From Janthinobacterium sp. GW456P (GTDB lineage: Bacteria; Pseudomonadota; Gammaproteobacteria; Burkholderiales; Burkholderiaceae_D): a stretch of DNA of 64,000 nucleotides. The stretch spans positions 232,101-296,100 of the forward strand of contig NZ_NEHB01000013.1 of the NCBI RefSeq assembly GCF_002127655.1. The letters run 5' to 3'. Below are positions 1-64,000 of this stretch, one piece after another (position 1 is the stretch's first letter; each line of letters begins with the position of its first letter). The notes beneath the pieces are model-generated. The model searched no databases. It worked only from the letters and a program-made list of their open reading frames with translations, and was not told the origin of the DNA. A program made the position numbers and the translations under genes.

Positions 1-214
1 CGCACTCATTGCCCAGACGATATTTCATGGTATTGCCGCCCAGGCCGAAGCAGCCTTGCGAACCGCCGTCGCCCGAGGTATTGCTGCCGGCGCCGGCGCG
101 CAGGTAGCCATGGAAGCCTTCGGTGTCGGATGGGTACATGGGGTCGGCCATGGCGGAAGCGCTGGCGATGGCCAGGAGCAGGGCAGGTAAAGTTTTCAAT
201 GCAGTGCGATTCAT
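1..214 (-). CDS. LamB-type maltoporin/carbohydrate porin, N-terminal fragment
   Basis: Only the first 71 codons lie in the window; the gene runs off the left edge. The start codon is at 214, preceded on its strand by GGAGA. The product opens with a Sec signal peptide (MNRTALKTLPALLLAIASAS, cleaved near AMA-D). A mature N-terminus follows with FHGYLRAG, a glycine/serine-rich turn, QGCFGLGG and KYRLGNEC, which is the characteristic start of LamB-family trimeric sugar porins. It would form an 18-stranded outer-membrane channel for sugars. It diverges from the mannitol-type ABC operon across about 320 bp, so it probably admits the same polyol and shares its regulator. The family is clear; the substrate is inferred from context. 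Confidence 0.85.
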   Translation of the reverse strand, partial: MNRTALKTLPALLLAIASASAMADPMYPSDTEGFHGYLRAGAGSNTSGDGGSQGCFGLGGNTMKYRLGNEC

Positions 215-535
215 GCGGTCTCCAGAAGAATGTTGGTGGTAGCGGTGGCGCCCCGGAAGGCCGGTCACCGCACACGGTCTAATGCCGAAAACCAAGTCTA
301 GCAGCGCTTTTTTAACCACCCTGATACAAATCGAACAAGTACCGATACTTTCTTTCAAAGTGTTGTTTTTACTCAATATCGATACTCTGGTGCATGGAGG
401 GGGTGCAAAAGAGTATCGAATTGCGGTTTTGGAGTATCAGAAAGTATCAAAGTCCGGTGCTACATTGTGGTCGTGGTGCCAAGTATTCAGCAGCATGCAG
501 GCATTGCCAACGACAAAAAACACTGGAGACACACA
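215..535. promoter_or_regulatory. Shared porin/mtl control region with repeated GATACT half-sites
   Basis: This gap lies between two divergent transport genes and has no convincing gene. It carries a perfect 10-bp inverted repeat, TCGATACTCT (379-388) and AGAGTATCGA (410-419), with centres about 31 bp apart. Further copies of the half-site are GATACT at 344-349, GATAC at 323-327, and AGTATC at 433-438 and 443-448. Clustered half-sites at roughly helical spacing suit an AraC-family activator; the two AraC regulators downstream of mtlD are the obvious candidates. The site is seen in the sequence; the assignment to those regulators is inference. Confidence 0.6.
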
Positions 536-1846
536 ATGAAACGTTCCGCCATTGCCGCGCTGTGCGCCGGCGCGCTCTGCCTCAGCTCGTCCGCTTTTGC
601 CGCAACCGACCTCGTCATCGCCACCGTCAACAACGGCCACATGATCGAAATGCAAAAGCTCAGCAAGTTTTTCGAGCAAGCCAATCCCGACATCAAGCTC
701 AAGTGGGTGACCCTGGAAGAGGGCGTCTTGCGCCAGCGCATGACCACCGATATCGCCACCAAGGGCGGCCAGTTCGACGTGATGACCATCGGCCTGTATG
801 AGACGCCCATCTGGGGCAAGAAGAACTGGCTGATCCCCATCAAGCCGGACGCCAAATACGATATCGACGATCTGCTGCCCGCCATCCGCGAGGGACTGTC
901 CGGCGACGGCAAGCTGTACGCGTCGCCGTTCTATGGCGAAAGCTCGATGATCATGTACCGCAGCGACCTGGTCAAAAAGGCGGGCGTGACCATCGAGGAC
1001 CGCCCGTCCTGGAACCAGCTGCGCGACGTGGCGGCCAAGCTGCATGATCCGGCCAACGGCGTGTACGGCATCTGCCTGCGCGGCAAGCCGGGCTGGGGCG
1101 ACAACATGGCCCTGATCACCACCATGGCCAATTCCTACGGCGGCCAGCTGTTCGACATGCAATGGAAGCCGCAATTTACCAGCAAGCCGTGGAAGGACGC
1201 GGTCACCATGTATGTCGACCTGATGAAGAAATACGGCCCGCCGGGCGCGGCCGCCAACAGCTTCAACGAAAACCTCGCGCTGTTCAACCAGGGCAAGTGC
1301 GGCATCTGGATCGACGCGACGATCGCCGCCTCTTTTATTACCGATCCGAAACAGAGCAAAGTGGCCGACAAGGTGGCGTTCGCCCAGTCGCCCATCGGCG
1401 TGACGGAGCGGGGTGCCAACTGGCTGTGGATCTGGTCGCTGGCCATTCCGTCGAGCTCGAAGCATCCGAACGAGGCGCAGCGCTTCATCAACTGGGCCAC
1501 CTCGCCCGATTACGTGAAACTGGTGGCCAGGGAAACGAGCTGGGCCAACGTGCCGACGGGCACGCGCAAGTCGACGTATGCGAGCCCCGAATTCCAGAAA
1601 GTGGCGAAATTCGCCGCCGCCGAAGGCAAGGCCCTGGCCACCACGCGCGCCGTGCAAAGCACCTTGCCGCCGTCGCCGTACGTGGGCGTGCAGTTCGCGT
1701 CGATTCCCGAATTCCAGGTGATCGGCGTGGCGGCAGGCCAGCAGATGGCGGCTGCCTTGCTGGGCAAGGTGACGGTGGAGCAGGCGCTGGAATTGTCGCA
1801 GCAGACGGCGGAACGCGAAATGCGCAAGGGCGGCTATTACAAATAA
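536..1846 (+). CDS. mtlE: Polyol (mannitol/sorbitol) ABC transporter, periplasmic binding protein
   Basis: The 436-aa family-1 extracellular solute-binding protein starts at the ATG preceded by CTGGAGAC; an in-frame upstream TTG/GTG extension would precede a clean signal peptide (MKRSAIAALCAGALCLSSSA, cleavage near AFA-ATD). The mature part resembles SmoE/MtlE-type polyol receptors, with VIATVNNGHM near the start and an ENLALFNQGKCGIWIDATI segment in the second lobe. It would capture the polyol in the periplasm and deliver it to MtlF/MtlG. The gene order binding protein, two permeases, ATPase, mannitol dehydrogenase, AraC matches mtlEFGKD of fluorescent pseudomonads. A structured repeat lies directly downstream, before mtlF. 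Family is firm; exact polyol specificity is inferred from mtlD. Confidence 0.85.
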   Translation: MKRSAIAALCAGALCLSSSAFAATDLVIATVNNGHMIEMQKLSKFFEQANPDIKLKWVTLEEGVLRQRMTTDIATKGGQFDVMTIGLYETPIWGKKNWLIPIKPDAKYDIDDLLPAIREGLSGDGKLYASPFYGESSMIMYRSDLVKKAGVTIEDRPSWNQLRDVAAKLHDPANGVYGICLRGKPGWGDNMALITTMANSYGGQLFDMQWKPQFTSKPWKDAVTMYVDLMKKYGPPGAAANSFNENLALFNQGKCGIWIDATIAASFITDPKQSKVADKVAFAQSPIGVTERGANWLWIWSLAIPSSSKHPNEAQRFINWATSPDYVKLVARETSWANVPTGTRKSTYASPEFQKVAKFAAAEGKALATTRAVQSTLPPSPYVGVQFASIPEFQVIGVAAGQQMAAALLGKVTVEQALELSQQTAEREMRKGGYYK

Positions 1847-1853
1847 GAGGATA

Positions 1854-1967
1854 GCCTGACCAAACCTACTGCGCGGCGCGCTTTGCGGCCGGCGATGCTC
1901 ACCGTACTCGCGTACGGTTGCGCTTCTCGGCCACAAATCGCTGCCGCTCGCTACGGTTTTGTCAGGC
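1854..1967 (-). repeat. Structured dispersed repeat, copy A (reverse orientation)
   Basis: This 114-bp element lies in the mtlE-mtlF gap. Read on the minus strand it shows the family core: GTAGCGAGCGGC, TTGTGGCCGAGA, an apical hairpin, GAGCATCGC, GGCCGCAAA and GCGCAG. The apical stem is ACCGTAC-GCGA-GTACGGT, whereas the other copies have GCTGTGC-N4-GCACAG[CT]. The ends pair as GCCTGAC/GTCAGGC. As with REP sequences between malE and malF in E. coli, its position could help keep binding-protein mRNA in excess over permease mRNA; that role is inference. Confidence 0.8.
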
Positions 1968-2063
1968 ATCTTTGCTGTGCCGTCTGGTTTGTCAAACAGG
2001 GAATGTGACTGGCCTCGCTATTGCGCGAGTTTAATCACTCACCTCACGCCCCAAGAGAACATT

Positions 2064-2924
2064 ATGAAACGCCTTATCCCCCGGACTTTGCTGACGCCGG
2101 CCGTGCTTGCCGTCTCCGTCATTTCCGTAATCCCGCTGCTGATCACCCTGTATTACGCGTTCGTGCGCTATTCCATGCTCGATCCGAGCGGCCATCCTTT
2201 CCATGGCCTGGCCAATTTCCACTTTTTCTTTACCGATGCCTCGTTCCTGCCGGCCTTGCAGAACACGTTCACCCTGCTGTTTTCCGTCATGCTGGTCACG
2301 GTGGTGCTGGGCACGGCGCTGGGCTTGCTGATCAATGAAGCGTTCCCGGGGCGCGCCGTCGTGCGCGTGCTGCTGATTTCGCCGTTTCTCGTCATGCCGG
2401 CCGTCAATGCCCTGATGTGGAAGAACATGCTGCTCAATCCGATCTACGGCCTGTTCGCGCAAATCAGCCTCTTCTTTGGCGCCACGCCCGTCGACTGGCT
2501 GTCGGCCCATCCGCTGTTTTCCATCATCATGATGGTCTCGTGGCAATGGCTGCCGTTTGCCTGCCTGATCTTCATGACGGCCCTGCAATCGATGGACCGC
2601 GAACAGCTGGAAGCGGCGCGCATGGATGGCGCCACCTATCTGCAGCAACTGCGCTACCTCTACATTCCCCACCTGGGCCGCGCCGTCTCGGTGGTGCTGA
2701 TGATCGAGATGATCTTTTTGCTGTCGATCTTTGCGGAAATCTTTACCACCACGGGCGGCGGTCCCGGCTTCGACACGACCACCATCACCTTCATGATCTA
2801 TCAGCAGGCACTGCTGTCGTATGACGTGGGAGCGGCCTCGGCCGGCGCCCTGTTCGCCGTGCTCATCGCCAACATCGCCGCCTTCTTCCTGATGCGCGTC
2901 ATCGGCAAGAATCTGTCGAAATAA
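2064..2924 (+). CDS. mtlF: Polyol ABC transporter permease (first subunit)
   Basis: The 286-aa inner-membrane permease is of the MalF/SmoF type with about six predicted membrane helices; the first is around residues 12-35. It carries the cytoplasmic EAA-loop signature (LEAARMDGATYLQQLRY) that contacts the ATPase. I chose the ATG at 2064 because the protein then begins MKRLIPRT with a short charged N-terminus; the open frame upstream reads into non-conserved intergenic sequence. The Shine-Dalgarno (AAGAGAA) is modest. It forms the heterodimeric channel with MtlG, whose start lies 10 bp downstream of its stop. Confidence 0.85.
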   Translation: MKRLIPRTLLTPAVLAVSVISVIPLLITLYYAFVRYSMLDPSGHPFHGLANFHFFFTDASFLPALQNTFTLLFSVMLVTVVLGTALGLLINEAFPGRAVVRVLLISPFLVMPAVNALMWKNMLLNPIYGLFAQISLFFGATPVDWLSAHPLFSIIMMVSWQWLPFACLIFMTALQSMDREQLEAARMDGATYLQQLRYLYIPHLGRAVSVVLMIEMIFLLSIFAEIFTTTGGGPGFDTTTITFMIYQQALLSYDVGAASAGALFAVLIANIAAFFLMRVIGKNLSK

Positions 2925-2934
2925 GGAGACCTTG

Positions 2935-3753
2935 ATGCATAGCAAGTTCAATCTGTATGGCCGCACGGCCGCCGCCTGGCTGTGCGCGCTGCTGCTGTTC
3001 TTCCCCATCTTCTGGCTGGGCCTGATGGCCTTCAAGACGGAAGGGCAAGCCATCGCCACGCCGCCGCTGCTGTTCTTCACGCCGACCCTGGACAGCTTCC
3101 GCGAGGTGCTGGCGCGTGACAATTACTTCGGCTACGCGTGGAACTCGCTGTTTACCAGCGCGGTGTCGACGGCCATCGGCCTCTTGATCGCCATCCCGGC
3201 CGCGTATTCGATGGCCTTCTTTCCCACGGGCGGCACCATCGGCTTGCTGAAATTTATGCTCAGCTCGCGCTACATGCCGGGCGTGGGCGCGCTGATGCCC
3301 ATCTATATCTGCTACCAGTATTTCGGCCTGCTCGATACGCGCATCGGCCTGACCATCATGTTCATGCTGATGAATCTGCCCATCATGATCTGGCTGCTGT
3401 ACACGAGCATGAAGGAGCTGCCGCGCGAGATCCTGGAAGCGTCGCGCATGGATGGCGCCACCGTGTGGGACGAATTCCGTCACGTCGTGCTGCCCCTGTC
3501 CGTGGGCGGCATCGCTTCCACGGCCCTCGTGTGCATGGTGTGGTCGTGGAATGAATCGTTCTGGTCGCTGAACCTGGGCGCCTCCAACGCGGGCACCCTG
3601 GCCTGGCTGATCGCCTCGTATTCGAGCCCGGAAGGACTCTTCTGGGCCAAATTGTCGGCCGCTTCCCTGATGGCCATCGCGCCCATCATGGCGCTGGGCT
3701 GGTTCTGCCAAAAACAATTGGTCCAGGGGATGACCTTCGGCGCCGTTAAGTAA
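2935..3753 (+). CDS. mtlG: Polyol ABC transporter permease (second subunit)
   Basis: The 272-aa inner-membrane permease is of the MalG/SmoG type with six predicted helices. It has an EAA-loop (LEASRMDGATVWDEFRHV) near residues 165-185. The ATG at 2935 follows AAGGAGAC at good spacing; a TTG one codon upstream is possible but unnecessary. It pairs with MtlF in the membrane and docks the MtlK ATPase dimer. Its stop is 18 bp before the mtlK start, consistent with one transcript. Confidence 0.86.
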   Translation: MHSKFNLYGRTAAAWLCALLLFFPIFWLGLMAFKTEGQAIATPPLLFFTPTLDSFREVLARDNYFGYAWNSLFTSAVSTAIGLLIAIPAAYSMAFFPTGGTIGLLKFMLSSRYMPGVGALMPIYICYQYFGLLDTRIGLTIMFMLMNLPIMIWLLYTSMKELPREILEASRMDGATVWDEFRHVVLPLSVGGIASTALVCMVWSWNESFWSLNLGASNAGTLAWLIASYSSPEGLFWAKLSAASLMAIAPIMALGWFCQKQLVQGMTFGAVK

Positions 3754-3771
3754 ACACTATTGGATAACATC

Positions 3772-4820
3772 ATGGCTTACCTTCAACTGAGCAATATCGA
3801 GAAATTCTTTGGCGAGCACCGCGCCATCAAGGGCATCGACCTGGAGATCCGGCAAGGCGAGTTCGTCGTCTTCGTCGGGCCGTCCGGCTGCGGCAAATCC
3901 ACCCTGCTGCGCCTGATCGCTGGCCTGGAACCGATCGACGGCGGCACGCTGTCGCTCGACGGGCGCGACATCACGGCCCTGCCATCGTCCAAGCGCGACC
4001 TGGCGATGGTGTTCCAGTCGTATGCGCTGTACCCGCACATGACGGTCTTCCAGAACATGTCGTTCGCGCTGAAGCTGGCCGGCGTCGATCCTGCCATCAT
4101 CCGCGAAAAGGTCGACAAGGCGGCCGCCATCCTCGACCTTGGGCGCTACCTGGAACGCACGCCGAAGGAACTGTCGGGCGGCCAGCGCCAGCGGGTGGCC
4201 ATCGGCCGCGCCATCGTGCGCGACCCGAAAGTGTTTTTGTTCGACGAACCGCTGTCGAACCTCGATGCGGCCCTGCGCGTGCAGACGCGCATCGAGATCG
4301 CCAAGCTGCACCGCGAACTGGGCGCCACCACCATCTATGTCACGCATGACCAGGTGGAAGCGATGACCCTGGCCGACCGGGTGGTGGTGCTGCGCGACGG
4401 GCAGATCGAGCAGCACGGCTCGCCCCTGGAATTGTATGACCGTCCCGCCAACCGCTTTGTCGCGCAATTCATCGGCACGCCCAGCATGAACGTGGTGCCG
4501 TTTGATGCGGCGCCGCAGCTGCTGGCGCAGGCGGGCAGCGCGGCGCAGGCCGATGGCTTTGTCGGCATCCGCCCCGAACACGTGCACCTGGGCGCGGCGC
4601 AGCCGGGCAGCGTGCCCGTCACCGTCGACCTGGTGGAGTCACTGGGCGTGGAAACACTGACCTATGTGCGATTGCCGAACAATGTGCAGGTGGTGTCGCG
4701 CGGCGCACAGCGCAGCAGCCTGCAACCGGGCCAGCAGACGCACCTGACGTTCGAGCCGGGCTTCGTTCATTATTTCGACCGTGCCGGCAAGACTTACGCG
4801 GCGGCGAAAGGAGCGCTGTA

Positions 4821-4821
<1 letters not shown>
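3772..4821 (+). CDS. mtlK: Polyol ABC transporter ATP-binding protein
   Basis: The 349-aa ATPase is of the MalK/UgpC/SmoK class. Visible motifs are Walker A GPSGCGKST (about residues 36-44), the Q-loop at VFQSYALYPHM, signature LSGGQRQR, Walker B VFLFDEPLSNLD and the H-loop histidine in YVTHDQVEAM. The C-terminal third is the OB-fold regulatory domain typical of MalK-type proteins (GIRPEHVHLG). It energises import through MtlFG. The ATG at 3772 gives MAYLQLSNIEKFFG; a TTG at 3760 is in frame but less likely. The stop overlaps the mtlD start by one base (TAATG), indicating translational coupling. Confidence 0.87.
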
Positions 4822-6296
<1,475 letters not shown>

Positions 6297-6311
6297 GGGG
6301 GAAGGCGCGCC

Positions 6312-7229
6312 ATGCCACGCAAGGCCGATGCATCGTTGCCGCAGATGGAGCTGGAACAGCAGCGCGACGCCACGCCCGGCTTCGAGCCGAAAGGCAGTTT
6401 CGGCTTCATCCGCTACCTGGAGCACGGCTTTCCGAATGCGCTGGTGCGCTGGCATTACCATGACGAGTACGAACTGCACCTGATCGTCGAGAGCAGTGGC
6501 AAGGTCTTTGTCGGCGACTACATCGGCCAGTTCGCGCCCGGCCACCTGGTGCTGACGGGGCCGCGCGTGCCGCACAACTGGGTCTCGCTCGACACGCCGG
6601 CAGAGGGCGTGGCCCTGCGCGACATGGTGATCCAGTTTTCGCACGCGCCGCTGGCCTCGATGGCGGCCGCCATTCCCGAATTGAAGGGCATCTTCCCGCT
6701 GCTGCAGCGCGCCCTGCACGGCGTGGAATTCTTTGGCGCCAGCGAACAGGCGCTGCGGCGCTTCCGGCGCATCCGCGACACGAGCGGCCTGCCGCGCTTC
6801 ATCGAATTTCTCACCTTGCTGGGCGAACTGGTGCAGACCAGCGACTACCAGCTGCTGTCGACGGTGCCGATGCAGTCGAGCGACGACGACGCGGCGCTGG
6901 CGCGCATCAGTTCGGCCATCAACTTCATCGTGCACAATTACAGCAGCCAGTTCTCGCTGAAGCAGCTGGCCGAGCAGGTGGACATGCCCGAGCGGACCTT
7001 TTCGCGCTTCTTTCGCAGCGCCACCGGCAACAGCTTCACGGACTTCGTCAACCGCCTGCGCATCAACAAGGCGTGCCAGCTGCTGATGGAGACGGAGCGC
7101 TATGTGAGCAACATCTGCTACGAGGCGGGTTTTAACAATGTGGCCAATTTCAACCGGCGCTTCCTGGAATTGAAGGGCATGACGCCGAAGGAGTTTCGCC
7201 AGCAGGCGCTGGGCCGTTTTGGCGAGTGA
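6312..7229 (+). CDS. AraC-family regulator of the polyol locus, copy 1 (MtlR-like)
   Basis: The 305-aa regulator has an N-terminal cupin-like sensing half (about residues 20-110; VRWHYHDEYELHLIVE, PGHLVLTGPRVPHNW) and a C-terminal AraC DNA-binding half with two helix-turn-helix motifs (SLKQLAEQVDMPERTFSRFF; YVSNICYEAGFNNVANFNRRF). It sits 15 bp after mtlD, the same place mtlR occupies in fluorescent pseudomonads, so activation of the mtl operon and porin is the likely role. It is closely related to the gene immediately downstream. The sensed polyol is not determinable here. Confidence 0.82.
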   Translation: MPRKADASLPQMELEQQRDATPGFEPKGSFGFIRYLEHGFPNALVRWHYHDEYELHLIVESSGKVFVGDYIGQFAPGHLVLTGPRVPHNWVSLDTPAEGVALRDMVIQFSHAPLASMAAAIPELKGIFPLLQRALHGVEFFGASEQALRRFRRIRDTSGLPRFIEFLTLLGELVQTSDYQLLSTVPMQSSDDDAALARISSAINFIVHNYSSQFSLKQLAEQVDMPERTFSRFFRSATGNSFTDFVNRLRINKACQLLMETERYVSNICYEAGFNNVANFNRRFLELKGMTPKEFRQQALGRFGE

Positions 7230-7284
7230 AGCTTTTTGAGGTACATTCGATGGCACGGGCGGGGACAGCCTGAGAGAGACAAGC

Positions 7285-8211
7285 ATGGAACACCTATGGC
7301 ACAAGGACAGCGAGCGCAAGGCGCCCGAGCTGGAACGCGAAAGCTACGACGGCATCATCAATTACCTGGAACATGGCTATCCCAGCTCGCGCGTGCGCTG
7401 GCACTGCCATGAAGAGTACGAGCTGCACCTGATCGTCGCCACCAGCGGGCGCCTGTTCGTGGGTGACTATATCGGCGAATTTTCGCCCGGCCACCTGGTG
7501 CTGACGGGCCCGCGCCTGCCGCACAACTGGATTTCCAACGTGATGCCGGAAGGCGGCGTGGCCCTGCGCGACATGATCGTGCAGTTCGCCCATGCGCCGC
7601 TGGCGGGCGCCGCGCGCGTGATTCCCGAATTGCGCGAGCTGCTGCCGCTGCTTGAGCGCTCCAGCTATGGCGTGGAGTTTTTCGGCATGGGCCACGAGGC
7701 CGAGCGCCACCTGGCGCGCATCCGCGCCACGCATGGGGCCGAGCGCTTCGCCGAATTCGTGCAATTAATGAGCAAGCTGGCGCGCACGGCTCACTACCGC
7801 CTGCTGTCGAGCGCTTCCCTGCGTTCCTACGACGATGACGCCACGCTGGCCAAGGTCAATTCCGTCCTCAACTACATTACGGACAACTACCGCGAGCCGA
7901 TTTCGGCGGAAATGTTGGCCGAGCAGGTGGGCATGTCGCTGAGTAAATTCTCGCGCTTCTTCCGCAAGGCGACGGGCAACAGCTTCACGGACTTCGTCAG
8001 CCGGCTGCGCATCAACAAGGCTTGCCAGCTGTTGATGGACACCGACCAGTACGTGTCGAACGTCTGCTACGATGTGGGTTTCCAGAACGTGGCCAACTTC
8101 AACCGCCGCTTCCTGCAGGTCAAGGGTGTCACGCCCAAGGAGTTCCGGCGCCAGGCCGATGGCCGCTTCGGCGGTATCGGCGGGCCTGTTGCGGATACGC
8201 CACCACCATGA
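7285..8211 (+). CDS. AraC-family regulator of the polyol locus, copy 2
   Basis: The 308-aa protein is a tandem paralogue of the preceding regulator. Both halves align along their length: the cupin motif VRWHCHEEYELHLIV, PGHLVLTGPRLPHNW, and the AraC double HTH ending in FQNVANFNRRFLQVKG. Differences concentrate in the first residues and around positions 110-190, the region expected to set ligand response or dimerisation. The start is the ATG at 7285, 55 bp after copy 1. It may bind the same GATACT-type sites, or it may respond to a second polyol. Confidence 0.82.
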   Translation: MEHLWHKDSERKAPELERESYDGIINYLEHGYPSSRVRWHCHEEYELHLIVATSGRLFVGDYIGEFSPGHLVLTGPRLPHNWISNVMPEGGVALRDMIVQFAHAPLAGAARVIPELRELLPLLERSSYGVEFFGMGHEAERHLARIRATHGAERFAEFVQLMSKLARTAHYRLLSSASLRSYDDDATLAKVNSVLNYITDNYREPISAEMLAEQVGMSLSKFSRFFRKATGNSFTDFVSRLRINKACQLLMDTDQYVSNVCYDVGFQNVANFNRRFLQVKGVTPKEFRRQADGRFGGIGGPVADTPPP

Positions 8212-8284
8212 TGCCTGTCATGGGCTTGTCACTTTGAAGCGTTATTCTGCACGGCTAAATCCACCCACCTTAGCCGAGGAATGC

Positions 8285-10339
8285 ATGAACACTGCTGTAA
8301 CGTCCACCCCGAAACTGACCCTGCTGGCCATCGCCGCCGGCCTGGCCCTGGCCGCCTGCGGCGGCAGCGACAATACGCCGGCGGAGCCTTCCAAGCCCGT
8401 GGCGCAGACGGGTGTGTTCCTCGACGGCGCGGTGGAAGGACTCGATTATGTGGCTGGCAGCGCGGCCAAGGCCAGCACCAATGCCAAGGGTGAATTCATT
8501 TGCAACCCGGGCGAGACGGTGGCCTTCAGCGTGGGTGGCCTGGCCCTCGGTTCGGCACCATGCGGCGCCGTCGTCACGCCGCTGGCGCTGGCCGCCAGCA
8601 CGAACGTGGCGGACGACAAGGTCGTCAACCGCCTGCTGGCGCTGCAACTGCTCGACGACGACAGCGATCCGTCGAACGGCATCAAGCTGACGGCCGAAGT
8701 GAAGGCCGCGCTGGCCGGCAAGACCCTGGACTTTGCCACCGCCCCGGCCGTCTTCAACACGGCCCTGGCCGCGCATCTGGCGACGGTGGGCGCGAAGTTC
8801 GCCGGCCGCACGGTCGATGCCGAGCGCCGTGCCCTCGTGCGCGAGCATTTTGAAGACACCCTGGCCTCGAAAGCGGGTGCGCCGGTCAACGAGGCACTGA
8901 CGCAAGCCAATCCTGTCGGCGAAGTGAAAGTGACGGTGACGCGCTACCAGATACAGGCGGCCGACAAATTCTACGTGCCGTACGAAGGCGCCAACGCCAA
9001 GATCAAGGGCGAATTCCCGAACGGCTTCCTGCCGTCGTACGGCTCGGGCCTAGCCTACAAGGGCAAGAATGCTGCCGGCGAGCTGGAATTCTATGGTTTG
9101 ACGGACCGCGGCCCGAATGGCGACGGCCCGCTGGTGCCCGATCCATCGGGCAAGGGCACCATCGGCAGCAAGATCTTCCCGTCGCCCAGCTTTACCCCTT
9201 CGTTCGGCGTGATCACCGTGGGCAAGAACGGCGCCGTGCTGGGTTCGTCGACGCCGATCAAGGTGTCGGCCACCGTCAACAGCTCGGGCTTGCCCGTGCC
9301 CGTGGGCGCGGTCGGCAATTCGGCCGAGATTCCCGTCATGGATGCGATGAAGTTCGACGCGACCGGCAAGGCCGTCTTCAACGCGGGCGGCCTCGATTCG
9401 GAAGCCATCGTCGTCGATGCCAAGCGCAATGCGCTGTGGGTGTCGGACGAATACGGCCCCTTCATCGTCAAGATCGATGCGGCCACCGGCATCATCCAGG
9501 CCAAGTACGAGCCGGGCAAGGGCTTGCCGGCGCTGTTCGCCAAGCGCCGCGCGAACCGCGGCATGGAAGGCATGACCCTCGACACGAGCAACGACAAGCT
9601 GTATGCCTTCCTGCAAAGCCCCCTGTCCGACGGCACGGCACCTTACTCGGTGACGAAGAAGAATGAACAGGTCGAGCGCTTCGCCCGCTTCACGCGCTGG
9701 ATCGAATTCGACCCGGTGACGGGCACCAGTGGCAAGATGTATGCGTATCCGCTCAATGCGGCCGACTATCAGGATGGCCGCACGGGCAACGCCAAGCTGG
9801 GCGACATGGTGGCGTTGGGCGGCGGCAAGTTCCTCGTCATCGAGCAGGGCGCCGCGCCGTCGGGCAAGGTGTTCAATAAACTGATGCTGGTCGAATTGAA
9901 GGGCGCCACGGACATCGCGGCCGCCGCTTTCAACGCGACGACGTCCGACCTGGAGAAAAGCAGCATGGGCGGCGCGGCCGTCAATGGCGCCGACTGGACC
10001 GCCGTCACGCCGCTGAAGAAAACCCTGCTGCTGGACTTGAACGCCATCGGCTGGGCGGCGGAAAAGGCGGAAGGCCTGACCCTGATCGACGACTCCACCA
10101 TCGCGCTGGCCAATGACAATGACTTCGGCCTGAAAACCAAGGTCTTCGACGCGAATGGCGTGGAAGTGGCGGACGCCGACGTGACCAAGTGCGCGGTCGA
10201 CGCGAACGGCACCATCGTCACGAGCAGTGTGGCCGGCTGCAACGCGGCCAACACCATTCGCGTGGCGCGCGGCGACGACCGCGAGCGCCCAAGCCGCTTG
10301 TGGATCGTGAAGTTTGCCAAGGCGCTCAATACGTATTGA
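8285..10339 (+). CDS. Esterase-like phytase-domain lipoprotein
   Basis: The predicted lipoprotein has 684 aa. The ATG at 8285 (preceded by GAGGA) is followed by a signal peptide with lipobox LAAC about 25 residues in, then a Gly/Ser/Pro spacer. Residues about 35-225 resemble the small domain seen at the front of many surface lipoproteins (GVFLDGAVEGLDY, CGAVVTPLALA). The rest is an esterase-like phytase domain (PF13449 type) with YGLTDRGPNGDG, GLDSEAIVVD, LWVSDEYGP and RGMEGMTLD, expected to form a beta-propeller. Family members are secreted phosphate-ester or related hydrolases. It ends at a bidirectional terminator shared with the convergent peptidase. Confidence 0.78.
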   Translation: MNTAVTSTPKLTLLAIAAGLALAACGGSDNTPAEPSKPVAQTGVFLDGAVEGLDYVAGSAAKASTNAKGEFICNPGETVAFSVGGLALGSAPCGAVVTPLALAASTNVADDKVVNRLLALQLLDDDSDPSNGIKLTAEVKAALAGKTLDFATAPAVFNTALAAHLATVGAKFAGRTVDAERRALVREHFEDTLASKAGAPVNEALTQANPVGEVKVTVTRYQIQAADKFYVPYEGANAKIKGEFPNGFLPSYGSGLAYKGKNAAGELEFYGLTDRGPNGDGPLVPDPSGKGTIGSKIFPSPSFTPSFGVITVGKNGAVLGSSTPIKVSATVNSSGLPVPVGAVGNSAEIPVMDAMKFDATGKAVFNAGGLDSEAIVVDAKRNALWVSDEYGPFIVKIDAATGIIQAKYEPGKGLPALFAKRRANRGMEGMTLDTSNDKLYAFLQSPLSDGTAPYSVTKKNEQVERFARFTRWIEFDPVTGTSGKMYAYPLNAADYQDGRTGNAKLGDMVALGGGKFLVIEQGAAPSGKVFNKLMLVELKGATDIAAAAFNATTSDLEKSSMGGAAVNGADWTAVTPLKKTLLLDLNAIGWAAEKAEGLTLIDDSTIALANDNDFGLKTKVFDANGVEVADADVTKCAVDANGTIVTSSVAGCNAANTIRVARGDDRERPSRLWIVKFAKALNTY

Positions 10340-10350
10340 TGTGCTGCGGT

Positions 10351-10386
10351 GTCGGATTACGCGCCGCTGCGCGGCGCTAATCCGAC
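10351..10386. repeat. Palindromic repeat family 2, copy 1
   Basis: GTCGGATTA (10351-10359) and TAATCCGAC (10378-10386) form a perfect 9-bp inverted repeat. They enclose a second perfect stem, GCGCCGC-TGC-GCGGCGC (10361-10377). A related element lies at 36232-36269. It is a compact REP-like hairpin between convergent genes, upstream of a terminator. Confidence 0.7.
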
Positions 10387-10399
10387 CTACGTAAACATG

Positions 10400-10440
10400 A
10401 AAAAGCCGCGCGGTGCAAAGATGCACCGCGCGGCTTTTTT
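10400..10440. terminator. Bidirectional intrinsic terminator
   Basis: An 18-bp perfect stem runs from 10400-10417 to 10422-10439 with loop AAGA. The GC core is GCCGCGCGGTGCA, flanked by an A-run on the left and a T-run on the right, so it can terminate transcription from both convergent genes, the phytase-like lipoprotein and the S9 peptidase. Confidence 0.93.
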
Positions 10441-10464
10441 AACCACCAGCCTTTGCGCTGGGGG

Positions 10465-12561
10465 TTATTTCTTTGTGTACGTATTCAACCAGTCCAGTAC
10501 CGTGTGATGCCACAGCAGCGAATTCGCCGGCTTCAGCACCCAGTGGTTTTCGTCCGGGAAAACCAGCAGCTTGCTCGGGATGCCGCGGCGCTGCAGCGCC
10601 GTGAAGGTGCCCAGGCCTTGCGCCGTGGGGATGCGGAAGTCCAGGTCGCCCTGCACCACCAGCATCGGCGTCTTCCAGTTCTTCACGAAGTTGACGGGGT
10701 TGAACTGCTCGTACTTGGCTGGCGCGTCGTAATAGGTGCCGCCATTTTCCCATTCGGTGAACCACAGTTCTTCCGTTGCATAGGCCATGCCGCGGTTGTC
10801 GAACACGCCGTCGTGGTTGACCAGGCACTTGAAGCCGTCCGGCCAGTTACCGGCGATCCAGTTCATCATGTAGCCGCCGTACGACGCACCCAGCGCGCAG
10901 CTGCGCTCGCGGTCCAGCCACGGGAATTTTTTGGTGGCCGCTTCCAGGCCTTTCTGCAGGTCGATCAGCGGCTTGCCGCCCCAGTCGCCGCTGATGGCAT
11001 CCGTGAACTTCTGGCCATAGCCGGTGGAACCGTGGAAGTCGATGAAGACGGTGGCGTAGCCGGCACCCGCATACACTTGCGGATTCCAGCGGTAGCTCCA
11101 GCTGTTGCCGAAGCTGCCTTGCGGGCCGCCGTGCACCAAAAAGGCGATCGGATATTTTTCGCCGGCCTTCGCATTCCATGGCTTCATCACGTGGCCATAG
11201 ACGGTTTCGCCATCCGCGCCGGCGAACGAGAACTGCTCATACTCGCCGAAGCGCACGTTGGCCAGCGCTTGCGCGTTCTGCTTGGTCAGCTGCACCATCG
11301 GTGCAGATTCGGACTTGGCATCGAGTTTGCGCGTGTACAGTTGCGCGCCCGAGGCCAGGTTCGCTTGCGCCAGCACGATGGTATTGCCGCGCACGTCGAA
11401 CTCGCCCACGGCGCCCTTGCCCGTCAGCGCGTTGACCTTGCCGCTGGCCGCGTCGATGTGGAACAGGCGGTGCTGGCCCACGTCATCGGCGGCGACGAGG
11501 AAGGCCTTGCCATCCGGCGTCCAGCGGAAATCGGCGACGGAACGGTCCCAGTCGTCGGCCACGGTGCGTTTTTTGCCCGTGACGACATCCATCAGCACCA
11601 GATGAAAACGGTCCGCTTCGAAGCCCGGCCTGGTCATGGCGACCCAGGCGAGGGTGCGGCCATCGGGCGACCAGGTGGCTTTCGCATCCCAGGCCGGATT
11701 GTCGGCCGTGAGGTTGCGCGGCGCCTGGCCGCCCGTTGCCGGTATCGTGTAGACGTCGAAGTTGGTCGACCACGATTCCGTGCGGCCGGCCACGCGCACG
11801 GAAAAGGCCACCGTTTTGCCGTCCGGGCTGAAGTGGTATTCGCTGTTGTCGCCGAACGGTTTTGAGGGCGCGTCGCCGTCGAGGGTGCCGCTCAGGCTGA
11901 CGGGTGCGGCGCTGACCTTGCCGGTCGCGTCGATCGGCGCCGAGTACAGCGCGTTGCGGCGGCCATCGGCCCAGGTATCCCAGTGGCGCACGAACATCTG
12001 GTCGTAGACCATGCCGCTGGCCTTGTTCTTCGCCTTTTCATCGAGGCGTTTTTTCGTGCAGGCGAGGTCCGCGCAATCGAGGAAGACGCCCATGCTGAAG
12101 GCCAGGCGGTCGCCCTGCGGCGAGAGGCGGTAGGTATCGACGTCCAGCGCCAGGTCGGTGACCTTGGACGCTTCGCCGCCGTTCAGGGGCAGCTGCCACA
12201 CTTGCGAGGAGCCGGAACGGCTTGAGAGGAAGTAGATGGCGTCGCCGTTCGGCGACCATTGCGGGTCGCTGGCGCTGGCGCCAGCTTCACTGCGCGTAAG
12301 CTGGCGTGGCGCCGCATTCGGCGCGCGCAGGTCGATCATCCACAGCTGCGTGTTGCCGCGGTTTTTCTCCAGGTTGGTGGTGCGCACCGTGTAGACGACG
12401 CGCGTGGCGTCAGGCGACAGCACGGGGCTGCCGACTCTTTCCATGGCCACCATGTCTTCCACGGTGAAACCGCGCGGCGCGGCCGGCGCCGATTCCGCAG
12501 CAACGGCGGTGGTGGCCATGGCGGCACTGAATGCTCCCAAGAGCAGCAGACGTAAACTCAT
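10465..12561 (-). CDS. S9-family serine peptidase (prolyl oligopeptidase-type)
   Basis: The 698-aa protein has a signal peptide (MSLRLLLLGAFSAAMATTAV..), so it is predicted periplasmic or exported. Residues about 30-420 form the WD/TolB-like beta-propeller (SPDATRVVYTVR, WSPNGDAIYFLSS, FSPDGKTVAFS). Residues about 440-698 are the alpha/beta-hydrolase peptidase domain. The nucleophile serine is in GASYGGYMMNW, the oxyanion region in FLVHGGPQGSF, and the acid/histidine segments in VVQGDLDFRIP and FPDENHWVL. Length and architecture match dipeptidyl/acylaminoacyl peptidases of family S9C. The ATG at 12561 has GGGAG upstream. Confidence 0.87.
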   Translation of the reverse strand: MSLRLLLLGAFSAAMATTAVAAESAPAAPRGFTVEDMVAMERVGSPVLSPDATRVVYTVRTTNLEKNRGNTQLWMIDLRAPNAAPRQLTRSEAGASASDPQWSPNGDAIYFLSSRSGSSQVWQLPLNGGEASKVTDLALDVDTYRLSPQGDRLAFSMGVFLDCADLACTKKRLDEKAKNKASGMVYDQMFVRHWDTWADGRRNALYSAPIDATGKVSAAPVSLSGTLDGDAPSKPFGDNSEYHFSPDGKTVAFSVRVAGRTESWSTNFDVYTIPATGGQAPRNLTADNPAWDAKATWSPDGRTLAWVAMTRPGFEADRFHLVLMDVVTGKKRTVADDWDRSVADFRWTPDGKAFLVAADDVGQHRLFHIDAASGKVNALTGKGAVGEFDVRGNTIVLAQANLASGAQLYTRKLDAKSESAPMVQLTKQNAQALANVRFGEYEQFSFAGADGETVYGHVMKPWNAKAGEKYPIAFLVHGGPQGSFGNSWSYRWNPQVYAGAGYATVFIDFHGSTGYGQKFTDAISGDWGGKPLIDLQKGLEAATKKFPWLDRERSCALGASYGGYMMNWIAGNWPDGFKCLVNHDGVFDNRGMAYATEELWFTEWENGGTYYDAPAKYEQFNPVNFVKNWKTPMLVVQGDLDFRIPTAQGLGTFTALQRRGIPSKLLVFPDENHWVLKPANSLLWHHTVLDWLNTYTKK

Positions 12562-12679
12562 TCAAACTCCCGATTCTGATGACGACGTTATCGATATGGT
12601 ATTGACGTGGCCGGCTGTACCGCCGGCAGCCCGACATCATAGCAATAAAGACGCGTCCGCTGCCGAAGTTGACCGCCGG

Positions 12680-13387
12680 TTAGCCGGCCGGCACTGCCAG
12701 TTGGTCGAGCGCCACGTGGCCCAGGAAACCGCCCCGGCTGGCGGCCGGCAAGCCAGCCTCGATGGTGTGGGCGAAGCGGATGCCGGGGTCCTGTTCCAGC
12801 GCCGCCAGCACGCGCGCCACCTGCGGATAGTCGCTGAGCCGCGCCAGCTGCAGCGGCTCGGCCCAGCGCGCCGTGGCGGCCAGGTAGGCGTCGGCAATCG
12901 TCGGCGCGGTATCGGAAGCGAGCCAGGCGCGGCCATCGAGCAGGCGCTCCAGATGCGCCAGGCTTTTGTGCACCTTCTCGCTGGCCATTTCGCGCCAGAC
13001 GGCCACGCGCGCATCGCCTTCTGCCGCGCGCGACGCCTGGAAGGCGGGCATGAAGGCCGCGTGGAACGTCGTATGCAGGAACGACAGCACGCTGTTCAGG
13101 CGGTCGTATTGCGGCGTGCCCTGCGCAAAACCCAGGCCGCTGTCCGGTGCGCGCGCGGCCAGGTGCAGCAGGATCGCCATGCTTTCCAGCAGCGGCGTGC
13201 CCGCGGGCGTGAGCAGGGCCGGCGTCTGGCCCAGGGGATTGATGGCGAGAAAAGCCGGATGCTGCTTGCTGGCCGGGTCGCGCGCTTCGACGCGGGCCAG
13301 GCGATACGGCAAGCCGCTCCATTCGAGGGCGGCGATGGCGGCAAACGAGCAGCCGAACGGCACGCTGTAGATCAGGGTGGTTTCCAT
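12680..13387 (-). CDS. Glutathione S-transferase family protein
   Basis: The 235-aa cytoplasmic enzyme has an N-terminal thioredoxin-like GST domain (residues about 1-80, with the cis-proline/glutathione-binding region NPLGQTPALLTPAGTPLLES) and an all-helical C-terminal domain. The catalytic residue expected near the N-terminus falls in TLIYSVPFGCSFAA. The start has GGAG 8 bp upstream on its strand. It is divergent from an HxlR-family regulator 100 bp away, suggesting inducible detoxification of an electrophile; the substrate is unknown. Confidence 0.85.
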   Translation of the reverse strand: METTLIYSVPFGCSFAAIAALEWSGLPYRLARVEARDPASKQHPAFLAINPLGQTPALLTPAGTPLLESMAILLHLAARAPDSGLGFAQGTPQYDRLNSVLSFLHTTFHAAFMPAFQASRAAEGDARVAVWREMASEKVHKSLAHLERLLDGRAWLASDTAPTIADAYLAATARWAEPLQLARLSDYPQVARVLAALEQDPGIRFAHTIEAGLPAASRGGFLGHVALDQLAVPAG

Positions 13388-13462
13388 GCTGGAGCTCCAT
13401 TCAGGTGAGGGAAGGGCAGTCTAATCGCGATGGTTACTATTTGGAAGAAGGCAGAATAATGT

Positions 13463-13485
13463 GGTATAGGTACATTTTTTATACC
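13463..13485. promoter_or_regulatory. Inverted repeat, probable HxlR operator
   Basis: GGTATA (13463-13468) and TATACC (13480-13485) form an inverted repeat in the GST/HxlR divergent gap, ending 2 bp before the HxlR start. Binding by the dimeric HxlR protein here would affect its own gene and probably the GST gene. The dyad is seen; binding is inferred. Confidence 0.5.
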
Positions 13486-13487
13486 AG

Positions 13488-13865
13488 ATGGAAATCGCCA
13501 TGAAAGACAATGTCTCCGGCTGCGCCGTGGAAGAAGCCATGCGCTTGCTGGGCGGGCGCTGGAGGATCGTGCTGCTCAGCTATCTGATGGCCGGGCCGAA
13601 GCGCTTCAGCGAAATCCGCCGCGCCGTGCCGAATATCTCGCAGCGCATGCTGACCCTGGACTTGCGCGCGCTGGAAGAGGCGGGCTTGCTGACGCGCACG
13701 ATTTACGCGGAAGTGCCCGTCAAGGTGGAATACCGGCTGACGGACGAGGGTTTGCGCTTGCGCGAGCTGGTCGAGATGCTGCGCGCCGTCGGCCTGCGTC
13801 TGCGCGGGCAGGCCGACGGCGGCGGCGCTTTTCTCGCGCCCGCCGGCGAGGATCATGCTCAATAG
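13488..13865 (+). CDS. HxlR-family winged-helix regulator
   Basis: The 125-aa protein is of standard HxlR length. Motifs include CAVEEAMRLLGGRW at the N-terminus (with the conserved cysteine often used for electrophile or redox sensing), the recognition region FSEIRRAVPNISQRMLTLDL, and the wing VKVEYRLTDEG. The ATG at 13488 is used here; an ATG four codons later (13500) is equally possible. It is divergent from the GST gene and likely its regulator, responding to quinones, aldehydes or similar electrophiles by analogy with family members. Confidence 0.85.
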   Translation: MEIAMKDNVSGCAVEEAMRLLGGRWRIVLLSYLMAGPKRFSEIRRAVPNISQRMLTLDLRALEEAGLLTRTIYAEVPVKVEYRLTDEGLRLRELVEMLRAVGLRLRGQADGGGAFLAPAGEDHAQ

Positions 13866-13927
13866 AAACAGCTGTCTTTATGCAAAGTGCTAGACTGCCC
13901 GCCTTTAAACACTACTTTTCGACACCC

Positions 13928-14518
13928 ATGCGCCTGACTTCCATCGCCCTGACCGCCGCCGCCCTGTTCGCCGCCTTGCCGGCCCAGGCGTCCACCATGC
14001 CGACACTCGAACAAATCCGCAGCGCCGTGCAGGCGGGCGTGGCCAAGACCCAGGCGAAGATGCAGTCGAGCATGCCGTTCGCCATCAAGGTGACCAGCTT
14101 GCAGGGTTGCCAGCAGTCGCAGGAAGTGCCGGGCGAAGTGGTGTGCCTGGTGGGCATGAGCGCCGGCATGCGCGACGCTTTCAATGTGTTGCCCTTGCGG
14201 GATGAAGGCGGTACCTGGGTCGGCGTCGAGCGCAAGGATGCCAAGTTCGCCGGACCGTCGCCGGCCGAGGCGCAAGCGATGATACGCGCCTGGGCCAAGG
14301 AAGAAGTGGCGCGCAATCCGGAAGCGGCCAAGGACGTGCAGATGCAGGAAGCGCAGAGCACCATGCAGGTCACGGCCATCAACGAGTGCGAGGTCAAGCG
14401 CAAGACCGGTTATCTGGTGTGCGACACGCAATTGAGCGTGCCCAGCCGTCCTGACGGCATCAAGACGGAACTGACCTTCATGCTGGAAAGCGCCGGCTGG
14501 CGCTACGTGCCGCGCTAA
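13928..14518 (+). CDS. Secreted protein of unknown function
   Basis: The 196-aa protein begins MRLTSIALTAAALFAALPAQA, a clear Sec signal peptide; the open frame extends 16 codons upstream but without signal-peptide character. The mature part is soluble with four or more cysteines in spaced pairs (LQGCQQ, VVCLVG, NECEVKR, YLVCDTQ), suggesting two disulfides, and ends with a beta-rich segment (ELTFMLESAGWRYVPR). No catalytic motif is recognised. It stands alone between the HxlR gene and an AT-rich gap. Confidence 0.65.
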   Translation: MRLTSIALTAAALFAALPAQASTMPTLEQIRSAVQAGVAKTQAKMQSSMPFAIKVTSLQGCQQSQEVPGEVVCLVGMSAGMRDAFNVLPLRDEGGTWVGVERKDAKFAGPSPAEAQAMIRAWAKEEVARNPEAAKDVQMQEAQSTMQVTAINECEVKRKTGYLVCDTQLSVPSRPDGIKTELTFMLESAGWRYVPR

Positions 14519-14894
14519 GCTGCCGGCCCCACGCCGCTGGCCCAGCGGCCTGACATTCCTTTCTCCATAGCGCCGGCCCCACTTCGGGGCGTCTGGCGCT
14601 CATGCACTCTTTCCTGCACGTCCAGCCTGCCTGGCGGCCCATGCGGCCGCCGGCAGGCATATCGCATCCCACATCGGCACCAGACATACAGTTCAGCGTA
14701 GGCAATATGGCTGAATTGATATATTTGTTGAATCAATATTTTAAAAAAATCAAAATGATAGAATTTGTGATTATTGTCGATTATGTTGTGATTTGGCCAT
14801 ATAAAACAATATATTCGTTTTAATCGTTATTTTTGGCGTATGATATTGATAATGCGCAAGTAAATACCGCGATCTGAATGTCTGGAGAACCGCC
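14519..14894. other. 376-bp gap, AT-rich 3' half; no gene seen
   Basis: The first part carries a short GC hairpin, GCCGCTG-GCC-CAGCGGC (14533-14549), without a T-run. From about 14700 to 14870 the sequence turns strongly AT-rich, unlike its surroundings, with an inverted ATTGAT (14715) / ATCAAT (14732) pair. This segment probably holds the promoter of the HD-GYP gene; no convincing small ORF was found. Confidence 0.5.
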
Positions 14895-16163
14895 GTGCTG
14901 AAAAAAATAACGAGTAGCGAACTGATGCTGGGAATGTATGTAGAACGTCTGGGCCGCTCCTGGCTCGACACCCCTTTCTGGACGCGTTCTTTTTTGCTGG
15001 AGTCGCCGGCTGACCTCGAGCGTATCCGCTCGGCACGCCTGTGCGAAGTGTGGATCGACACGACGCGCGGGCAGGCGCCGCAAGTCGCGCCGCCCGCCGC
15101 GCCGCCTGCTCCCGCAGTACCGCCTGCCGCCGCAGCCACTCCCGCAGCGACTAACGCAGCCGGGCCCGCAAGCAAAACCGGCGTCGCCGCCGATGCGGGC
15201 CCGCCCCGCTCGCGCGACGAGGAGCTGGCGCACGCCCGGCGCTTGCTGGAGCGCTCGCGCCAGGCCGTGCAGACGATGTTCGACGAGGTGCGCATGGGCA
15301 AGGCCCTGTCTGCGGCGCAAGCCTATGAACTGGTCGACGATATTGCCGCCTCGGTACTGCGCGGCGGCAATGTCCTGCTGGGCCTGGCGCGCCTGAAATC
15401 CGCCGACAATTACACGTATATGCACTCGGTGGCCGTATGCGCGCTGATGACGGCGCTGGCCAGGGAACTGGGTCTGGCGCCCGAGCAGGTGCGCTCGGCC
15501 GGCCTGGCGGGTTTGCTGCACGATATCGGCAAGATGGCCGTGCCGTCCGCCATCCTCAACAAGCCGGGCAGCCTGAGCGAAGCGGAGTTTTCCTCCGTGC
15601 GCGCGCATCCGGCCGCCGGCCACCGCATGCTGCAGGAAGTGGGCGAGATCGACCCGGTGGCGCTCGACGTGTGCCTGCACCACCATGAAAAACTCGATGG
15701 CAGCGGCTACCCCAAGGGGCTGCGCGGCGAGGAAATCAGCCTGTTTGCGCGCATGGGCGCCATCTGCGACGTGTACGACGCGATCACCTCGAACCGGCCG
15801 TACAAGCAGGGCTGGTGCCCGGCCGATTCGCTGCGCCGCATGGCAGGCTGGCGCGGCGGGCACCTGGACGCGCAACTGTTTGCCGCCTTCGTCAAATGTC
15901 TGGGCATCTATCCGCTGGGCACCCTGGTGCGGCTGCAGTCGGAGCGCCTGGCCGTGGTGGTGGGACAGGCGCCGGGCAAGCCGCTGACCCAGCCCACCGT
16001 GCGCGTGTTTTTTTCCATCCGCGCCGGCACCTGCATCGTCCCGACTCTGCTCGACCTGGCCGCGCCGGGCTGCCAGGAGCGCATCGTTTCCACGGAAAGC
16101 GCAGCCCAGTGGCGCCTGCAGGACATCGACCGTTACTGGGCCGGCGAACCTGCCGTGGCATGA
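14895..16163 (+). CDS. HD-GYP domain c-di-GMP phosphodiesterase
   Basis: The 422-aa protein starts at GTG with TCTGGAG upstream. Residues 1-60 are DUF3391-like (LMLGMYVERLGRSWLDTPF). An Ala/Pro-rich linker (about 60-100) follows, then a complete HD-GYP domain with HSVAVCALM, GLLHDIGKMAVP (HD metal ligands), RAHPAAGHRML, CLHHHEKLDGSGYP and the GYP loop intact, and ICDVYDAITSNRPYK. All expected metal-binding residues are present, so it should hydrolyse c-di-GMP to pGpG/GMP. It precedes an Aer-like receptor, linking second-messenger turnover with motility. Confidence 0.9.
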   Translation: MLKKITSSELMLGMYVERLGRSWLDTPFWTRSFLLESPADLERIRSARLCEVWIDTTRGQAPQVAPPAAPPAPAVPPAAAATPAATNAAGPASKTGVAADAGPPRSRDEELAHARRLLERSRQAVQTMFDEVRMGKALSAAQAYELVDDIAASVLRGGNVLLGLARLKSADNYTYMHSVAVCALMTALARELGLAPEQVRSAGLAGLLHDIGKMAVPSAILNKPGSLSEAEFSSVRAHPAAGHRMLQEVGEIDPVALDVCLHHHEKLDGSGYPKGLRGEEISLFARMGAICDVYDAITSNRPYKQGWCPADSLRRMAGWRGGHLDAQLFAAFVKCLGIYPLGTLVRLQSERLAVVVGQAPGKPLTQPTVRVFFSIRAGTCIVPTLLDLAAPGCQERIVSTESAAQWRLQDIDRYWAGEPAVA

Positions 16164-16308
16164 CGGCCGGCAGGGCCGTAATAAAGTACATTTTGTTAAT
16201 AATAAAATATTAAAATAATGGTGCCAGTGCCGTGCCCGCTTTGCTGGCTGGCGACCGTTTCTTGTCCGCAAACCCGTCACCGTACGGGCTACTTTTGAGG
16301 ATGTGACC

Positions 16309-17898
16309 ATGCGACTCAATCTTCCCGTCAGCGATACCGAGATCACACTGAGCGATAGCGAGACCATTGTCTCGACTACTGACTTGCAAGGCAATATCAC
16401 GTATGCCAACCCGTATTTCATCGCCGTCAGCGGTTACAGCGCGGAAGAATTGATCGGCGCGCCGCAAAATATTCTCCGGCATCCGGACATGCCGGTCGAA
16501 GCGTTCGCCGATTTCTGGGCCACCATCCGCTCGGGACGCTCGTGGAGCGGCATGGTGAAAAACCGCTGCAAGAGCGGCGATTATTACTGGGTGCTGGCGA
16601 ACGTGACGCCGGTGGTCGAAGACGGCGTGGCCGTCGGCTACATGTCCGTGCGCACCAAGCCGACGCGCCAGCAAGTGGCGCAGGCGTCCGCCCTGTATGC
16701 GCGCATCAAGGCGGGGCAGGCCGATGGCATCGTCATCAGCCAGGGCGCGGCCGTGCGCACGGGCTGGCTGGCCAGGCTGGCGCGCTTGCGCGACCTGCCG
16801 CTGGGCAAGCGCATCGGCTGGAATCTGGGCTTGCTGAGCCTGGTATTACTGCTGCAACTGGCGTGGAATGCGGGCGTGTTGCCGGATGCGGCCCACGGCT
16901 GGCTGACGGGCCTGTCCGTGCTGGCTTTGTGCGCAACCCTGTATTTCTGGCACAGCTTGCACCGCGCCGTGCTGCAACCGTTACAGCGGGCGCGCCAGGC
17001 CTGCGACGTGATGGCGGGCGGCGACCTGACGGGCGAGCTCGACACCGCGCGGCGCGACGAGATGGGACAGTTGCTGCGTTCCTTGCGCCAGTTGCGCGTG
17101 AACCTGCATTCCATCGTTGGCGACGTGCGCGGCAATTTCCTGCGCATCAGCATGGCCAGCCAGGAAATCGCCGCCGGCAATATGGATTTGTCGGGCCGCA
17201 CGGAAGCGCAGGCCTCGGCCCTGCAGCAGACGGCGTCGAGCATGGAGCAGCTGGCCGCCACGGTGCAGCAGAATAGCGGCAACGCCGTGCAGGCGAGCGA
17301 CATGGCGGGCAAGGTGCAGGGCTTGGCCGGGCGTGGCGGCGAAATCGTCGGGCAGGTGGTCAGCATGATGGAGGGCATTAACGTCTCCTCGAAGAAGATC
17401 GGCGACATCACGGGCATTATCGAAGGCATCGCTTTCCAGACGAATATCCTGGCCTTGAACGCGGCCGTCGAAGCGGCGCGCGCGGGCGACCAGGGGCGCG
17501 GTTTTGCCGTCGTGGCGGGCGAAGTGCGCAGCCTGGCCCATCGCAGCGCGGCGGCCGCCACGGAAATCAAGCAATTGATCACGGCGTCGCTGGAGCAAGT
17601 GCAGGCGGGCGCGAAGCTGGCGCAGCAGGCGGGTGCCAGCAGCGCCGAAATGCTGGGCGCCGTGCAGGGCGTGCACGGCATCATGGAAGAGATCGCCTCG
17701 GCGTCGCGCGAGCAAAGCCACGGCATCGGCCAGGTCAACATGGCCGTCACCCAGATGGATGAGGTGACGCAGCAGAACGCGGCCCTGGTGGAGGAATCGG
17801 CGGCCGCTTCCGCGTCGCTGCAAGACCAGGCCTTGCAGCTGGAACAGGCGATGGCCCTGTTCAAGCTGGAACGCAGGGTGCTACAGCAGGCGCTCTGA
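16309..17898 (+). CDS. Aer-like PAS methyl-accepting chemotaxis protein
   Basis: The 529-aa receptor has an N-terminal PAS domain (about residues 20-120; TDLQGNITYANPYFIAVSGYSAEEL, NILRHPDMP, YYWVLANVTPV). A hydrophobic hairpin at about 165-215 anchors it. A HAMP-like segment (LQRARQACDVMAGGDLTGEL) and the coiled-coil signalling domain follow, with the conserved hairpin tip (IEGIAFQTNILALNAAVEAA). This matches energy-taxis/aerotaxis receptors, where PAS binds FAD. It has no periplasmic sensor and no C-terminal CheR-tethering pentapeptide. The ATG at 16309 follows GAGG by 8 nt. Its 3' end overlaps the convergent DUF2071 gene by 18 bp. Confidence 0.87.
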   Translation: MRLNLPVSDTEITLSDSETIVSTTDLQGNITYANPYFIAVSGYSAEELIGAPQNILRHPDMPVEAFADFWATIRSGRSWSGMVKNRCKSGDYYWVLANVTPVVEDGVAVGYMSVRTKPTRQQVAQASALYARIKAGQADGIVISQGAAVRTGWLARLARLRDLPLGKRIGWNLGLLSLVLLLQLAWNAGVLPDAAHGWLTGLSVLALCATLYFWHSLHRAVLQPLQRARQACDVMAGGDLTGELDTARRDEMGQLLRSLRQLRVNLHSIVGDVRGNFLRISMASQEIAAGNMDLSGRTEAQASALQQTASSMEQLAATVQQNSGNAVQASDMAGKVQGLAGRGGEIVGQVVSMMEGINVSSKKIGDITGIIEGIAFQTNILALNAAVEAARAGDQGRGFAVVAGEVRSLAHRSAAAATEIKQLITASLEQVQAGAKLAQQAGASSAEMLGAVQGVHGIMEEIASASREQSHGIGQVNMAVTQMDEVTQQNAALVEESAAASASLQDQALQLEQAMALFKLERRVLQQAL

Positions 17899-18627
17899 TA
17901 ACGCCTTGAAGGCAATCCTGGGCACGAGGAAGGCGAACGGTTTCGATAGGGGCGGCAACTGCCCCAGCAAGCCGCAGTCGGCGCGCAAGGCCGTCAGTGC
18001 TTGTACTTGATCCACATCAACGGGCAAGTCGATTTCGCCGAAGACCAGCTTGCCGTTGCGCGGCACGTGGGCGATGGCCGCATCCTGGCAGGCGAGGAAG
18101 GCGACGGCGTCGTGCCAGTTGCCGAACAGTTGCTGCCAGTCGGCATCGAGGCCATGCGCCGCCGTGATGGCTGCCTGCACATCGAGCGCCGGAGCGCTGC
18201 CGGCGCCGCTGGCAATGCTGCAGCTGGCCTGCGTGGCTGTGACTTCCAGCGCCATGCCGGCGGCCAGGTGCGTCGGCAGGATATCGCTGAACAACCGCGT
18301 GCCCAGCGCATGCGGCAAGCTGGCCATGATGTTTTTCAAAAAATATACGCAGGGAACGGCCGGCGCGCCCGGCGGCGTGTGGTCCAGGTACAAGCGCCAG
18401 TTGCTTTGCAGGGGAGACGGCAGCAGCTTGCGCAAGGGGCCGAGCAGGGCAGGGCCGAAATGCCCGTGGCGATAGGTGAGTACCGTGAACGGCGTCTTGC
18501 CGTCGTGCTGCCACAAGGCCACGCCCGGCGGCAATAATTTCTGCGCCGCAGCGGCATCGACCAGCCAGCTCACGTACACGACGTCGCGCACGTCGCTGTG
18601 CAGGGGCAGGAAGGGCAGGCGCGACAT
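17881..18627 (-). CDS. DUF2071 (YqjF-like) family protein
   Basis: The protein has about 248 aa from the ATG at 18627. It shows the DUF2071 opening LPFLPLHSDVRDVVYVSWLV with LLPPGV soon after, then TVLTYRHGHFGP and YLDHTPPG, features of a beta-barrel fold related to acetoacetate decarboxylase. The function is unknown. No good ribosome-binding site precedes 18627; the frame stays open further upstream (for example a TTG near 18729), so up to about 34 more residues could be coding. It is convergent with, and overlaps, the Aer-like gene. Confidence 0.62.
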   Translation of the reverse strand: MSRLPFLPLHSDVRDVVYVSWLVDAAAAQKLLPPGVALWQHDGKTPFTVLTYRHGHFGPALLGPLRKLLPSPLQSNWRLYLDHTPPGAPAVPCVYFLKNIMASLPHALGTRLFSDILPTHLAAGMALEVTATQASCSIASGAGSAPALDVQAAITAAHGLDADWQQLFGNWHDAVAFLACQDAAIAHVPRNGKLVFGEIDLPVDVDQVQALTALRADCGLLGQLPPLSKPFAFLVPRIAFKALSERLL

Positions 18628-18778
18628 GACGGCCTGGCGTAGCTTGGCGAAATGCGTGCAATTGGCGAGCGCGGCAAACAGGCGCCCTGGCCAGCCCGCG
18701 CGCGGGTGGCGGTAAGTGTTGTCTTGCAATTGGAAACTTTCGGGAAAGGCGCAGGAAGGTCGATACGCTAACGCTGCA

Positions 18779-18896
18779 ACGTCCGTCCACATCATCGCGA
18801 GCGGCGGCGATGTGTGGCCGAGACGCACAGCTGTGCTGGAGCACAGCGAGCATCGCAGGCCGCACAGGGCGCCGCGCAGCCGATGTGGACGGGCGT
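18779..18896 (+). repeat. Structured dispersed repeat, copy B
   Basis: This 118-bp element lies just 3' of the SDR gene. Its closing stem, ACGTCCGTCCACATC / GATGTGGACGGGCGT, pairs at 14 of 15 positions yet shares no sequence with the closing stems of the other copies. The internal stem is TGTGTGGCC/GGCCGCACA (G-U tolerated) and the apical hairpin GCTGTGC-TGGA-GCACAGC. The conserved core GCGAGCGGC and GAGCATCGCAGGCCGCA is present. Confidence 0.82.
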
Positions 18897-18901
18897 CACT
18901 A

Positions 18902-19684
18902 TTACTGCATGTGCCAGCCGTGGCTGACGACGATCGACTGGCCGCTCAGGGCGTTCGACGGGAAGGCGGCCAGGAAGATGGCCGTTTGCGCCACGTCCTG
19001 CGTGGTGGTGAATTCGCCGTCGATGGTGTCTTTCAGCATCACTTTCTTGATCACGTCTTCCTCGCTGATGTTCAGCTGGGCTGCCTGTTCGGGGATTTGC
19101 TTGTCGACCAGCGGCGTGCGCACGAAGCCGGGGCAGATGACGTTGGCGCGGATGCCATCCTTCGCGCCTTCCTTGGCCACCACCTTGGCCAGGCCCAGCA
19201 GACCGTGCTTGGCCGCCACGTAAGCGCTCTTGAATGGCGAGCCTTCGTGCGAGTGCACGGAACCCATGTAGATGATGGCGCCGCCGCGGCCCGCCTTGAT
19301 CATTTCGCGCATGCAGGCGCGTGTGGTGAGGAAGGCGCCGTCCATGTGAATGGCCAGCATCTTTTTCCATTGCTCGAACGGGTAGTCGACGACGGGGCTG
19401 ATGATCTGGATGCCCGCGTTGCTGATCAGAATGTCGATGCCGCCGAAGTGGGCCACGGCATCGGCCACGCCCTGGTCGACTTGCGCTTCGCTGGACACAT
19501 CCATGGCGACGGCAAACGCCTGGCCGCCCGACTGCTTGATTTCCTCGGCCGTCTTGCTGGCCGCTTCCAGGGCCAGGTCGGCGATGACGACCTTGGCGCC
19601 CTGTTTTGCGTATTCGATGGCCATTTCCTTGCCGATGCCGCTGGCGGCGCCGGTAATCAGTGCGACTTTGTCTTTGAGTTGCAT
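18902..19684 (-). CDS. Short-chain dehydrogenase, 3-hydroxybutyrate dehydrogenase-like
   Basis: The 260-aa SDR has cofactor motif [12 protein letters not shown] near residue 12, NAG in LISNAGIQ, catalytic serine in MGSVHS, and YVAAKHG for the YxxxK pair, so the active site is intact. Overall it resembles BdhA-type D-3-hydroxybutyrate dehydrogenases ([15 protein letters not shown]). The ATG at 19684 has AAGGA at good spacing. It lies next to an AraC regulator and across from the flavoprotein/GlpD-like/kinase operon, so its substrate may be a product of that pathway rather than hydroxybutyrate. Confidence 0.8.
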
Positions 19685-19776
19685 ATTAATCCTTTGCATT
19701 GCGGGTTGGAGTGATCATGGAAAACCTGACTTTGCCAGTATAGCGAGAAAACGCGCCACGCATGCCCCGCGCACGG

Positions 19777-20844
19777 CTAAACGGCCTGCTGCCTGTCAAG
19801 CATCTCCTGCATGCGCCAGGCGCCGGGATTGGTGCCCGACCAGGTGCGAAACGCGTGGTTGAACGCGCTTTGTTCCTGGTAGCCGAGCAGGAAGGCGATG
19901 TCGATCAGCGACAAATCCGGCTCGCGCAGGTAGTCGCGCGCCAGGCCATACCTGGCCTGGTCCAGCAGGGCCTGGAAGCTGGTGCCCGCGTCGGCCAGCT
20001 TGCGCTGCAGGGTACGCGGCGTGACGGCCAGCGTGGCGGCAACGGTGGCCAGCCGCGCCGAACCCTGGCGCAAGCCTGCCACAATGGCCGCGTGCACCTG
20101 CGCGTCGACGGTGCCGCCAGTGTCCGTTTCCGCCTGGCGCTGCGCCAGCAGTTGTTCCGCATGCCGGCACAGCACGGAATACAGGCTGACGTCCGCGTTC
20201 GGCACGGGCCAGTCCAGCAATTGCGCATCGAAAGTGGCCGTGTTGGCGCCCGCGCCAAAGGCGGGCAGGCTGCCCAGCACGCGCACGTATTCGTCACGGT
20301 GCGCCGCGTGGCGCAGCAGGTCGCCGCCGCCATCGTGGCTGAACGCCAGCCGGGCCGGCGGCAGCGGCATGCCGGCCAGCCAGTCGCCGCTGACACGGAT
20401 GCCGGCAAAGACGCTGTCAACCAAATGCCGGCTGGCGCCCGGGTAGTTGCTGGCCCAGCGGTAATGCGCGATGGCGCCGTCGCGCTGCAGGGTCGAGCGG
20501 CCGAGGTCGTGCGCCAGCCGTTCATAGCGGGCCGTCTGTTCCAGCGCCTGGCCCACGTTGCTGCAACTGAGTAAGATCAAGCCGTAGGCGCTGTAAGTGC
20601 CCATGCGCACGCGCTGGCCCACGTGCAGGCCGAAATGCGCGTCGCCCGCCAGCAGCGCACCCGCATCGAGCAGGCGCACGTAGTTGCGCGCGGCCAGGCC
20701 CGGGCCAGGCGCGGACGCTTCCAGACCGTGCGGCGCCACGCCGGCCGCCTGCGCCAGGGTGACGCTATCGATGCCGTGGGCGCCGGCCGCTTCGAGCAGC
20801 GGCAGCAGATAGGCGCCGGCGACCCGGCCGTCAGTGCTTGTCAT
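19777..20844 (-). CDS. AraC-family regulator (arabinose-binding-domain subtype)
   Basis: The 355-aa protein has a large N-terminal domain of the Arabinose_bd/OruR type (residues about 10-210; GLILLSCSNVGQALEQTARY is typical) and a C-terminal AraC double HTH (RLATVAATLAVTPRTLQRKL and LSLIDIAFLLGYQEQSAFNHAF). It is divergent from the AGPS-like oxidase gene, 138 bp apart, which makes that operon its most likely target; the adjacent SDR gene may also belong to the regulon. The effector is unknown. Confidence 0.83.
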   Translation of the reverse strand: MTSTDGRVAGAYLLPLLEAAGAHGIDSVTLAQAAGVAPHGLEASAPGPGLAARNYVRLLDAGALLAGDAHFGLHVGQRVRMGTYSAYGLILLSCSNVGQALEQTARYERLAHDLGRSTLQRDGAIAHYRWASNYPGASRHLVDSVFAGIRVSGDWLAGMPLPPARLAFSHDGGGDLLRHAAHRDEYVRVLGSLPAFGAGANTATFDAQLLDWPVPNADVSLYSVLCRHAEQLLAQRQAETDTGGTVDAQVHAAIVAGLRQGSARLATVAATLAVTPRTLQRKLADAGTSFQALLDQARYGLARDYLREPDLSLIDIAFLLGYQEQSAFNHAFRTWSGTNPGAWRMQEMLDRQQAV

Positions 20845-20982
20845 GATGGAACAATGCGATTGTCATGAAAAACCAATACCCTTCGTCTGTGGCGGCATAT
20901 GCTATTGATCTGGCAAGAAATCAGGCAAGAACAGTATAGCAAGCCGCCGTGGCGCGCAACTGACCGAACACAGGGGATATCG

Positions 20983-22593
20983 ATGCAACGCTGGAATGGC
21001 TGGGGAGACGAGAGCATCACGTATGCGCTGGGCGAGGACGCGCTGGCATTTCTGGGCGAGCGGCTGGGGCCTGGCAGCCCCATTCCCGATGCCACCTTTG
21101 ACGACGCCTGCGCGCGGGTAGCAGCTTCGCGCCTGGCGCCGCATCCGCTGATCAACACCCAGCCTGCCACGCGCGTGCGCCATGCGCTCGGCCAAAGTCT
21201 GCCCGACTGGTTTAAATTACGCCACGGCCGCATCGGCGCGGTGCCCGACGGCGTGGCCTTTCCCGACAGCGCGCTGCAGGTGCGCCAGCTGCTCGCGTAT
21301 GCGCGTCAGGCGTGCGTGACCGTCATTCCCCATGGCGGCGGCACCAGCGTGGCCGGGCATTTGACGGTGGCGGCGGGGCCGCGCCCCGTGCTGTCGATCA
21401 GTCTCGTGCGCCTGTGCGCGCTGGGCCACCTGGACCGCGAGGCGCAGCTGGCCACGTTCGGCGCGGGTGTGTATGGCCCCGACCTGGAGGCGCAGCTGCG
21501 CGCGCATGGCTACACCCTGGGCCATTATCCGCAGTCGTTCGAGTATTCCACGTTGGGCGGCTGGATCGCCACACGCTCGTCGGGCCAGCAATCGCTGCGC
21601 TATGGCCGCATCGAGCAGCTGTTCGCGGGCGGCGAGGTGGAAACGCCGTCCGGCACCTTGAGCATCCCCACGTTTCCCGCTTCGGCGGCGGGCATCGACC
21701 TGCGCGAAATGGTGCTCGGCTCCGAAGGGCGGCTGGGCATCGTGACGCAGGCCACCGTGCGCGTCTCGCCGCTGCCGCCGTATGAGGCGTTCCACGCCGT
21801 GTTTTTTGCCGACTGGGGCCAGGCGCAGGCGGCCGTGCGGACGCTGGCCCAGTCACGCCTGTCCTTGTGCATGCTGCGCCTGTCGAACGCGGTCGAAACG
21901 CAAACCATGCTGACCCTGGCCGGCCATAAAAAACTCGTGGGACTGCTGGAACGCTATCTGTCGCTGCGCGGCTGCGGCGAAGGCAAGTGCATGCTGATGC
22001 TGGGCGTCAGCGGCGACGAGAAACCGGCGCGCGCGGCCCTGCGCGGGGCGCTGGCGCTGGCGCGGCGGAACGGGGGCGTGCATGTGGGGCGCCACATGGG
22101 CGACAAGTGGAAGCAGGGACGCTTTCGCAACGTCTACCTGCGCAACGCCGCGTGGGAACACGGCTACGTCATCGACACGGTGGAAACAGCCGTCGACTGG
22201 CCAGGCGTGGCGCCCATGATGGCGGCGCTGGAGCAGGCGGGAGCCCGCGCGCTGGCGCAGCACGGCGAGCAGGTGCACGCCTACACGCATTTGTCGCACG
22301 TGTATGCGCAGGGTGCCAGCGTCTATACCACCTATGTGTACCGGCTGGCGCCCACCTTTGAAGAAAACATGGCGCGCTGGCGCAGTTTGAAAGACGCGGC
22401 CAGCGCCGCCATCGTCGCCAACGGCGGCACCATCAGCCACCAGCATGGCGTGGGCACGGACCACGCGCCGTGGCTGATGGTCGAAAAGGGAGCGCTGGGC
22501 ATCGCCGCCATGCGCGCACTGCTGCGCCAGTTCGACCCGCAGGGCATGATGAACCCCGGCAAACTGCTGCCCGACGCCGGCGGCACGTCATGA
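20983..22593 (+). CDS. FAD-binding oxidase, alkyl-DHAP-synthase-like
   Basis: The 536-aa flavoprotein is of the VAO/PCMH superfamily. The PCMH FAD-binding domain occupies about residues 80-260 (VIPHGGGTSVAGHL for the pyrophosphate, MVLGSEGRLGIVTQATVRV), with a C-terminal cap to about 530. Near the end SHQHGVGTDH resembles the SHHHGVG signature of alkylglycerone-phosphate synthase more than the glycolate oxidase equivalent. It starts at the ATG after AGGGGA and overlaps the next gene by four bases (ATGA). Context with GlpD-like and FGGY proteins suggests glycerol-phosphate-type substrates. Specific function is inferred. Confidence 0.75.
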   Translation: MQRWNGWGDESITYALGEDALAFLGERLGPGSPIPDATFDDACARVAASRLAPHPLINTQPATRVRHALGQSLPDWFKLRHGRIGAVPDGVAFPDSALQVRQLLAYARQACVTVIPHGGGTSVAGHLTVAAGPRPVLSISLVRLCALGHLDREAQLATFGAGVYGPDLEAQLRAHGYTLGHYPQSFEYSTLGGWIATRSSGQQSLRYGRIEQLFAGGEVETPSGTLSIPTFPASAAGIDLREMVLGSEGRLGIVTQATVRVSPLPPYEAFHAVFFADWGQAQAAVRTLAQSRLSLCMLRLSNAVETQTMLTLAGHKKLVGLLERYLSLRGCGEGKCMLMLGVSGDEKPARAALRGALALARRNGGVHVGRHMGDKWKQGRFRNVYLRNAAWEHGYVIDTVETAVDWPGVAPMMAALEQAGARALAQHGEQVHAYTHLSHVYAQGASVYTTYVYRLAPTFEENMARWRSLKDAASAAIVANGGTISHQHGVGTDHAPWLMVEKGALGIAAMRALLRQFDPQGMMNPGKLLPDAGGTS

Positions 22594-24158
22594 ACAGGGC
22601 GGACTTGCCTGGCCTCCTGGCGCGCGAGTGGGATGTGCTGATCGTCGGCGGCGGCATCACAGGTGCCGGCATCCTGCTGGAAGCGGCGCGGCGCGGCTTG
22701 ACGGCGCTGCTGGTGGAACAGCGCGATTTCGCCTGGGGCACGTCGAGCCGGTCATCAAAGCTGGTGCACGGCGGCTTGCGCTACCTGAAGCAGGGACAGT
22801 TCGCCATGACGCGCGAGTCGGTGCACGAGCGGGTAGCCTTGCTGGCGGATGCGGCCGGGCTGGTCGAGCCGCAAGGCTTCGCCTTCGGCGACTACACGGG
22901 CAGGAAGCCGGGGCGGCGCCAGTTCATGCTGGGCCTGGCCATCTACGACGTGATGGCGGGCCGGCGCGCGCGCCGCTATGTCGACGCGCTTGACTTTGCC
23001 ATGCTGGCGCCGCACGTCCGGCGCGACGAGCTGCGCGGCGGCATGCTGTACCAGGACGCCAAGACGGACGACGCGCGCCTGGTGCTGCGCGTGCTGCAGG
23101 AGGCACGGCGCCATGGCGGCGTGGCCGTCAATTACCTGGGCGTGGCGTCGCTGCTGCGCGAAGATGGCAAGGTCGCCGGCGCCACCTTGCACGATGCGGC
23201 CGGCGGCGCGACATTCACCACGCGCGCGCGCCTGGTGATCAGTGCCACGGGCGCCTGGGCCGACGCCTTGCGCGGGCAAGTCGGCGCGCCGCCGAAACTG
23301 CGGCCCCTGCGCGGCAGCCATCTGCTGCTGCCGGCCTGGCGTTTGCCGCTGGCGCAAGCCGTCAGCCTGATGCATCCGCACGATGGCCGCCCCGTGTTTG
23401 CGTATCCGTGGGAGGGCGTAACCCTGGTGGGTACCACCGATGTCGACCACGGCGCCAGCCTGGACCTGGAGCCGGCCATCACGCGCGGCGAACTCGATTA
23501 CCTGCTGGTGGCGCTGCGCTGGCAATTCCCGCAGCTGGCACTGGGCGAAGACGACGTGCTGGCCACGTTTGCCGGCGTGCGTCCGGTGATCGACAGCGGC
23601 CGGCTTGACCCGTCGAAGGAAGCGCGCGAACATGCGCTATGGCTGGAAAACGGCTTGCTGACGGTGGCGGGCGGCAAGCTGACGACGTTTCGCGTGATCG
23701 CCCTCGATGCATTGCGCCGCGCCGCGCCGCTGCTGCCGGGCTGGCAGGCGGATTTGCGTCCCTTGCCGATTTTCGACGCCACGCCGCCCTTGTCGGGCAA
23801 AGCCTTGCTGCTCGACGGCGAGCAGCGCGCGCGCCTGCTGGGCCGTCATGGCGCCGCCGCGCAGGCGCTGTGCGATGCGGCGCGGGACGGTGAACTGGCG
23901 CCGATACCCGGCACGCAGACGCTGTGGGCGCAGCTGCGCTGGGGCGCACGCATGGAAGATGTGCGGCACCTGGACGACTTGCTGCTGCGGCGCACGCGCC
24001 TCGGTTTGCAGCTGGCCGGCGGCGCGCTTGCTATCATGCCGCGCCTGCGCGCCGTCTGTCAGCATGAACTGGGCTGGGACGATGCGCGCTGGGAGGAAGA
24101 ACAGCAGCGCTACCTGGCCTTGTGGCGCCGCCATTACAGCGTGCCGCGGGGCGATTGA
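22590..24158 (+). CDS. GlpD-like FAD-dependent glycerol-3-phosphate dehydrogenase
   Basis: The 522-aa enzyme begins with an FAD dinucleotide fold, VLIVGGGITGAGILLEAARR, followed by FAWGTSSRSSKLVHGGLRYL, the GlpD family signature. It contains VGTTDVDHG and GVRPVIDSG, and a C-terminal helical cap. It would oxidise glycerol-3-phosphate, or a close analogue, to a dihydroxyacetone-phosphate product, passing electrons to the quinone pool at the membrane. It overlaps the AGPS-like gene by ATGA and is followed by a small protein and an FGGY kinase. Whether it is the housekeeping GlpD or a pathway-specific paralogue cannot be told; the neighbourhood (no glpF/glpR) favours the latter. Confidence 0.8.
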   Translation: MNRADLPGLLAREWDVLIVGGGITGAGILLEAARRGLTALLVEQRDFAWGTSSRSSKLVHGGLRYLKQGQFAMTRESVHERVALLADAAGLVEPQGFAFGDYTGRKPGRRQFMLGLAIYDVMAGRRARRYVDALDFAMLAPHVRRDELRGGMLYQDAKTDDARLVLRVLQEARRHGGVAVNYLGVASLLREDGKVAGATLHDAAGGATFTTRARLVISATGAWADALRGQVGAPPKLRPLRGSHLLLPAWRLPLAQAVSLMHPHDGRPVFAYPWEGVTLVGTTDVDHGASLDLEPAITRGELDYLLVALRWQFPQLALGEDDVLATFAGVRPVIDSGRLDPSKEAREHALWLENGLLTVAGGKLTTFRVIALDALRRAAPLLPGWQADLRPLPIFDATPPLSGKALLLDGEQRARLLGRHGAAAQALCDAARDGELAPIPGTQTLWAQLRWGARMEDVRHLDDLLLRRTRLGLQLAGGALAIMPRLRAVCQHELGWDDARWEEEQQRYLALWRRHYSVPRGD

Positions 24159-24186
24159 AAAACCATAAGAAAGTAAGGAGAGCATC

Positions 24187-24504
24187 ATCGACACCATCCT
24201 GTTTGGCCAGATCCTGGCACTGGGCGACGCGCGCATCACCTACGACAGCCTGTCGCCGCTGGACTTGCGCCAGCCCGTGGCCGCCCTTGTCGACGAGCTG
24301 GGCGAAGACCTGCTGCAAATCACGTGCGCGAATGGCGACATCGTCGACGTGGGCTGGTATCCGGCCTGGAACGAACAGGGGCGCTTGCGCGTGGTGGCGG
24401 TGCGCGGCCAGGACTGGGAAGCGCCCGCCTTCAGCGCACAGCCGGACAAGGATCCGCAAGCGCTGCTGCAGGCGCTGCGCGCCGCGCTCGCCAGCCTGGC
24501 ATAG
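24187..24504 (+). CDS. Small protein of unknown function with apparent AUC start codon
   Basis: The frame encodes about 105 aa, is closed upstream by TAA at 24166-24168, and lies between the GlpD-like and kinase genes, 4 bases from the kinase ATG. A strong AAGGAG (24175-24180) sits 6 nt before an ATC codon at 24187 (another ATC precedes it). No ATG, GTG or TTG occurs in frame until TTG at 24265, which has no ribosome-binding site and would remove a coding-looking segment (FGQILALGDARITYDSLSPL). Either initiation is at AUC, or the start was lost by mutation or sequence error. The protein is acidic with no membrane segment or known motif. Confidence 0.6.
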   Translation: MDTILFGQILALGDARITYDSLSPLDLRQPVAALVDELGEDLLQITCANGDIVDVGWYPAWNEQGRLRVVAVRGQDWEAPAFSAQPDKDPQALLQALRAALASLA

Positions 24505-24507
24505 GCG

Positions 24508-26085
24508 ATGACCAGCGTCTCCGGCCAGGGGCCGTACATTCTTGCCATCGACAATGGCACGCAGAGCGTGCGCGCGCTGCTGTTCGACCGGGACGGGACG
24601 CTGGCGGCGAAGGCGCAAGTGTTCCTGGAAGCGTATTACTCGGACCACCCCGGCTGGGCCGAACACGACGCCGACGGTTACTGGCAAGCCGTGTGCGCAG
24701 CGTGCCAGCAGCTGTGGCGCGGCACGGCCATCGACAAATCCTTGGTGGCCGGCGTGGCCGTGACGACGCAGCGCGGCACGGTGGTCAACGTGGACGAACA
24801 CGGCACACCGCTGCGGCCCGCCATCACCTGGCTGGACCAGCGCAGCACGCGCGACGTTCCCCCACTGGCGCCATGGTGGCGCGCGCTTTTTCGCGCCACG
24901 CGCCTCGACGGCACGATCGGCTACTTCCGCCGCGAGGCCGAGATCAACTGGATCGCGGCGCACCAGCCCGACATCTGGCGCCGCACGCACAAATTCCTGC
25001 TGCTGTCGGGTTTTTTGAACCACCGCCTCTGCGGACGCTACGTCGATTCGACGGGCTCGCAGGTGGCGTATATCCCGTTCGACTACAAGCGCCATGCCTG
25101 GGCCGGGCGCTTCGACTGGAAGTGGCAGGCGCTGGCGATCAAGCCTGCCATGCTGCCCGAGCTGGTGGCGCCGGGCACGCGCATGGGCGCCATCACGGCA
25201 TCGGCCGCCGCGGCGACGGGCATTCTTGAGGGCACGCCGCTGCTGGCGGCGGCCGCCGACAAGGCGTGCGAGGTGCTGGGCGCCGGCTGCGTCGAGCCGC
25301 ACGTGGCGTGCCTGAGCTACGGCACCACGGCCACCATCAACACGACCAACCGCAAGTACGTGGAAGTGACGCGTTTTATTCCGCCGTATCCGGCCGCCAT
25401 GCCGGGCGCCTACAGCACGGAAGTGCAGATTTTCCGCGGCTACTGGATGGTCAACTGGTTCAAGGAACAGTTCGGCGACCGGGAACGGGCGGCGGCCGCC
25501 GAGGATGGCACGGGCTTGTCGGCCGAAGCGCTGTTCGACCGCCTGGTCGACGCCGTGCCGCCCGGCTCCATGGGCCTGATGCTGCAGCCGTACTGGAGTC
25601 CCGGCATCAAGGTGCCGGGGCCGGAAGCGAAGGGCGCCATGATCGGTTTCGGCGACGTGCACACGCGCGCGCACATCTACCGCGCCATCCTCGAAGGCCT
25701 CGCGTATGCGCTGCGCGAGGGCAGGGAGCGCATCGAGCGGCGCAGCGGCATCGCCATCACCGAGCTGCGCGTCGCGGGCGGCGGCTCGCAAAGCGATGCG
25801 GCCATGCAGCTGACGGCCGACATCTTCGGCTTGCCGGCCGCGCGCGCCCACGTGTATGAAAGCTCGGGCCTGGGCGCGGCCATCGCCGCCAGCGTGGGCC
25901 TGGGCTGGCATGCAAACTTTCCCGCCGCCGTGCAAGCGATGACGCGCAAGGGCAAGGTCTTCCAGCCCCATCCCCAGCACCGCAAAATCTACGAGCAGCT
26001 GTACCGGCGCGTGTATCGCAAGATGTATGCGCGGCTGCAGCCGCTGTACCGCGAGATTGCCGACATCACCGGCTATCCGGAATAA
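24508..26085 (+). CDS. FGGY-family carbohydrate kinase
   Basis: The 525-aa kinase has the two FGGY actin-like domains: N-terminal phosphate loop ILAIDNGTQSVRALLFDRDG, VTTQRGTVVNVDEHG, ITWLDQRS, and C-terminal CLSYGTTATIN and ELRVAGGGSQSDAAMQ for ATP binding. Members phosphorylate glycerol, xylulose, ribulose and related polyols; the sequence alone does not fix the substrate. As last gene of the AGPS-like/GlpD-like operon, a glycerol-like substrate feeding the GlpD-like enzyme is plausible. Confidence 0.82.
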   Translation: MTSVSGQGPYILAIDNGTQSVRALLFDRDGTLAAKAQVFLEAYYSDHPGWAEHDADGYWQAVCAACQQLWRGTAIDKSLVAGVAVTTQRGTVVNVDEHGTPLRPAITWLDQRSTRDVPPLAPWWRALFRATRLDGTIGYFRREAEINWIAAHQPDIWRRTHKFLLLSGFLNHRLCGRYVDSTGSQVAYIPFDYKRHAWAGRFDWKWQALAIKPAMLPELVAPGTRMGAITASAAAATGILEGTPLLAAAADKACEVLGAGCVEPHVACLSYGTTATINTTNRKYVEVTRFIPPYPAAMPGAYSTEVQIFRGYWMVNWFKEQFGDRERAAAAEDGTGLSAEALFDRLVDAVPPGSMGLMLQPYWSPGIKVPGPEAKGAMIGFGDVHTRAHIYRAILEGLAYALREGRERIERRSGIAITELRVAGGGSQSDAAMQLTADIFGLPAARAHVYESSGLGAAIAASVGLGWHANFPAAVQAMTRKGKVFQPHPQHRKIYEQLYRRVYRKMYARLQPLYREIADITGYPE

Positions 26086-26103
26086 CTAGGCTTTCAATGC
26101 TAT

Positions 26104-26122
26104 TGCGAATCATTCTCATCCG
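26104..26122 (+). promoter_or_regulatory. Fur-box-like site upstream of the TonB receptor
   Basis: TGCGAATCATTCTCATC (26104-26120) matches the overlapping 7-1-7 Fur consensus (TGATAATCATTATCA) at most positions. It lies about 210 bp before the receptor start. This suggests iron repression; a footprint or Fur-null expression test would settle it. A GC hairpin (26177-26186/26192-26201) lies in the presumed leader. Confidence 0.55.
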
Positions 26123-26330
26123 GTATATGATGTGTTCCGCATTTCACCAAGGCAACGTATCCCGGTGACTGCAGTGCGCCGCCGGCCATGCGCCGGCGGC
26201 GTGTCCGCGCGGGCAGGATTCCGCCGCAACGCTTCCGTCAACGCCGCCGCTTGATCGTGCACCGCCTGTCCTCTGCCCAGCGTTTTTTCATTCCACAAGC
26301 ATGAAGCAGCAAACCCAGGCAAGGATAGCG

Positions 26331-28601
26331 ATGAAGAGCAGCAAACAAGGATGGACCCCGCTGGCAGCCGCGCTGGCGCTGGCATTGGGCGGCGCGCACG
26401 GCCATGCGCGGGCGGCGGCGATGGCCGACAAGTCCGAGAAGGCTGACGCCGTGCAGATGCCCGCCATCAGCGTGTTTGGCGACGCCATCAGCGCCGGCAC
26501 GGCCGGACGCTCGTATATCAGCAGCGCCGACATCGAACGCCAGCAGGCCGACAATGTCGCGTCCCTGCTCGACACCTTGCCCGGCGTGGACCTGGCCGGC
26601 ACGGCCCGTCCCAGCGGCCAGAGCCTCAATATCTGGGGCTTCAACAAAGTGCAGGACGTGAAGGTCATCCTTGACGGCGTGCCCAAGGGCTTCGAGAAAT
26701 ACCGGCAAGGTTCCATTTTCATCGAGCCGGAACTGATCAAGCAGATCGAAGTGAACAAGGGCGCGCATACGAGCTTGTACGGCAATGGCGGCTTCGGCGG
26801 CGTCATCACGGTCGAGACCAAGGATGCGCAGGACTTGCTCGAAGGCGGCGAGAAAGCGGGCGCCATGCTCAAGTACTCGCGCCACTCGAACAATGGCGAA
26901 AACGACGCCACCGTGGCCGTCTACGGCCGCACGGAAGACGGCCGCTTCGATGCGATGGCCTTCACCACGCGGCGCAAGTCGGACGATGTGCGCAAGCCAG
27001 ACGGCAAGCCATTCCGCTTTTCCGCCATCGACGCGCCATCGAGCCTGGCCAAGCTGAATATCCGGCTGACGCCGGAGCAGCTGCTGACCCTGACGGCGAT
27101 GAAGAGCGGCAGTTCGGGCTGGGGCCCGTTCGCCGCCATGGGCGAGGACGTGCCCACGCCGACCGAGGCGGAAATCAAGAAGTACGGGCTGGAAGAGGCG
27201 TGGCAGCGCAAGGCCGTCTACCGCGACCAGGACGATGATACGTATTCCGTGAAGTGGCAGTACGCGCCGCAAGATAATCCCTGGATCAAGCTGACGGCCA
27301 GCGCCGGCTATTCGCACACGGACCAGCATGACAAGCGCCTGCCATCGGCTTCGCTGGGTTCCTACCTGGGGTCCTTGGGCAACGAGAGCTGGGCCTCGTA
27401 CGTGGACCGCATCGCGGAAGTGCGCAACGAAAGCGCGTTTGCGACGGGCGCCGTGTCGCACGTGCTGCAAATGGGCCTGCAATGGCACAAGAATGTGCGC
27501 GACACCCTGATGTACTACCCGTCGTCGACGGCATTGAAGGACCCCAGCTATAACTACGGCTACTTCCAGCCCTACTACATGCCGGCCGGGCGCCAGGAAA
27601 CCACGGGCCTGTATCTGCAGGATGCGATGACGTATGGCGACCTGACGCTGACGGCGGCCCTGCGCCACGACCGGGTCGTCTCCGAGGGCGTGCCGAACAA
27701 GGCGCCGCGCTACAACAGCCCGCTGGCGGCGGCCGGCCACGACTTCAGCGAAAAGGCGCACGCAGACTGGTCGCCCCGTCTGGGCCTGTTCTGGAAGGCG
27801 TCCAGTACGCTGGCCTTGTTCGGCGACTTGAGCCGCACCTGGCGCGCGCCCACGATCGACGAGATGTATTCGAACGAATACTATGTGTCGTCCAGGCTCG
27901 GTTCATCGACGCCGGGCACCAGCCGCGACCTGGCTGTCGAGCGCGTGACGGCCGTGCGCGCGGGCGCCATGCTGCACCGCCAGAACGTCTTCATGGAGCG
28001 CGACGATGCGCAGCTGCGCCTGACGGCGTACCAGAACCGTGTCAGCGACAATATCGGTCCGCGTCTGGGCATTCTGGTCGAAGGCTATGTGCCGGGATCG
28101 GGCAAGGTGCCGCCAGCGCTGTCGTCCTACCGCAACCTGGCCGGTTTCCATACGCAGGGCGTGGAAGTGGAGTCCTACTACAACTCGCCGCGCCTGTTTG
28201 CCAGCGCCTCGCTGTCGAAGCAGCGCGGCACCCGCAGCGGTTCGCAACGCGACCCGTGGGGCCGGGACGAACCCGTGTCGACCATCGCACCCGATAAATT
28301 GATGGCGGGCCTGGGCTGGCGCATGCCCGACCTTGGGGCCAGCATCGGCTGGCAGGGCCGCTTCGTGGCGAAGCAGGACCGTGTCCTGCCAGTGGGCAAT
28401 GTGTACCGCTTGCCGCCGTCGAAAGGCTATGCGCTGCACACCCTGTTCGCCTCATGGAATGGCAGGCAGGGCGTGTGGCGCGGCACGGAGGTGCGGCTGA
28501 CGGTCGATAATGTCTTCAACCGCAATTACATGCCCTACCTGAGCGAGGCGGTGACAGGAGTGGGGCGCAATGCGAAATTGAGCGTGTCCAGAAAATTTTG
28601 A
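26331..28601 (+). CDS. TonB-dependent haem/transferrin-type outer-membrane receptor
   Basis: The 756-aa receptor has an N-terminal signal peptide (ending about ARA-AAM) and a possible TonB box in MPAISVFGDA. The plug domain (about 50-170) contains SLLDTLPGVDL and the typical GAHTSLYGNGGFGGVI. A 22-strand barrel follows, ending in terminal phenylalanine (KLSVSRKF), as required for BAM insertion. It resembles the haemoglobin/transferrin/lactoferrin receptor class. The ATG at 26331 has AAGGA upstream; an in-frame ATG at 26301 would add ten residues. The Fur-like site supports an iron or haem role. No haem-degradation or transport genes are adjacent. Confidence 0.83.
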   Translation: MKSSKQGWTPLAAALALALGGAHGHARAAAMADKSEKADAVQMPAISVFGDAISAGTAGRSYISSADIERQQADNVASLLDTLPGVDLAGTARPSGQSLNIWGFNKVQDVKVILDGVPKGFEKYRQGSIFIEPELIKQIEVNKGAHTSLYGNGGFGGVITVETKDAQDLLEGGEKAGAMLKYSRHSNNGENDATVAVYGRTEDGRFDAMAFTTRRKSDDVRKPDGKPFRFSAIDAPSSLAKLNIRLTPEQLLTLTAMKSGSSGWGPFAAMGEDVPTPTEAEIKKYGLEEAWQRKAVYRDQDDDTYSVKWQYAPQDNPWIKLTASAGYSHTDQHDKRLPSASLGSYLGSLGNESWASYVDRIAEVRNESAFATGAVSHVLQMGLQWHKNVRDTLMYYPSSTALKDPSYNYGYFQPYYMPAGRQETTGLYLQDAMTYGDLTLTAALRHDRVVSEGVPNKAPRYNSPLAAAGHDFSEKAHADWSPRLGLFWKASSTLALFGDLSRTWRAPTIDEMYSNEYYVSSRLGSSTPGTSRDLAVERVTAVRAGAMLHRQNVFMERDDAQLRLTAYQNRVSDNIGPRLGILVEGYVPGSGKVPPALSSYRNLAGFHTQGVEVESYYNSPRLFASASLSKQRGTRSGSQRDPWGRDEPVSTIAPDKLMAGLGWRMPDLGASIGWQGRFVAKQDRVLPVGNVYRLPPSKGYALHTLFASWNGRQGVWRGTEVRLTVDNVFNRNYMPYLSEAVTGVGRNAKLSVSRKF

Positions 28602-28711
28602 TTCGCTTTGAGAACGGCGGGCCGGAGACGCTTGGCCCGGAGTGCCTTTTTTTGTGACTTGGGCCTACTCCCGATCCGTTGCATGTTCCGTTGAACTTCC
28701 AACTTCAAACG

Positions 28712-30070
28712 TCAACGTAAAACGATCGCCTTGACCGTTTCCCAGGCCGTGCTGCCCGAGTGCGTGGCGCGGACCTGGTTGCGGCCCGCTTCCTTGGCCA
28801 CGTACAGGGCGCGGTCGGCGGCGACGAACAGCGCTTCGCGGTCGTCCAGCTGGTGCGGGCGGATGGTCGCCACGCCGATGCTGACGGTGATCCACGGCGA
28901 GGTGGTGGAGCGCGGGTGCGGCAGCCGCATCGCTTCGATGCTGGCGCGGATGGCCTCGGCCAGGTGCAGGGCACTGGCCGCGTCCGTATCGGCAAACAGC
29001 AGGACGAATTCCTCGCCGCCGTAGCGGGCCGCCAGGTCGCCGGAGCGGCTGGCATGCGCATCGATGGCTTGCGCCACCTGCTGCAGGCAGCTGTCGCCGG
29101 CCGGGTGGCCCAGGCTGTCGTTGTACAGCTTGAAGTGGTCGACGTCGAGCACCACCAGCGACAGGGCGCCGCCGCCGCGCACGGCGCGCTGCCACTCTTT
29201 TTCCAGGAAGCTGTCGAAATGCCGGCGGTTGGCTATTTGGGTCAGCGGATCGAGATAGGCGGCGCGCTGCAGCGCGTCTTCCGACTGCTTGTGGTGCGTG
29301 ATGTCGTGCAGCAGGCCGATATACAGGGGCTGGCGCAGATACATGGGCGTCAGGGTCAGGTCCATGCTCAGCGCCGCGCCGTTGCGGTGGCGGATCGCCA
29401 CTTCGCGCGTACCGTGGTTGTGCGCCTTTTCCGGATTGGCCGCGTGCATGGCGAAGTAGTCGAGGTATTCCTGCGTCACGAGGGGGCTGAGCAACTCGCC
29501 GATGAAGCGCCCGGCCAATTCGTTTTCGCGGTAGCCCAGGTACTGGTCGCAGGCCGGGTTGGTGTACTGGATGCGCCCGTTCGCCTCGATGATCAGCAAA
29601 CCCTCGGCCATGTTGTTGACGATGGTGCGCAGGCGCTCGGCCTGTTCCTGCTGGGTTTCATTGTTACTGCGGATTTGCAGCTGGGCGCGCACACGCGCGC
29701 GCACTTCGGCCATGCGCAGCGGCTTGCTGATGTAATCGACGGCGCCGCAGTCGAAGCCGGCCACCACGTCTTCCGTTTCCGTCTTGGCGCTCATGAAGAT
29801 GACGGGGATGCGCTGCGTCAGCGGATGCTGCTTGAGGCGGCGGCACGTCTCGATGCCGTCCATGTCCGGCATCATCACGTCGAGCAGGATCAGGTCGGGC
29901 TGGGTGCGTTGGGCGATCGCCAGCGCCCGCTCGCCGGACGTGGCAACATAGGTCTGATAACCCTGTTCGCTCATCAGCTTGCGCAGCAGCTCAAGGTTGG
30001 CCGGCGCATCGTCGACAATCAAAATGGCGGCTTCATGCCGCTGGGAATGCTCCACACTGCCTGGACTCAT
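28712..30070 (-). CDS. Response regulator with PAS and GGDEF domains (diguanylate cyclase)
   Basis: The protein has about 452 aa from the ATG at 30070; a second ATG at 30118 would add 16. Domain order is REC (ILIVDDAPANLELLRKLM, phospho-acceptor Asp in LILLDVMMPDMDG, KPLRMAEV), PAS (IVNNMAEGLLIIEANGRIQYTN), and GGDEF with active-site YGGEEFVLLF and the DPLTQIANRRHFD opening. The A-site GGEEF is intact, so it should synthesise c-di-GMP, presumably when the REC domain is phosphorylated by an unlinked kinase. It has no neighbours in operon; a 240-bp gap separates it from the aminotransferase. Confidence 0.88.
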   Translation of the reverse strand: MSPGSVEHSQRHEAAILIVDDAPANLELLRKLMSEQGYQTYVATSGERALAIAQRTQPDLILLDVMMPDMDGIETCRRLKQHPLTQRIPVIFMSAKTETEDVVAGFDCGAVDYISKPLRMAEVRARVRAQLQIRSNNETQQEQAERLRTIVNNMAEGLLIIEANGRIQYTNPACDQYLGYRENELAGRFIGELLSPLVTQEYLDYFAMHAANPEKAHNHGTREVAIRHRNGAALSMDLTLTPMYLRQPLYIGLLHDITHHKQSEDALQRAAYLDPLTQIANRRHFDSFLEKEWQRAVRGGGALSLVVLDVDHFKLYNDSLGHPAGDSCLQQVAQAIDAHASRSGDLAARYGGEEFVLLFADTDAASALHLAEAIRASIEAMRLPHPRSTTSPWITVSIGVATIRPHQLDDREALFVAADRALYVAKEAGRNQVRATHSGSTAWETVKAIVLR

Positions 30071-30326
30071 TGCTTCCGGCCTTCTCGATGTACTCTGCGC
30101 TGCCAGCGTTTGCTGCATTTTCGGTGATGCTGACCGGGGTCAAATCTGATGCAGCGGTCAAATCATACCGCCTCGCCAATTTTTTGGGTGAAAAAATCGA
30201 TGCTGCGCAAGGCATGGAAATATTATTTTTATGATATTTTTAAAAATAAATAAACGCAGTTGCTATCGTGAAAGCTATTTTTAAACGGAAAAGATGCGTG
30301 CCCGGTGGCGCCGGCGCAGCGGGGGA

Positions 30327-30350
30327 CACGCCCCGCGGTTGCGGGGCGTG
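30327..30350. other. Perfect GC hairpin 3' of aminotransferase
   Basis: CACGCCCCGC (30327-30336) and GCGGGGCGTG (30341-30350) form a 10-bp stem with loop GGTT. It sits 11 bp beyond the stop of the minus-strand aminotransferase gene. There is no T-run, so it may stabilise the 3' end or be a weak terminator. Confidence 0.5.
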
Positions 30351-30360
30351 GAGAGGGCGA

Positions 30361-31554
30361 TTACATTTTTGCGGCGATCAGTTTGCCCAGGATGGCGATG
30401 CCTTCGCGGATGCGTTCCGGCGGCACCGTCACGAACGACAGGCGCAAGGTGTGCGTGTCCGGCGTGTTGGCATAGAACGGCGCGCCCGGCACGAAGGCGA
30501 CCTTGTTGGCGATGGCTTCATCGAGCAGTTTCATCGCATCGATGTGTTTCGGCAGGGTGACCCAGATGAACATGCCGCCTTCCGGCTTTGTCCAGGTGAC
30601 GCCGGCCGGGAAGTGCTCTTCCAGCGCCGACAGCATGGCCTGGCACTGGTTGCCGTACAGGCTGCGGATGCTGGGGATATGCCGCTCCAGGAAGCCATCC
30701 TTGATCACTTCATGCACGACCATCTGCGTCAGCTGCGAGGTGTGCAGGTCGGCCGCCTGCTTGGCCAGTTCCAGGCGGCGCACCAGCGGCATCGGCGCCA
30801 CCACGTAGCCGAGGCGGATGCCGGGCGTGAGCACTTTCGAAAACGAGCCCATGTAGATGACGCCGTCCGGATTCATGTTGACCATCTTCGGATACGGCTC
30901 GCCGCTGTAGCTCAGGGCGCCGTACGGATCATCCTCGATCAGCGGCAGGCCGTGGCGGGCGCAGGTTTCCACCAGTTCCACGCGGCGCGCCACGGACAGG
31001 CTGCGGCCCGTCGGGTTCTGGAAGTTCGGCAGCGCGTACAACAGGCGCGCGCCATCGGCGACGGGATCGATCGACGACGGCACCAGGCCTTCGTCATCGG
31101 TATCGACGGACACGAATTCGGGACGGTAGACGGAAAACGCCTGCAGGGCGCCCAGGTAGCTGGGGGTTTCCACCAGCACGCGGCTGCCTTCGTCGATCAG
31201 GACCTTGCCCAGCAAGTCCAGCGCCTGCTGCGAGCCGGACGTCATCAGCACTTGCTCGGGCAGGATGGTGCTGCCATTGCCGGAAAGCGAGTCGGCGATC
31301 CACTGGCGCAGCGGCAGGTAGCCATCGGTGGGGCCGTATTGCAGGGCCACCTTGCCATTGTTCGACAATACCTTGTCGAAGGCGCTCTTCATTTCTTCCA
31401 CGGGGAAGGTGGCGGGCGAGGGCAGGCCGCCGGCAAACGAGATGATCTCGGGACGCTGCGTGATCTTCAGGATTTCGCGGATGAACGAGCTTTGCAGCTG
31501 TTCCGCGCGTTCGGCAAAGCGCCATTGGATCGGATTCGGATTTTCAATTTTCAT
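30361..31554 (-). CDS. PLP-dependent aminotransferase (LysN/2-aminoadipate type)
   Basis: The 397-aa fold-type I aminotransferase starts MKIENPNPIQWRFAERAEQL. It shows FAGGLPSPATFP, YGPTDGYLPLR, LPNFQNPTGRS (cofactor-ring Asn), DDPYGALSYSG, and SFSKVLTPGIRLGYV with the Schiff-base lysine in SFSK. These fit the alpha-aminoadipate/aromatic aminotransferase subgroup related to MocR C-terminal domains but lacking a DNA-binding domain. The exact amino acid is undetermined. Upstream the frame stays open into the next gene, but similarity begins only at 31554. Confidence 0.85.
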   Translation of the reverse strand: MKIENPNPIQWRFAERAEQLQSSFIREILKITQRPEIISFAGGLPSPATFPVEEMKSAFDKVLSNNGKVALQYGPTDGYLPLRQWIADSLSGNGSTILPEQVLMTSGSQQALDLLGKVLIDEGSRVLVETPSYLGALQAFSVYRPEFVSVDTDDEGLVPSSIDPVADGARLLYALPNFQNPTGRSLSVARRVELVETCARHGLPLIEDDPYGALSYSGEPYPKMVNMNPDGVIYMGSFSKVLTPGIRLGYVVAPMPLVRRLELAKQAADLHTSQLTQMVVHEVIKDGFLERHIPSIRSLYGNQCQAMLSALEEHFPAGVTWTKPEGGMFIWVTLPKHIDAMKLLDEAIANKVAFVPGAPFYANTPDTHTLRLSFVTVPPERIREGIAILGKLIAAKM

Positions 31555-31730
31555 ACGAGTCTCACAGAAGATGCCGAGCTGCGCCGGCTGGATTTGTTGG
31601 CCCGCTTGTGGCGGTGCGTGCGCAAGCGGCGCCGGGTAGGCGCCGCCAAAGTGCTGCTGTATTGTACGGCTTGTACGCCGCCGTGCCCATGCGTACGCGC
31701 AACGGCGTTGCAAATGGGCGTCAGGGAACC

Positions 31731-32645
31731 TTACTTCAGCTTGCGTCCGATGCCCACGACGGCGATCACGGCGCCGGCAAACAGCAGGCTTTCGCCCGTC
31801 AATGGCTCGTTCAGCAGCACGGCCGCGCCCACCAGAGAGAGGAAAGGCTGCAGCAGCTGCGTCTGTCCCACGCGCGCCACGCCGCCCAGCGCCATGCCAC
31901 GGTACCAGAAAAAGAAGCCGATAAACATGGAAAACACGGAGATGTAGGCAAAACCCAGCCAGGCCACGCTGCTGGCCTGCGCCATGAGCGCGCGCTGCGG
32001 CCAGGCGTCCCACAGCACCACGGGCAAGACAAAAGGCACGGCCAGCAGCAGCGCCCAGGAAATCACGTGCTGGCCCGGCATCGTTTGCGCCAGGCGTCCG
32101 CCTTCGGCGTAGCCGAGGGCAGCCAGCAGCACGGCGGCAAAGATCAGCCAGTCGGCCAGGTGGAAGCTGCCGCCGCCCTGGCGCAATGCGAACGCCACCA
32201 CCAATAGTGTGCCGAGCAGGGCCATCAGCCAGAACCCCGGGGAAGGGCGCTCCTTGCCGCGCAGCACGGCAAACACGGCGGTGGCCAGCGGCAATATGCC
32301 GACCAGCACGGCGCCATGCGAGGCGGGCAGGCTGCGCATGGCGATCGACGTCAGCCAGGGAAAGCCCAGCACGCAGCCCAGCGACACGAGCGCCAGCGGC
32401 AGCCATTGTTCACGGCGCGGCAACGGCGCGCGCTGGTGCCACAGCCACAGGCCGGCCAGGCCGGCGGCCACCAGGGCGCGGCCCAGGGCCACAAAGGTGG
32501 GGTCGAGTTCGGCTACGGCCAGGCGCGTAAACGGCAGGGTCAGGCTGAAGAGGGCGACGGCGATGAGGCCCAGCAGTAAGCCTTTGCGGTCGGCGCCGAG
32601 GCGGGGAGGATGGCTGGCGGGGGCGGTACTGATAGTCGATGGCAT
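31731..32645 (-). CDS. EamA-family (DMT) transporter
   Basis: The 304-aa inner-membrane protein has about ten predicted helices arranged as two EamA repeats. The first contains LTLPFTRLAVAELDPTFVALGRA and the second FAYISVFSMFIGFFFWYRGM. Family members export amino acids or other metabolites. The start has AGGAAA on its strand. It is divergent from a MocR-type regulator, the usual arrangement where the regulator controls an exporter in response to an amino compound. Confidence 0.83.
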   Translation of the reverse strand: MPSTISTAPASHPPRLGADRKGLLLGLIAVALFSLTLPFTRLAVAELDPTFVALGRALVAAGLAGLWLWHQRAPLPRREQWLPLALVSLGCVLGFPWLTSIAMRSLPASHGAVLVGILPLATAVFAVLRGKERPSPGFWLMALLGTLLVVAFALRQGGGSFHLADWLIFAAVLLAALGYAEGGRLAQTMPGQHVISWALLLAVPFVLPVVLWDAWPQRALMAQASSVAWLGFAYISVFSMFIGFFFWYRGMALGGVARVGQTQLLQPFLSLVGAAVLLNEPLTGESLLFAGAVIAVVGIGRKLK

Positions 32646-32708
32646 GGATTTCCTGATACTGGCGAATGGGTGTGCGGGGTGCGCGGCAGGCGTGGATTAA
32701 TTTCTGCC

Positions 32709-32777
32709 GTACTGCTATCCTAGGGCTCAATAGCAATACAGTACAAATACACTTTCACGCATAATTTCACATACTGT
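32709..32777. promoter_or_regulatory. Repeated TACTG/CAGTA half-sites between EamA and MocR genes
   Basis: GTACTG (32709-32714), CAGTAC (32739-32744) and TACTGT (32772-32777) recur in the 141-bp divergent gap. The first two also form an extended imperfect inverted repeat (GTACTGCTAT versus ATAGCA..CAGTAC). Such spaced half-sites suit a MocR dimer. Assignment is inferred from position. Confidence 0.45.
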
Positions 32778-32786
32778 CATGGTCAT

Positions 32787-34205
32787 ATGAGCAATACACT
32801 CCCTTTGCTGTCGCGCGCCTCGGGCGAAACCCTGATCGACCAGATCACGCGCTCGCTGGCGGCGCGCATCGACGACAAGCTGCTGCGCGGCGGCGCGCGC
32901 ATGCCGTCGATCCGCCAGTGCGCCGCCAGCCTGGATGTGTCGTGCGCCACGGTGGTGGCCAGCTACGACAAGCTGGTGGCGCGCGGCTACCTGGAATCGC
33001 GGCGCGGCGCCGGTTTTTTCGTGCGCGAGCGTTCGTCCATGAACACGCCGGCGCCGCCCGCCGGCGCGCAGGACGCGGCGGCGCAGCCGATGGACGTCGT
33101 CTGGCTGATCCGTAACATGTTCCGCAAGACGCCGGTCATCCCCGCGCCCGGCACCGGCATGCTGCCCGCCGAGTGGCTCGATGGCGACCTGGTGGCGCGC
33201 GCCCTGCGCGACGTCAGCCGTCAGCCGGGCAGCCTGTTGCTCGGTTACGGATCGCCGCAGGGTTTCCTGCCGCTGCGCCAGCAGTTGCAGCTGAAACTGG
33301 CGGGCCTGGAAATCGCCTGTCCGCCCGAGCAGATCGTCACCACGGTGGGCGTGATGCAAGCGCTGGACCTGGTGGCGCGCGAGTTTGCCCGTCCCGGCGA
33401 CACTATTTTCGTCGACGATCCCGCATACTGGCTGATGTTCGGCGCCTTTGCGGCCATGGGCATGCACGTCATCGGCATCCCGCGCCTGGGTGACGGCCCC
33501 GATATCGCCGTGCTGGCGGAACTGGCGGCCCTGCACCGTCCCAAGCTGTACGTGATCAACTCGGTGCTGCACAACCCCAGCTCGACGTCGCTGTCGGCGG
33601 CCAAGGCGTTCCAGGTGCTGCGCCTGGCCGAACAGCACGATTTCCTCGTCGTCGAAGACGATATCTATTGCGACATGCATCCCGGTGGCGAGGTGCAGCC
33701 GGCCACCCGCCTGGCCGCGCTGGACCAGCTGCGCCGCGTGATTTACCTGGGGGGCTTTTCCAAGAGCCTGTCGGCCAACCTGCGCGTGGGCTTCATCGCC
33801 ACCTCGCCGGAATGGGCGCAGCGCCTGGCCGACCGCAAGATGCTCGCCACCCTGACCACCAGCGACATCGGCGAGCGCGTGGTGTATAAAATCCTCTCGC
33901 AAGGCCTGTACCGCAAGCATGCGGAACGGCTGCGCGCGCGGCTCGACAAGGTGCGCGAGGGCACGTACCGCCGCGCCGAGCGTGCCGGTCTGCGTTTCGA
34001 TCCCGCGCCGGCCGGCATGTTCATCTGGGCCGATGCGGGCTGCGATACGAATGTGTTGGCCGAAAAGGCGCTGGCCGAGGGACTGGTGCTGGGGCCGGGC
34101 AGCCTGTTTTCGCCGCGCCAGCTGCCGTCAACCCGCATGCGCCTGAACCTGGCCACGGTGCAGGACGCGCGCGTCTGGGATTTTTTCGGCCGCGCACTGG
34201 GCTAA
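32787..34205 (+). CDS. MocR-type GntR/aminotransferase regulator
   Basis: The 472-aa protein joins an N-terminal GntR winged helix (about residues 10-80; [52 protein letters not shown]) to a fold-type I aminotransferase domain (about 120-472; [44 protein letters not shown]). The PLP lysine position (GFSKSL) is present. Such proteins sense PLP-amino acid adducts. It is divergent from the EamA exporter and is its probable regulator. The ATG at 32787 has only a weak ribosome-binding site. Confidence 0.86.
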
Positions 34206-34294
34206 AACTGCACATTTGCCGGGGGCTCTTGAAATTGCCTGTACCATCCCCAACTCCGTCAAATCCGTCCCATCCACAAGACTATGAGGTAAAA

Positions 34295-36214
34295 ATGGCT
34301 GTCTCCGAAAAGCAAACCCTGGGTTTTCAGACCGAAGTGAAGCAAATGCTGCACCTGATGATCCACTCCCTGTACTCGAACAAGGAAATCTTCCTGCGCG
34401 AATTGATCTCGAACGCGTCCGACGCGGCCGACAAATTGCGCTTTGAAGCGATCGATAACGACGCCCTGTACGGCAACGATCACGAATTGAAGATCAAGGT
34501 CAGCTTCGACAAGGATGCGCGCACCATCACCATTTCCGACAACGGCATCGGCATGACCCGCGACGAGGCGATCTCGCACCTGGGCACCATCGCCAAGTCG
34601 GGCACCAAGGAATTCTTCGGCAAGCTGTCGGGCGACCAGCAGCAGGACGCGGCCCTGATCGGCCAGTTCGGCGTGGGCTTCTATTCGGGCTTCATCGTCG
34701 CCGACAAGATCACCGTCGAAACGCGCCGCGCCGGCGTGGACGCTTCCGAAGGCGTGCGCTGGGAGTCGGCGGGCGAAGGCGATTACAGCATCGAATCGAT
34801 CGACAAGCCGTCGCGCGGCACGGACATCATCCTGCACCTGCGCGAAGGCGAGGATGAATTGCTGTCGAGCTGGAAGATCAAGTCCATCATCCGCAAATAC
34901 TCGGACCATATCTCGCTGCCGATCGTGATGCAGAAGGAAGAGTGGGATGACGAGAAAAAAGAAACCGTTCTGAAAGACGAATTCGAAACCGTCAATCAGG
35001 CCAGCGCCCTGTGGGCCCGCAACAAGGCCGACATCACGCCGGAACAGTACGACGAATTCTACAAGCACGTGTCGCACGACTTCCAGTCGCCGTTGACGCA
35101 CACGCACAACCGCGTCGAAGGCCGCAGCGAATACACGCAGCTGCTGTACATTCCGGCCAAGGCGCCGTTCGACATGTGGGACCGCAACAAGCGCGGCGGC
35201 ATCAAGCTGTACGTCAAGCGCGTCTTCATCATGGACGATGCCGAGCAGCTGATGCCGACCTACCTGCGCTTCGTGCGCGGGGTGATCGACTCGGCCGACC
35301 TGCCGCTGAACGTGTCGCGCGAAATCCTGCAGGAGTCGCGCGACGTCAAGGTCATCCGCGAAGGCTCGACCAAGCGCGTGCTGGGCATGCTGGAAGAACT
35401 GGCGAACGCGGACGAGCAGGACAAGAAAGACAAATACGCCGTCTTCTGGAAGGAATTCGGCCAGGTGCTGAAAGAAGGCATCGGCGAGGACGCGGCCAAC
35501 AAGGAACGCCTGGCCAAGCTGCTGCGCTTTGCCTCGACGGCCAACGACAGCGACGAGCAAATCACTTCGTTCGCCGACTACGTGGCGCGCATGAAGGAAG
35601 GCCAGGACAAGATCTATTACGTCACGGCCGACAACTACGCCGCCGCCAAGAACAGCCCGCACCTGGAAATCTTCCGCAAGAAGGGCGTCGAAGTGCTGCT
35701 GCTGACGGACAGAGTCGATGAATGGATGCTGTCCTTCCTGCAGGACTTCGAAGGCAAGGAACTGGTGTCCGTCGCCAAGGGCGGCCTGGACCTGGGCGCG
35801 CTGGAAGACGAAGCGGAAAAGAAAGAGCACGAAGAAACGGAAACCTCGTACGCCGACCTGGTGGGCAAGATGAAGACCGTGCTGGCCGACAAGGCCAAGG
35901 ACGTGCGCGTGACGTTCCGCCTGACCGATTCGCCAGCCTGCCTGGTGGCCGACGAGAACGAATTGTCGGGCAACCTGCTGCGCATGCTCAAAGCTGCTGG
36001 CCAGAGCGCGCCGGAATCGAAGCCGATTTTGGAAATCAACCCGAACCACCCGCTGGTGACGCGTCTGAAATACGAGGACGCGGAAGGCGGCAAGTTCGGC
36101 GACTGGGCCAACATCCTGTTCGACCAGGCCATGCTGGCCGAAGGCGGCTCGCTGGCCGACCCGGCCAGTTTCGTCAAACGCCTGAACGAATTGCTGCTCA
36201 ATTCGGCCAAGTAA
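34295..36214 (+). CDS. htpG: Chaperone protein HtpG (bacterial Hsp90)
   Basis: The 639-aa protein is full length. The N-terminal GHKL ATPase carries [29 protein letters not shown] and [13 protein letters not shown]. The middle domain has [13 protein letters not shown] and [18 protein letters not shown] with the catalytic arginine. A C-terminal dimerisation domain follows. It starts at the ATG after GAGGTAAAA. It is monocistronic, ending before a palindromic repeat and an intrinsic terminator. Confidence 0.97.
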
Positions 36215-36231
36215 TTTCACCAGGTGCGCAG

Positions 36232-36269
36232 GTCGGATTAGCGAGGCCGCAGGCCGCGCATAATCCGAC
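36232..36269. repeat. Palindromic repeat family 2, copy 2
   Basis: GTCGGATTA (36232-36240) and TAATCCGAC (36261-36269) are identical to the arms of the element at 10351-10386. The enclosed sequence differs (GCGAGGCCGCAGGCCGCGC) but still folds back. It lies 18 bp after the htpG stop. The conserved outer arm with variable inner stem resembles REP-type units. Confidence 0.7.
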
Positions 36270-36287
36270 ACGACGACCGATGTACTG

Positions 36288-36326
36288 AAGCCGGCCCTTT
36301 CCATGTGAAAGGGTCGGCTTTTTCTT
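36288..36326 (+). terminator. Intrinsic terminator of htpG
   Basis: AAGCCGGCCCTTT (36288-36300) pairs with AAAGGGTCGGCTT (36308-36320) over 13 positions with one G-T. The stem is followed by a T-rich tract. It ends 12 bp before the next start codon. Confidence 0.85.
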
Positions 36327-36337
36327 TAAGGGACATC

Positions 36338-36715
36338 ATGAAAATCCGCCTGATGGCCGGCCTGGGCGCGCACGCGCTGGGCTGCCTGCTGTTTATCGTA
36401 TTGAGCTGGCTGGGTTTTTTCCTGTACACGCAGCTGTTCGGCAGCCTCGGCTCGCGCGGCGTGGCCGGTGGCCTGGCCCTGCTGCTCGTGTTTTATGTGT
36501 ATGCGGGCACGAATCTGCTGCTGGCGCTGCTGCCAGACGGCCGCTGGAAAGCTGTGCTATGTGGCGTGCTGGCCACGGCCGTGCTCGCCTATCTGCTGCC
36601 CCAGCATCCGCTGCGGGCCATCTACTTCAGCGTGCTGGCGGGCGGCTTGAGCTGGCTTGCCGTGCTGGCCAGCGCGCGCTTAAGCGGATACCTGCGCGGC
36701 CGACAGGCCGTTTAA
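36338..36715 (+). CDS. Small multi-pass membrane protein of unknown function
   Basis: The 125-aa protein starts MKIRLMAGLGAHALG, with AAGGGAC upstream. It has about four predicted membrane helices (residues roughly 6-28, 38-58, 66-84, 90-108) and short charged loops (PDGRWK; ARLSGYLRGRQ). No family is recognised. It overlaps the 3' end of the convergent hydrolase gene by 36 bp, which argues both frames are real and compact. Confidence 0.6.
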   Translation: MKIRLMAGLGAHALGCLLFIVLSWLGFFLYTQLFGSLGSRGVAGGLALLLVFYVYAGTNLLLALLPDGRWKAVLCGVLATAVLAYLLPQHPLRAIYFSVLAGGLSWLAVLASARLSGYLRGRQAV

Positions 36716-37411
36716 AAAAGCGGCGACGGCGACGGCGGCCGCTTCCGGCGCCGCCTGCAGCAGCATGTGCGGCGCGGCGATGTCGACCAGTTGTGCGCCC
36801 GCTGCCTGCCGCAGTATCTGCACGGCGTTCGCCGGCGGCACCAGGCGGTCATGGCGGGCACGCAGATACAGCACGGGCAGGCTGCCGCGCGCGAAGCTGC
36901 GCGAGGCGTCGGTTTCCAGCACGGCGCGCAGGCGCTGGCGCAGCACGCCGGGAGGCACTTGCGCCAGCGCCGCTGCCAGTTCATTCTGCAGTTGCGGCGT
37001 CGAGTGGGGCGCCAGCAGCGCCTGGCGCAGGGCGAAGCCAGGCATGGCGCCAAAGGGCACCATGCCGAGCAGGTGGCGCAGCGGCGCGAGCATCGGGCGC
37101 GGATTGCGCACGAACGAACAGCACAGGATCAGGGCGCGCATGCCGGGCGGCGGATCGGCGCGCAACGCCGCCCCCAGCGGTCCGGAAAACGATTCGGCCA
37201 GCACGACGAAGGGGTGGCCTTGCGGCAAGCGCTCGCGCACGAACGCTTCCAGCGCCGCATAGTCCAGCGGCGCGGCCGGATAGGCGATGGCCTGGGTGTC
37301 AATGGCGCTCTGCGCGCGCAAGGCGGCGTCAAAACGGTGGAAGAGCCGGGCCGTGCCATCCATGCCGGGCAGCAGGACAAGCAGGGGCGGGGCGTGGATT
37401 GGTGTCGTCAT
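36680..37411 (-). CDS. Alpha/beta-hydrolase fold protein
   Basis: The protein has about 243 aa from the ATG at 37411 (ATGs at 37420 and 37423 are alternatives). Motifs are LLVLLPGMDGTARLF at the first strand/oxyanion loop, the nucleophile elbow VLAESFSGPLG (S in ESFSG), and C-terminal LYLRARHDRLVPPAN with the acid and IAAPHMLLQ with the histidine. The triad looks complete, so it is probably a cytoplasmic esterase or thioesterase of unknown substrate. Confidence 0.72.
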   Translation of the reverse strand: MTTPIHAPPLLVLLPGMDGTARLFHRFDAALRAQSAIDTQAIAYPAAPLDYAALEAFVRERLPQGHPFVVLAESFSGPLGAALRADPPPGMRALILCCSFVRNPRPMLAPLRHLLGMVPFGAMPGFALRQALLAPHSTPQLQNELAAALAQVPPGVLRQRLRAVLETDASRSFARGSLPVLYLRARHDRLVPPANAVQILRQAAGAQLVDIAAPHMLLQAAPEAAAVAVAAFLNGLSAAQVSA

Positions 37412-37554
37412 TGCTGCCATCATAACAGCCGCCCCGGCGCACCTGCCGTCCGCCTGCCGCACGGCATGGGGGCTGGCGCCATGCTAGAATCGCCGGCGCG
37501 CCATGCGTGGCCCGTGGCCACTGGCAGCGGCCAAATCCCCCGACAGACAGAATC

Positions 37555-38592
37555 ATGCATATCATTTCTTCGAATTACCGCACCCTGGGCTGCGCCTTGC
37601 TGGCGGCGGCCTGCCTCCTTTCCCAGCCTGCCCGTGCCACGGCGGCGCCCTTGGCACCGGCCGGGAAAAGCCTGTCGTCCCTGCTGGCCGGCGGTCCCTT
37701 GCCGCGCCTGAGCGACGACCCGCAAGTGCGCGCGGCCCTGTTCGATTTCTTCGGTTACGCGCGCGGCAGCTACACGGAAAACGATGAATTGCTGCTGGCG
37801 CAGGCACTCGAAGCGATCAGCGAAAAGCGCGACGCCACGCGCGCCGTGCTGGCCGATGGCCGCCAGTTGCTGGCATCGATGAATGACCGCAAGCAGGGCC
37901 GCGAACGCGGCGCCATGTTGCTCGACAAACGCGGCGTCATCATCGCCTTTGGTTTGGTGAACGGGCATTGCCGCCTGGAGGGCCAGCCGCTGGCGAAAGT
38001 CTGCAATCCCGATCCGAATGCCGTGCTGACGGTGTTCCACCGCAAGGGCATGCTGGTTGGCGACGCTGCGCCCCTGCTGGCCTGGGCCCGGCAATTGCCG
38101 CCCATGCTGGCGCTGATCGCGGGCGACAAGGAAGCGGGCGCCGACGGGCAAAGGATCGCCACTGTCGAATACGTGCTGGCGCAGCCGGCCCTGCCGGGCT
38201 GGAACCGCGCCCAGCTGCCGCCCGCGTATCCGCCGGCGCTGCTGCCGCTGCTGCTGGACAAATCCACGGTGCTGACATCGGCCGGCGCCGGCGTGTTTGC
38301 CTATCCGCTCACGCTCAAGGGCAAGAAGCAGACCAATGTGCTCGACCATGCGGAAGGCCGCCCGCCGCGCGACCTCGAAGTGGCGCTGCGCAGCTATGCC
38401 AGCTTCGACACGGTGGTCGAGCGCTACCGCCAGCTGGCCAAGGGCGCCAGACTGCAGCGCAACGAGCGCACGGCCTACCTCGATGGCGACATGGGGCAGG
38501 GCAGCTACCGCGTCTACATCCGCAACACGGGGGCGGACGGCGTGATGATCGACGTGGCGCTGTGGCAGCGCAGGCTGGCGGCCAGCCGCTGA
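37555..38592 (+). CDS. Secreted protein of unknown function
   Basis: The 345-aa protein starts MHIISSNYRTLGCALLAAAC, a signal peptide ending near ARA-TAA. The mature protein has a helical N-terminal half (DELLLAQALEAISEKRDATRAVL) and a later part with alternating strands. A repeated -GQ/DG- pattern near the end (RTAYLDGDMGQGSYRVYIRN) resembles a small beta domain. No catalytic motif is recognised. It is a single gene between convergent hydrolase and LRR genes. Confidence 0.62.
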   Translation: MHIISSNYRTLGCALLAAACLLSQPARATAAPLAPAGKSLSSLLAGGPLPRLSDDPQVRAALFDFFGYARGSYTENDELLLAQALEAISEKRDATRAVLADGRQLLASMNDRKQGRERGAMLLDKRGVIIAFGLVNGHCRLEGQPLAKVCNPDPNAVLTVFHRKGMLVGDAAPLLAWARQLPPMLALIAGDKEAGADGQRIATVEYVLAQPALPGWNRAQLPPAYPPALLPLLLDKSTVLTSAGAGVFAYPLTLKGKKQTNVLDHAEGRPPRDLEVALRSYASFDTVVERYRQLAKGARLQRNERTAYLDGDMGQGSYRVYIRNTGADGVMIDVALWQRRLAASR

Positions 38593-38607
38593 CGTCAGTC
38601 ACCGCGG

Positions 38608-39633
38608 TCAATAAAAGCGCGCCTTGGCGTAGCCCAGCGCTGCCAATTGCGCCTTGATCTCTTCATCGCGCTTTCTTTTTCCCGTCGCCAGGGTCAGGTG
38701 TTTTAGTGCCGCCGGCAAGCCGCCGGCCAGCAGCGCATCGATGTCGAGCTGCGTCAGATACACGGCCAGGTTGTTCAGTGTGGGCAGGGTAGTGATGCCC
38801 GCCAGGCGTTCCAGGGTCTTGCAGTTGCGAAGGATCAGCGATGCCAGCGCGGGATTTTCACCCAGCCGCAGTTCCGCCAGCTTGATCTGGTCTTCCACCG
38901 ACAGGCGCCGCAGCCTGGCAAAGCGGCCAAGGTCGCCCAGGTCTTCCAGCCCCCGTACGCGTACCACTTCCAGTTCTTCCAGCAGCGGTGCCGTGACGTG
39001 GGCGATCGACGCGCGTCCGCCCAGGATGAAGCGCAGCTGCGCCAGCGCCGGCATGGCGTTGATGAAATCCACGTCATCCTTGCTCTTGACCTGCGACAGC
39101 GACAGCTTGGTCAGCGCCGGCAGGGCCGTGATGGCATCAATATTTTTCACGTGTCCCGTCGTGTGCAGCTGCGCCAGTTGCGGCCAGTGCCGCAGCGGCG
39201 CCAGGTCGATGTTCGCCTTGCGCGTCTCGCCCAGGCTCAGATACTCCAGCGTGCGCAGGTTCTCCAGCGCCAGGATGTCGTGTTCCTGCATCTCGTAGAC
39301 GCCCAGCTGCAAGCGCTGCAGGTGCGGCAGCTCGCCCAGCGTCTGCAGGTTGACGGCGCTGGTATGGCAGTCGAGCGACAGGTTGGCCGCATGCGGCAGG
39401 TCGCGCAGGATGGCCGCGTCGAACGGCGTGAAGTGGTAACCATAGAAGCGGATTTCCAGCGCCGCGCCGCAGGCGGCCGCCAGCGCATCGAGGTCCGCCA
39501 GCAGCGGTTCCGGCGCGAAGTGTTCGCCAAACTGCACGATCACTTTGCCGTCGGCGGCGATGGCGGCGCGCAGAGCTGCCGCATCGATGCTGGGCGGATT
39601 GTGGATGCGTTGTGGTTGTGTGGCGTCCGTCAT
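38608..39633 (-). CDS. Leucine-rich-repeat-like protein
   Basis: The 341-aa protein, without signal peptide, starts MTDATQPQRIHNPPS two bases after the stop of the MORN-repeat gene, so the two are co-transcribed. From about residue 70 to 320 it carries repeats of 22-24 residues with the LRR pattern LxxLxxL (LQTLGELPHLQRLQLG, ENLRTLEYLSLG, ITALPALTKLSLSQ, RFARLRRLSVED, GITTLPTLNNLAVYL). It is likely a solenoid binding protein in the cytoplasm. Function is unknown. Confidence 0.68.
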   Translation of the reverse strand: MTDATQPQRIHNPPSIDAAALRAAIAADGKVIVQFGEHFAPEPLLADLDALAAACGAALEIRFYGYHFTPFDAAILRDLPHAANLSLDCHTSAVNLQTLGELPHLQRLQLGVYEMQEHDILALENLRTLEYLSLGETRKANIDLAPLRHWPQLAQLHTTGHVKNIDAITALPALTKLSLSQVKSKDDVDFINAMPALAQLRFILGGRASIAHVTAPLLEELEVVRVRGLEDLGDLGRFARLRRLSVEDQIKLAELRLGENPALASLILRNCKTLERLAGITTLPTLNNLAVYLTQLDIDALLAGGLPAALKHLTLATGKRKRDEEIKAQLAALGYAKARFY

Positions 39634-39635
39634 TG

Positions 39636-41702
39636 TCACAGTCCGATGGGGTAGGTCACTTGCCTGGGAGGAGGGCAGCCTTCCGGTCCCGGGAACGTCT
39701 GCTTGCCCGTGTCGTCGTAGCGCTTGCCGCACTCGACCAGCACGCGCTTGCGGAAGGTGTAGATGCTGGCCACCTTGCCGTTCGGGTGGTAGCAGATATT
39801 GTCGCCGTCGCGGTCGGCCGAAGCGTAACTGATCATGGTTTGGCCGTTGACCGTGCGCGTGCTGTGGCCGCTGCGCGGCTCCGTGCATTTGAGCTGGCCG
39901 CTTTCGTAATACGCGTTGAAGACGGAGGTGTCGGCCGCGCGGTCGACCAGCAGTTCATTCTTGCGCTTGCCGTTCGGGTAGTTCTCGTATCCCTCCTGGC
40001 GCTGGCCGTACTGGAAGGCGTAGTAGTACTGCGGCTTGCCGTCCGGGTAGTACATGTGGTGGTACTCGCACACGTCGTCGCGCGTGCTGCCGTATTCCTT
40101 GAAGGTGCAGCGGTGGATGTCGTTGAACAGCTGGCCGTCTTCATAGTATTCGCGCAGGTGCGTGAGCAGGCGTCCCTGGTCGACGACGGCCAGGCGTTCC
40201 GGCTTGCCGTTCGGGTAGTAGCGCGCATCGAGGCCCTGCTTCTTGCCGTTGTCCCACAAGGTATCGAGGCGCAGGATCTTGCCGCTGTCGTCGAACGCCT
40301 GTTCCCGACCATCGAGCTGGCCGTTGCGGTAGGTGGCCGTGTAGACCACGTATTCCTTGCCGGCCGGACCCATGTAGCGCGTGCGGCTGCCATCAAGCAC
40401 GCCCGCCTGGTAGTGGTCGCGCACGCGCAGCGCGCCTTGCGCATCCGTGTCGAGGGCCTCTCCCTGCTTTTTGCCCTTCACGAAAGTGACGCTTTGCGTG
40501 ACACCGTCCTTGAGCCTGAGCTTCCACGGCCCGTCGCGCAGGCCGTCGATAAAGCTGCCGTCGCCGTCTTCCGTGATCCACGCGCCGTGGCGCGCGCCGT
40601 TGACGTAGTTGCCGCGCGTGCGCACTTTGCCGCCCATGCGGCGTTCATGCGGGCCGTTCAGCTGGCCGTCCGCGTAGGTGTCGAAGCCCGTCACTTCCTC
40701 TTCATCGGCATAGTTGACGACCGTCCAGCGGCCTTCGCGCTTGCCGGCCCGGTACATGCCGCTCTCGCTTTGTTTGGGGTAAGTGAAGTACCACATGCCT
40801 TCCTGCAGCCCGTTGACGAAATGGCCTTTTTCGCTGCCTTCGTGCATGCCGTCGCGCACCCACAGGCCCTGGCGCTTGCCCTTCACGTACTGGCCCCGCT
40901 CCACCACCGAGCCGTCGTCCCAGGCCAGGCTGTAGATGACGGACGGACCGTCTTCGCTGCCCGTGAACCGCTGCGGCGCCGTCTCCCACGTCACTTGCCA
41001 CAGGCGGTAATTGGGCAGGATGCCGGCGCCCGCGTCGCTGTACAGGGTGTAGCTGGCGGTGAGAAAACGCTCGCCTTTTTTCAGGAAGGTTTTCTTGTAG
41101 GTGATGGCATCCTTGCTGTCGGCCGACACGGGCTTGCCCTCGTCGCTGTAGTAGCCGACGACGGTGCCTTGCGTATGGTCGATGGCGTCGAAGTCCGCAT
41201 TGCCGCTCTTGCCGCGCGCGACGCTGTAATCCATCGGCGCCAGTTTCGCCAGCGCCGCCTTGACCGTTCCCGCGTTGGGCGCGCTGCCTTGCGCGGCGAT
41301 GCGGTTCAGGGCCGGCTGCAAGCCGTCGAGGCGCCGGTATTTGCCGGAGCTGCGGTGATAGCGGTAGGCGCGCAGACCGTTCTTGTCACCCTGGCGGAAC
41401 AGCACCAGCATGGTTTGCACGCTGGTGTCCGATTCCTTGTCCAGCGACGCGTAGAAGACGGAGCGGATGACGGCATTGCCGAACTGGTCAAGCAGGAAGG
41501 TTTTCGAAGCGCTGCTCGTGCACTCGCAGTAATAGCCGTTGACGCCTTCTTTTTCCTTGATGAAGGCGATATCCAGCCCGCTGTCCTGCGACGCGGTGAT
41601 GGCGGGATGGGCGAGGGTCTTGCCTTCATAGAAGGGCGCGCCGTGGGCGAGGGCGGAGCAAAGCAGCAAGGGCAGAAGAAGGGGCAGCAGCGGACGTTTC
41701 AT
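39636..41702 (-). CDS. Exported MORN-repeat protein
   Basis: The 688-aa protein has signal peptide MKRPLLPLLLPLLLCSALAHG. Residues about 20-260 form a unique domain with a CEC cysteine pair. From about 270 onward there are some 14 MORN-type repeats (GQYVKGKRQGLWV, GHFVNGLQEGMWYF, GNYVNGARHGAWI, YYPNGKPERLAV, NYPNGKRKNELLV). The extended beta-solenoid would lie in the periplasm or at the surface. No clear ribosome-binding site precedes 41702. It precedes an LRR-like gene by two bases; together they suggest a recognition or scaffold pair of unknown role. Confidence 0.7.
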   Translation of the reverse strand: MKRPLLPLLLPLLLCSALAHGAPFYEGKTLAHPAITASQDSGLDIAFIKEKEGVNGYYCECTSSASKTFLLDQFGNAVIRSVFYASLDKESDTSVQTMLVLFRQGDKNGLRAYRYHRSSGKYRRLDGLQPALNRIAAQGSAPNAGTVKAALAKLAPMDYSVARGKSGNADFDAIDHTQGTVVGYYSDEGKPVSADSKDAITYKKTFLKKGERFLTASYTLYSDAGAGILPNYRLWQVTWETAPQRFTGSEDGPSVIYSLAWDDGSVVERGQYVKGKRQGLWVRDGMHEGSEKGHFVNGLQEGMWYFTYPKQSESGMYRAGKREGRWTVVNYADEEEVTGFDTYADGQLNGPHERRMGGKVRTRGNYVNGARHGAWITEDGDGSFIDGLRDGPWKLRLKDGVTQSVTFVKGKKQGEALDTDAQGALRVRDHYQAGVLDGSRTRYMGPAGKEYVVYTATYRNGQLDGREQAFDDSGKILRLDTLWDNGKKQGLDARYYPNGKPERLAVVDQGRLLTHLREYYEDGQLFNDIHRCTFKEYGSTRDDVCEYHHMYYPDGKPQYYYAFQYGQRQEGYENYPNGKRKNELLVDRAADTSVFNAYYESGQLKCTEPRSGHSTRTVNGQTMISYASADRDGDNICYHPNGKVASIYTFRKRVLVECGKRYDDTGKQTFPGPEGCPPPRQVTYPIGL

Positions 41703-41810
41703 CGTGAGGCTGGCGCCGGGGCGCCGCAATGGAAAGGCCACGATTCTGCCTGCGTTCTTACTTGTGGGCAAATACGGGCGCGTCTATCGTGCGCGCGTGC
41801 GCACCCAGGT

Positions 41811-42356
41811 TCAGGGCTGGTGCGCGGCGCAGAAGTCCAGCAGCAGCTGTTCGCCGTCCGGCCAGGGGCCGTAGCCGGCGTCGCCATTGATATGGCCGGC
41901 GTCGCCGATCATGGTGAAGTCGCTGCCCCAGGCGGCGGCAAACGCGCGCGCCCGCGCGAAGCTGACGTAGGGATCATCGCCGCTGGCCACCACCAGGCTG
42001 GGAAACGGCAAGGCTTGCAGCGGCATGGGAGAGAAACCCGTGGTGCCGGACGGGTAGGACGGCGCCTCCACATCGCTGGGGGCGACGAGGAAGGCGCCGG
42101 CGATCCTGTGCGGCGAGCCGCTGGCCGCCCAATGCGCCACCAGCGTGCAGGCCAGGCTGTGCGCCGCCAGCACGGGTGGGCGCTCGCAGGCGGCGATGGC
42201 CCGGTCGAGCTCAGCCACCCATTCGTCCTTGTCCGGCGTCTGCCATTCCCGGTGCTGCACGCGCGACCATTGCGGGTGGCGCGCTTCCCATTGGGTTTGC
42301 CAGTGCTGCTGCCCGGAATTCCACAGGCCGGCCAGGGTCAGGACGAGAGGCGACAT
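41811..42356 (-). CDS. RBBP9/YdeN-family serine hydrolase
   Basis: The 181-aa hydrolase has a compact alpha/beta fold. It shows TLAGLWNSGQQHWQTQWE, the nucleophile in LAAHSLACTL (HSLA), SGDDPYVSF for the acid and GDAGHINGDAGYGPWP for the histidine, the pattern of RBBP9/YdeN esterases. The start has AAGGAG at ideal spacing. A structured repeat follows upstream on the genomic map, separating it from kynA. Confidence 0.82.
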   Translation of the reverse strand: MSPLVLTLAGLWNSGQQHWQTQWEARHPQWSRVQHREWQTPDKDEWVAELDRAIAACERPPVLAAHSLACTLVAHWAASGSPHRIAGAFLVAPSDVEAPSYPSGTTGFSPMPLQALPFPSLVVASGDDPYVSFARARAFAAAWGSDFTMIGDAGHINGDAGYGPWPDGEQLLLDFCAAHQP

Positions 42357-42373
42357 CAAATCTCCTTGTGAAA

Positions 42374-42489
42374 TGCCCGACAAAATCGTAGCGAGCGGCA
42401 GTGGATTGCGGTCGAGACGCGCAGCTGTGCGCATGCACAGTGAGCATCGCAGGCCGCAAGGCGCGCCGCGCAGTCAATTTGGTCTGGCA
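42374..42489 (+). repeat. Structured dispersed repeat, copy C
   Basis: This 116-bp element lies between the minus-strand kynA and hydrolase genes. Ends TGCCCGAC/GTCTGGCA pair with one mismatch, and the AAAAT/ATTT extension also pairs. The internal stem is TTGCGGTC/GGCCGCAA (one U-G) and the apical hairpin GCTGTGC-GCAT-GCACAGT. Conserved TAGCGAGCGGCAG and GAGCATCGCAGGCCGCA blocks are present. Confidence 0.84.
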
Positions 42490-42492
42490 TTT

Positions 42493-43368
42493 TTAAAGTT
42501 CGGTGCGTAGGGCGAACAGTTCCGGGAACAATACCACGTCGAGCATCTTGCGCAAATAGCTGACGCCCGCCGTGCCGCCCGTGCCCGTCTTGAAGCCGAT
42601 GATGCGCTCGACCGTCGTCACGTGGCGGAAGCGCCAGAAGCGGAAGGCCGTTTCCAGGTCGACCAGCTTTTCGGCCAGTTCGTACAGGGCCCAGTGTTTC
42701 GACGGGTCGCGGTAGACTTCCAGCCACGCCGCCTTGACCGACGCGTCGGAGGCGGTGGGCAGGGTCCAGTCGGCGTCCAGGCGCTCGGGAGTGATGTGCA
42801 AGCCGCTGCGCGCCAGCAGCTTGACGGCTTCGTCGTAGACGGACGGCGTGCGCAGGGCCGTATCGAGCACCTTGTAGGTATCGGGCGCCGTCGTGTGCAC
42901 GTTGAGCAGGGCGGCGTTCTTGTTCCCCAGGATGAACTCGATTTCGCGGTACTGGAAGGACTGGAAGCCGGACGAGGCGCCCAGGTAGGGCCGGATGGCC
43001 GTGTATTCGGGCGGCGTCATGGTGGCCAGCACGTCCCAGGCATGGACCAGCTGGTCCATGATGCGCGCCACGCGGGCCAGCATTTTAAACGCGGGCGCCA
43101 GGTCGCCGCTTTGCAGGTTGGCGCGCACGGCGTGCATTTCGTGCAGCATCAGCTTCATCCACAATTCGCTGGTCTGGTGCTGCACGATGAACAGCATTTC
43201 GTTGTGGTTCGGCGACAGCGGGTGCTGGGCCGTCAGGATGCGGTCCAGCGCCAGGTAGTCGCCATAGCTCATGGACTCCTTGAAATCCATCTGCGCGCCA
43301 TGCCATTCGGCGCCTTGCCGGGCGCCCGCATGCATGGGGCAGCCGCTGCTGTTTTCTTCTTTGCTCAT
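42493..43368 (-). CDS. kynA: Tryptophan 2,3-dioxygenase
   Basis: The 291-aa haem enzyme converts L-tryptophan to N-formylkynurenine. Family motifs are [58 protein letters not shown], and [22 protein letters not shown] near the C-terminus including haem-ligand and substrate-binding segments. Length is typical. Its start lies 20 bp from the kynU stop, so kynU-kynA form one operon. Kynurenine formamidase (kynB), usually in this cluster, is not beside it. Confidence 0.94.
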
Positions 43369-43388
43369 GGTGTTCTCTTGGTCCGGGG

Positions 43389-44651
43389 TCAGGTGACGGC
43401 ATCGCGCTTGGCGGCGATGTCGTAGGCTTGGGTGTCGAGAATGTCGCGCAGGATTTCCACCGCATCCCACACATCGGCAAAACCCGTGTACAGGGGCGTG
43501 AAGCCGAAGCGCATGATGGCCGGCTCGCGGTAGTCGCCGATGACGCCGCGTGCGATCAGCGCCTGCATCACGGCATAGCCGTGCGGGTGCGTGAAGCTGA
43601 CCTGGCTGCCGCGCCGTGCATGCTCGCGCGGCGTGACGAGGCCCAGCGGATGGCTGGCGCAGCGCTGTTCCACCAGCGCGATGAACATATCCGTCAGGGC
43701 CAGCGACTTGCGGCGGATGGCTTCCATGTTCGTTTGCGCAAAGATATCGAGGCCGCATTCGACGAGTGCCAGCGAGACAATCGGCTGCGTGCCGCACAGG
43801 GCGCGGGCGATGCCGTCGGCCGGCGTGTAGCCCGGGTCCATGGCGAACGGCGTGGCGTGGCCCCACCAGCCGGACAGGGGCTGGCGGAAGCGCGCCTGGT
43901 GTTTTGCCGGCACCCAGATGAAGGCGGGCGAGCCGGGGCCCCCGTTCAGGTATTTATAGGTGCAGCCGACGGCCAGGTCGGCGCCGGCGCCGTTCAGGTC
44001 CAGCGGAACGGCGCCGGCCGAATGGGCCAGGTCCCACAGCGCCAGCGCGCCCTGCGCGTGGCAATGGCTGCTGATGGCGGCCATGTCGTGCTGGTAGCCG
44101 GTGCGGTAATTGACGTGCGTGAGCATGGCGACAGCGCAATCGGCATCGATGGCTTGCGCCAGTTCTTCGGGACTGTCGACCAGGCGCAGCTGGTAGCCGC
44201 GGTCGAGCCAGGCGGCCAGGCCTTGCGCCATGTACAGGTCGGTGGGGAAGTTGCTGCGTTCGCTGACGATGACCCTGCGCGCGGCGCGGGCCGGATCGCT
44301 GGCCTGCATCTGCAGGGCGGCGGCCAGGGCCTTGAACAGGTTGACGGAGGTGGTGTCGGTGATCGCCACTTCGCCCGTGCCGGCGCCCAGCAGCGGCGCC
44401 AGACGGTCGCCCAGGCGCCTCGGCAGGTCGAACCAGCCCGCCGTATTCCAGCTGCGGATCAGGTCCGTGCCCCATTCGGCCGTGATGACGTGCTGGGCGC
44501 GCGCCAGCGCCGCTTTCGGCCGCGCGCCCAGGGAATTGCCGTCGAGGTAAATCACGCCTTGCGGCAAGTCGAATTGCTGGCGCAGGGGCGCCAGGGGATC
44601 GTCGAGGTCGCGCGCGCTGCAGTCATGTCGAGAAATCATGGTGGCTTTCAT
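43389..44651 (-). CDS. kynU: Kynureninase
   Basis: The 420-aa PLP enzyme cleaves kynurenine to anthranilate and alanine. It shows [66 protein letters not shown] and the PLP-lysine region [15 protein letters not shown]. The ATG at 44651 is used; an internal ATG four codons later is possible. It is first gene of the kynU-kynA operon, reading away from flhDC across a 594-bp gap. The end product anthranilate can feed catabolism or quinolone/PQS-like chemistry; nothing here decides. Confidence 0.93.
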
Positions 44652-44832
44652 GTTGATACTTGTCTCAATGGCGCAATATTGCTTGAGGCTTAAAGTATTG
44701 CGCGGGAGCAGGCAGTGTAGCAAATCCGCGAAGGAAAGCAGAATTTCCACCTTGGCTGCAGCGTGAAAAGAGCCTGCCTGCGGGGCGTCAACGAAAAAAA
44801 TCACGATTTTTAAAAATATTTTCAAATCGCCC

Positions 44833-44859
44833 TAAAGTTTCGCCGGACGCCGCCGTCAA
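44833..44859 (+). promoter_or_regulatory. Sigma-28 (FliA)-like promoter 1 upstream of flhD
   Basis: TAAAGTTT (44833-44840), an 11-bp spacer, then GCCGTCAA (44852-44859). The FliA consensus is TAAAGTTT-N11-GCCGATAA, so the -35 is perfect and the -10 is 6/8. An AAATATTTTC AT-tract precedes it. It points toward flhD, about 385 bp away. Confidence 0.65.
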
Positions 44860-44929
44860 CGATTACATGAACGGTGTCAAACCGGCCAAAAAAGAATGCG
44901 GGTCTTTGAAATATTTTTCGAAAAAGCCC

Positions 44930-44956
44930 TAAAGTTCCTGCCAAGGCAGCCGTTAT
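44930..44956 (+). promoter_or_regulatory. Sigma-28 (FliA)-like promoter 2 upstream of flhD
   Basis: TAAAGTTC (44930-44937), an 11-bp spacer, then GCCGTTAT (44949-44956): 7/8 and 6/8 matches to the FliA consensus. It lies exactly 97 bp after promoter 1 and shares the preceding AAATATTTT(T)C and GCC blocks, so the pair looks like a diverged tandem duplication. Confidence 0.65.
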
Positions 44957-44970
44957 CTAGGTAGACAGGC

Positions 44971-44984
44971 TTGATTCCGATCAA
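44971..44984. promoter_or_regulatory. Perfect FNR/Anr-type box
   Basis: TTGATTCCGATCAA matches TTGAT-N4-ATCAA exactly. It lies 262 bp before the flhD start and 15 bp after promoter 2. It suggests oxygen-responsive control of the flagellar cascade. Confidence 0.6.
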
Positions 44985-44990
44985 GTTGTT

Positions 44991-45012
44991 GTAAAAAAGT
45001 GATATTTTTTAC
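44991..45012. promoter_or_regulatory. AT palindrome next to the FNR-type box
   Basis: GTAAAAAA (44991-44998), GTGATA, TTTTTTAC (45005-45012): a perfect 8-bp dyad 7 bp from the FNR-type box. It could be an operator, or a weak terminator-like hairpin for transcripts from the sigma-28-like promoters. Confidence 0.5.
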
Positions 45013-45092
45013 AGGCCAAAAGTCGGGTAAATCCGTCACAGAGCCAACCTCCCACATCCGCGCCGTTGCTGGCGTGCGACCATGATCGAGCA

Positions 45093-45111
45093 GTGTTTGT
45101 CAGACAAACAC
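45093..45111. promoter_or_regulatory. Perfect 19-bp palindrome, candidate operator of flhDC
   Basis: GTGTTTGTC-A-GACAAACAC reads as a perfect 9-1-9 palindrome 135 bp before flhD. It has the form of a dimeric regulator site. No regulator is identified. Confidence 0.6.
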
Positions 45112-45245
45112 CTACGATCCCATCCGCTATTGCCCGACCAAAAATACAGCGCTACGCCTCTGTTGCATTTAATGTTGCTCCTGCAGAATGTATCTCACTG
45201 GCAACACACAACGCCAGCTGAATTCAACGGATTGAGGAGATGGAA

Positions 45246-45563
45246 ATGACTGCTAACGACATGATGGCTGAGATTCGCGACGCTAACCTGAGCTACCTGA
45301 TGCTGGCCCAGCAAATGATTCGTGCGGACAAGGTAACGGCCATCTTCCGTTTGGGCATCGCCGCCGATATCGCCGAACTGATCGAAGGCATGAGCAATGC
45401 GCAGATCCTGAAGCTCGCTGGCGGCAACATGATGCTGGCCCGCTTCCGCTTCGACGACAGCGCCATCCTGGGCATGCTGACGAACTATAATAAAGACCGC
45501 TCGCTGGCCCAGTCGCACGCTGCCATCCTCATGGCCGGCCAGGGCGTCGAAGAAATCGCCTAA
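45246..45563 (+). CDS. flhD: Flagellar transcriptional activator FlhD
   Basis: The 105-aa protein has the family pattern MTANDMMAEIRDANLSYLML, AIFRLGIAADIAELIEGMS and NMMLARFRFD. The start is the ATG at 45246 because GAGGAG (45234-45239) is 6 nt upstream; the in-frame ATG at 45240 directly abuts it. FlhD forms the FlhD4C2 complex with FlhC, the class I activator of flagellar operons. flhC begins 41 bp downstream. The dyad-rich leader suggests several inputs into its expression. Confidence 0.95.
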   Translation: MTANDMMAEIRDANLSYLMLAQQMIRADKVTAIFRLGIAADIAELIEGMSNAQILKLAGGNMMLARFRFDDSAILGMLTNYNKDRSLAQSHAAILMAGQGVEEIA

Positions 45564-45604
45564 GTATCAGTGAATTAGTATCAGTCCGTAGCGGAGTACA
45601 CAGC

Positions 45605-46165
45605 ATGGCCAAGAAAAGTGTCGTATCGGAAGCGCAGGAAATCCAGCTGGCCATCGAATTGATACAGCTGGGCGCACGCCTGCAACTGCTGGAGACGGAA
45701 GTCTCGCTGTCGCGCGAGCGCCTGCTGAATCTGTACAAGGAATTGAAGGGCGTCTCGCCGCCCAAGGGCATGCTGCCGTTTTCCACCGACTGGTTCCTCA
45801 CCTGGCAACCGAATATCCATTCCTCGCTGTTCATCAACATCCATAAATTCCTCGTCGACCACGCGGGCGCCACGGGCATCGAAGCCGTGATGAAGGCGTA
45901 TAAGCTGTATCTGGAACAGATGCCGCCCGAAGCGGGCGAAGAGCCCCTGCTGTCGCTGACGCGGGCCTGGACCCTGGTGCGCTTTTTCAGCAGCAAGATG
46001 CTGGACATGGCGCCCTGCGGCAAGTGCGGCGGCAAGTTCGTCGTCAACTGCCTCGACCTGAATGCCGATTATGTGTGCGGCCTGTGCCACATGCCTTCGC
46101 GCGCCGGCAAGACCAAGAAGGCGCGCGATGAAGCGGCCGCTGTTGCGCCGGGCGCGGCTGCCTGA
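45605..46165 (+). CDS. flhC: Flagellar transcriptional activator FlhC
   Basis: The 186-aa protein has zinc-ligand cysteines at about 138, 141, 158 and 161 (CGKC, CGLCH) and an additional cysteine at about 149. The N-terminal helices carry EIQLAIELIQLGARLQLLE and STDWFLTWQPNIHSSLF, typical of FlhC. It supplies the DNA-contacting surface of FlhD4C2. The Ala-rich tail is non-conserved. A terminator follows. Confidence 0.95.
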   Translation: MAKKSVVSEAQEIQLAIELIQLGARLQLLETEVSLSRERLLNLYKELKGVSPPKGMLPFSTDWFLTWQPNIHSSLFINIHKFLVDHAGATGIEAVMKAYKLYLEQMPPEAGEEPLLSLTRAWTLVRFFSSKMLDMAPCGKCGGKFVVNCLDLNADYVCGLCHMPSRAGKTKKARDEAAAVAPGAAA

Positions 46166-46187
46166 GTCACACATAAGACAGAAAATA

Positions 46188-46224
46188 AGCCGGAGCCGGT
46201 CGCCTGACCGCACTCCGGTTTTTT
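46188..46224 (+). terminator. Terminator after flhDC
   Basis: CCGGAG (46190-46195) pairs with CTCCGG (46213-46218) around an inner hairpin CGGTC-GCCT-GACCG. The composite stem is followed by TTTTTT. Confidence 0.75.
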
Positions 46225-46271
46225 CATGTCGCCATCGCTTACACTGGCGTTTTCCATCTTTGACTACCTCC

Positions 46272-47033
46272 ATGCTGCAACAAATCCTGCGCGCGCCCGC
46301 GCTCAAGGCCATCCTGATCCAGGTGCTGGCCTTTCCCTTGATGTTGCTATTGGTATATTGCCTGGCGCGCGCGGGCGCTGCCATGTCGCTGCCGGCCGTG
46401 GCGCTGGTGCAGGGTGTCCTGGCGGCGCTGATGACCTGGCGCGCGGGCCTGGCCCGCTGGTGGTGTGCCATCGCGCTGCTGTTTGCGCCCGCCTTGCTGG
46501 CGGCCAGCCTGCTCGACTGGCCTCCTGCCGTGTTCCTGGCGGCCTTTGTTTTCCTGCTCAGCCTGTACTGGTCCACGTTCCGCACGCAAGTGCCGTTTTA
46601 TCCGTCGGGGCCGGCCGTGTGGCAGGCGGTGGCCGAACTGATCGCGGACCGTCCCGGCGTGCGCCTGGTGGATATCGGCAGCGGCCTGGGCGGCCTGGTG
46701 CTGGACCTGGAGCGGCGCCGGCCCGACGGGCAGTTTTACGGCATTGAACTGGCGCCGCTGCCCTGGCTGGCAAGCCGCTTGCGCGCGCGGCTGGCGGGCA
46801 GTCGCGCGCGCTTCCTGCGCGGCGATTACGAAGCGCTCGACTTTGGCCGCTACGATGCCGTGTTTGCCTACCTGTCGCCGGCGGCGATGGCAGCCCTGTG
46901 GAATAAGGCGGAAAAGGAAATGTTGCCCGGTAGCATGCTTCTTAGTTACGAATTCCGGATTGCGGCACGCGCGCCTGATAAGACCATCTCCGCCACAGAG
47001 GGTGGTCCTTTGCTTTACATATGGTGCTTTTAA
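46272..47033 (+). CDS. Membrane-anchored class I SAM methyltransferase
   Basis: The 253-aa protein starts MLQQILRAPALKAIL. About four hydrophobic helices fill residues 10-105, then a Rossmann methyltransferase domain with motif I LVDIGSGLGGLVLDL, acidic residue in YGIELAPLPW and YDAVFAYLSPAAM. The substrate is unknown. It stands between flhC and motA; the gap to motA is 218 bp, so it need not be in the motility operon. It resembles the small-molecule or protein methyltransferases near flagellar genes only by position. Confidence 0.72.
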   Translation: MLQQILRAPALKAILIQVLAFPLMLLLVYCLARAGAAMSLPAVALVQGVLAALMTWRAGLARWWCAIALLFAPALLAASLLDWPPAVFLAAFVFLLSLYWSTFRTQVPFYPSGPAVWQAVAELIADRPGVRLVDIGSGLGGLVLDLERRRPDGQFYGIELAPLPWLASRLRARLAGSRARFLRGDYEALDFGRYDAVFAYLSPAAMAALWNKAEKEMLPGSMLLSYEFRIAARAPDKTISATEGGPLLYIWCF

Positions 47034-47251
47034 GCAATTGTCTGCGTTATTTGCTTGCCCGTGGGGCAATCTCACGTTATTGTAGTTCCACACGGCATTT
47101 TCTCGGATTTGCATTGAAAAGCAGCACATTTCAATTAACTTCCGGTTGCTTTTTTGCCGCGGTCTTTGCCGGCGGCGCAGCCGCCAAAAGACAGGAACAG
47201 GTTTGAACATGCCGGGCATACAGCCGCGGCCATTATTGGGAGTCAGGGCAC

Positions 47252-48112
47252 TTGTTAGTCATAATCGGATACATCATCGTCTGCGCCTCGGTCTTTGGCG
47301 GCTTCGCAATGGCCGGCGGCCATCTGGCGGCGCTGTTTCAGCCGCTGGAGTTGCTGATGATCGGCGGCGCCGCCCTGGGCGCCTTCCTTGTTGGTAACAA
47401 TAACAAGGCCATCAAGGCAACGATCGCCGCCTTGCCCAGTCTGTTCAAGGGATCGCGCTATACCAAAGACCTGTACATGGAACTGATGTCGCTGTTGTTT
47501 GAAGTGCTCAGCAAGGTGCGCAAGGAAGGCTTGATGTCGATCGAAGGCGATATCGACAAGCCGGAAGAAAGCCCGCTGTTTTCCAAGTATCCGGCGGTGC
47601 TGGCCGACCACCACATCGTCGAATTCATGACCGATTACCTGCGCCTGATGGTATCGGGCAATATGGATGCGTTCCAGATTGAAAACCTGATGGACAACGA
47701 AATCGAGACGCACCATCACGAAGGCGCCGTGCCGGCCCACGTGATCGCCAAGGTGGGCGACGGCTTGCCCGCGTTCGGTATCGTCGCCGCCGTGATGGGC
47801 GTGGTGCATACGATGGAGTCGGTGGGCATACCGCCGGCCGAGCTGGGCATGCTGATCGCGCACGCGCTGGTCGGCACCTTCCTCGGCATCTTGCTGGCCT
47901 ATGGTTTCGTCGGTCCGCTGGCCAGCCTGCTGGAGCAGAAGCTGGAAGAGTCGAGCAAGATGTTCCAGTGCGTAAAAGTGACGCTGCTGGCCAGCCTGAA
48001 CGGCTATGCGCCGGCGCTGGCCGTGGAATTCGGCCGCAAGGTGCTGTTCTCGACCGAGCGCCCGACGTTCAATGAGCTGGAAGACCACATCAAGAAATCG
48101 AAAACGAAGTAA
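47252..48112 (+). CDS. motA: Flagellar motor stator protein MotA
   Basis: The 286-aa protein has four membrane helices and a cytoplasmic loop. It starts at TTG (LVIIGYIIVCASVFGGFAMAGGHL), with GGGAG upstream; this aligns with the usual MotA N-terminus, and no ATG is available. Family motifs include PLELLMIGGAALGAFLVGNN, VIAKVGDGLPAFGIVAAVMGVVH and FLGILLAYGFVGPLA. With MotB it forms the proton-driven stator. It is first gene of the mot-che operon. Confidence 0.95.
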   Translation: MLVIIGYIIVCASVFGGFAMAGGHLAALFQPLELLMIGGAALGAFLVGNNNKAIKATIAALPSLFKGSRYTKDLYMELMSLLFEVLSKVRKEGLMSIEGDIDKPEESPLFSKYPAVLADHHIVEFMTDYLRLMVSGNMDAFQIENLMDNEIETHHHEGAVPAHVIAKVGDGLPAFGIVAAVMGVVHTMESVGIPPAELGMLIAHALVGTFLGILLAYGFVGPLASLLEQKLEESSKMFQCVKVTLLASLNGYAPALAVEFGRKVLFSTERPTFNELEDHIKKSKTK

Positions 48113-48170
48113 GCAGTGAAACTACGCCTGGACACCATGAGTCATTTGCAGCACACGGAAGGGGGACGCC

Positions 48171-49148
48171 ATGGCCGATGAAGGCATGCGCCCGATTATC
48201 GTCAAACGTATCAAGAAGACGGCTGGCGGGCACCATGGCGGGGCGTGGAAAATCGCCTACGCCGACTTTGTCACGGCCATGATGGCCTTCTTCTTGCTGA
48301 TGTGGCTGCTCGGCTCCACCTCGAAGGGCGACTTGAACGGCATTTCCGAATTCTTCAAGACGCCGTTGAAAGTGGCCATGGCGGGCGGCTCCGGCAGCGG
48401 CGAAAGCAATTCCGTGATCCAGGGCGGCGGCCAGGACCTGTCGCGCCAGGATGGGCAGGTGCGCAAGGCGCAGGAAGAGCAGCAGCGCAAGTCGTTCGAC
48501 CTCAATTCCGCCAAGGCGGCGCTCGAACGCGAGGAAGGCAAGCGCCTGCAGGCGCTCAAGGCGCGCATCGAAGCGACCATCGACGCCAATCCCCTGCTGA
48601 AAAAATACAAGAACCAGTTGCTGCTCGATATTACCAGCGAAGGCTTGCGCATCCAGATCGTTGACGAGCAGAACCGTCCGATGTTTGCGCTCGCCAATGC
48701 GAACCTGCAACCGTACACCAAGGAAATCCTGCACGCCATCGGCTCCGTGCTCAATGAAGTGCCGAACCGCATCGGCCTGTCCGGCCATACGGATTCGACG
48801 CCCTATATGAGCGATGCAGGCTACAGCAACTGGGAATTGTCGGCCGACCGCGCGAATGCGTCGCGGCGCGAACTGGTGATCGGCGGCATGAAGGAAGAAA
48901 AAGTCTTGCGCGTGGTGGGACTGGGTTCGGCCGCCCACCTGGACAAGCTCGATCCCTTCAATCCGATCAACCGGCGCATCAGCATCATCGTCATGAACAA
49001 GCGCACGGAGGAAAATGTCCTGCGCGATGGTTCGGCGATCGAGCTGCCGGTGACCGATGCCGCTTCCGCCGCTGTCGCTTCAGGGCTGGCTGCCGGTGCG
49101 CCGCCCGCAGCGGTGCCAGTTACTGGTCCGGCAGCGGCGAAAAAATAA
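48171..49148 (+). CDS. motB: Flagellar motor stator protein MotB
   Basis: The 325-aa protein has a single membrane helix at about residues 28-48 containing the proton-carrying aspartate (D32 in YADFVTAMMAFFLLMWLLG). A linker and plug follow, then a C-terminal OmpA-like peptidoglycan-binding domain (RIGLSGHTDSTPY, NWELSADRANASRREL, FNPINRRISIIV). The Ala/Pro-rich tail is variable. Start after GGAAGGGGG. It lies 58 bp after motA. Confidence 0.95.
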   Translation: MADEGMRPIIVKRIKKTAGGHHGGAWKIAYADFVTAMMAFFLLMWLLGSTSKGDLNGISEFFKTPLKVAMAGGSGSGESNSVIQGGGQDLSRQDGQVRKAQEEQQRKSFDLNSAKAALEREEGKRLQALKARIEATIDANPLLKKYKNQLLLDITSEGLRIQIVDEQNRPMFALANANLQPYTKEILHAIGSVLNEVPNRIGLSGHTDSTPYMSDAGYSNWELSADRANASRRELVIGGMKEEKVLRVVGLGSAAHLDKLDPFNPINRRISIIVMNKRTEENVLRDGSAIELPVTDAASAAVASGLAAGAPPAAVPVTGPAAAKK

Positions 49149-49194
49149 CACGCAAGGCTGTCGACGCGTGGTGTATTGAAACAATGAGACCTTT

Positions 49195-49743
49195 ATGACA
49201 AGAAAGAAAATACTTGGCTCGCATGTAAAACGCCTGCTGTCTGGCGTGTCGGACCATGGCCGCAAGCACTTGACGGAGGTGGAAACCGACCTGGTGCAGA
49301 CCGGCATCTTGCTGGAAGAGGCGATCGAGAAGCTGTCCTTCAATTTCATGGCGATACACGCAGCCGTCGCTGCGCAGCAAGACACTATCGCGCTGCTGCT
49401 CGACGGCGGTATTCCGGCCGAGCAGCAGCGCGAAAAACTGCTGGCGTTGCAGGATGAGGTGGGGGGCTATGTGAATGCCGCCATCACCAGCCTGCAGTTC
49501 CAGGACATGACCAGCCAGCTGATCGAGCGCACCTTGAAGCGCGTGACGGGCTTGCGCGAGTTCCTCGGGACCCTGGGCGAGCATGGCGCGGAGATGTTGC
49601 CGGAGAGCGACAATGAAGAAATTGTCGCCTTGCTGGGTCGGGTCAGCATGGCGCTGGCGATTCAAAGCCTGGAGTTGCGCAGCGTGCTGCGCAAGGCTGT
49701 CAGTCAACAGCATTTGGAAAGCGGCGACATCGAGCTGTTCTAG
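49195..49743 (+). CDS. Divergent CheZ-like CheY-P phosphatase (putative)
   Basis: The 182-aa, all-helical protein lies between motB and cheY. Its SLQFQDMTSQLIERTLKRV segment (about residues 99-117) matches the CheZ active-site helix (FQDLTGQ), placing D104 and Q108 at the same four-residue spacing as CheZ D143/Q147. The C-terminus ESGDIELF is a short acidic-hydrophobic tail after a helix, as expected for a CheY-binding peptide. It is shorter than enteric CheZ (about 214 aa). No other CheZ is present in the operon. Function as phosphatase is inferred from the motif and position. Confidence 0.6.
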   Translation: MTRKKILGSHVKRLLSGVSDHGRKHLTEVETDLVQTGILLEEAIEKLSFNFMAIHAAVAAQQDTIALLLDGGIPAEQQREKLLALQDEVGGYVNAAITSLQFQDMTSQLIERTLKRVTGLREFLGTLGEHGAEMLPESDNEEIVALLGRVSMALAIQSLELRSVLRKAVSQQHLESGDIELF

Positions 49744-49826
49744 CATGCCAGTGCGGAGCGCTTGTGGTTGCATGGATTGATTAATCAAATACTCGGGCAG
49801 GATGCCCGGAATAAGTGGGAGCAAAG

Positions 49827-50192
49827 ATGGCCAAAACGATACTTGCAGTGGACGATTCCAGCTCATTGCGCCAGATGGTGGCGTTCAGCCTGAAAGCCGC
49901 CGGTTACCAGGTGGTGGAGGCCGTGGACGGCCAGGACGGACTGGAAAAAGCCAAGCTGCAAACCGTAGACCTGGTATTGACGGACCAGAACATGCCGCGC
50001 ATGGATGGCCTGGAACTGATCAAGCTGCTGCGTGAACTGCCGACCTACCAAAAGGTGCCCATCCTGATGCTGACGACGGAGTCGTCGGACGAGATGAAAT
50101 CGAAAGGCCGTGCCGCCGGCGCCAATGGCTGGCTGGTCAAGCCGTTCGATCCGCAACGCCTGATCGAAGTGGTCAAGAAGGTGATCGGCTGA
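49827..50192 (+). CDS. cheY: CheY-type single-domain response regulator, copy 1
   Basis: The 121-aa receiver domain has the acidic pair VDDSS, phospho-acceptor D53 in LVLTDQNMPRMDG, switch Thr in LMLTTES and the lysine in WLVKPFD. Start after GTGGGAG. It sits directly before cheA, a position often taken by the CheY that docks to this CheA. A second CheY ends the operon; which one controls the motor is not decided by sequence. Confidence 0.9.
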   Translation: MAKTILAVDDSSSLRQMVAFSLKAAGYQVVEAVDGQDGLEKAKLQTVDLVLTDQNMPRMDGLELIKLLRELPTYQKVPILMLTTESSDEMKSKGRAAGANGWLVKPFDPQRLIEVVKKVIG

Positions 50193-50235
50193 TGCCAGCC
50201 GCGCAGCGCAATGATGCAATTGACGGAGTCACCCT

Positions 50236-52437
50236 ATGACCATCGATATTAGCCAGTTTTTTCAGGTCTTTTTCGATGAGGCCGAAGAACTGCTGGCTGA
50301 AAAAGAACGGCTGCTGCTGGCCGTTGATATTGCGGCGCCCGACGCCGAAGATCTGAATGCCATTTTCCGCACCGCCCATTCGATCAAGGGCGGCGCATCG
50401 ACGTTCGGCCTTTCCGACATGAGCGAGGTGACGCACATCCTCGAGTCGCTGCTCGACCGCATCCGTCAGGGCCAGATGGCCCTGACGGCAGAACACGTCG
50501 ACGCCTTTTTGGCGGCCAAGGACATCCTCAAGATGCAGCTCGACGGCCATCGCCTGGGCAGCGCTGTCGACCAGGATGCCGTGGCCAATGTGCGCATGAT
50601 GCTGCAGTCGTTCTCGCAGGACGTGCCCGTGGCCGCGCTCACGCCCGTCGCTCCGGCCTTCCATACGGCGGAAAAGGCCGCCGTCAGCCATGCCGGCGGC
50701 CACCGCATCCGCCTGGAACTGCCGGCCATGGAGCCGCGCGAAGTCGATGCGCTGGCGGCCGAACTGGGCTTGCTGGGCGACGTCGCCGTAACGAGCCTGC
50801 CCGACGCGCGCAAGGTGCTGGAAGTGACGACGCATGAAAGCCTGGACGACATCCTGGCCATCTGCTCGTTCGTGCTCAATCCTGACGATATGGTGATCAC
50901 GCAGGCGCCGCCGCTGGCGCCAGGCGAGGCCGAAGCGGCCCGCGCGGCGCAGGAAAAGGCACAAGGCTACGGTTTCTTCGACCCGCTGCCAGGCGCTCCT
51001 GGCGCGCAGGGCGCGGCCGATCCCGGTTACGGCTTCTTCCAGCCGATCGAGGATATCCGCGCCGCCGCCGGCGTGCAGAGCGACGCCGAACAGGGTTACG
51101 GATTCTTCCAGCCCCTCGAACAGATTCGCGCGGACGCCGCCAAGGCGGGCAACGCCAGCGCTGCCGCCGCGCCGGCCGTGGCGAGCGCCGTGGCCGAAGC
51201 GGAGCAGGAAAAGAAACCGGCCAAGAAAGAGGGCGACAAGGCCGGCGCCGAATCGTCGTCGATCCGCGTCTCGATCGAGAAAGTCGACCAGCTGATCAAC
51301 CTGGTGGGCGAACTGGTGATCACGCAGGCGATGATTGAACAGCGCGCCAGCGCGCTCGATCCGATGCTGCATGAAAAGCTGCTCGACAGCGTCAGCCACC
51401 TGACGCGCAACACGCGCGACTTGCAGGAAGCGGTGATGTCGATCCGCATGATGCCGATGGATTTCGTTTTCTCGCGCTTCCCGCGCATGGTGCGCGACCT
51501 GGCGACGAAACTGGGCAAGAAGGTCGACTTCATCACCAATGGCGCCGCCACGGAACTGGACAAGGGCCTCATCGAGCGCATCGTCGATCCGCTCACGCAC
51601 CTGGTGCGCAACAGTATCGACCATGGCGTGGAAATGCCGGCCGCCCGCGTGGCCGCCGGCAAGACCGAGGCGGGACGCTTGTTCCTCTCGGCCAGCCACC
51701 AGGGCGGCAACATCATTATCGAAGTATCCGATGACGGCGCCGGCTTGAACCGCGAGCGCATCCTGGCCAAGGCCGCGCAGCAGGGGCTGGACGTGTCCGA
51801 GTCGATGAGCGACGCCGAGGTGTGGCAGCTGATATTCGCGCCCGGCTTTTCCACCGCCGAAGCGGTCACCGACGTATCGGGCCGCGGCGTGGGCATGGAT
51901 GTCGTCAAGCGCAATATCAGCGCCATGGGCGGCGTCGTCGACATCCGTTCGGCCAAGGGGTTCGGCACGACGATTTCCATTTCGCTGCCGCTGACCCTGG
52001 CCATCCTGGACGGCATGTCGATCCGCGTCGGCGACGAAGTGTATATTTTGCCGCTGGGCTTTGTCATCGAATCGCTGCAGCCGGCCGTTGAGGACATCAA
52101 GGACATCAGTGGCAAGGGCCAGGTGGTGAAAGTGCGCGGCGAATACCTGCCCTTGATTCCGTTGTACCAGATGTTCGACATCGCGCCGCGCTTTACCAGT
52201 CCCTCGGAAGGCATCTGCGTGATCCTTGAGACGGAAGGGCGCAAGGCGGCCCTGTTTGTCGACGACCTGGTGGGGCAGCAGCAGGTCGTGGTGAAAAACC
52301 TCGAATCGAATTACCGCAAGGTGGTGGGCATTTCCGGCGCCACCATCCTGGGCGATGGCGGCGTGTCGCTGATTCTCGATGTCGCCGCCCTGATCCGTTC
52401 CTCTCGCCAGCTGGCCGACGAGTCCATTTTTTCGTAA
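50236..52437 (+). CDS. cheA: Chemotaxis histidine kinase CheA
   Basis: The 733-aa kinase has a P1 Hpt domain with phosphorylated H48 (FRTAHSIKGGASTFG). A second domain lies at about 155-225 (HRIRLELPAMEPREVDALAAEL). A linker at about 240-300 has three GYGFF repeats at 244, 264 and 287. The P3 dimerisation helices begin at SIRVSIEKVDQLINLVGELVITQ. The P4 ATPase has HLVRNSIDHGVE, VSDDGAGLNRERI and VSGRGVGMDVVK. P5, the CheW-like domain, ends the protein. The MTIDISQFF start is 43 bp after cheY. Confidence 0.95.
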   Translation: MTIDISQFFQVFFDEAEELLAEKERLLLAVDIAAPDAEDLNAIFRTAHSIKGGASTFGLSDMSEVTHILESLLDRIRQGQMALTAEHVDAFLAAKDILKMQLDGHRLGSAVDQDAVANVRMMLQSFSQDVPVAALTPVAPAFHTAEKAAVSHAGGHRIRLELPAMEPREVDALAAELGLLGDVAVTSLPDARKVLEVTTHESLDDILAICSFVLNPDDMVITQAPPLAPGEAEAARAAQEKAQGYGFFDPLPGAPGAQGAADPGYGFFQPIEDIRAAAGVQSDAEQGYGFFQPLEQIRADAAKAGNASAAAAPAVASAVAEAEQEKKPAKKEGDKAGAESSSIRVSIEKVDQLINLVGELVITQAMIEQRASALDPMLHEKLLDSVSHLTRNTRDLQEAVMSIRMMPMDFVFSRFPRMVRDLATKLGKKVDFITNGAATELDKGLIERIVDPLTHLVRNSIDHGVEMPAARVAAGKTEAGRLFLSASHQGGNIIIEVSDDGAGLNRERILAKAAQQGLDVSESMSDAEVWQLIFAPGFSTAEAVTDVSGRGVGMDVVKRNISAMGGVVDIRSAKGFGTTISISLPLTLAILDGMSIRVGDEVYILPLGFVIESLQPAVEDIKDISGKGQVVKVRGEYLPLIPLYQMFDIAPRFTSPSEGICVILETEGRKAALFVDDLVGQQQVVVKNLESNYRKVVGISGATILGDGGVSLILDVAALIRSSRQLADESIFS

Positions 52438-52467
52438 TACCGATAGATAAAGATAGGAAAACGCACC

Positions 52468-52974
52468 ATGTCAGATACTCAACAAACATCCGGAAGCAAT
52501 GCGGGCGACGGCAAGGACATCGCCGGCCGTGAATTCCTGGCCTTCACCCTGGGCTCCGAAGAGTACGGCATCGATATCCTGAAGGTCCAGGAGATCCGTG
52601 GTTACGAAGCGGTCACCCGCATCGCCAACGCGCCTGAATTCATCAAGGGCGTGATCAACCTGCGCGGCATCATCATCCCGGTGGTCGACATGCGCATCAA
52701 GTTCAACCTGGGCACGCCCGTGTACGACCAGTTCACGGTGGTGATCATCCTGAACATCGGCGGCCGTATCGTCGGCATGGTGGTCGACAGCGTTTCCGAC
52801 GTCACCACCCTGACGCCGGAGCAGGTCAAGCCGGCGCCGGAAATGGGCACAGCCTTCTCGACCGACTACATGATCGGCCTGGGCACCATCGACGAGCGCA
52901 TGCTGATCCTGGTCGACATCGACAAGCTGATGTCGAGCAGCGAGATGGGCCTGATCGACAAGCTGGCGGCTTAA
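52468..52974 (+). CDS. cheW: Chemotaxis coupling protein CheW
   Basis: The 168-aa CheW domain shows [42 protein letters not shown] and [11 protein letters not shown]. It bridges CheA and receptors. It has a short 20-residue hydrophilic N-terminal extension. It follows cheA by 30 bp and is followed by a terminator-like hairpin before the receptor gene. Confidence 0.95.
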
Positions 52975-52984
52975 GCGGCAGCAA

Positions 52985-53010
52985 GGCGGCGCCCGGTGCG
53001 CCGCCGTTTT
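52985..53010 (+). terminator. Terminator-like hairpin between cheW and mcp
   Basis: GGCGGCGC (52985-52992), CCGGT, GCGCCGCC (52998-53005), then GTTTT. A second stem, ACGGCGCC (53110-53117)/GGCGCCGT (53131-53138), lies before the mcp ribosome-binding site. The 187-bp gap may attenuate read-through, lowering expression of mcp-cheRDB relative to cheAW. Confidence 0.6.
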
Positions 53011-53161
53011 AGAACGCAAAGAATCACTACAGATATGCATGTACCGGCGCGGGCATCAGCCTGAGGCGCGCCGGCAGGCTGCAAGGTCCGACAGAGACCC
53101 GGCCACAACACGGCGCCGTACGGTTGAACGGGCGCCGTTCACATAAATATTGGAGACTGTA

Positions 53162-54883
53162 ATGAGTTTGCGCGATTTCAAGATAGGCACCCGGCTGGGG
53201 ATAGGTTTTGGCAGCATCCTCGCCATCCTGGTGGTGGTGATCGTTTCGGCGAATGCACTGAATTACCGTAACAAGGCCCAGCTGCTCACGGGGCTGGAGC
53301 TGGCAAGCGAAAAGAATACGCAGGCGTCGCTGATGAAAAGCGCGATGCTGGAAACCGGTATCGCCATGCGCAATATCGGCCTGCAGGGCGATGTGAGCCT
53401 GATGCAGGCGGAAGAGGGCAAGGTGCGCGAGCAGCGCAAGCTGTACGACGGCGCCCGCGGCAAGCTGGCCACCTTGGGCCTGTCCGATGGCGAGAAGGCG
53501 CTGCTGGCCAATATCGCCAAGGTCGACGGCGAAGTCGATGCCGCCTTCAAGGAAGCGATGGGACAGGTGCTGGCGTTTAACAGCGAGGGTGCGGCGAAGG
53601 TGATCGCCACCCGCATCGATCCCTTGAACAAGACGACCCTGGCCGATATCAACAAGCTGCTCGACTTGCAGCACGTGGCGCAGCAAAGCTTCATGGACGA
53701 CTCGCTGGCGGCCGATGCGCGCCTGATGATGGTACTGTTCATCCTGGGCGGCGCGGCCGTGGCGATCGGCGCCTGGTGCGCCATCTTCATCACGCGCTCG
53801 ATCACGGTGCCATTGTCCGGCGCAGTGGCCGTGGCGCAGAAGGTGGCGGCCGGCGAGCTGACCTCGCGCGTGGTGGTCGAAGGCAAGGATGAAACGAGCG
53901 CGCTGCAGCAGGCGCTCAAGGACATGAACGAGAGCCTGGTGCAGACGGTCAGCGACGTGCGCACCGGGACGGACACCATCACCGTGGCGTCGCGCGAGAT
54001 CGCCAGCGGCAATGCGGACCTGTCGGCGCGCACGGAAACGCAGGCCAGTTCGCTCGAAGAGACGGCGTCGTCGATGGAAGAGCTGACGTCGACCGTGAAG
54101 CAGAACGCGGACAACGCGCGCCAGGCCAACCAGCTGGCAGTGTCGGCGTCGTCGGTGGCGGAGCAGGGCGGCAAGGTCGTGTCGCAAGTGGTCGATACCA
54201 TGGGTTCCATCAAGGACAGTTCGCGCAAGATCGTCGACATCATCGGCGTCATCGACGGCATTGCGTTCCAGACGAATATCCTGGCATTGAATGCGGCCGT
54301 CGAAGCGGCGCGCGCAGGTGAGCAGGGACGCGGTTTTGCGGTGGTGGCGTCGGAAGTGCGCAATCTGGCGCAACGATCGGCCGGCGCGGCGAAGGAAATC
54401 AAGGGCTTGATCGGCGACTCGGTCGACAAGGTCGATGCCGGCAGCCGCCTGGTGGACGAGGCGGGGCAGACCATGGGCCTGATCGTTACGTCGATCCGGC
54501 AGGTGGCCGACATCATGGGCGAGATCACGGCGGCGACGCAGGAACAGAGCCACGGCATCGAGGAAGTGAACCAGGCCATCGCGCAGATGGACCAGATGAC
54601 GCAGCAAAATGCGGCGCTGGTCGAGGAAGCGGCGGCGGCCGCCGAAAGCATGCAGGAGCAGGCGCAGAAACTGGCCGCCGCCGTCAGCATCTTCAAGCTG
54701 GACGGCGAGAGCGCGGCGCAGGCAGTCATGCCCGCGTCCGCGTCCGTAGTCAAGGCGGCGGCACGGCCGGCACCGAGTGTGGCGGGAACTGCACGGCGGG
54801 TGGCAACGGCGGCGCAGGCCGTCACGCCAGCGCCCGCGAAAAAGCTGGCGGCGGCCGGCGGCGACGATTGGGAAGAGTTCTGA
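53162..54883 (+). CDS. Methyl-accepting chemotaxis protein with CheR/CheB tether
   Basis: The 573-aa receptor begins with a membrane helix at about 12-32. A periplasmic four-helix-bundle sensor (about 35-190) and a second helix (about 192-215) follow, then HAMP (VAQKVAAGELTSRV) and the signalling hairpin with GIAFQTNILALNAAVEAARAGEQ. An Ala-rich flexible arm ends in DWEEF, matching the xWxxF pentapeptide that tethers CheR and CheB in enteric receptors. The ATG at 53162 has TTGGAG upstream. The ligand is unknown. Confidence 0.92.
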   Translation: MSLRDFKIGTRLGIGFGSILAILVVVIVSANALNYRNKAQLLTGLELASEKNTQASLMKSAMLETGIAMRNIGLQGDVSLMQAEEGKVREQRKLYDGARGKLATLGLSDGEKALLANIAKVDGEVDAAFKEAMGQVLAFNSEGAAKVIATRIDPLNKTTLADINKLLDLQHVAQQSFMDDSLAADARLMMVLFILGGAAVAIGAWCAIFITRSITVPLSGAVAVAQKVAAGELTSRVVVEGKDETSALQQALKDMNESLVQTVSDVRTGTDTITVASREIASGNADLSARTETQASSLEETASSMEELTSTVKQNADNARQANQLAVSASSVAEQGGKVVSQVVDTMGSIKDSSRKIVDIIGVIDGIAFQTNILALNAAVEAARAGEQGRGFAVVASEVRNLAQRSAGAAKEIKGLIGDSVDKVDAGSRLVDEAGQTMGLIVTSIRQVADIMGEITAATQEQSHGIEEVNQAIAQMDQMTQQNAALVEEAAAAAESMQEQAQKLAAAVSIFKLDGESAAQAVMPASASVVKAAARPAPSVAGTARRVATAAQAVTPAPAKKLAAAGGDDWEEF

Positions 54884-54954
54884 CGCCAACCCGGTCCCGC
54901 TAGTTATACTTGCAAAGGCATTGGTCAGAGTTGTCATAGAGAGGTAAAAACAAA

Positions 54955-55827
54955 ATGCCGCAAACTAAAACGGATTCGGTCAAGGAATTTGATTTCACTG
55001 GCAAGGACTTCGAACGGGTCCGCGCCATGATTTACAAGCGGGCCGGCATCGCGCTGGCCGACAGCAAGCAGGAGATGGTCTACAGCCGCCTGGCCAGGCG
55101 CCTGCGCGCGACCGGCATCTCCTCGTTCGTCCGCTATCTGGACGACCTGGAAGCGGGCCGCATGGGCGACGAGTGGGAAGCCTTCACGAATGCGCTGACG
55201 ACCAACCTGACGTCGTTCTTCCGCGAGGCGCATCACTTCCCGCTGCTGGCCGAGCATGTGAAAAAACTGAGTGGGCCGATCACCATCTGGTGTTCGGCCA
55301 GTTCCACCGGCGAAGAGCCGTATTCGATCGCCATGACGGTGTGCGAGGCGTTCAATACGCTCACGCCGCCGGTCACCATCATCGCCACGGACATCGACAC
55401 GAACGTGCTGGCCACGGCCGCCAACGGCGTCTACAACCTGGACCGGCTCGACAAGATGCCGGCCGACCGTGCGCGGCGCTTTTTCTTGCGCGGCAAGGGC
55501 GACCGCGAGGGGCAGGTGCGGGTGCGCCCGGAACTGCGCCAGATGATCACCTTCAAGCCGCTCAACCTGCTGGCCGACAGCTGGCCGGTGACGGGGCAGT
55601 TCGACGTCATCTTTTGCCGCAACGTGATGATTTATTTTGACAAGGCGACGCAGCGCAAGATCCTGTCGCGCTTTGTGCCGTTGATGAAGCCCGATGCCCT
55701 GCTGTTCGCAGGCCATTCGGAGAATTTTCTGTACGTGTCGGATTCATTGAAGCTGCGCGGTAAAACAGTCTATGAGCTCGATCAGCCCCGGGGCAGCGCA
55801 CCCAAGGCATCGTCGCAGCGTACATGA
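54955..55827 (+). CDS. cheR: Chemotaxis protein methyltransferase CheR
   Basis: The 290-aa enzyme methylates receptor glutamates with SAM. The N-terminal helical domain has FERVRAMIYKRAGIAL. The catalytic domain has TNLTSFFREAHHFPLL, the SAM loop CSASSTGEEPYSIAM, ATDIDTNVLATA and FDVIFCRNVMIYFD. The beta-subdomain that binds receptor pentapeptides should be present, consistent with DWEEF on the neighbouring receptor. Spacing to cheD is 9 bp. Confidence 0.95.
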   Translation: MPQTKTDSVKEFDFTGKDFERVRAMIYKRAGIALADSKQEMVYSRLARRLRATGISSFVRYLDDLEAGRMGDEWEAFTNALTTNLTSFFREAHHFPLLAEHVKKLSGPITIWCSASSTGEEPYSIAMTVCEAFNTLTPPVTIIATDIDTNVLATAANGVYNLDRLDKMPADRARRFFLRGKGDREGQVRVRPELRQMITFKPLNLLADSWPVTGQFDVIFCRNVMIYFDKATQRKILSRFVPLMKPDALLFAGHSENFLYVSDSLKLRGKTVYELDQPRGSAPKASSQRT

Positions 55828-55836
55828 GAGTGAAAT

Positions 55837-56445
55837 ATGAGCCTGGAATCCAAAGAGCAATTCGCCACTAACGTCTATTACGACAGGACGTTCAATTGTG
55901 ACGCCGCCAAGATCTTGCCTGGTGAGTATTACTTCACCAACAAGGACATGCTGATCGTCACCGTGCTCGGCTCCTGCGTCTCGGCCTGCATCCGCGACCG
56001 CGTCACGGGCCTGGGCGGCATGAACCACTTCATGCTGCCCGATGGCGGCAGCGATCCGAACAGCCCGATTTCCGCGTCGATGCGCTATGGCACCTACGCC
56101 ATGGAAATCCTGATCAACGATTTGCTGAAGGCGGGCGCGCGGCGCGAGAACATGGAAGCGAAAGTGTTCGGCGGCGGCGCCGTACTGCGCGGCTTCACGG
56201 CGATCAACGTCGGTGAACGCAACGCGGCTTTCGTCATCAATTATCTGAAGGCGGAAAAGATGCGCGTGGTGGCGGAAGACCTCAACGACATCCACCCGCG
56301 CAAGGTGTATTTTTTCCCCCGCAGCGGCAAGGTGCTGGTGAAAAAGCTGATGCAGACGCATAACGACACGCTGGTGCGCCGCGAACTCGATTACGCCAGC
56401 CGCTTGAAAGTCGCGCCAGTCGGCGGCGAAGTCGAGTTGTTTTAA
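55837..56445 (+). CDS. cheD: Chemoreceptor glutamine deamidase CheD
   Basis: The 202-aa protein has catalytic cysteine and histidine in [25 protein letters not shown] and the substrate-side segment KVFGGGAVL. It deamidates receptor glutamines before methylation. It ends GGEVELF, a tail similar to that of the CheZ-like protein of this operon (SGDIELF). Downstream lies a structured repeat before cheB. Confidence 0.93.
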
Positions 56446-56468
56446 TAGCGTGAGATATAGATAACAAT

Positions 56469-56582
56469 ACCTGATCACACCGTAGCGAGCGGATGGGAGT
56501 TGTGGTCGAGACGCGCAGCTGTGCTTTAGCACAGTGAGCATCGGAGGCCGCAAATCGCGACGCGCAGTAGGTGGGACCAGGT
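56469..56582 (+). repeat. Structured dispersed repeat, copy D
   Basis: This 114-bp element in the cheD-cheB gap is in the same direction as transcription. Ends ACCTGATC/GACCAGGT pair with one mismatch; CACC/GGTG extends the stem. The internal stem TTGTGGTC/GGCCGCAA uses two U-G pairs, and the apical hairpin is GCTGTGC-TTTA-GCACAGT. The core is GTAGCGAGCGG, GAGCATCGGAGGCCGCA, GCGCAGTAGG. Confidence 0.84.
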
Positions 56583-56616
56583 GCTTTAATGGGCCGGTAG
56601 GCCCAAAGGAAAATAT

Positions 56617-57687
56617 ATGAAGATCAAAGTATTGATCGTGGACGATTCGGCCTTGATCCGCAGCGTCATGACGGAAATCGTAAACAGCCAGCCCGACATG
56701 GAAGTGGTGGGCGCGGCGCCCGATCCGCTGGTGGCGCGCGAGATGATCAAGCAGACCAACCCCGACGTGCTGACCCTCGATGTCGAGATGCCGAAGATGG
56801 ACGGTCTGGACTTCCTGGAAAAGCTGATGCGCCTGCGCCCGATGCCGGTGCTGATGGTGTCGTCGCTGACCGAGCGCGGTTCGGAAATCACCATGCGCGC
56901 GCTGGAACTGGGCGCCGTCGATTTCGTCACCAAGCCGAAGATTTCCATCCAGAGCGGCATGCGCGAGTACACGGACATGATCGCCGACAAGATCCGCGCC
57001 GCCTCGAAGGCGCGTATCCGCGCGCGCACTCTGCCGGCGGCCGGCGACAAGGTGGCCGCACCGCTGCCTGCGCTGCGCAGCCCATTGACGTCGAGCGAAA
57101 AGCTGATCATCGTGGGCGCCTCGACCGGCGGCACGGAAGCGATCCGCGAATTTCTCATGCAGATGCCGTCCGATTGTCCCGGCATCCTGATCACGCAGCA
57201 CATGCCGGAAGGCTTTACGCGTTCGTTCGCGCGCCGCCTCGATTCGCTGTGCAAGATCTCGGTGCAGGAAGCGGCAGGCGGCGAACGCGTGCTGCCCGGC
57301 CATGCCTATATCGCGCCCGGCCATTCGCACCTGACACTGACGCGCAGCGGCGCCAACTACATGACCAAGATTGACCAGGGCGAACCGGTGAACCGCCACC
57401 GCCCGTCGGTCGACGTGCTGTTCCGTTCGGCCGCGCAATCGGCCGGTAAAAATGCCGTCGGCGTGATCCTCACCGGCATGGGCAAGGACGGCGCACAAGG
57501 CATGTTGGAGATGAAGGCCGCAGGAGCGTATAATTTTGCGCAGGACGAAGCCAGTTGCGTGGTGTTTGGCATGCCGCGCGAGGCGATCGCTGTCGGCGCT
57601 ACGCATGAGGTCGGTGCTCTGACGGCGCTGCCTGGCATGGTGCTGGGACACCTGGCGGCGCATGGCATGCGTGCTTTGCGCGTGTAA
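56617..57687 (+). CDS. cheB: Chemotaxis response regulator methylesterase CheB
   Basis: The 356-aa protein has a REC domain ([14 protein letters not shown]; phospho-acceptor D55 in [15 protein letters not shown]), a linker, and the methylesterase domain with catalytic serine in [11 protein letters not shown], histidine in TQHMPEGFT and aspartate in [10 protein letters not shown]. It removes receptor methyl groups when phosphorylated by CheA. It starts 171 bp after cheD, the gap holding repeat D. Confidence 0.96.
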
Positions 57688-57834
57688 GCCACGTTTTATA
57701 TGATCCGAGGCAAGTTTGTTCGCCTAAAAGCAACGAAAATGCTATCCTACAACTTGCTGCCGTAGTGTCGACCATAATGTCGGCATTCATGTCGATATTA
57801 TTAACAAACCGCTACAGAAACAACGGAGTTATTC

Positions 57835-58233
57835 ATGGCTGATCCAAAGATGAAATTTTTAGTCGTTGACGATTTTTCGACGATGCGCCGCATTGTCCGG
57901 AATCTGTTGAAGGAACTGGGTTATGCCAACGTCGATGAGGCGGAAGACGGCGTGATGGGCCTGGCCAAGCTGCGCGCGGAATCGTTCGATTTCGTCGTGT
58001 CGGACTGGAACATGCCCAATATGGATGGCCTGACGATGCTGCAGCATATCCGCGCCGATCCCGCACTGGCCAAGCTGCCCGTGCTGATGGTCACCGCCGA
58101 AGCGAAGAAGGAAAACATCATCGCCGCCGCGCAAGCTGGCGCCAGCGGTTATGTCGTCAAGCCGTTCACGGCAGCGACCCTCGATGAAAAGCTGAACAAG
58201 ATTTTCGAGAAGCTGGAAAAAGCCGGCGCCTGA
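57835..58233 (+). CDS. cheY: CheY response regulator, copy 2
   Basis: The 132-aa protein resembles enteric CheY more closely than copy 1: [24 protein letters not shown]57 in [25 protein letters not shown] and [15 protein letters not shown]. It is likely the motor-binding CheY. In many beta-proteobacteria cheZ and flhBAF follow directly; here a terminator and a lipoprotein gene follow instead. Confidence 0.93.
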
Positions 58234-58240
58234 CCACGGC

Positions 58241-58254
58241 TTGATACCGATCAA
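58241..58254. promoter_or_regulatory. Second FNR/Anr-type palindrome
   Basis: TTGATACCGATCAA, matching TTGAT-N4-ATCAA exactly, lies 8 bp after the cheY stop and 216 bp before the lipoprotein start. It abuts the terminator, so it may be structural rather than regulatory. Confidence 0.4.
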
Positions 58255-58255
58255 G

Positions 58256-58290
58256 AAAAACGCTGCCCGTGCAAACCGGCGGCGTTTTTT
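58256..58290 (+). terminator. Intrinsic terminator of the mot-che operon
   Basis: AAAAACGCTGCC (58256-58267) pairs with GGCGGCGTTTTT (58278-58289), with one T-G, around a 10-nt loop, and the stem ends in a T-run. Confidence 0.85.
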
Positions 58291-58470
58291 TCGTCGGCTT
58301 GCGCCTTGCTTACAGCAAGCTCATCCCACGTGTCCCCCCCCCCTGACCGGATAAAATTGCGCAATGGAATGAAATATTTCCCATAGTTAACTTTACACGT
58401 CAAATGATTTGGCCCATGATCGCTGCAGTATTCCCCCTTTGTCCCCGACCCCGACAAGAAGGAGCGCACG

Positions 58471-58923
58471 ATGCGCCGAGCACCCGTATTATTTTTTGCC
58501 CTGAGCACGGCTCTGTTGGCGGCCTGTGGCGTGAGCCTTGAGCAAACCGCCGTTGCGCCTGTCGCGTCCGTCGAGATGCAGGAGCCGCCCGCGCAGTCGC
58601 CTGCCGAAGGCGACGGCCGGCACGCCTATCTGCACCGTGTGGGCGGCCAGGATTATGTCAGCCTGAGCCAGCACGGCTCCGAGGGCGGCTTGCCGATCCT
58701 CACGGGCACGCAGCGCCATGCGCGCGCCATCCGCCTGCTGGCGGCCGATCCGGCCCAGGTCAGGGCCATCCTGCGCAGCCTGAGGCTGCCTGCGAACCAG
58801 CGCAAGCTGTGGGCGGGCGAGGAAATCGTGCTCGACGCGGCAAGCTATGACCTGTTGCAAGCGGCACGCGGCAATAACAAGCCGCTGTTTGCCGAGCTCA
58901 AGCTGGTAGGGATGGAAAAGTAA
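58471..58923 (+). CDS. Small lipoprotein of unknown function
   Basis: The 150-aa protein starts with MRRAPVLFFALSTALLAAC, with lipobox LLAAC at residues 15-19. A Pro/Ala spacer follows, then a soluble domain of about 100 aa (RAIRLLAADPAQVRAILRSLRLPANQRKLW). GGAG lies 8 bp upstream. It sits alone between the che terminator and panC, at the position usually taken by cheZ/flhB. Upstream there is a run of ten C residues (58334-58343). Confidence 0.7.
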   Translation: MRRAPVLFFALSTALLAACGVSLEQTAVAPVASVEMQEPPAQSPAEGDGRHAYLHRVGGQDYVSLSQHGSEGGLPILTGTQRHARAIRLLAADPAQVRAILRSLRLPANQRKLWAGEEIVLDAASYDLLQAARGNNKPLFAELKLVGMEK

Positions 58924-58932
58924 GGCAAGAAA

Positions 58933-58950
58933 CGGGGCCGAATGGCCCCG
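58933..58950 (+). terminator. Short hairpin after the lipoprotein gene
   Basis: CGGGGCC-GAAT-GGCCCCG forms a 7-bp perfect stem 10 bp after the stop codon. There is no strong T-run, so this is at best a weak terminator. Confidence 0.45.
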
Positions 58951-58968
58951 CTGTGACTGCGTTTAAGG

Positions 58969-59084
58969 CATCTAACAACACCGTAGCGAGCGGCAGGGGG
59001 TTGTGGCCGAGAAGCGGAGCTGTGCTTTAGCACAGTGCGCATCGCAGGCCGCAAATCGCGACGCGCAGCAGGTTTTGTCGTATG
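58969..59084 (+). repeat. Structured dispersed repeat, copy E
   Basis: This 116-bp element lies between the lipoprotein and panC genes (convergent) and abuts the panC stop. The apical hairpin is GCTGTGC-TTTA-GCACAGT and the internal stem TTGTGGCC/GGCCGCAA. Its ends, CATCTAACAACACC versus CATACGACAAAACC (reverse complement of the right end), pair imperfectly. Confidence 0.82.
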
Positions 59085-59936
<852 letters not shown>

Positions 59937-59978
59937 CTAAAACCCCGTTGTACGGTGGTCAGTGACAAAGGGAAGGGG

Positions 59979-60911
59979 TCAGGCGGGCGAATACGCCAGC
60001 CGGACGTAGATGGGGGCAAACGGTTCTGCCTGCGTGATTTCGATCAGGGTTTCCTTGGCCAGTTCCAGCAGGGCCACGAAGTTGACCACCACCACGGGCA
60101 CGCCGCCGGCAATGTCGAACAGTTCGCTGAACTCGACGAAGCGCGACGACTGCAAGTGGCGCAGGATGCTCGACATGTGCTCGCGCACGGACAGTTCCTG
60201 GCGGCTGATGCGGTGATGCTGGGTCAGCTTGGCGCGTTTCAGCACGTCGAGCCAGGCCTGCTGCAAGTCCACCGGTTCCACGTCGGGCCAGGTGGGCGTC
60301 AGGCTTTGCTCGATGAAAATCTGCGTGCGCACGAAATCGCGCTCGAACTGGGGGATGGCGTTCAGGTCGTAGGCGGCCAGCTTGATCTGCTCGTACTCGA
60401 GCAGGCGGCGCACCAGTTCGGCACGGGGGTCGCCGCCATCTTCCTCGACGTCGCTCTTGCGCGAAGGCAAGAGCATGCGCGACTTGATCTCGATCAGCAT
60501 GGCCGCCATCAGCAGGTACTCGGCGGCCAGTTCCAGGTTGCGCACGCGGATCTGGTCGACATATTTCAGATATTGCAGGGTGACCTGCGCCATCGGAATA
60601 TCGAGAATGTTGAAGTTTTGCTTGCGGATCAGGTAGAGCAGCAAGTCGAGCGGGCCTTCGAAGGCTTCGAGGAAGATTTCCAGCGCGTCCGGCGGAATGT
60701 ACAGATCCGTCGGCATGCGCAGCAGGGGTTCGCCGTACAGGCGGGCGATGCCCGCTTCGATGGCGTCGGCGGCGGGGGCCGCGTCCGTTGTTGCAGATGC
60801 CGCAGGGTCGCCGCTGCCGTCGCCGTCGGCGACAGCTGCGGGCGACTCGATGACTGCGCCGGCACCGGAAGCGTCGGCTTCCGGCGTGACTGCAGACTCT
60901 TCAGGCAACAT
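59979..60911 (-). CDS. scpA: Segregation and condensation protein A
   Basis: The 310-aa kleisin subunit of the SMC-ScpAB complex. After an Ala/Asp-rich N-terminal extension of about 70 residues it shows FEGPLDLLLYLIRKQNFNILDIPMAQVTLQYLKY and AAEYLLMAAMLIEIKSRMLLP, followed by a C-terminal winged helix. It is co-oriented with DUF3460 and panC. The long low-complexity N-terminus is a lineage-specific addition. Confidence 0.94.
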   Translation of the reverse strand: MLPEESAVTPEADASGAGAVIESPAAVADGDGSGDPAASATTDAAPAADAIEAGIARLYGEPLLRMPTDLYIPPDALEIFLEAFEGPLDLLLYLIRKQNFNILDIPMAQVTLQYLKYVDQIRVRNLELAAEYLLMAAMLIEIKSRMLLPSRKSDVEEDGGDPRAELVRRLLEYEQIKLAAYDLNAIPQFERDFVRTQIFIEQSLTPTWPDVEPVDLQQAWLDVLKRAKLTQHHRISRQELSVREHMSSILRHLQSSRFVEFSELFDIAGGVPVVVVNFVALLELAKETLIEITQAEPFAPIYVRLAYSPA

Positions 60912-60928
60912 CGTGCCGGTTCCAGGTC

Positions 60929-61138
60929 TTAGTTCTTGTTCTGGTAAACGTAAGCCTGTTGCTTGACGGCCGACGCCAGCTGGCGTTCCTGCTCATCGAT
61001 GCTGATGGCCGGCTTGTCCCACAGCAGGGCGCGGCCCGCTTGCTGGCCCGCTTCCATGCCAGGATTCTTGGCCTTCAGTTCGGCGATGAACAAGGTGTGG
61101 TCGGATACGTAGTTGGTGTGTTTTGCAGGCAGTTTCAT
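60929..61138 (-). CDS. DUF3460 family protein
   Basis: The 69-aa protein starts MKLPAKHTNYVSDHTLFIAEL. Small cytoplasmic proteins of this family are found just upstream of scpA in beta-proteobacteria. KNPGMEAGQQAGRALLWDK matches the family core. AGAAGAG precedes the start. It is separated from scpA by 17 bp, probably in the same operon. Function is unknown. Confidence 0.8.
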   Translation of the reverse strand: MKLPAKHTNYVSDHTLFIAELKAKNPGMEAGQQAGRALLWDKPAISIDEQERQLASAVKQQAYVYQNKN

Positions 61139-61245
61139 ATTCTCTTCTGAGTGTCTTATGGGTAAGGTCAGCCGGCCGTATTCTACCGCGCCGTGCGGCT
61201 TGGCGGGTTGTTGTATCGGCAAGACCGGGACGAAATTGCTAAAAA

Positions 61246-61725
61246 TCAATAACGCAGCAGGCGCCGCATCACCATCGGCGCCGGTTCGGCGGGGTTGGCG
61301 TGCGAATATTCCAATTCTTCGGCCAGCTCGAATTCGAAGGCCGCATAAAAATCGATCAGCTTGCGCTGGTCGCGTCGCACGGCCAGGCGCAATTCCTCGG
61401 CCTGGCACGACAGGCCGTGATGAATGATGGCTTCAAGCAAGTGCTGGGAGACGTGGCTGCCCCGGTAGGCGGGCAGCACGCCCATGCGCGAAATCTTCCA
61501 GATGGCGGGATCGCTGTCGAGCGGCATCCAGCGCAGCGAGCCGGCTGGAATGTCGTCGATCAGCAACAGAAAACCGCCGCCGTGGCGCAATTGCGCTTCC
61601 ACCTGCTGCGCCGTCTCGTGGTGCCCACTGGACGAGGCCGCCACCTTGCCGGCCCACGCGGCGCGGGTCAGCTCGGCCATCAGTTGTGCATCTGCATTTG
61701 TTGCCTCGCGCACCACGATATTCAT
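61246..61725 (-). CDS. GNAT-family N-acetyltransferase
   Basis: The 159-aa protein has the GNAT fold: WKISRMGVLPAYRGSHVSQHLLEAII is the acetyl-CoA pyrophosphate-binding motif, and DFYAAFEFELAEE is the motif B region. The substrate is unknown. It lies 19 bp downstream of metG on the same strand, so it is probably co-transcribed with it. Confidence 0.84.
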   Translation of the reverse strand: MNIVVREATNADAQLMAELTRAAWAGKVAASSSGHHETAQQVEAQLRHGGGFLLLIDDIPAGSLRWMPLDSDPAIWKISRMGVLPAYRGSHVSQHLLEAIIHHGLSCQAEELRLAVRRDQRKLIDFYAAFEFELAEELEYSHANPAEPAPMVMRRLLRY

Positions 61726-61744
61726 TATCGGTCCTTGTGGTGGC

Positions 61745-63901
61745 TTAACGGATGCGCATGCCAGGTTCGGCGCCCGGCCACGGGTTCAGGATGTAGATGC
61801 CCGGATTGGCCTTCTCGTCGGCGGCGGAGGCGGCCATGACCATGCCTTCGGAAATGCCGAACTTCATCTTGCGCGGCGCCAGGTTGGCCACCAGCACCGT
61901 CAGCTTGCCGACCAGCTCTTCCGGCTGGTAAGCCGAGCGGATGCCCGAGAACACGTTGCGCAAGCGGCCTTCGCCCGCGTCCAGGGTCAGGCGCAGCAGC
62001 TTGTCGGAACCGTCGACCAGTTCGCAGTTGACGATCTTCGCGATGCGCAGGTCGACCTTGAGGAAGTCGTCGATCTTGATTTCGGGCGCCAGTTCCTCGA
62101 TGGCGGCAGCGGCAGCGGCTGGCGCGGCGGCGTCATTGGCGGCGTCGCCGGCCGGTGCGGCGATGGCGGCGGCCGCTTGCGGCGCATCGAACAGCGCTTC
62201 GATCATCTTCGCATCCATGCGCGTCATCAGGTGGCTGTAGGCGCCGATGGTGCGGCCCAGCATGCTGTTCGAGACGGCGTCGCCGAACACCTGCGTGTCG
62301 GCCCAGGTGAACTCGGCATCGTTGAGGAAGCCGGCCACGTTCTTGGCCACGCCTGGCAATACTGGCGACAACAAGATGGTCAGCTGGCGGAACAGGATCA
62401 GGGCCGTGGTGCACACGTCGTGCAGCTCGGCCGTCTTGTCCGCATCCTTGGCGAGGATCCACGGCTTGTTTTCATCGACATACTGGTTGGTGATGTCGGC
62501 GATTTCCATGATTTCGCGCAAGGCCTTGCCGAATTCGCGGTTCTCGAAGTGCGCGGCGATGCTGGCCTGGCGCTCGACGATGACGCCGTTGACGTCCACC
62601 GTCAGGGCGCGGTTGATCCAGCTTTGCGCGCCTTCCGACAGCGTCGATGCCAGCTTGCCGTCGAAACGCTTGGCGATGAAGCCGGCGCAGCGGCTGGCGA
62701 TGTTCACGTACTTGCCGATCAGGTCGCTGTTCACGCGGGCGACGAAATCTTCGCCGTTGAAGTCCAGGTCTTCCACTTTCGAGTTCAGCTTGAAGGCGAT
62801 GTAGTAGCGCAGCCATTCCGGGTTCATGCCCAGGTCCAGGTAGCGCAGCGGCGAAATGCCCGTGCCGCGCGACTTCGACATCTTTTCGTTGTTGACCGTC
62901 AGGAAGCCGTGCACATTGACTTTCAGTTTGTCGATCACCGGGTGATTGGCAAATTTCAGCATGGCGGGCCAGAACAGCAAATGGAAGGAAACGATGTCCT
63001 TGCCGATGAAATGGATCTGTTCCGTCGTCGGGTCGTTCAGGAAGGCGTCGAAATCGATGCCTTTCTTGTCGCAATAGTTTTTCAGGCTGGCCAGGTAGCC
63101 GACGGGCGCATCCATCCACACATAGAAGAACTTGCCCGGCGCATCGGGAATCGGGATGCCGAAGTAGGGTGCGTCGCGCGAGATATCCCAGTCGGCCAGC
63201 TTTTCACCGGCTTCGCCCAGCCATTCGCTGACCTTGTTGACCATTTCAGGCTGCAAGCGGCCCGGCGTGTTGAGCCAATCCTTGAGGAATTCGAAGCAGC
63301 GCGGGTCGGACAGCTTGAAGAAATACTGTTCCGACGGCTTCATCACGGGCGTCGCGTTGGTGAACACGGAGAACGGGTTGACCAGGTCGGTCGGCTGGTA
63401 GGCCGCGCCGCACACTTCGCAATTGTCGCCATACTGGTTCTTGGCGCCGCATTTCGGGCATTCGCCCTTGATGTTGCGGTCGGCCAGGAACATGCCCTTG
63501 ACCGGATCGAAGAAGCGGTCGACGGTTTTCGTGACGATCAGGCCCGTATCGCGCAGCTTGCGGTAGATCGATTGCGACAGGTCGACGTTTTCCGGCGAAT
63601 CGGTCGAATACCAGTTGTCGAAGGCGATATGGAAGCCGTCGAGGTACTGGGCGCGGCCGGCGGCGATGTTGGCGACGAATTGCTGCGGCGTGATGCCTTC
63701 CTTTTCGGCGGCGATCATGATGGGCGTGCCATGCGTATCGTCGGCGCCCACAAAGTGCACTTCACGCCCGGCGTCGCCATCGCGTTGCATTCGCTGGAAC
63801 CGGACCCAGATATCGGCCTGGATGTATTCCATGATGTGGCCAATGTGAAAAGCGGCGTTTGCGTAAGGCAGGGCAGTGGTGACGAACAGCTTGCGAGTCA
63901 T
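61745..63901 (-). CDS. metG: Methionyl-tRNA synthetase
   Basis: The 718-aa enzyme has HIGH motif in [11 protein letters not shown], zinc-knuckle cysteines [24 protein letters not shown] in [10 protein letters not shown], an anticodon-binding helical domain and an appended C-terminal tRNA-binding OB domain ([20 protein letters not shown]) after an Ala-rich linker (about 575-600). The ATG at 63901 gives [16 protein letters not shown]; the frame extends upstream without similarity. Confidence 0.97.
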
Positions 63902-64000
63902 GATTGATGCACTTTTGGGATGGATAATAGGACATTTTAACAGCGGAAAGGCAATATGAGCAGATGCAGCGCCTGCAAGTGATGCTTTTGCCGCCATCGC

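Follow-up and report, generated by a model that had tools for sequence, protein, structure and literature searches.

Five copies of a hairpin element in the window

The stretch of 64,000 nucleotides from Janthinobacterium sp. GW456P analysed here, called the window, contains an intergenic element of about 116 nt in five copies. This raises the question of what kind of sequence the element is and how it came to lie where it does. The five copies of a preliminary description were recovered at the same positions and could be aligned over their full length (Table 1). The strand on which the element is drawn folds into the stacked helices P1, P2 and P3 with conserved internal loops between them, and perhaps a short left tail with the consensus TNAC also belongs to it.

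Table 1. Positions of the five copies and of the parts of copy C in the window
Feature	Position	Strand	Remark
Copy A	1854..1967	-	Right end 7 nt from the stop of a solute-binding-protein gene, 467-1846 (+)
Copy B	18779..18896	+	Right end 5 nt from the stop of a short-chain dehydrogenase gene, 18902-19699 (-)
Copy C	42374..42489	+	Right end 3 nt from the stop (42493-42495) of a tryptophan 2,3-dioxygenase gene, 42493-43866 (-)
Copy C, P1 (outer stem), left arm	42370..42387	+	Free sequence, paired
Copy C, loop-1 motif GTAGCGAGC, 5' strand	42388..42396	+	
Copy C, P2 (middle stem), left arm	42397..42413	+	
Copy C, loop-2 motif GAGACGCGCAG (consensus GAGAAGCGCAG), 5' strand	42414..42424	+	
Copy C, apical stem P3 and tetraloop	42425..42440	+	
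Copy C, loop-2 motif GAGCATCGCAG, 3' strand	42442..42452	+	
Copy C, P2, right arm	42453..42467	+	
Copy C, loop-1 motif GCGCAGT, 3' strand	42468..42474	+	
Copy C, P1, right arm	42475..42491	+	Antisense stop codon begins one base beyond
Copy D	56469..56582	+	Between cheD (ends 56445, +) and cheB (starts 56617, +)
Copy E	58969..59084	+	Right end abuts the stop (59085-59087) of a pantoate ligase gene, 59085-59924 (-)

The apical stem was found as claimed before, with ACCGTAC/GTACGGT in copy A and GCTGTGC/GCACAGY in copies B to E, and the change of the internal stem from TTT/AAA to TGT/ACA was confirmed in copy B. The closing stem P1 had been described as unrelated in sequence among the copies. This holds for copy B only, where P1 is unrelated to that of the other four copies and yet is paired, whereas copies A, C, D and E have a recognisable CCTGACAAAACC-like arm in common. 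Loop 1 contains, between P1 and P2, an unpaired GTAG that is nearly invariant. Across the 98 of 145 copies that could be parsed, the variable bases of the two halves of loop 2 were weakly associated (Fisher p 0.03). Among 115 apical tetraloops, TNNA was observed 66 times, GNAB 28 times, GNRA four times and UNCG once.

Family size, pairing and strand bias

A model built from the five copies was run at E up to 1e-7 on the window and 80 fetched regions and gave 101 matches, which correspond to 94 copies and seven echoes on the opposite strand. The Janthinobacterium genome therefore holds at least 94 distinct copies. A whole-genome run, in which 150 of 2923 candidates were scored, added a few, among them C7:91056, a tandem unit at C1:187481 and a relic at C5:42233. 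The 16-nt sequence core, with up to two mismatches, matched 98 times, compared with 15 times for the reversed pattern. The element is thus a dispersed intergenic family as expected, although hundreds of copies had been predicted. Its presence in Oxalobacteraceae was borne out for Janthinobacterium, where 37 of 40 genomes of the genus contain it, and it was further found in 234 of 392 genomes of the family and 67 of 300 of the order. In plasmid and phage records no match to copy D was obtained at E 1e-5.

Rfam gave no family on any copy in the window at gathering scores and, at E up to 1, nothing in the window between 56300 and 59300 or on the copies of 14 loci. The copies examined thus matched no catalogued Rfam family, and Rfam is without an entry for the element. 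No description of the element was met with in the one open-access library searched, and the occurrences of motif strings that were looked at were unrelated. Dispersed bacterial palindromes are usually recognised by a conserved sequence. Since the stems here carry little sequence, while the pairing and the loop motifs persist across the order, a similarity search can easily overlook families of this kind.

The RNAalifold consensus of the five copies has 45 pairs, 12 of which show at least one two-sided change. In a set of 25 copies, one from each of 25 genomes, the number of pairs with two-sided changes rose to 35 of the 45, which bears out the claim that the stems covary. The cells of this set were paired to 95.3% (69.8% after shuffling), those of P1 to 94.0%, and the covariation score was 0.701, compared with 0.191 for the shuffled and at most 0.133 for the slid alignment. 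The stems vary freely while still pairing, and the internal-loop motifs are nearly invariant and form the most conserved part.

The wobble pairs were counted in the 94 copies, excluding columns with a wobble in more than a quarter of the cells. G·T was observed 131 times and A·C 59 times, which shows that the drawn strand is favoured; per copy, G·T was in excess in 53 and in deficit in 11. The 30 copies from other genera gave 59 G·T and 11 A·C. In the own genome the bias is not caused by finding the copies through their structure, because 86 of the 94 also hold the sequence core. The statement that U-G pairs occur only in the drawn orientation is therefore correct as a strand bias but not as a rule. 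The favoured strand is opposite to the strand transcribed by the abutting gene.

A neutral MITE, whose arms are complementary only through self-correction of the hairpin by template switching in replication, would also be palindromic, dispersed and polymorphic, and the relics of copies do resemble slippage across the hairpin. However, template switching has no strand preference, whereas the wobble pairs are biased, and it should erase the loop mismatches, although the loops are what is conserved most. We regard this origin as very unlikely.

Placement behind stop codons and turnover of the copies

A gene on the opposite strand ends with its stop codon 0-7 nt from the right end of copies A, B, C and E. 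Copy D is the exception among the five, its right end having no antisense stop. The other neighbour of copy A is an ABC permease gene from 1959 onward. With the GCGCAGT of loop 1 as the anchor for measuring the distance, 58 of the 94 copies had an antisense stop codon within a window of 7 nt at their right end, whereas the mirrored rule at the left end applied to two of 89; for random intergenic insertion 0.67% is expected (contig C5). This strong bias contradicts the earlier view that the element has no fixed orientation to the genes around it. In copies from other families an antisense stop was present at +18 to +20 in seven of 19, of which two (L375 and L376) look like one site. The rule is weaker in other genera, where an antisense stop on the right at +15 to +22 is missing from 18 of 30 copies; in three (L295, L297 and L298) the left end comes directly after a sense stop. 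The tight placement in one orientation would allow a test of the old question whether palindromes come to gene ends by selection or by aimed insertion.

A strong hairpin immediately 3' of stop codons could be the intrinsic transcription terminator of the adjoining gene. Yet no T-run consensus was found past either end (88 left and 82 right ends), and of the 26 terminator-like sites between 42000 and 60000 none lies on copies C, D or E, which makes a terminator barely credible.

The comparison of orthologous loci showed that copies come and go between species, as seen from empty sites, relics and shared copies. At the site of copy A, four of 30 loci contain a full copy (the own one included), four a relic, and in 22 none was seen. 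Copy C is present at five of 30, again counting the own locus. Copy B is common to the genome of the window, G012 and G004; in the latter two the site of copy D has a truncated relic in the opposite orientation. Copy E is shared with L119, G012 and G004 and is absent from L114, L115, L117 and L118.

No consistent direct repeat indicating a target-site duplication, as a DDE-type MITE would leave, was observed in 85 copies. The best 4-mer offset occurred six times (1.4 expected) and lay within the stems, while inverted matches reached 33 (8.2 expected). Only at site E could the sequence be interpreted as a duplication, of TTAA or TA. Since clean insertion junctions are also few, the insertion chemistry is not fixed. 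The exact left-end pattern had 66 matches in the own genome, all except C17:26975 within recognised copies; no larger element sharing this left end was therefore seen there.

The drawn strand might also act as a structured RNA, either as a 3'-UTR hairpin of the left gene or as an antisense transcript across the stop of the right gene; the pairing would then be retained for binding a protein or preventing decay. Stems that covary around constant internal loops are a textbook sign of a structured RNA, the wobble bias would equally follow from such an RNA, and in 44 of the 94 copies the left-hand gene would read into the drawn strand. In the other 50, however, this gene points away, and 76 of the 94 have a right-hand gene that runs on the opposite strand, counts that rest on a gene caller missing some genes such as the one beside copy C. 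In addition, tetraloops of the RNA type (GNRA, UNCG) account for only five of 115, promoter-like sites in the window between 42000 and 60000 numbered seven against 4.5 +/- 2.0 in shuffles, and the copies are gained and lost from species to species. We consider a structured RNA possible but somewhat unlikely.

The presence/absence polymorphism and the rarity of GNRA and UNCG loops point to a mobile DNA element; the loop-energy tables gave no distinction between DNA and RNA (mean percentile 0.60 and 0.63). We give about an even chance to a family of non-autonomous mobile palindromic DNA that forms a strand-specific hairpin and goes in beside stop codons, antisense to the gene. In this proposal a protein acting in trans would contact the folded drawn strand via its loops, probably as single-stranded DNA, and the element would be inserted beside a stop codon, so that position and orientation would be set by the insertion step. 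The copies would then be inherited vertically, with the pairing kept by compensatory change, or alternatively be removed by deletions that span the hairpin from one short repeat to another.

In a more specific version of this proposal, taken up below, the unpaired GTAG could even pair with the reverse complement of a stop codon. TAG is over-represented among the stops beside the copies of the own genome (20 of 67, compared with 62 of 397 genes), whereas TGA predominates where copies from other families have their stop at +18 to +20 (five of seven), which speaks against this pairing.

Candidate enzyme and comparison with known systems

The check for a linked transposase was negative in the own genome. 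None of its three RAYT-like (Y1_Tnp) genes is near a copy, as no match was found within 1.5 kb at E up to 1 or within about 4 kb at E up to 1e-7, and the three proteins score 35.6-65.2 bits, compared with an NCBIfam cut-off of 80 bits. Among the hairpins listed for the flanks of RAYT-like genes, one perfect hairpin was seen at L113, as a single exact copy in the DNA examined, and none at L111. The RAYT-like protein of 235 residues is encoded at L113:4669-5376 and another, of 311 residues, at L111:3875-4810. Y1_Tnp genes are present in 40 of 40 genomes of the genus, and a RAYT-like gene of 235 amino acids is present in 385 of 392 genomes of the family, whether they contain elements or not; its co-occurrence with the element is therefore uninformative. 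Genome G346 has 21 element matches and yet no RAYT-like protein at 1e-20. The RAYT-like gene is thus only a candidate for the mobiliser.

For the mobile palindromic DNA proposed above, we favour a protein of the HUH (Y1/RAYT-like) class, whose members recognise hairpins of one particular strand that have a GTAG tag and a bulge; TnpA_REP is the precedent (PMC8266576). The near-universal RAYT-like gene, with no REP found beside it in the own genome, is a protein seeking a substrate. A more specific version, which we find unlikely, is that a domesticated near-universal HUH protein recognises the one-strand hairpin by its loops and sets it down in antisense, roughly one base past a stop codon; the elements would be an order-wide class and the stop codons safe harbours.

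The element could instead be a true GTAG-type REP/REPIN system of a RAYT-like transposase and merely be longer. The nearly invariant GTAG and the wide occurrence of the Y1_Tnp and 235-residue genes would fit this. REPs are hairpins of 20-40 bp with an unpaired GTAG at one end, known GTAG REPs crowd gene 3' ends (in two species, at less than 20 bp where pairs are convergent) and REP termini often supply the stop codon (PMC3733652). Since these REPs also crowd gene ends, the placement alone is not unique to our element. The element is like REPs, BIMEs and REPINs, families with a GTAG or CGTC tag whose intergenic palindromes are scattered in tens to thousands of copies near gene 3' ends, with an unpaired GTAG and strand-specific folding (PMC3733652, PMC8266576), but unlike them it is about 116 nt long and has its GTAG in an internal loop. 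It also differs in having several conserved loops with stems free in sequence, and in that its one end adjoins an antisense stop already existing in the empty sites. REP and REPIN copies flank a RAYT gene and are bound and cut as single strands by a cognate TnpA_REP, whereas in the own genome the RAYT-like genes, which score below the cut-off, have no copy beside them. Taken together, a longer REP/REPIN system is decidedly improbable.

RU elements, of which RU-1 is ERIC, are conserved in sequence. In our element, by contrast, the stems are conserved only in pairing, and the hosts belong to another group. Both are small mobile sequences that resemble MITEs and lie between genes, and their lengths are similar, the enterobacterial RU-1, RU-2 and RU-3 having 127, 168 and 103 bp (PMC2759123).

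No consensus GTTRRRY, the R box of integron attC, was found at the ends of the element, which, unlike attC, occurs without the adjoining gene in the empty-site comparisons. In attC sites and IS200/IS605 ends one strand of an imperfect palindrome is active, and attC sites also follow stop codons. Both are named as folded single-strand recombination sites (PMC8266576), and our element, as an imperfect palindrome of which one strand would be active according to the proposal, resembles them.

Architecture and covariation of the element

Five copies of an intergenic hairpin element had been proposed for the window in the preliminary description, and an end-to-end alignment confirmed all of them at the same coordinates (copies A to E, see the table). 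Their RNAalifold consensus has 45 pairs, 12 of which show at least one two-sided change. The outer stem P1 (about 16 pairs) is followed inwards by loop 1 (GTAGCGAGC opposite GCGCAGTAG), the middle stem P2, loop 2 (GAGAAGCGCAG opposite GAGCATCGCAG) and the apical stem P3, which is closed by four bases in most copies. When copies from 20 genomes were compared, the motifs of loops 1 and 2 were almost invariant, and a third conserved spot (GAG/AAAT) was found inside P2. Little sequence was shared among the copies in P1 and over most of P2.

The pairing was analysed with one copy each from 25 genomes. In this alignment, which was fitted to the model and hence leans towards structure, 95.3% of the cells were paired versus 69.8% after shuffling, two-sided changes occurred at 35 of the 45 pairs, and the covariation score was 0.701 versus 0.191 shuffled and at most 0.133 slid. 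A 71-row set, fitted with the same leaning and including two echoes (opposite-strand matches of one copy), gave 94.0% paired cells, 39 of 45 two-sided pairs and a score of 0.585. The pairing was visible in the raw sequences as well.

Extra GC-rich segments were present in 15 of 94 copies of the window's genome (G000), either as about 14 nt behind P3 or as an approximate reverse complement of this inside P2; locus L106 has both, and the P3-side and P2 inserts could pair mutually. A divergent subtype with a GAGTARC/GAGYAAC-like loop 2 was recognised by a simple pattern in 8 of the 94 (e.g. L099, L103, L104, L105) and was also seen in a relative.

Coordinates of the element copies, variants and candidate gene (L-numbers, fetched loci)
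Feature	Location	Strand	Remark
Copy A	1854-1967	-	window
Copy B	18779-18896	+	window
Copy C	42374-42489	+	window
Copy D	56469-56582	+	window
Copy E	58969-59084	+	window
Insert behind P3	L083, L089, L068:6384, L073:5379, L085:2458, L095, L100, L101, L102, L069:6833, L106		11 copies
Roughly reverse-complement insert inside P2	L097, L058:12142, L052:6096, L106, L107		5 copies
Divergent loop-2 subtype	L115:17967-18102		relative
Tandem arrays	L375:1225-1702; L376:1905-2165; G000:C1:187481-187752 (L040)		some units without outer stem
235-aa Y1/HUH protein	L113:4669-5376 = G000:C6:55668-56372	+ (L113)	weak match to REP-associated tyrosine transposase

Copy number, spread and mobility

The covariance model R1, built from copies A to E, was searched against all of G000 (6.27 Mb, 78 contigs) and gave at least 129 rows at E <=0.01, echoes counted in, with 150 of 2923 candidates scored. 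The plain 16-nt core with up to two mismatches was found 98 times, versus 15 with the reversed control. With the window and 80 additional regions as target, R1 at E <=1e-7 yielded 101 matches, corresponding to 94 distinct copies and 7 echoes; this set leaves out a few whole-genome matches (the tandem unit C1:187481, C7:91056 and the relic C5:42233). Tandem arrays of the element were also observed. The host is a Janthinobacterium: seven records of the genus encode a protein with 99% identity to the neighbouring cheY product, and most of them match the flanking DNA at 92-96% identity.

Within the genus R1 matched 37 of 40 genomes, and within the family 234 of 392 (31 of 44 genera). In the order, matches to R2 were obtained in 67 of 300 genomes (37 of 135 genera), a count that is inflated by some matches of about 156 nt that represent a longer relative. 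Scoring was limited to 8 candidates per genome in the family search and 11 in the order search, so the copy numbers there are lower bounds. The longer relative (L383, L384 and L385; 150-158 nt, other families of the order) has loop 1 as in the element and a different upper part. No Rfam 15 family matched any element copy examined.

Site E was filled in the window genome, L119 and the compared genomes G012 and G004. It was empty in L114, L115, L117 and L118, and L118 was identical at every base as far as the insertion point. Of 30 orthologous loci, the window's own included, 5 had site C filled; in the others the two genes were mostly joined by a few bases, and three had a different left neighbour. 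Site A held a full copy in 4 of 30 (own counted) and a relic of the right end in four more, and at site D relatives had a truncated copy in opposite orientation. The relics, for instance in L116, resemble deletion products, with the deletion running between short repeats at the base of the hairpin. B and E were common to the window genome, G012 and G004, A and C were not; more empty sites were found for copies of G012 and G004, which have other copies in common. For 8 of the 13 C5 copies, no matching flanks were present in the stretches compared from G012 and G004, and these copies were uninformative. A consistent direct-repeat duplication was not seen in 85 copies. A second repeated hairpin, GGGGTCNGACCC...GGGTCNGACCCC, occupies the same intergenic regions in relatives (A-site orthologs, e.g. 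L224, L227, L230; L120) and was not found within the window.

Placement behind stop codons

Genes were called with a caller trained on the analysed DNA. The right-hand neighbour lay on the opposite strand in 76 of the 94 copies, and in 63 of these the distance of its stop from the element end was between -12 and +9 bp. With the final base of GCGCAG[TC] as zero point, 58 of 94 copies had the start of an antisense stop at +16 to +22, most often at +19 (24 copies), and 67 had one at +5 to +26. The mirrored rule on the left side applied to 2 of 89. For random intergenic insertions on contig C5 the right-hand rule is expected in 0.67%, a low estimate because the caller misses genes. A, B, C and E obey it, D does not. 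As the stop codon is already present in the empty sites A, C and E, the element is not its source there.

In other genera, the antisense stop was at +15 to +22 in 12 of 30 copies, two with ORFs below 40 codons, and in three of 30 a sense stop immediately preceded the left end. Copies from other families of the order had an antisense stop at +18 to +20 in 7 of 19 cases. Stops adjoining copies were TAA 33, TAG 20 and TGA 14, and those of all called genes TAA 190, TGA 145 and TAG 62.

The folded strand and a candidate enzyme

Wobble cells in the 94 copies, omitting columns with wobble in more than a quarter of cells, numbered 131 G·T and 59 A·C; G·T exceeded A·C in 53 copies and was exceeded in 11. 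The sequence core is present in 86 of the 94, so this bias does not stem from the way in which the copies were found. Thirty copies of other genera had 59 G·T and 11 A·C, and may lean to G·T because they were model-found. Since A·C on the drawn strand is G·U on the other, the folding of the drawn strand is what matters.

A parser found a four-base apical loop in 115 of 138 copies: TNNA in 66, GNAB in 28, GNRA in 4 and UNCG in 1. GNAB and GNNA loops with a C-G closing pair are stable tetraloops in DNA, where a Hoogsteen pair is formed in T..A loops. Nearest-neighbour tables did not separate DNA from RNA. DNA is favoured as the folded molecule; an RNA role is possible and would not exclude reading of the DNA.

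The fixed loops, free stems, favoured strand and stop-codon placement suggest that a protein reads the folded strand, which it would recognise in trans as a folded single strand. Three G000 genes match REP-associated tyrosine transposase, with scores under the NCBIfam cut-off. One of them, the 235-aa gene, occurs in 385 of the 392 family genomes; the rows listed show one to five matches per genome. Its product is apparently a domesticated transposase. It is a candidate only, because no copy adjoins it in G000 and it is found with or without elements.

No earlier description of the element was found in a search of open-access papers. It is new in its length, its multi-loop plan, its stems free of sequence across the order and its one-sided antisense relation to a pre-existing stop codon. 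The single-strand HUH transposases of the RAYT/IS200 group are known systems that read one folded strand; TnpA_REP of E. coli requires GTAG and a bulge and works on one strand (PMC8266576).
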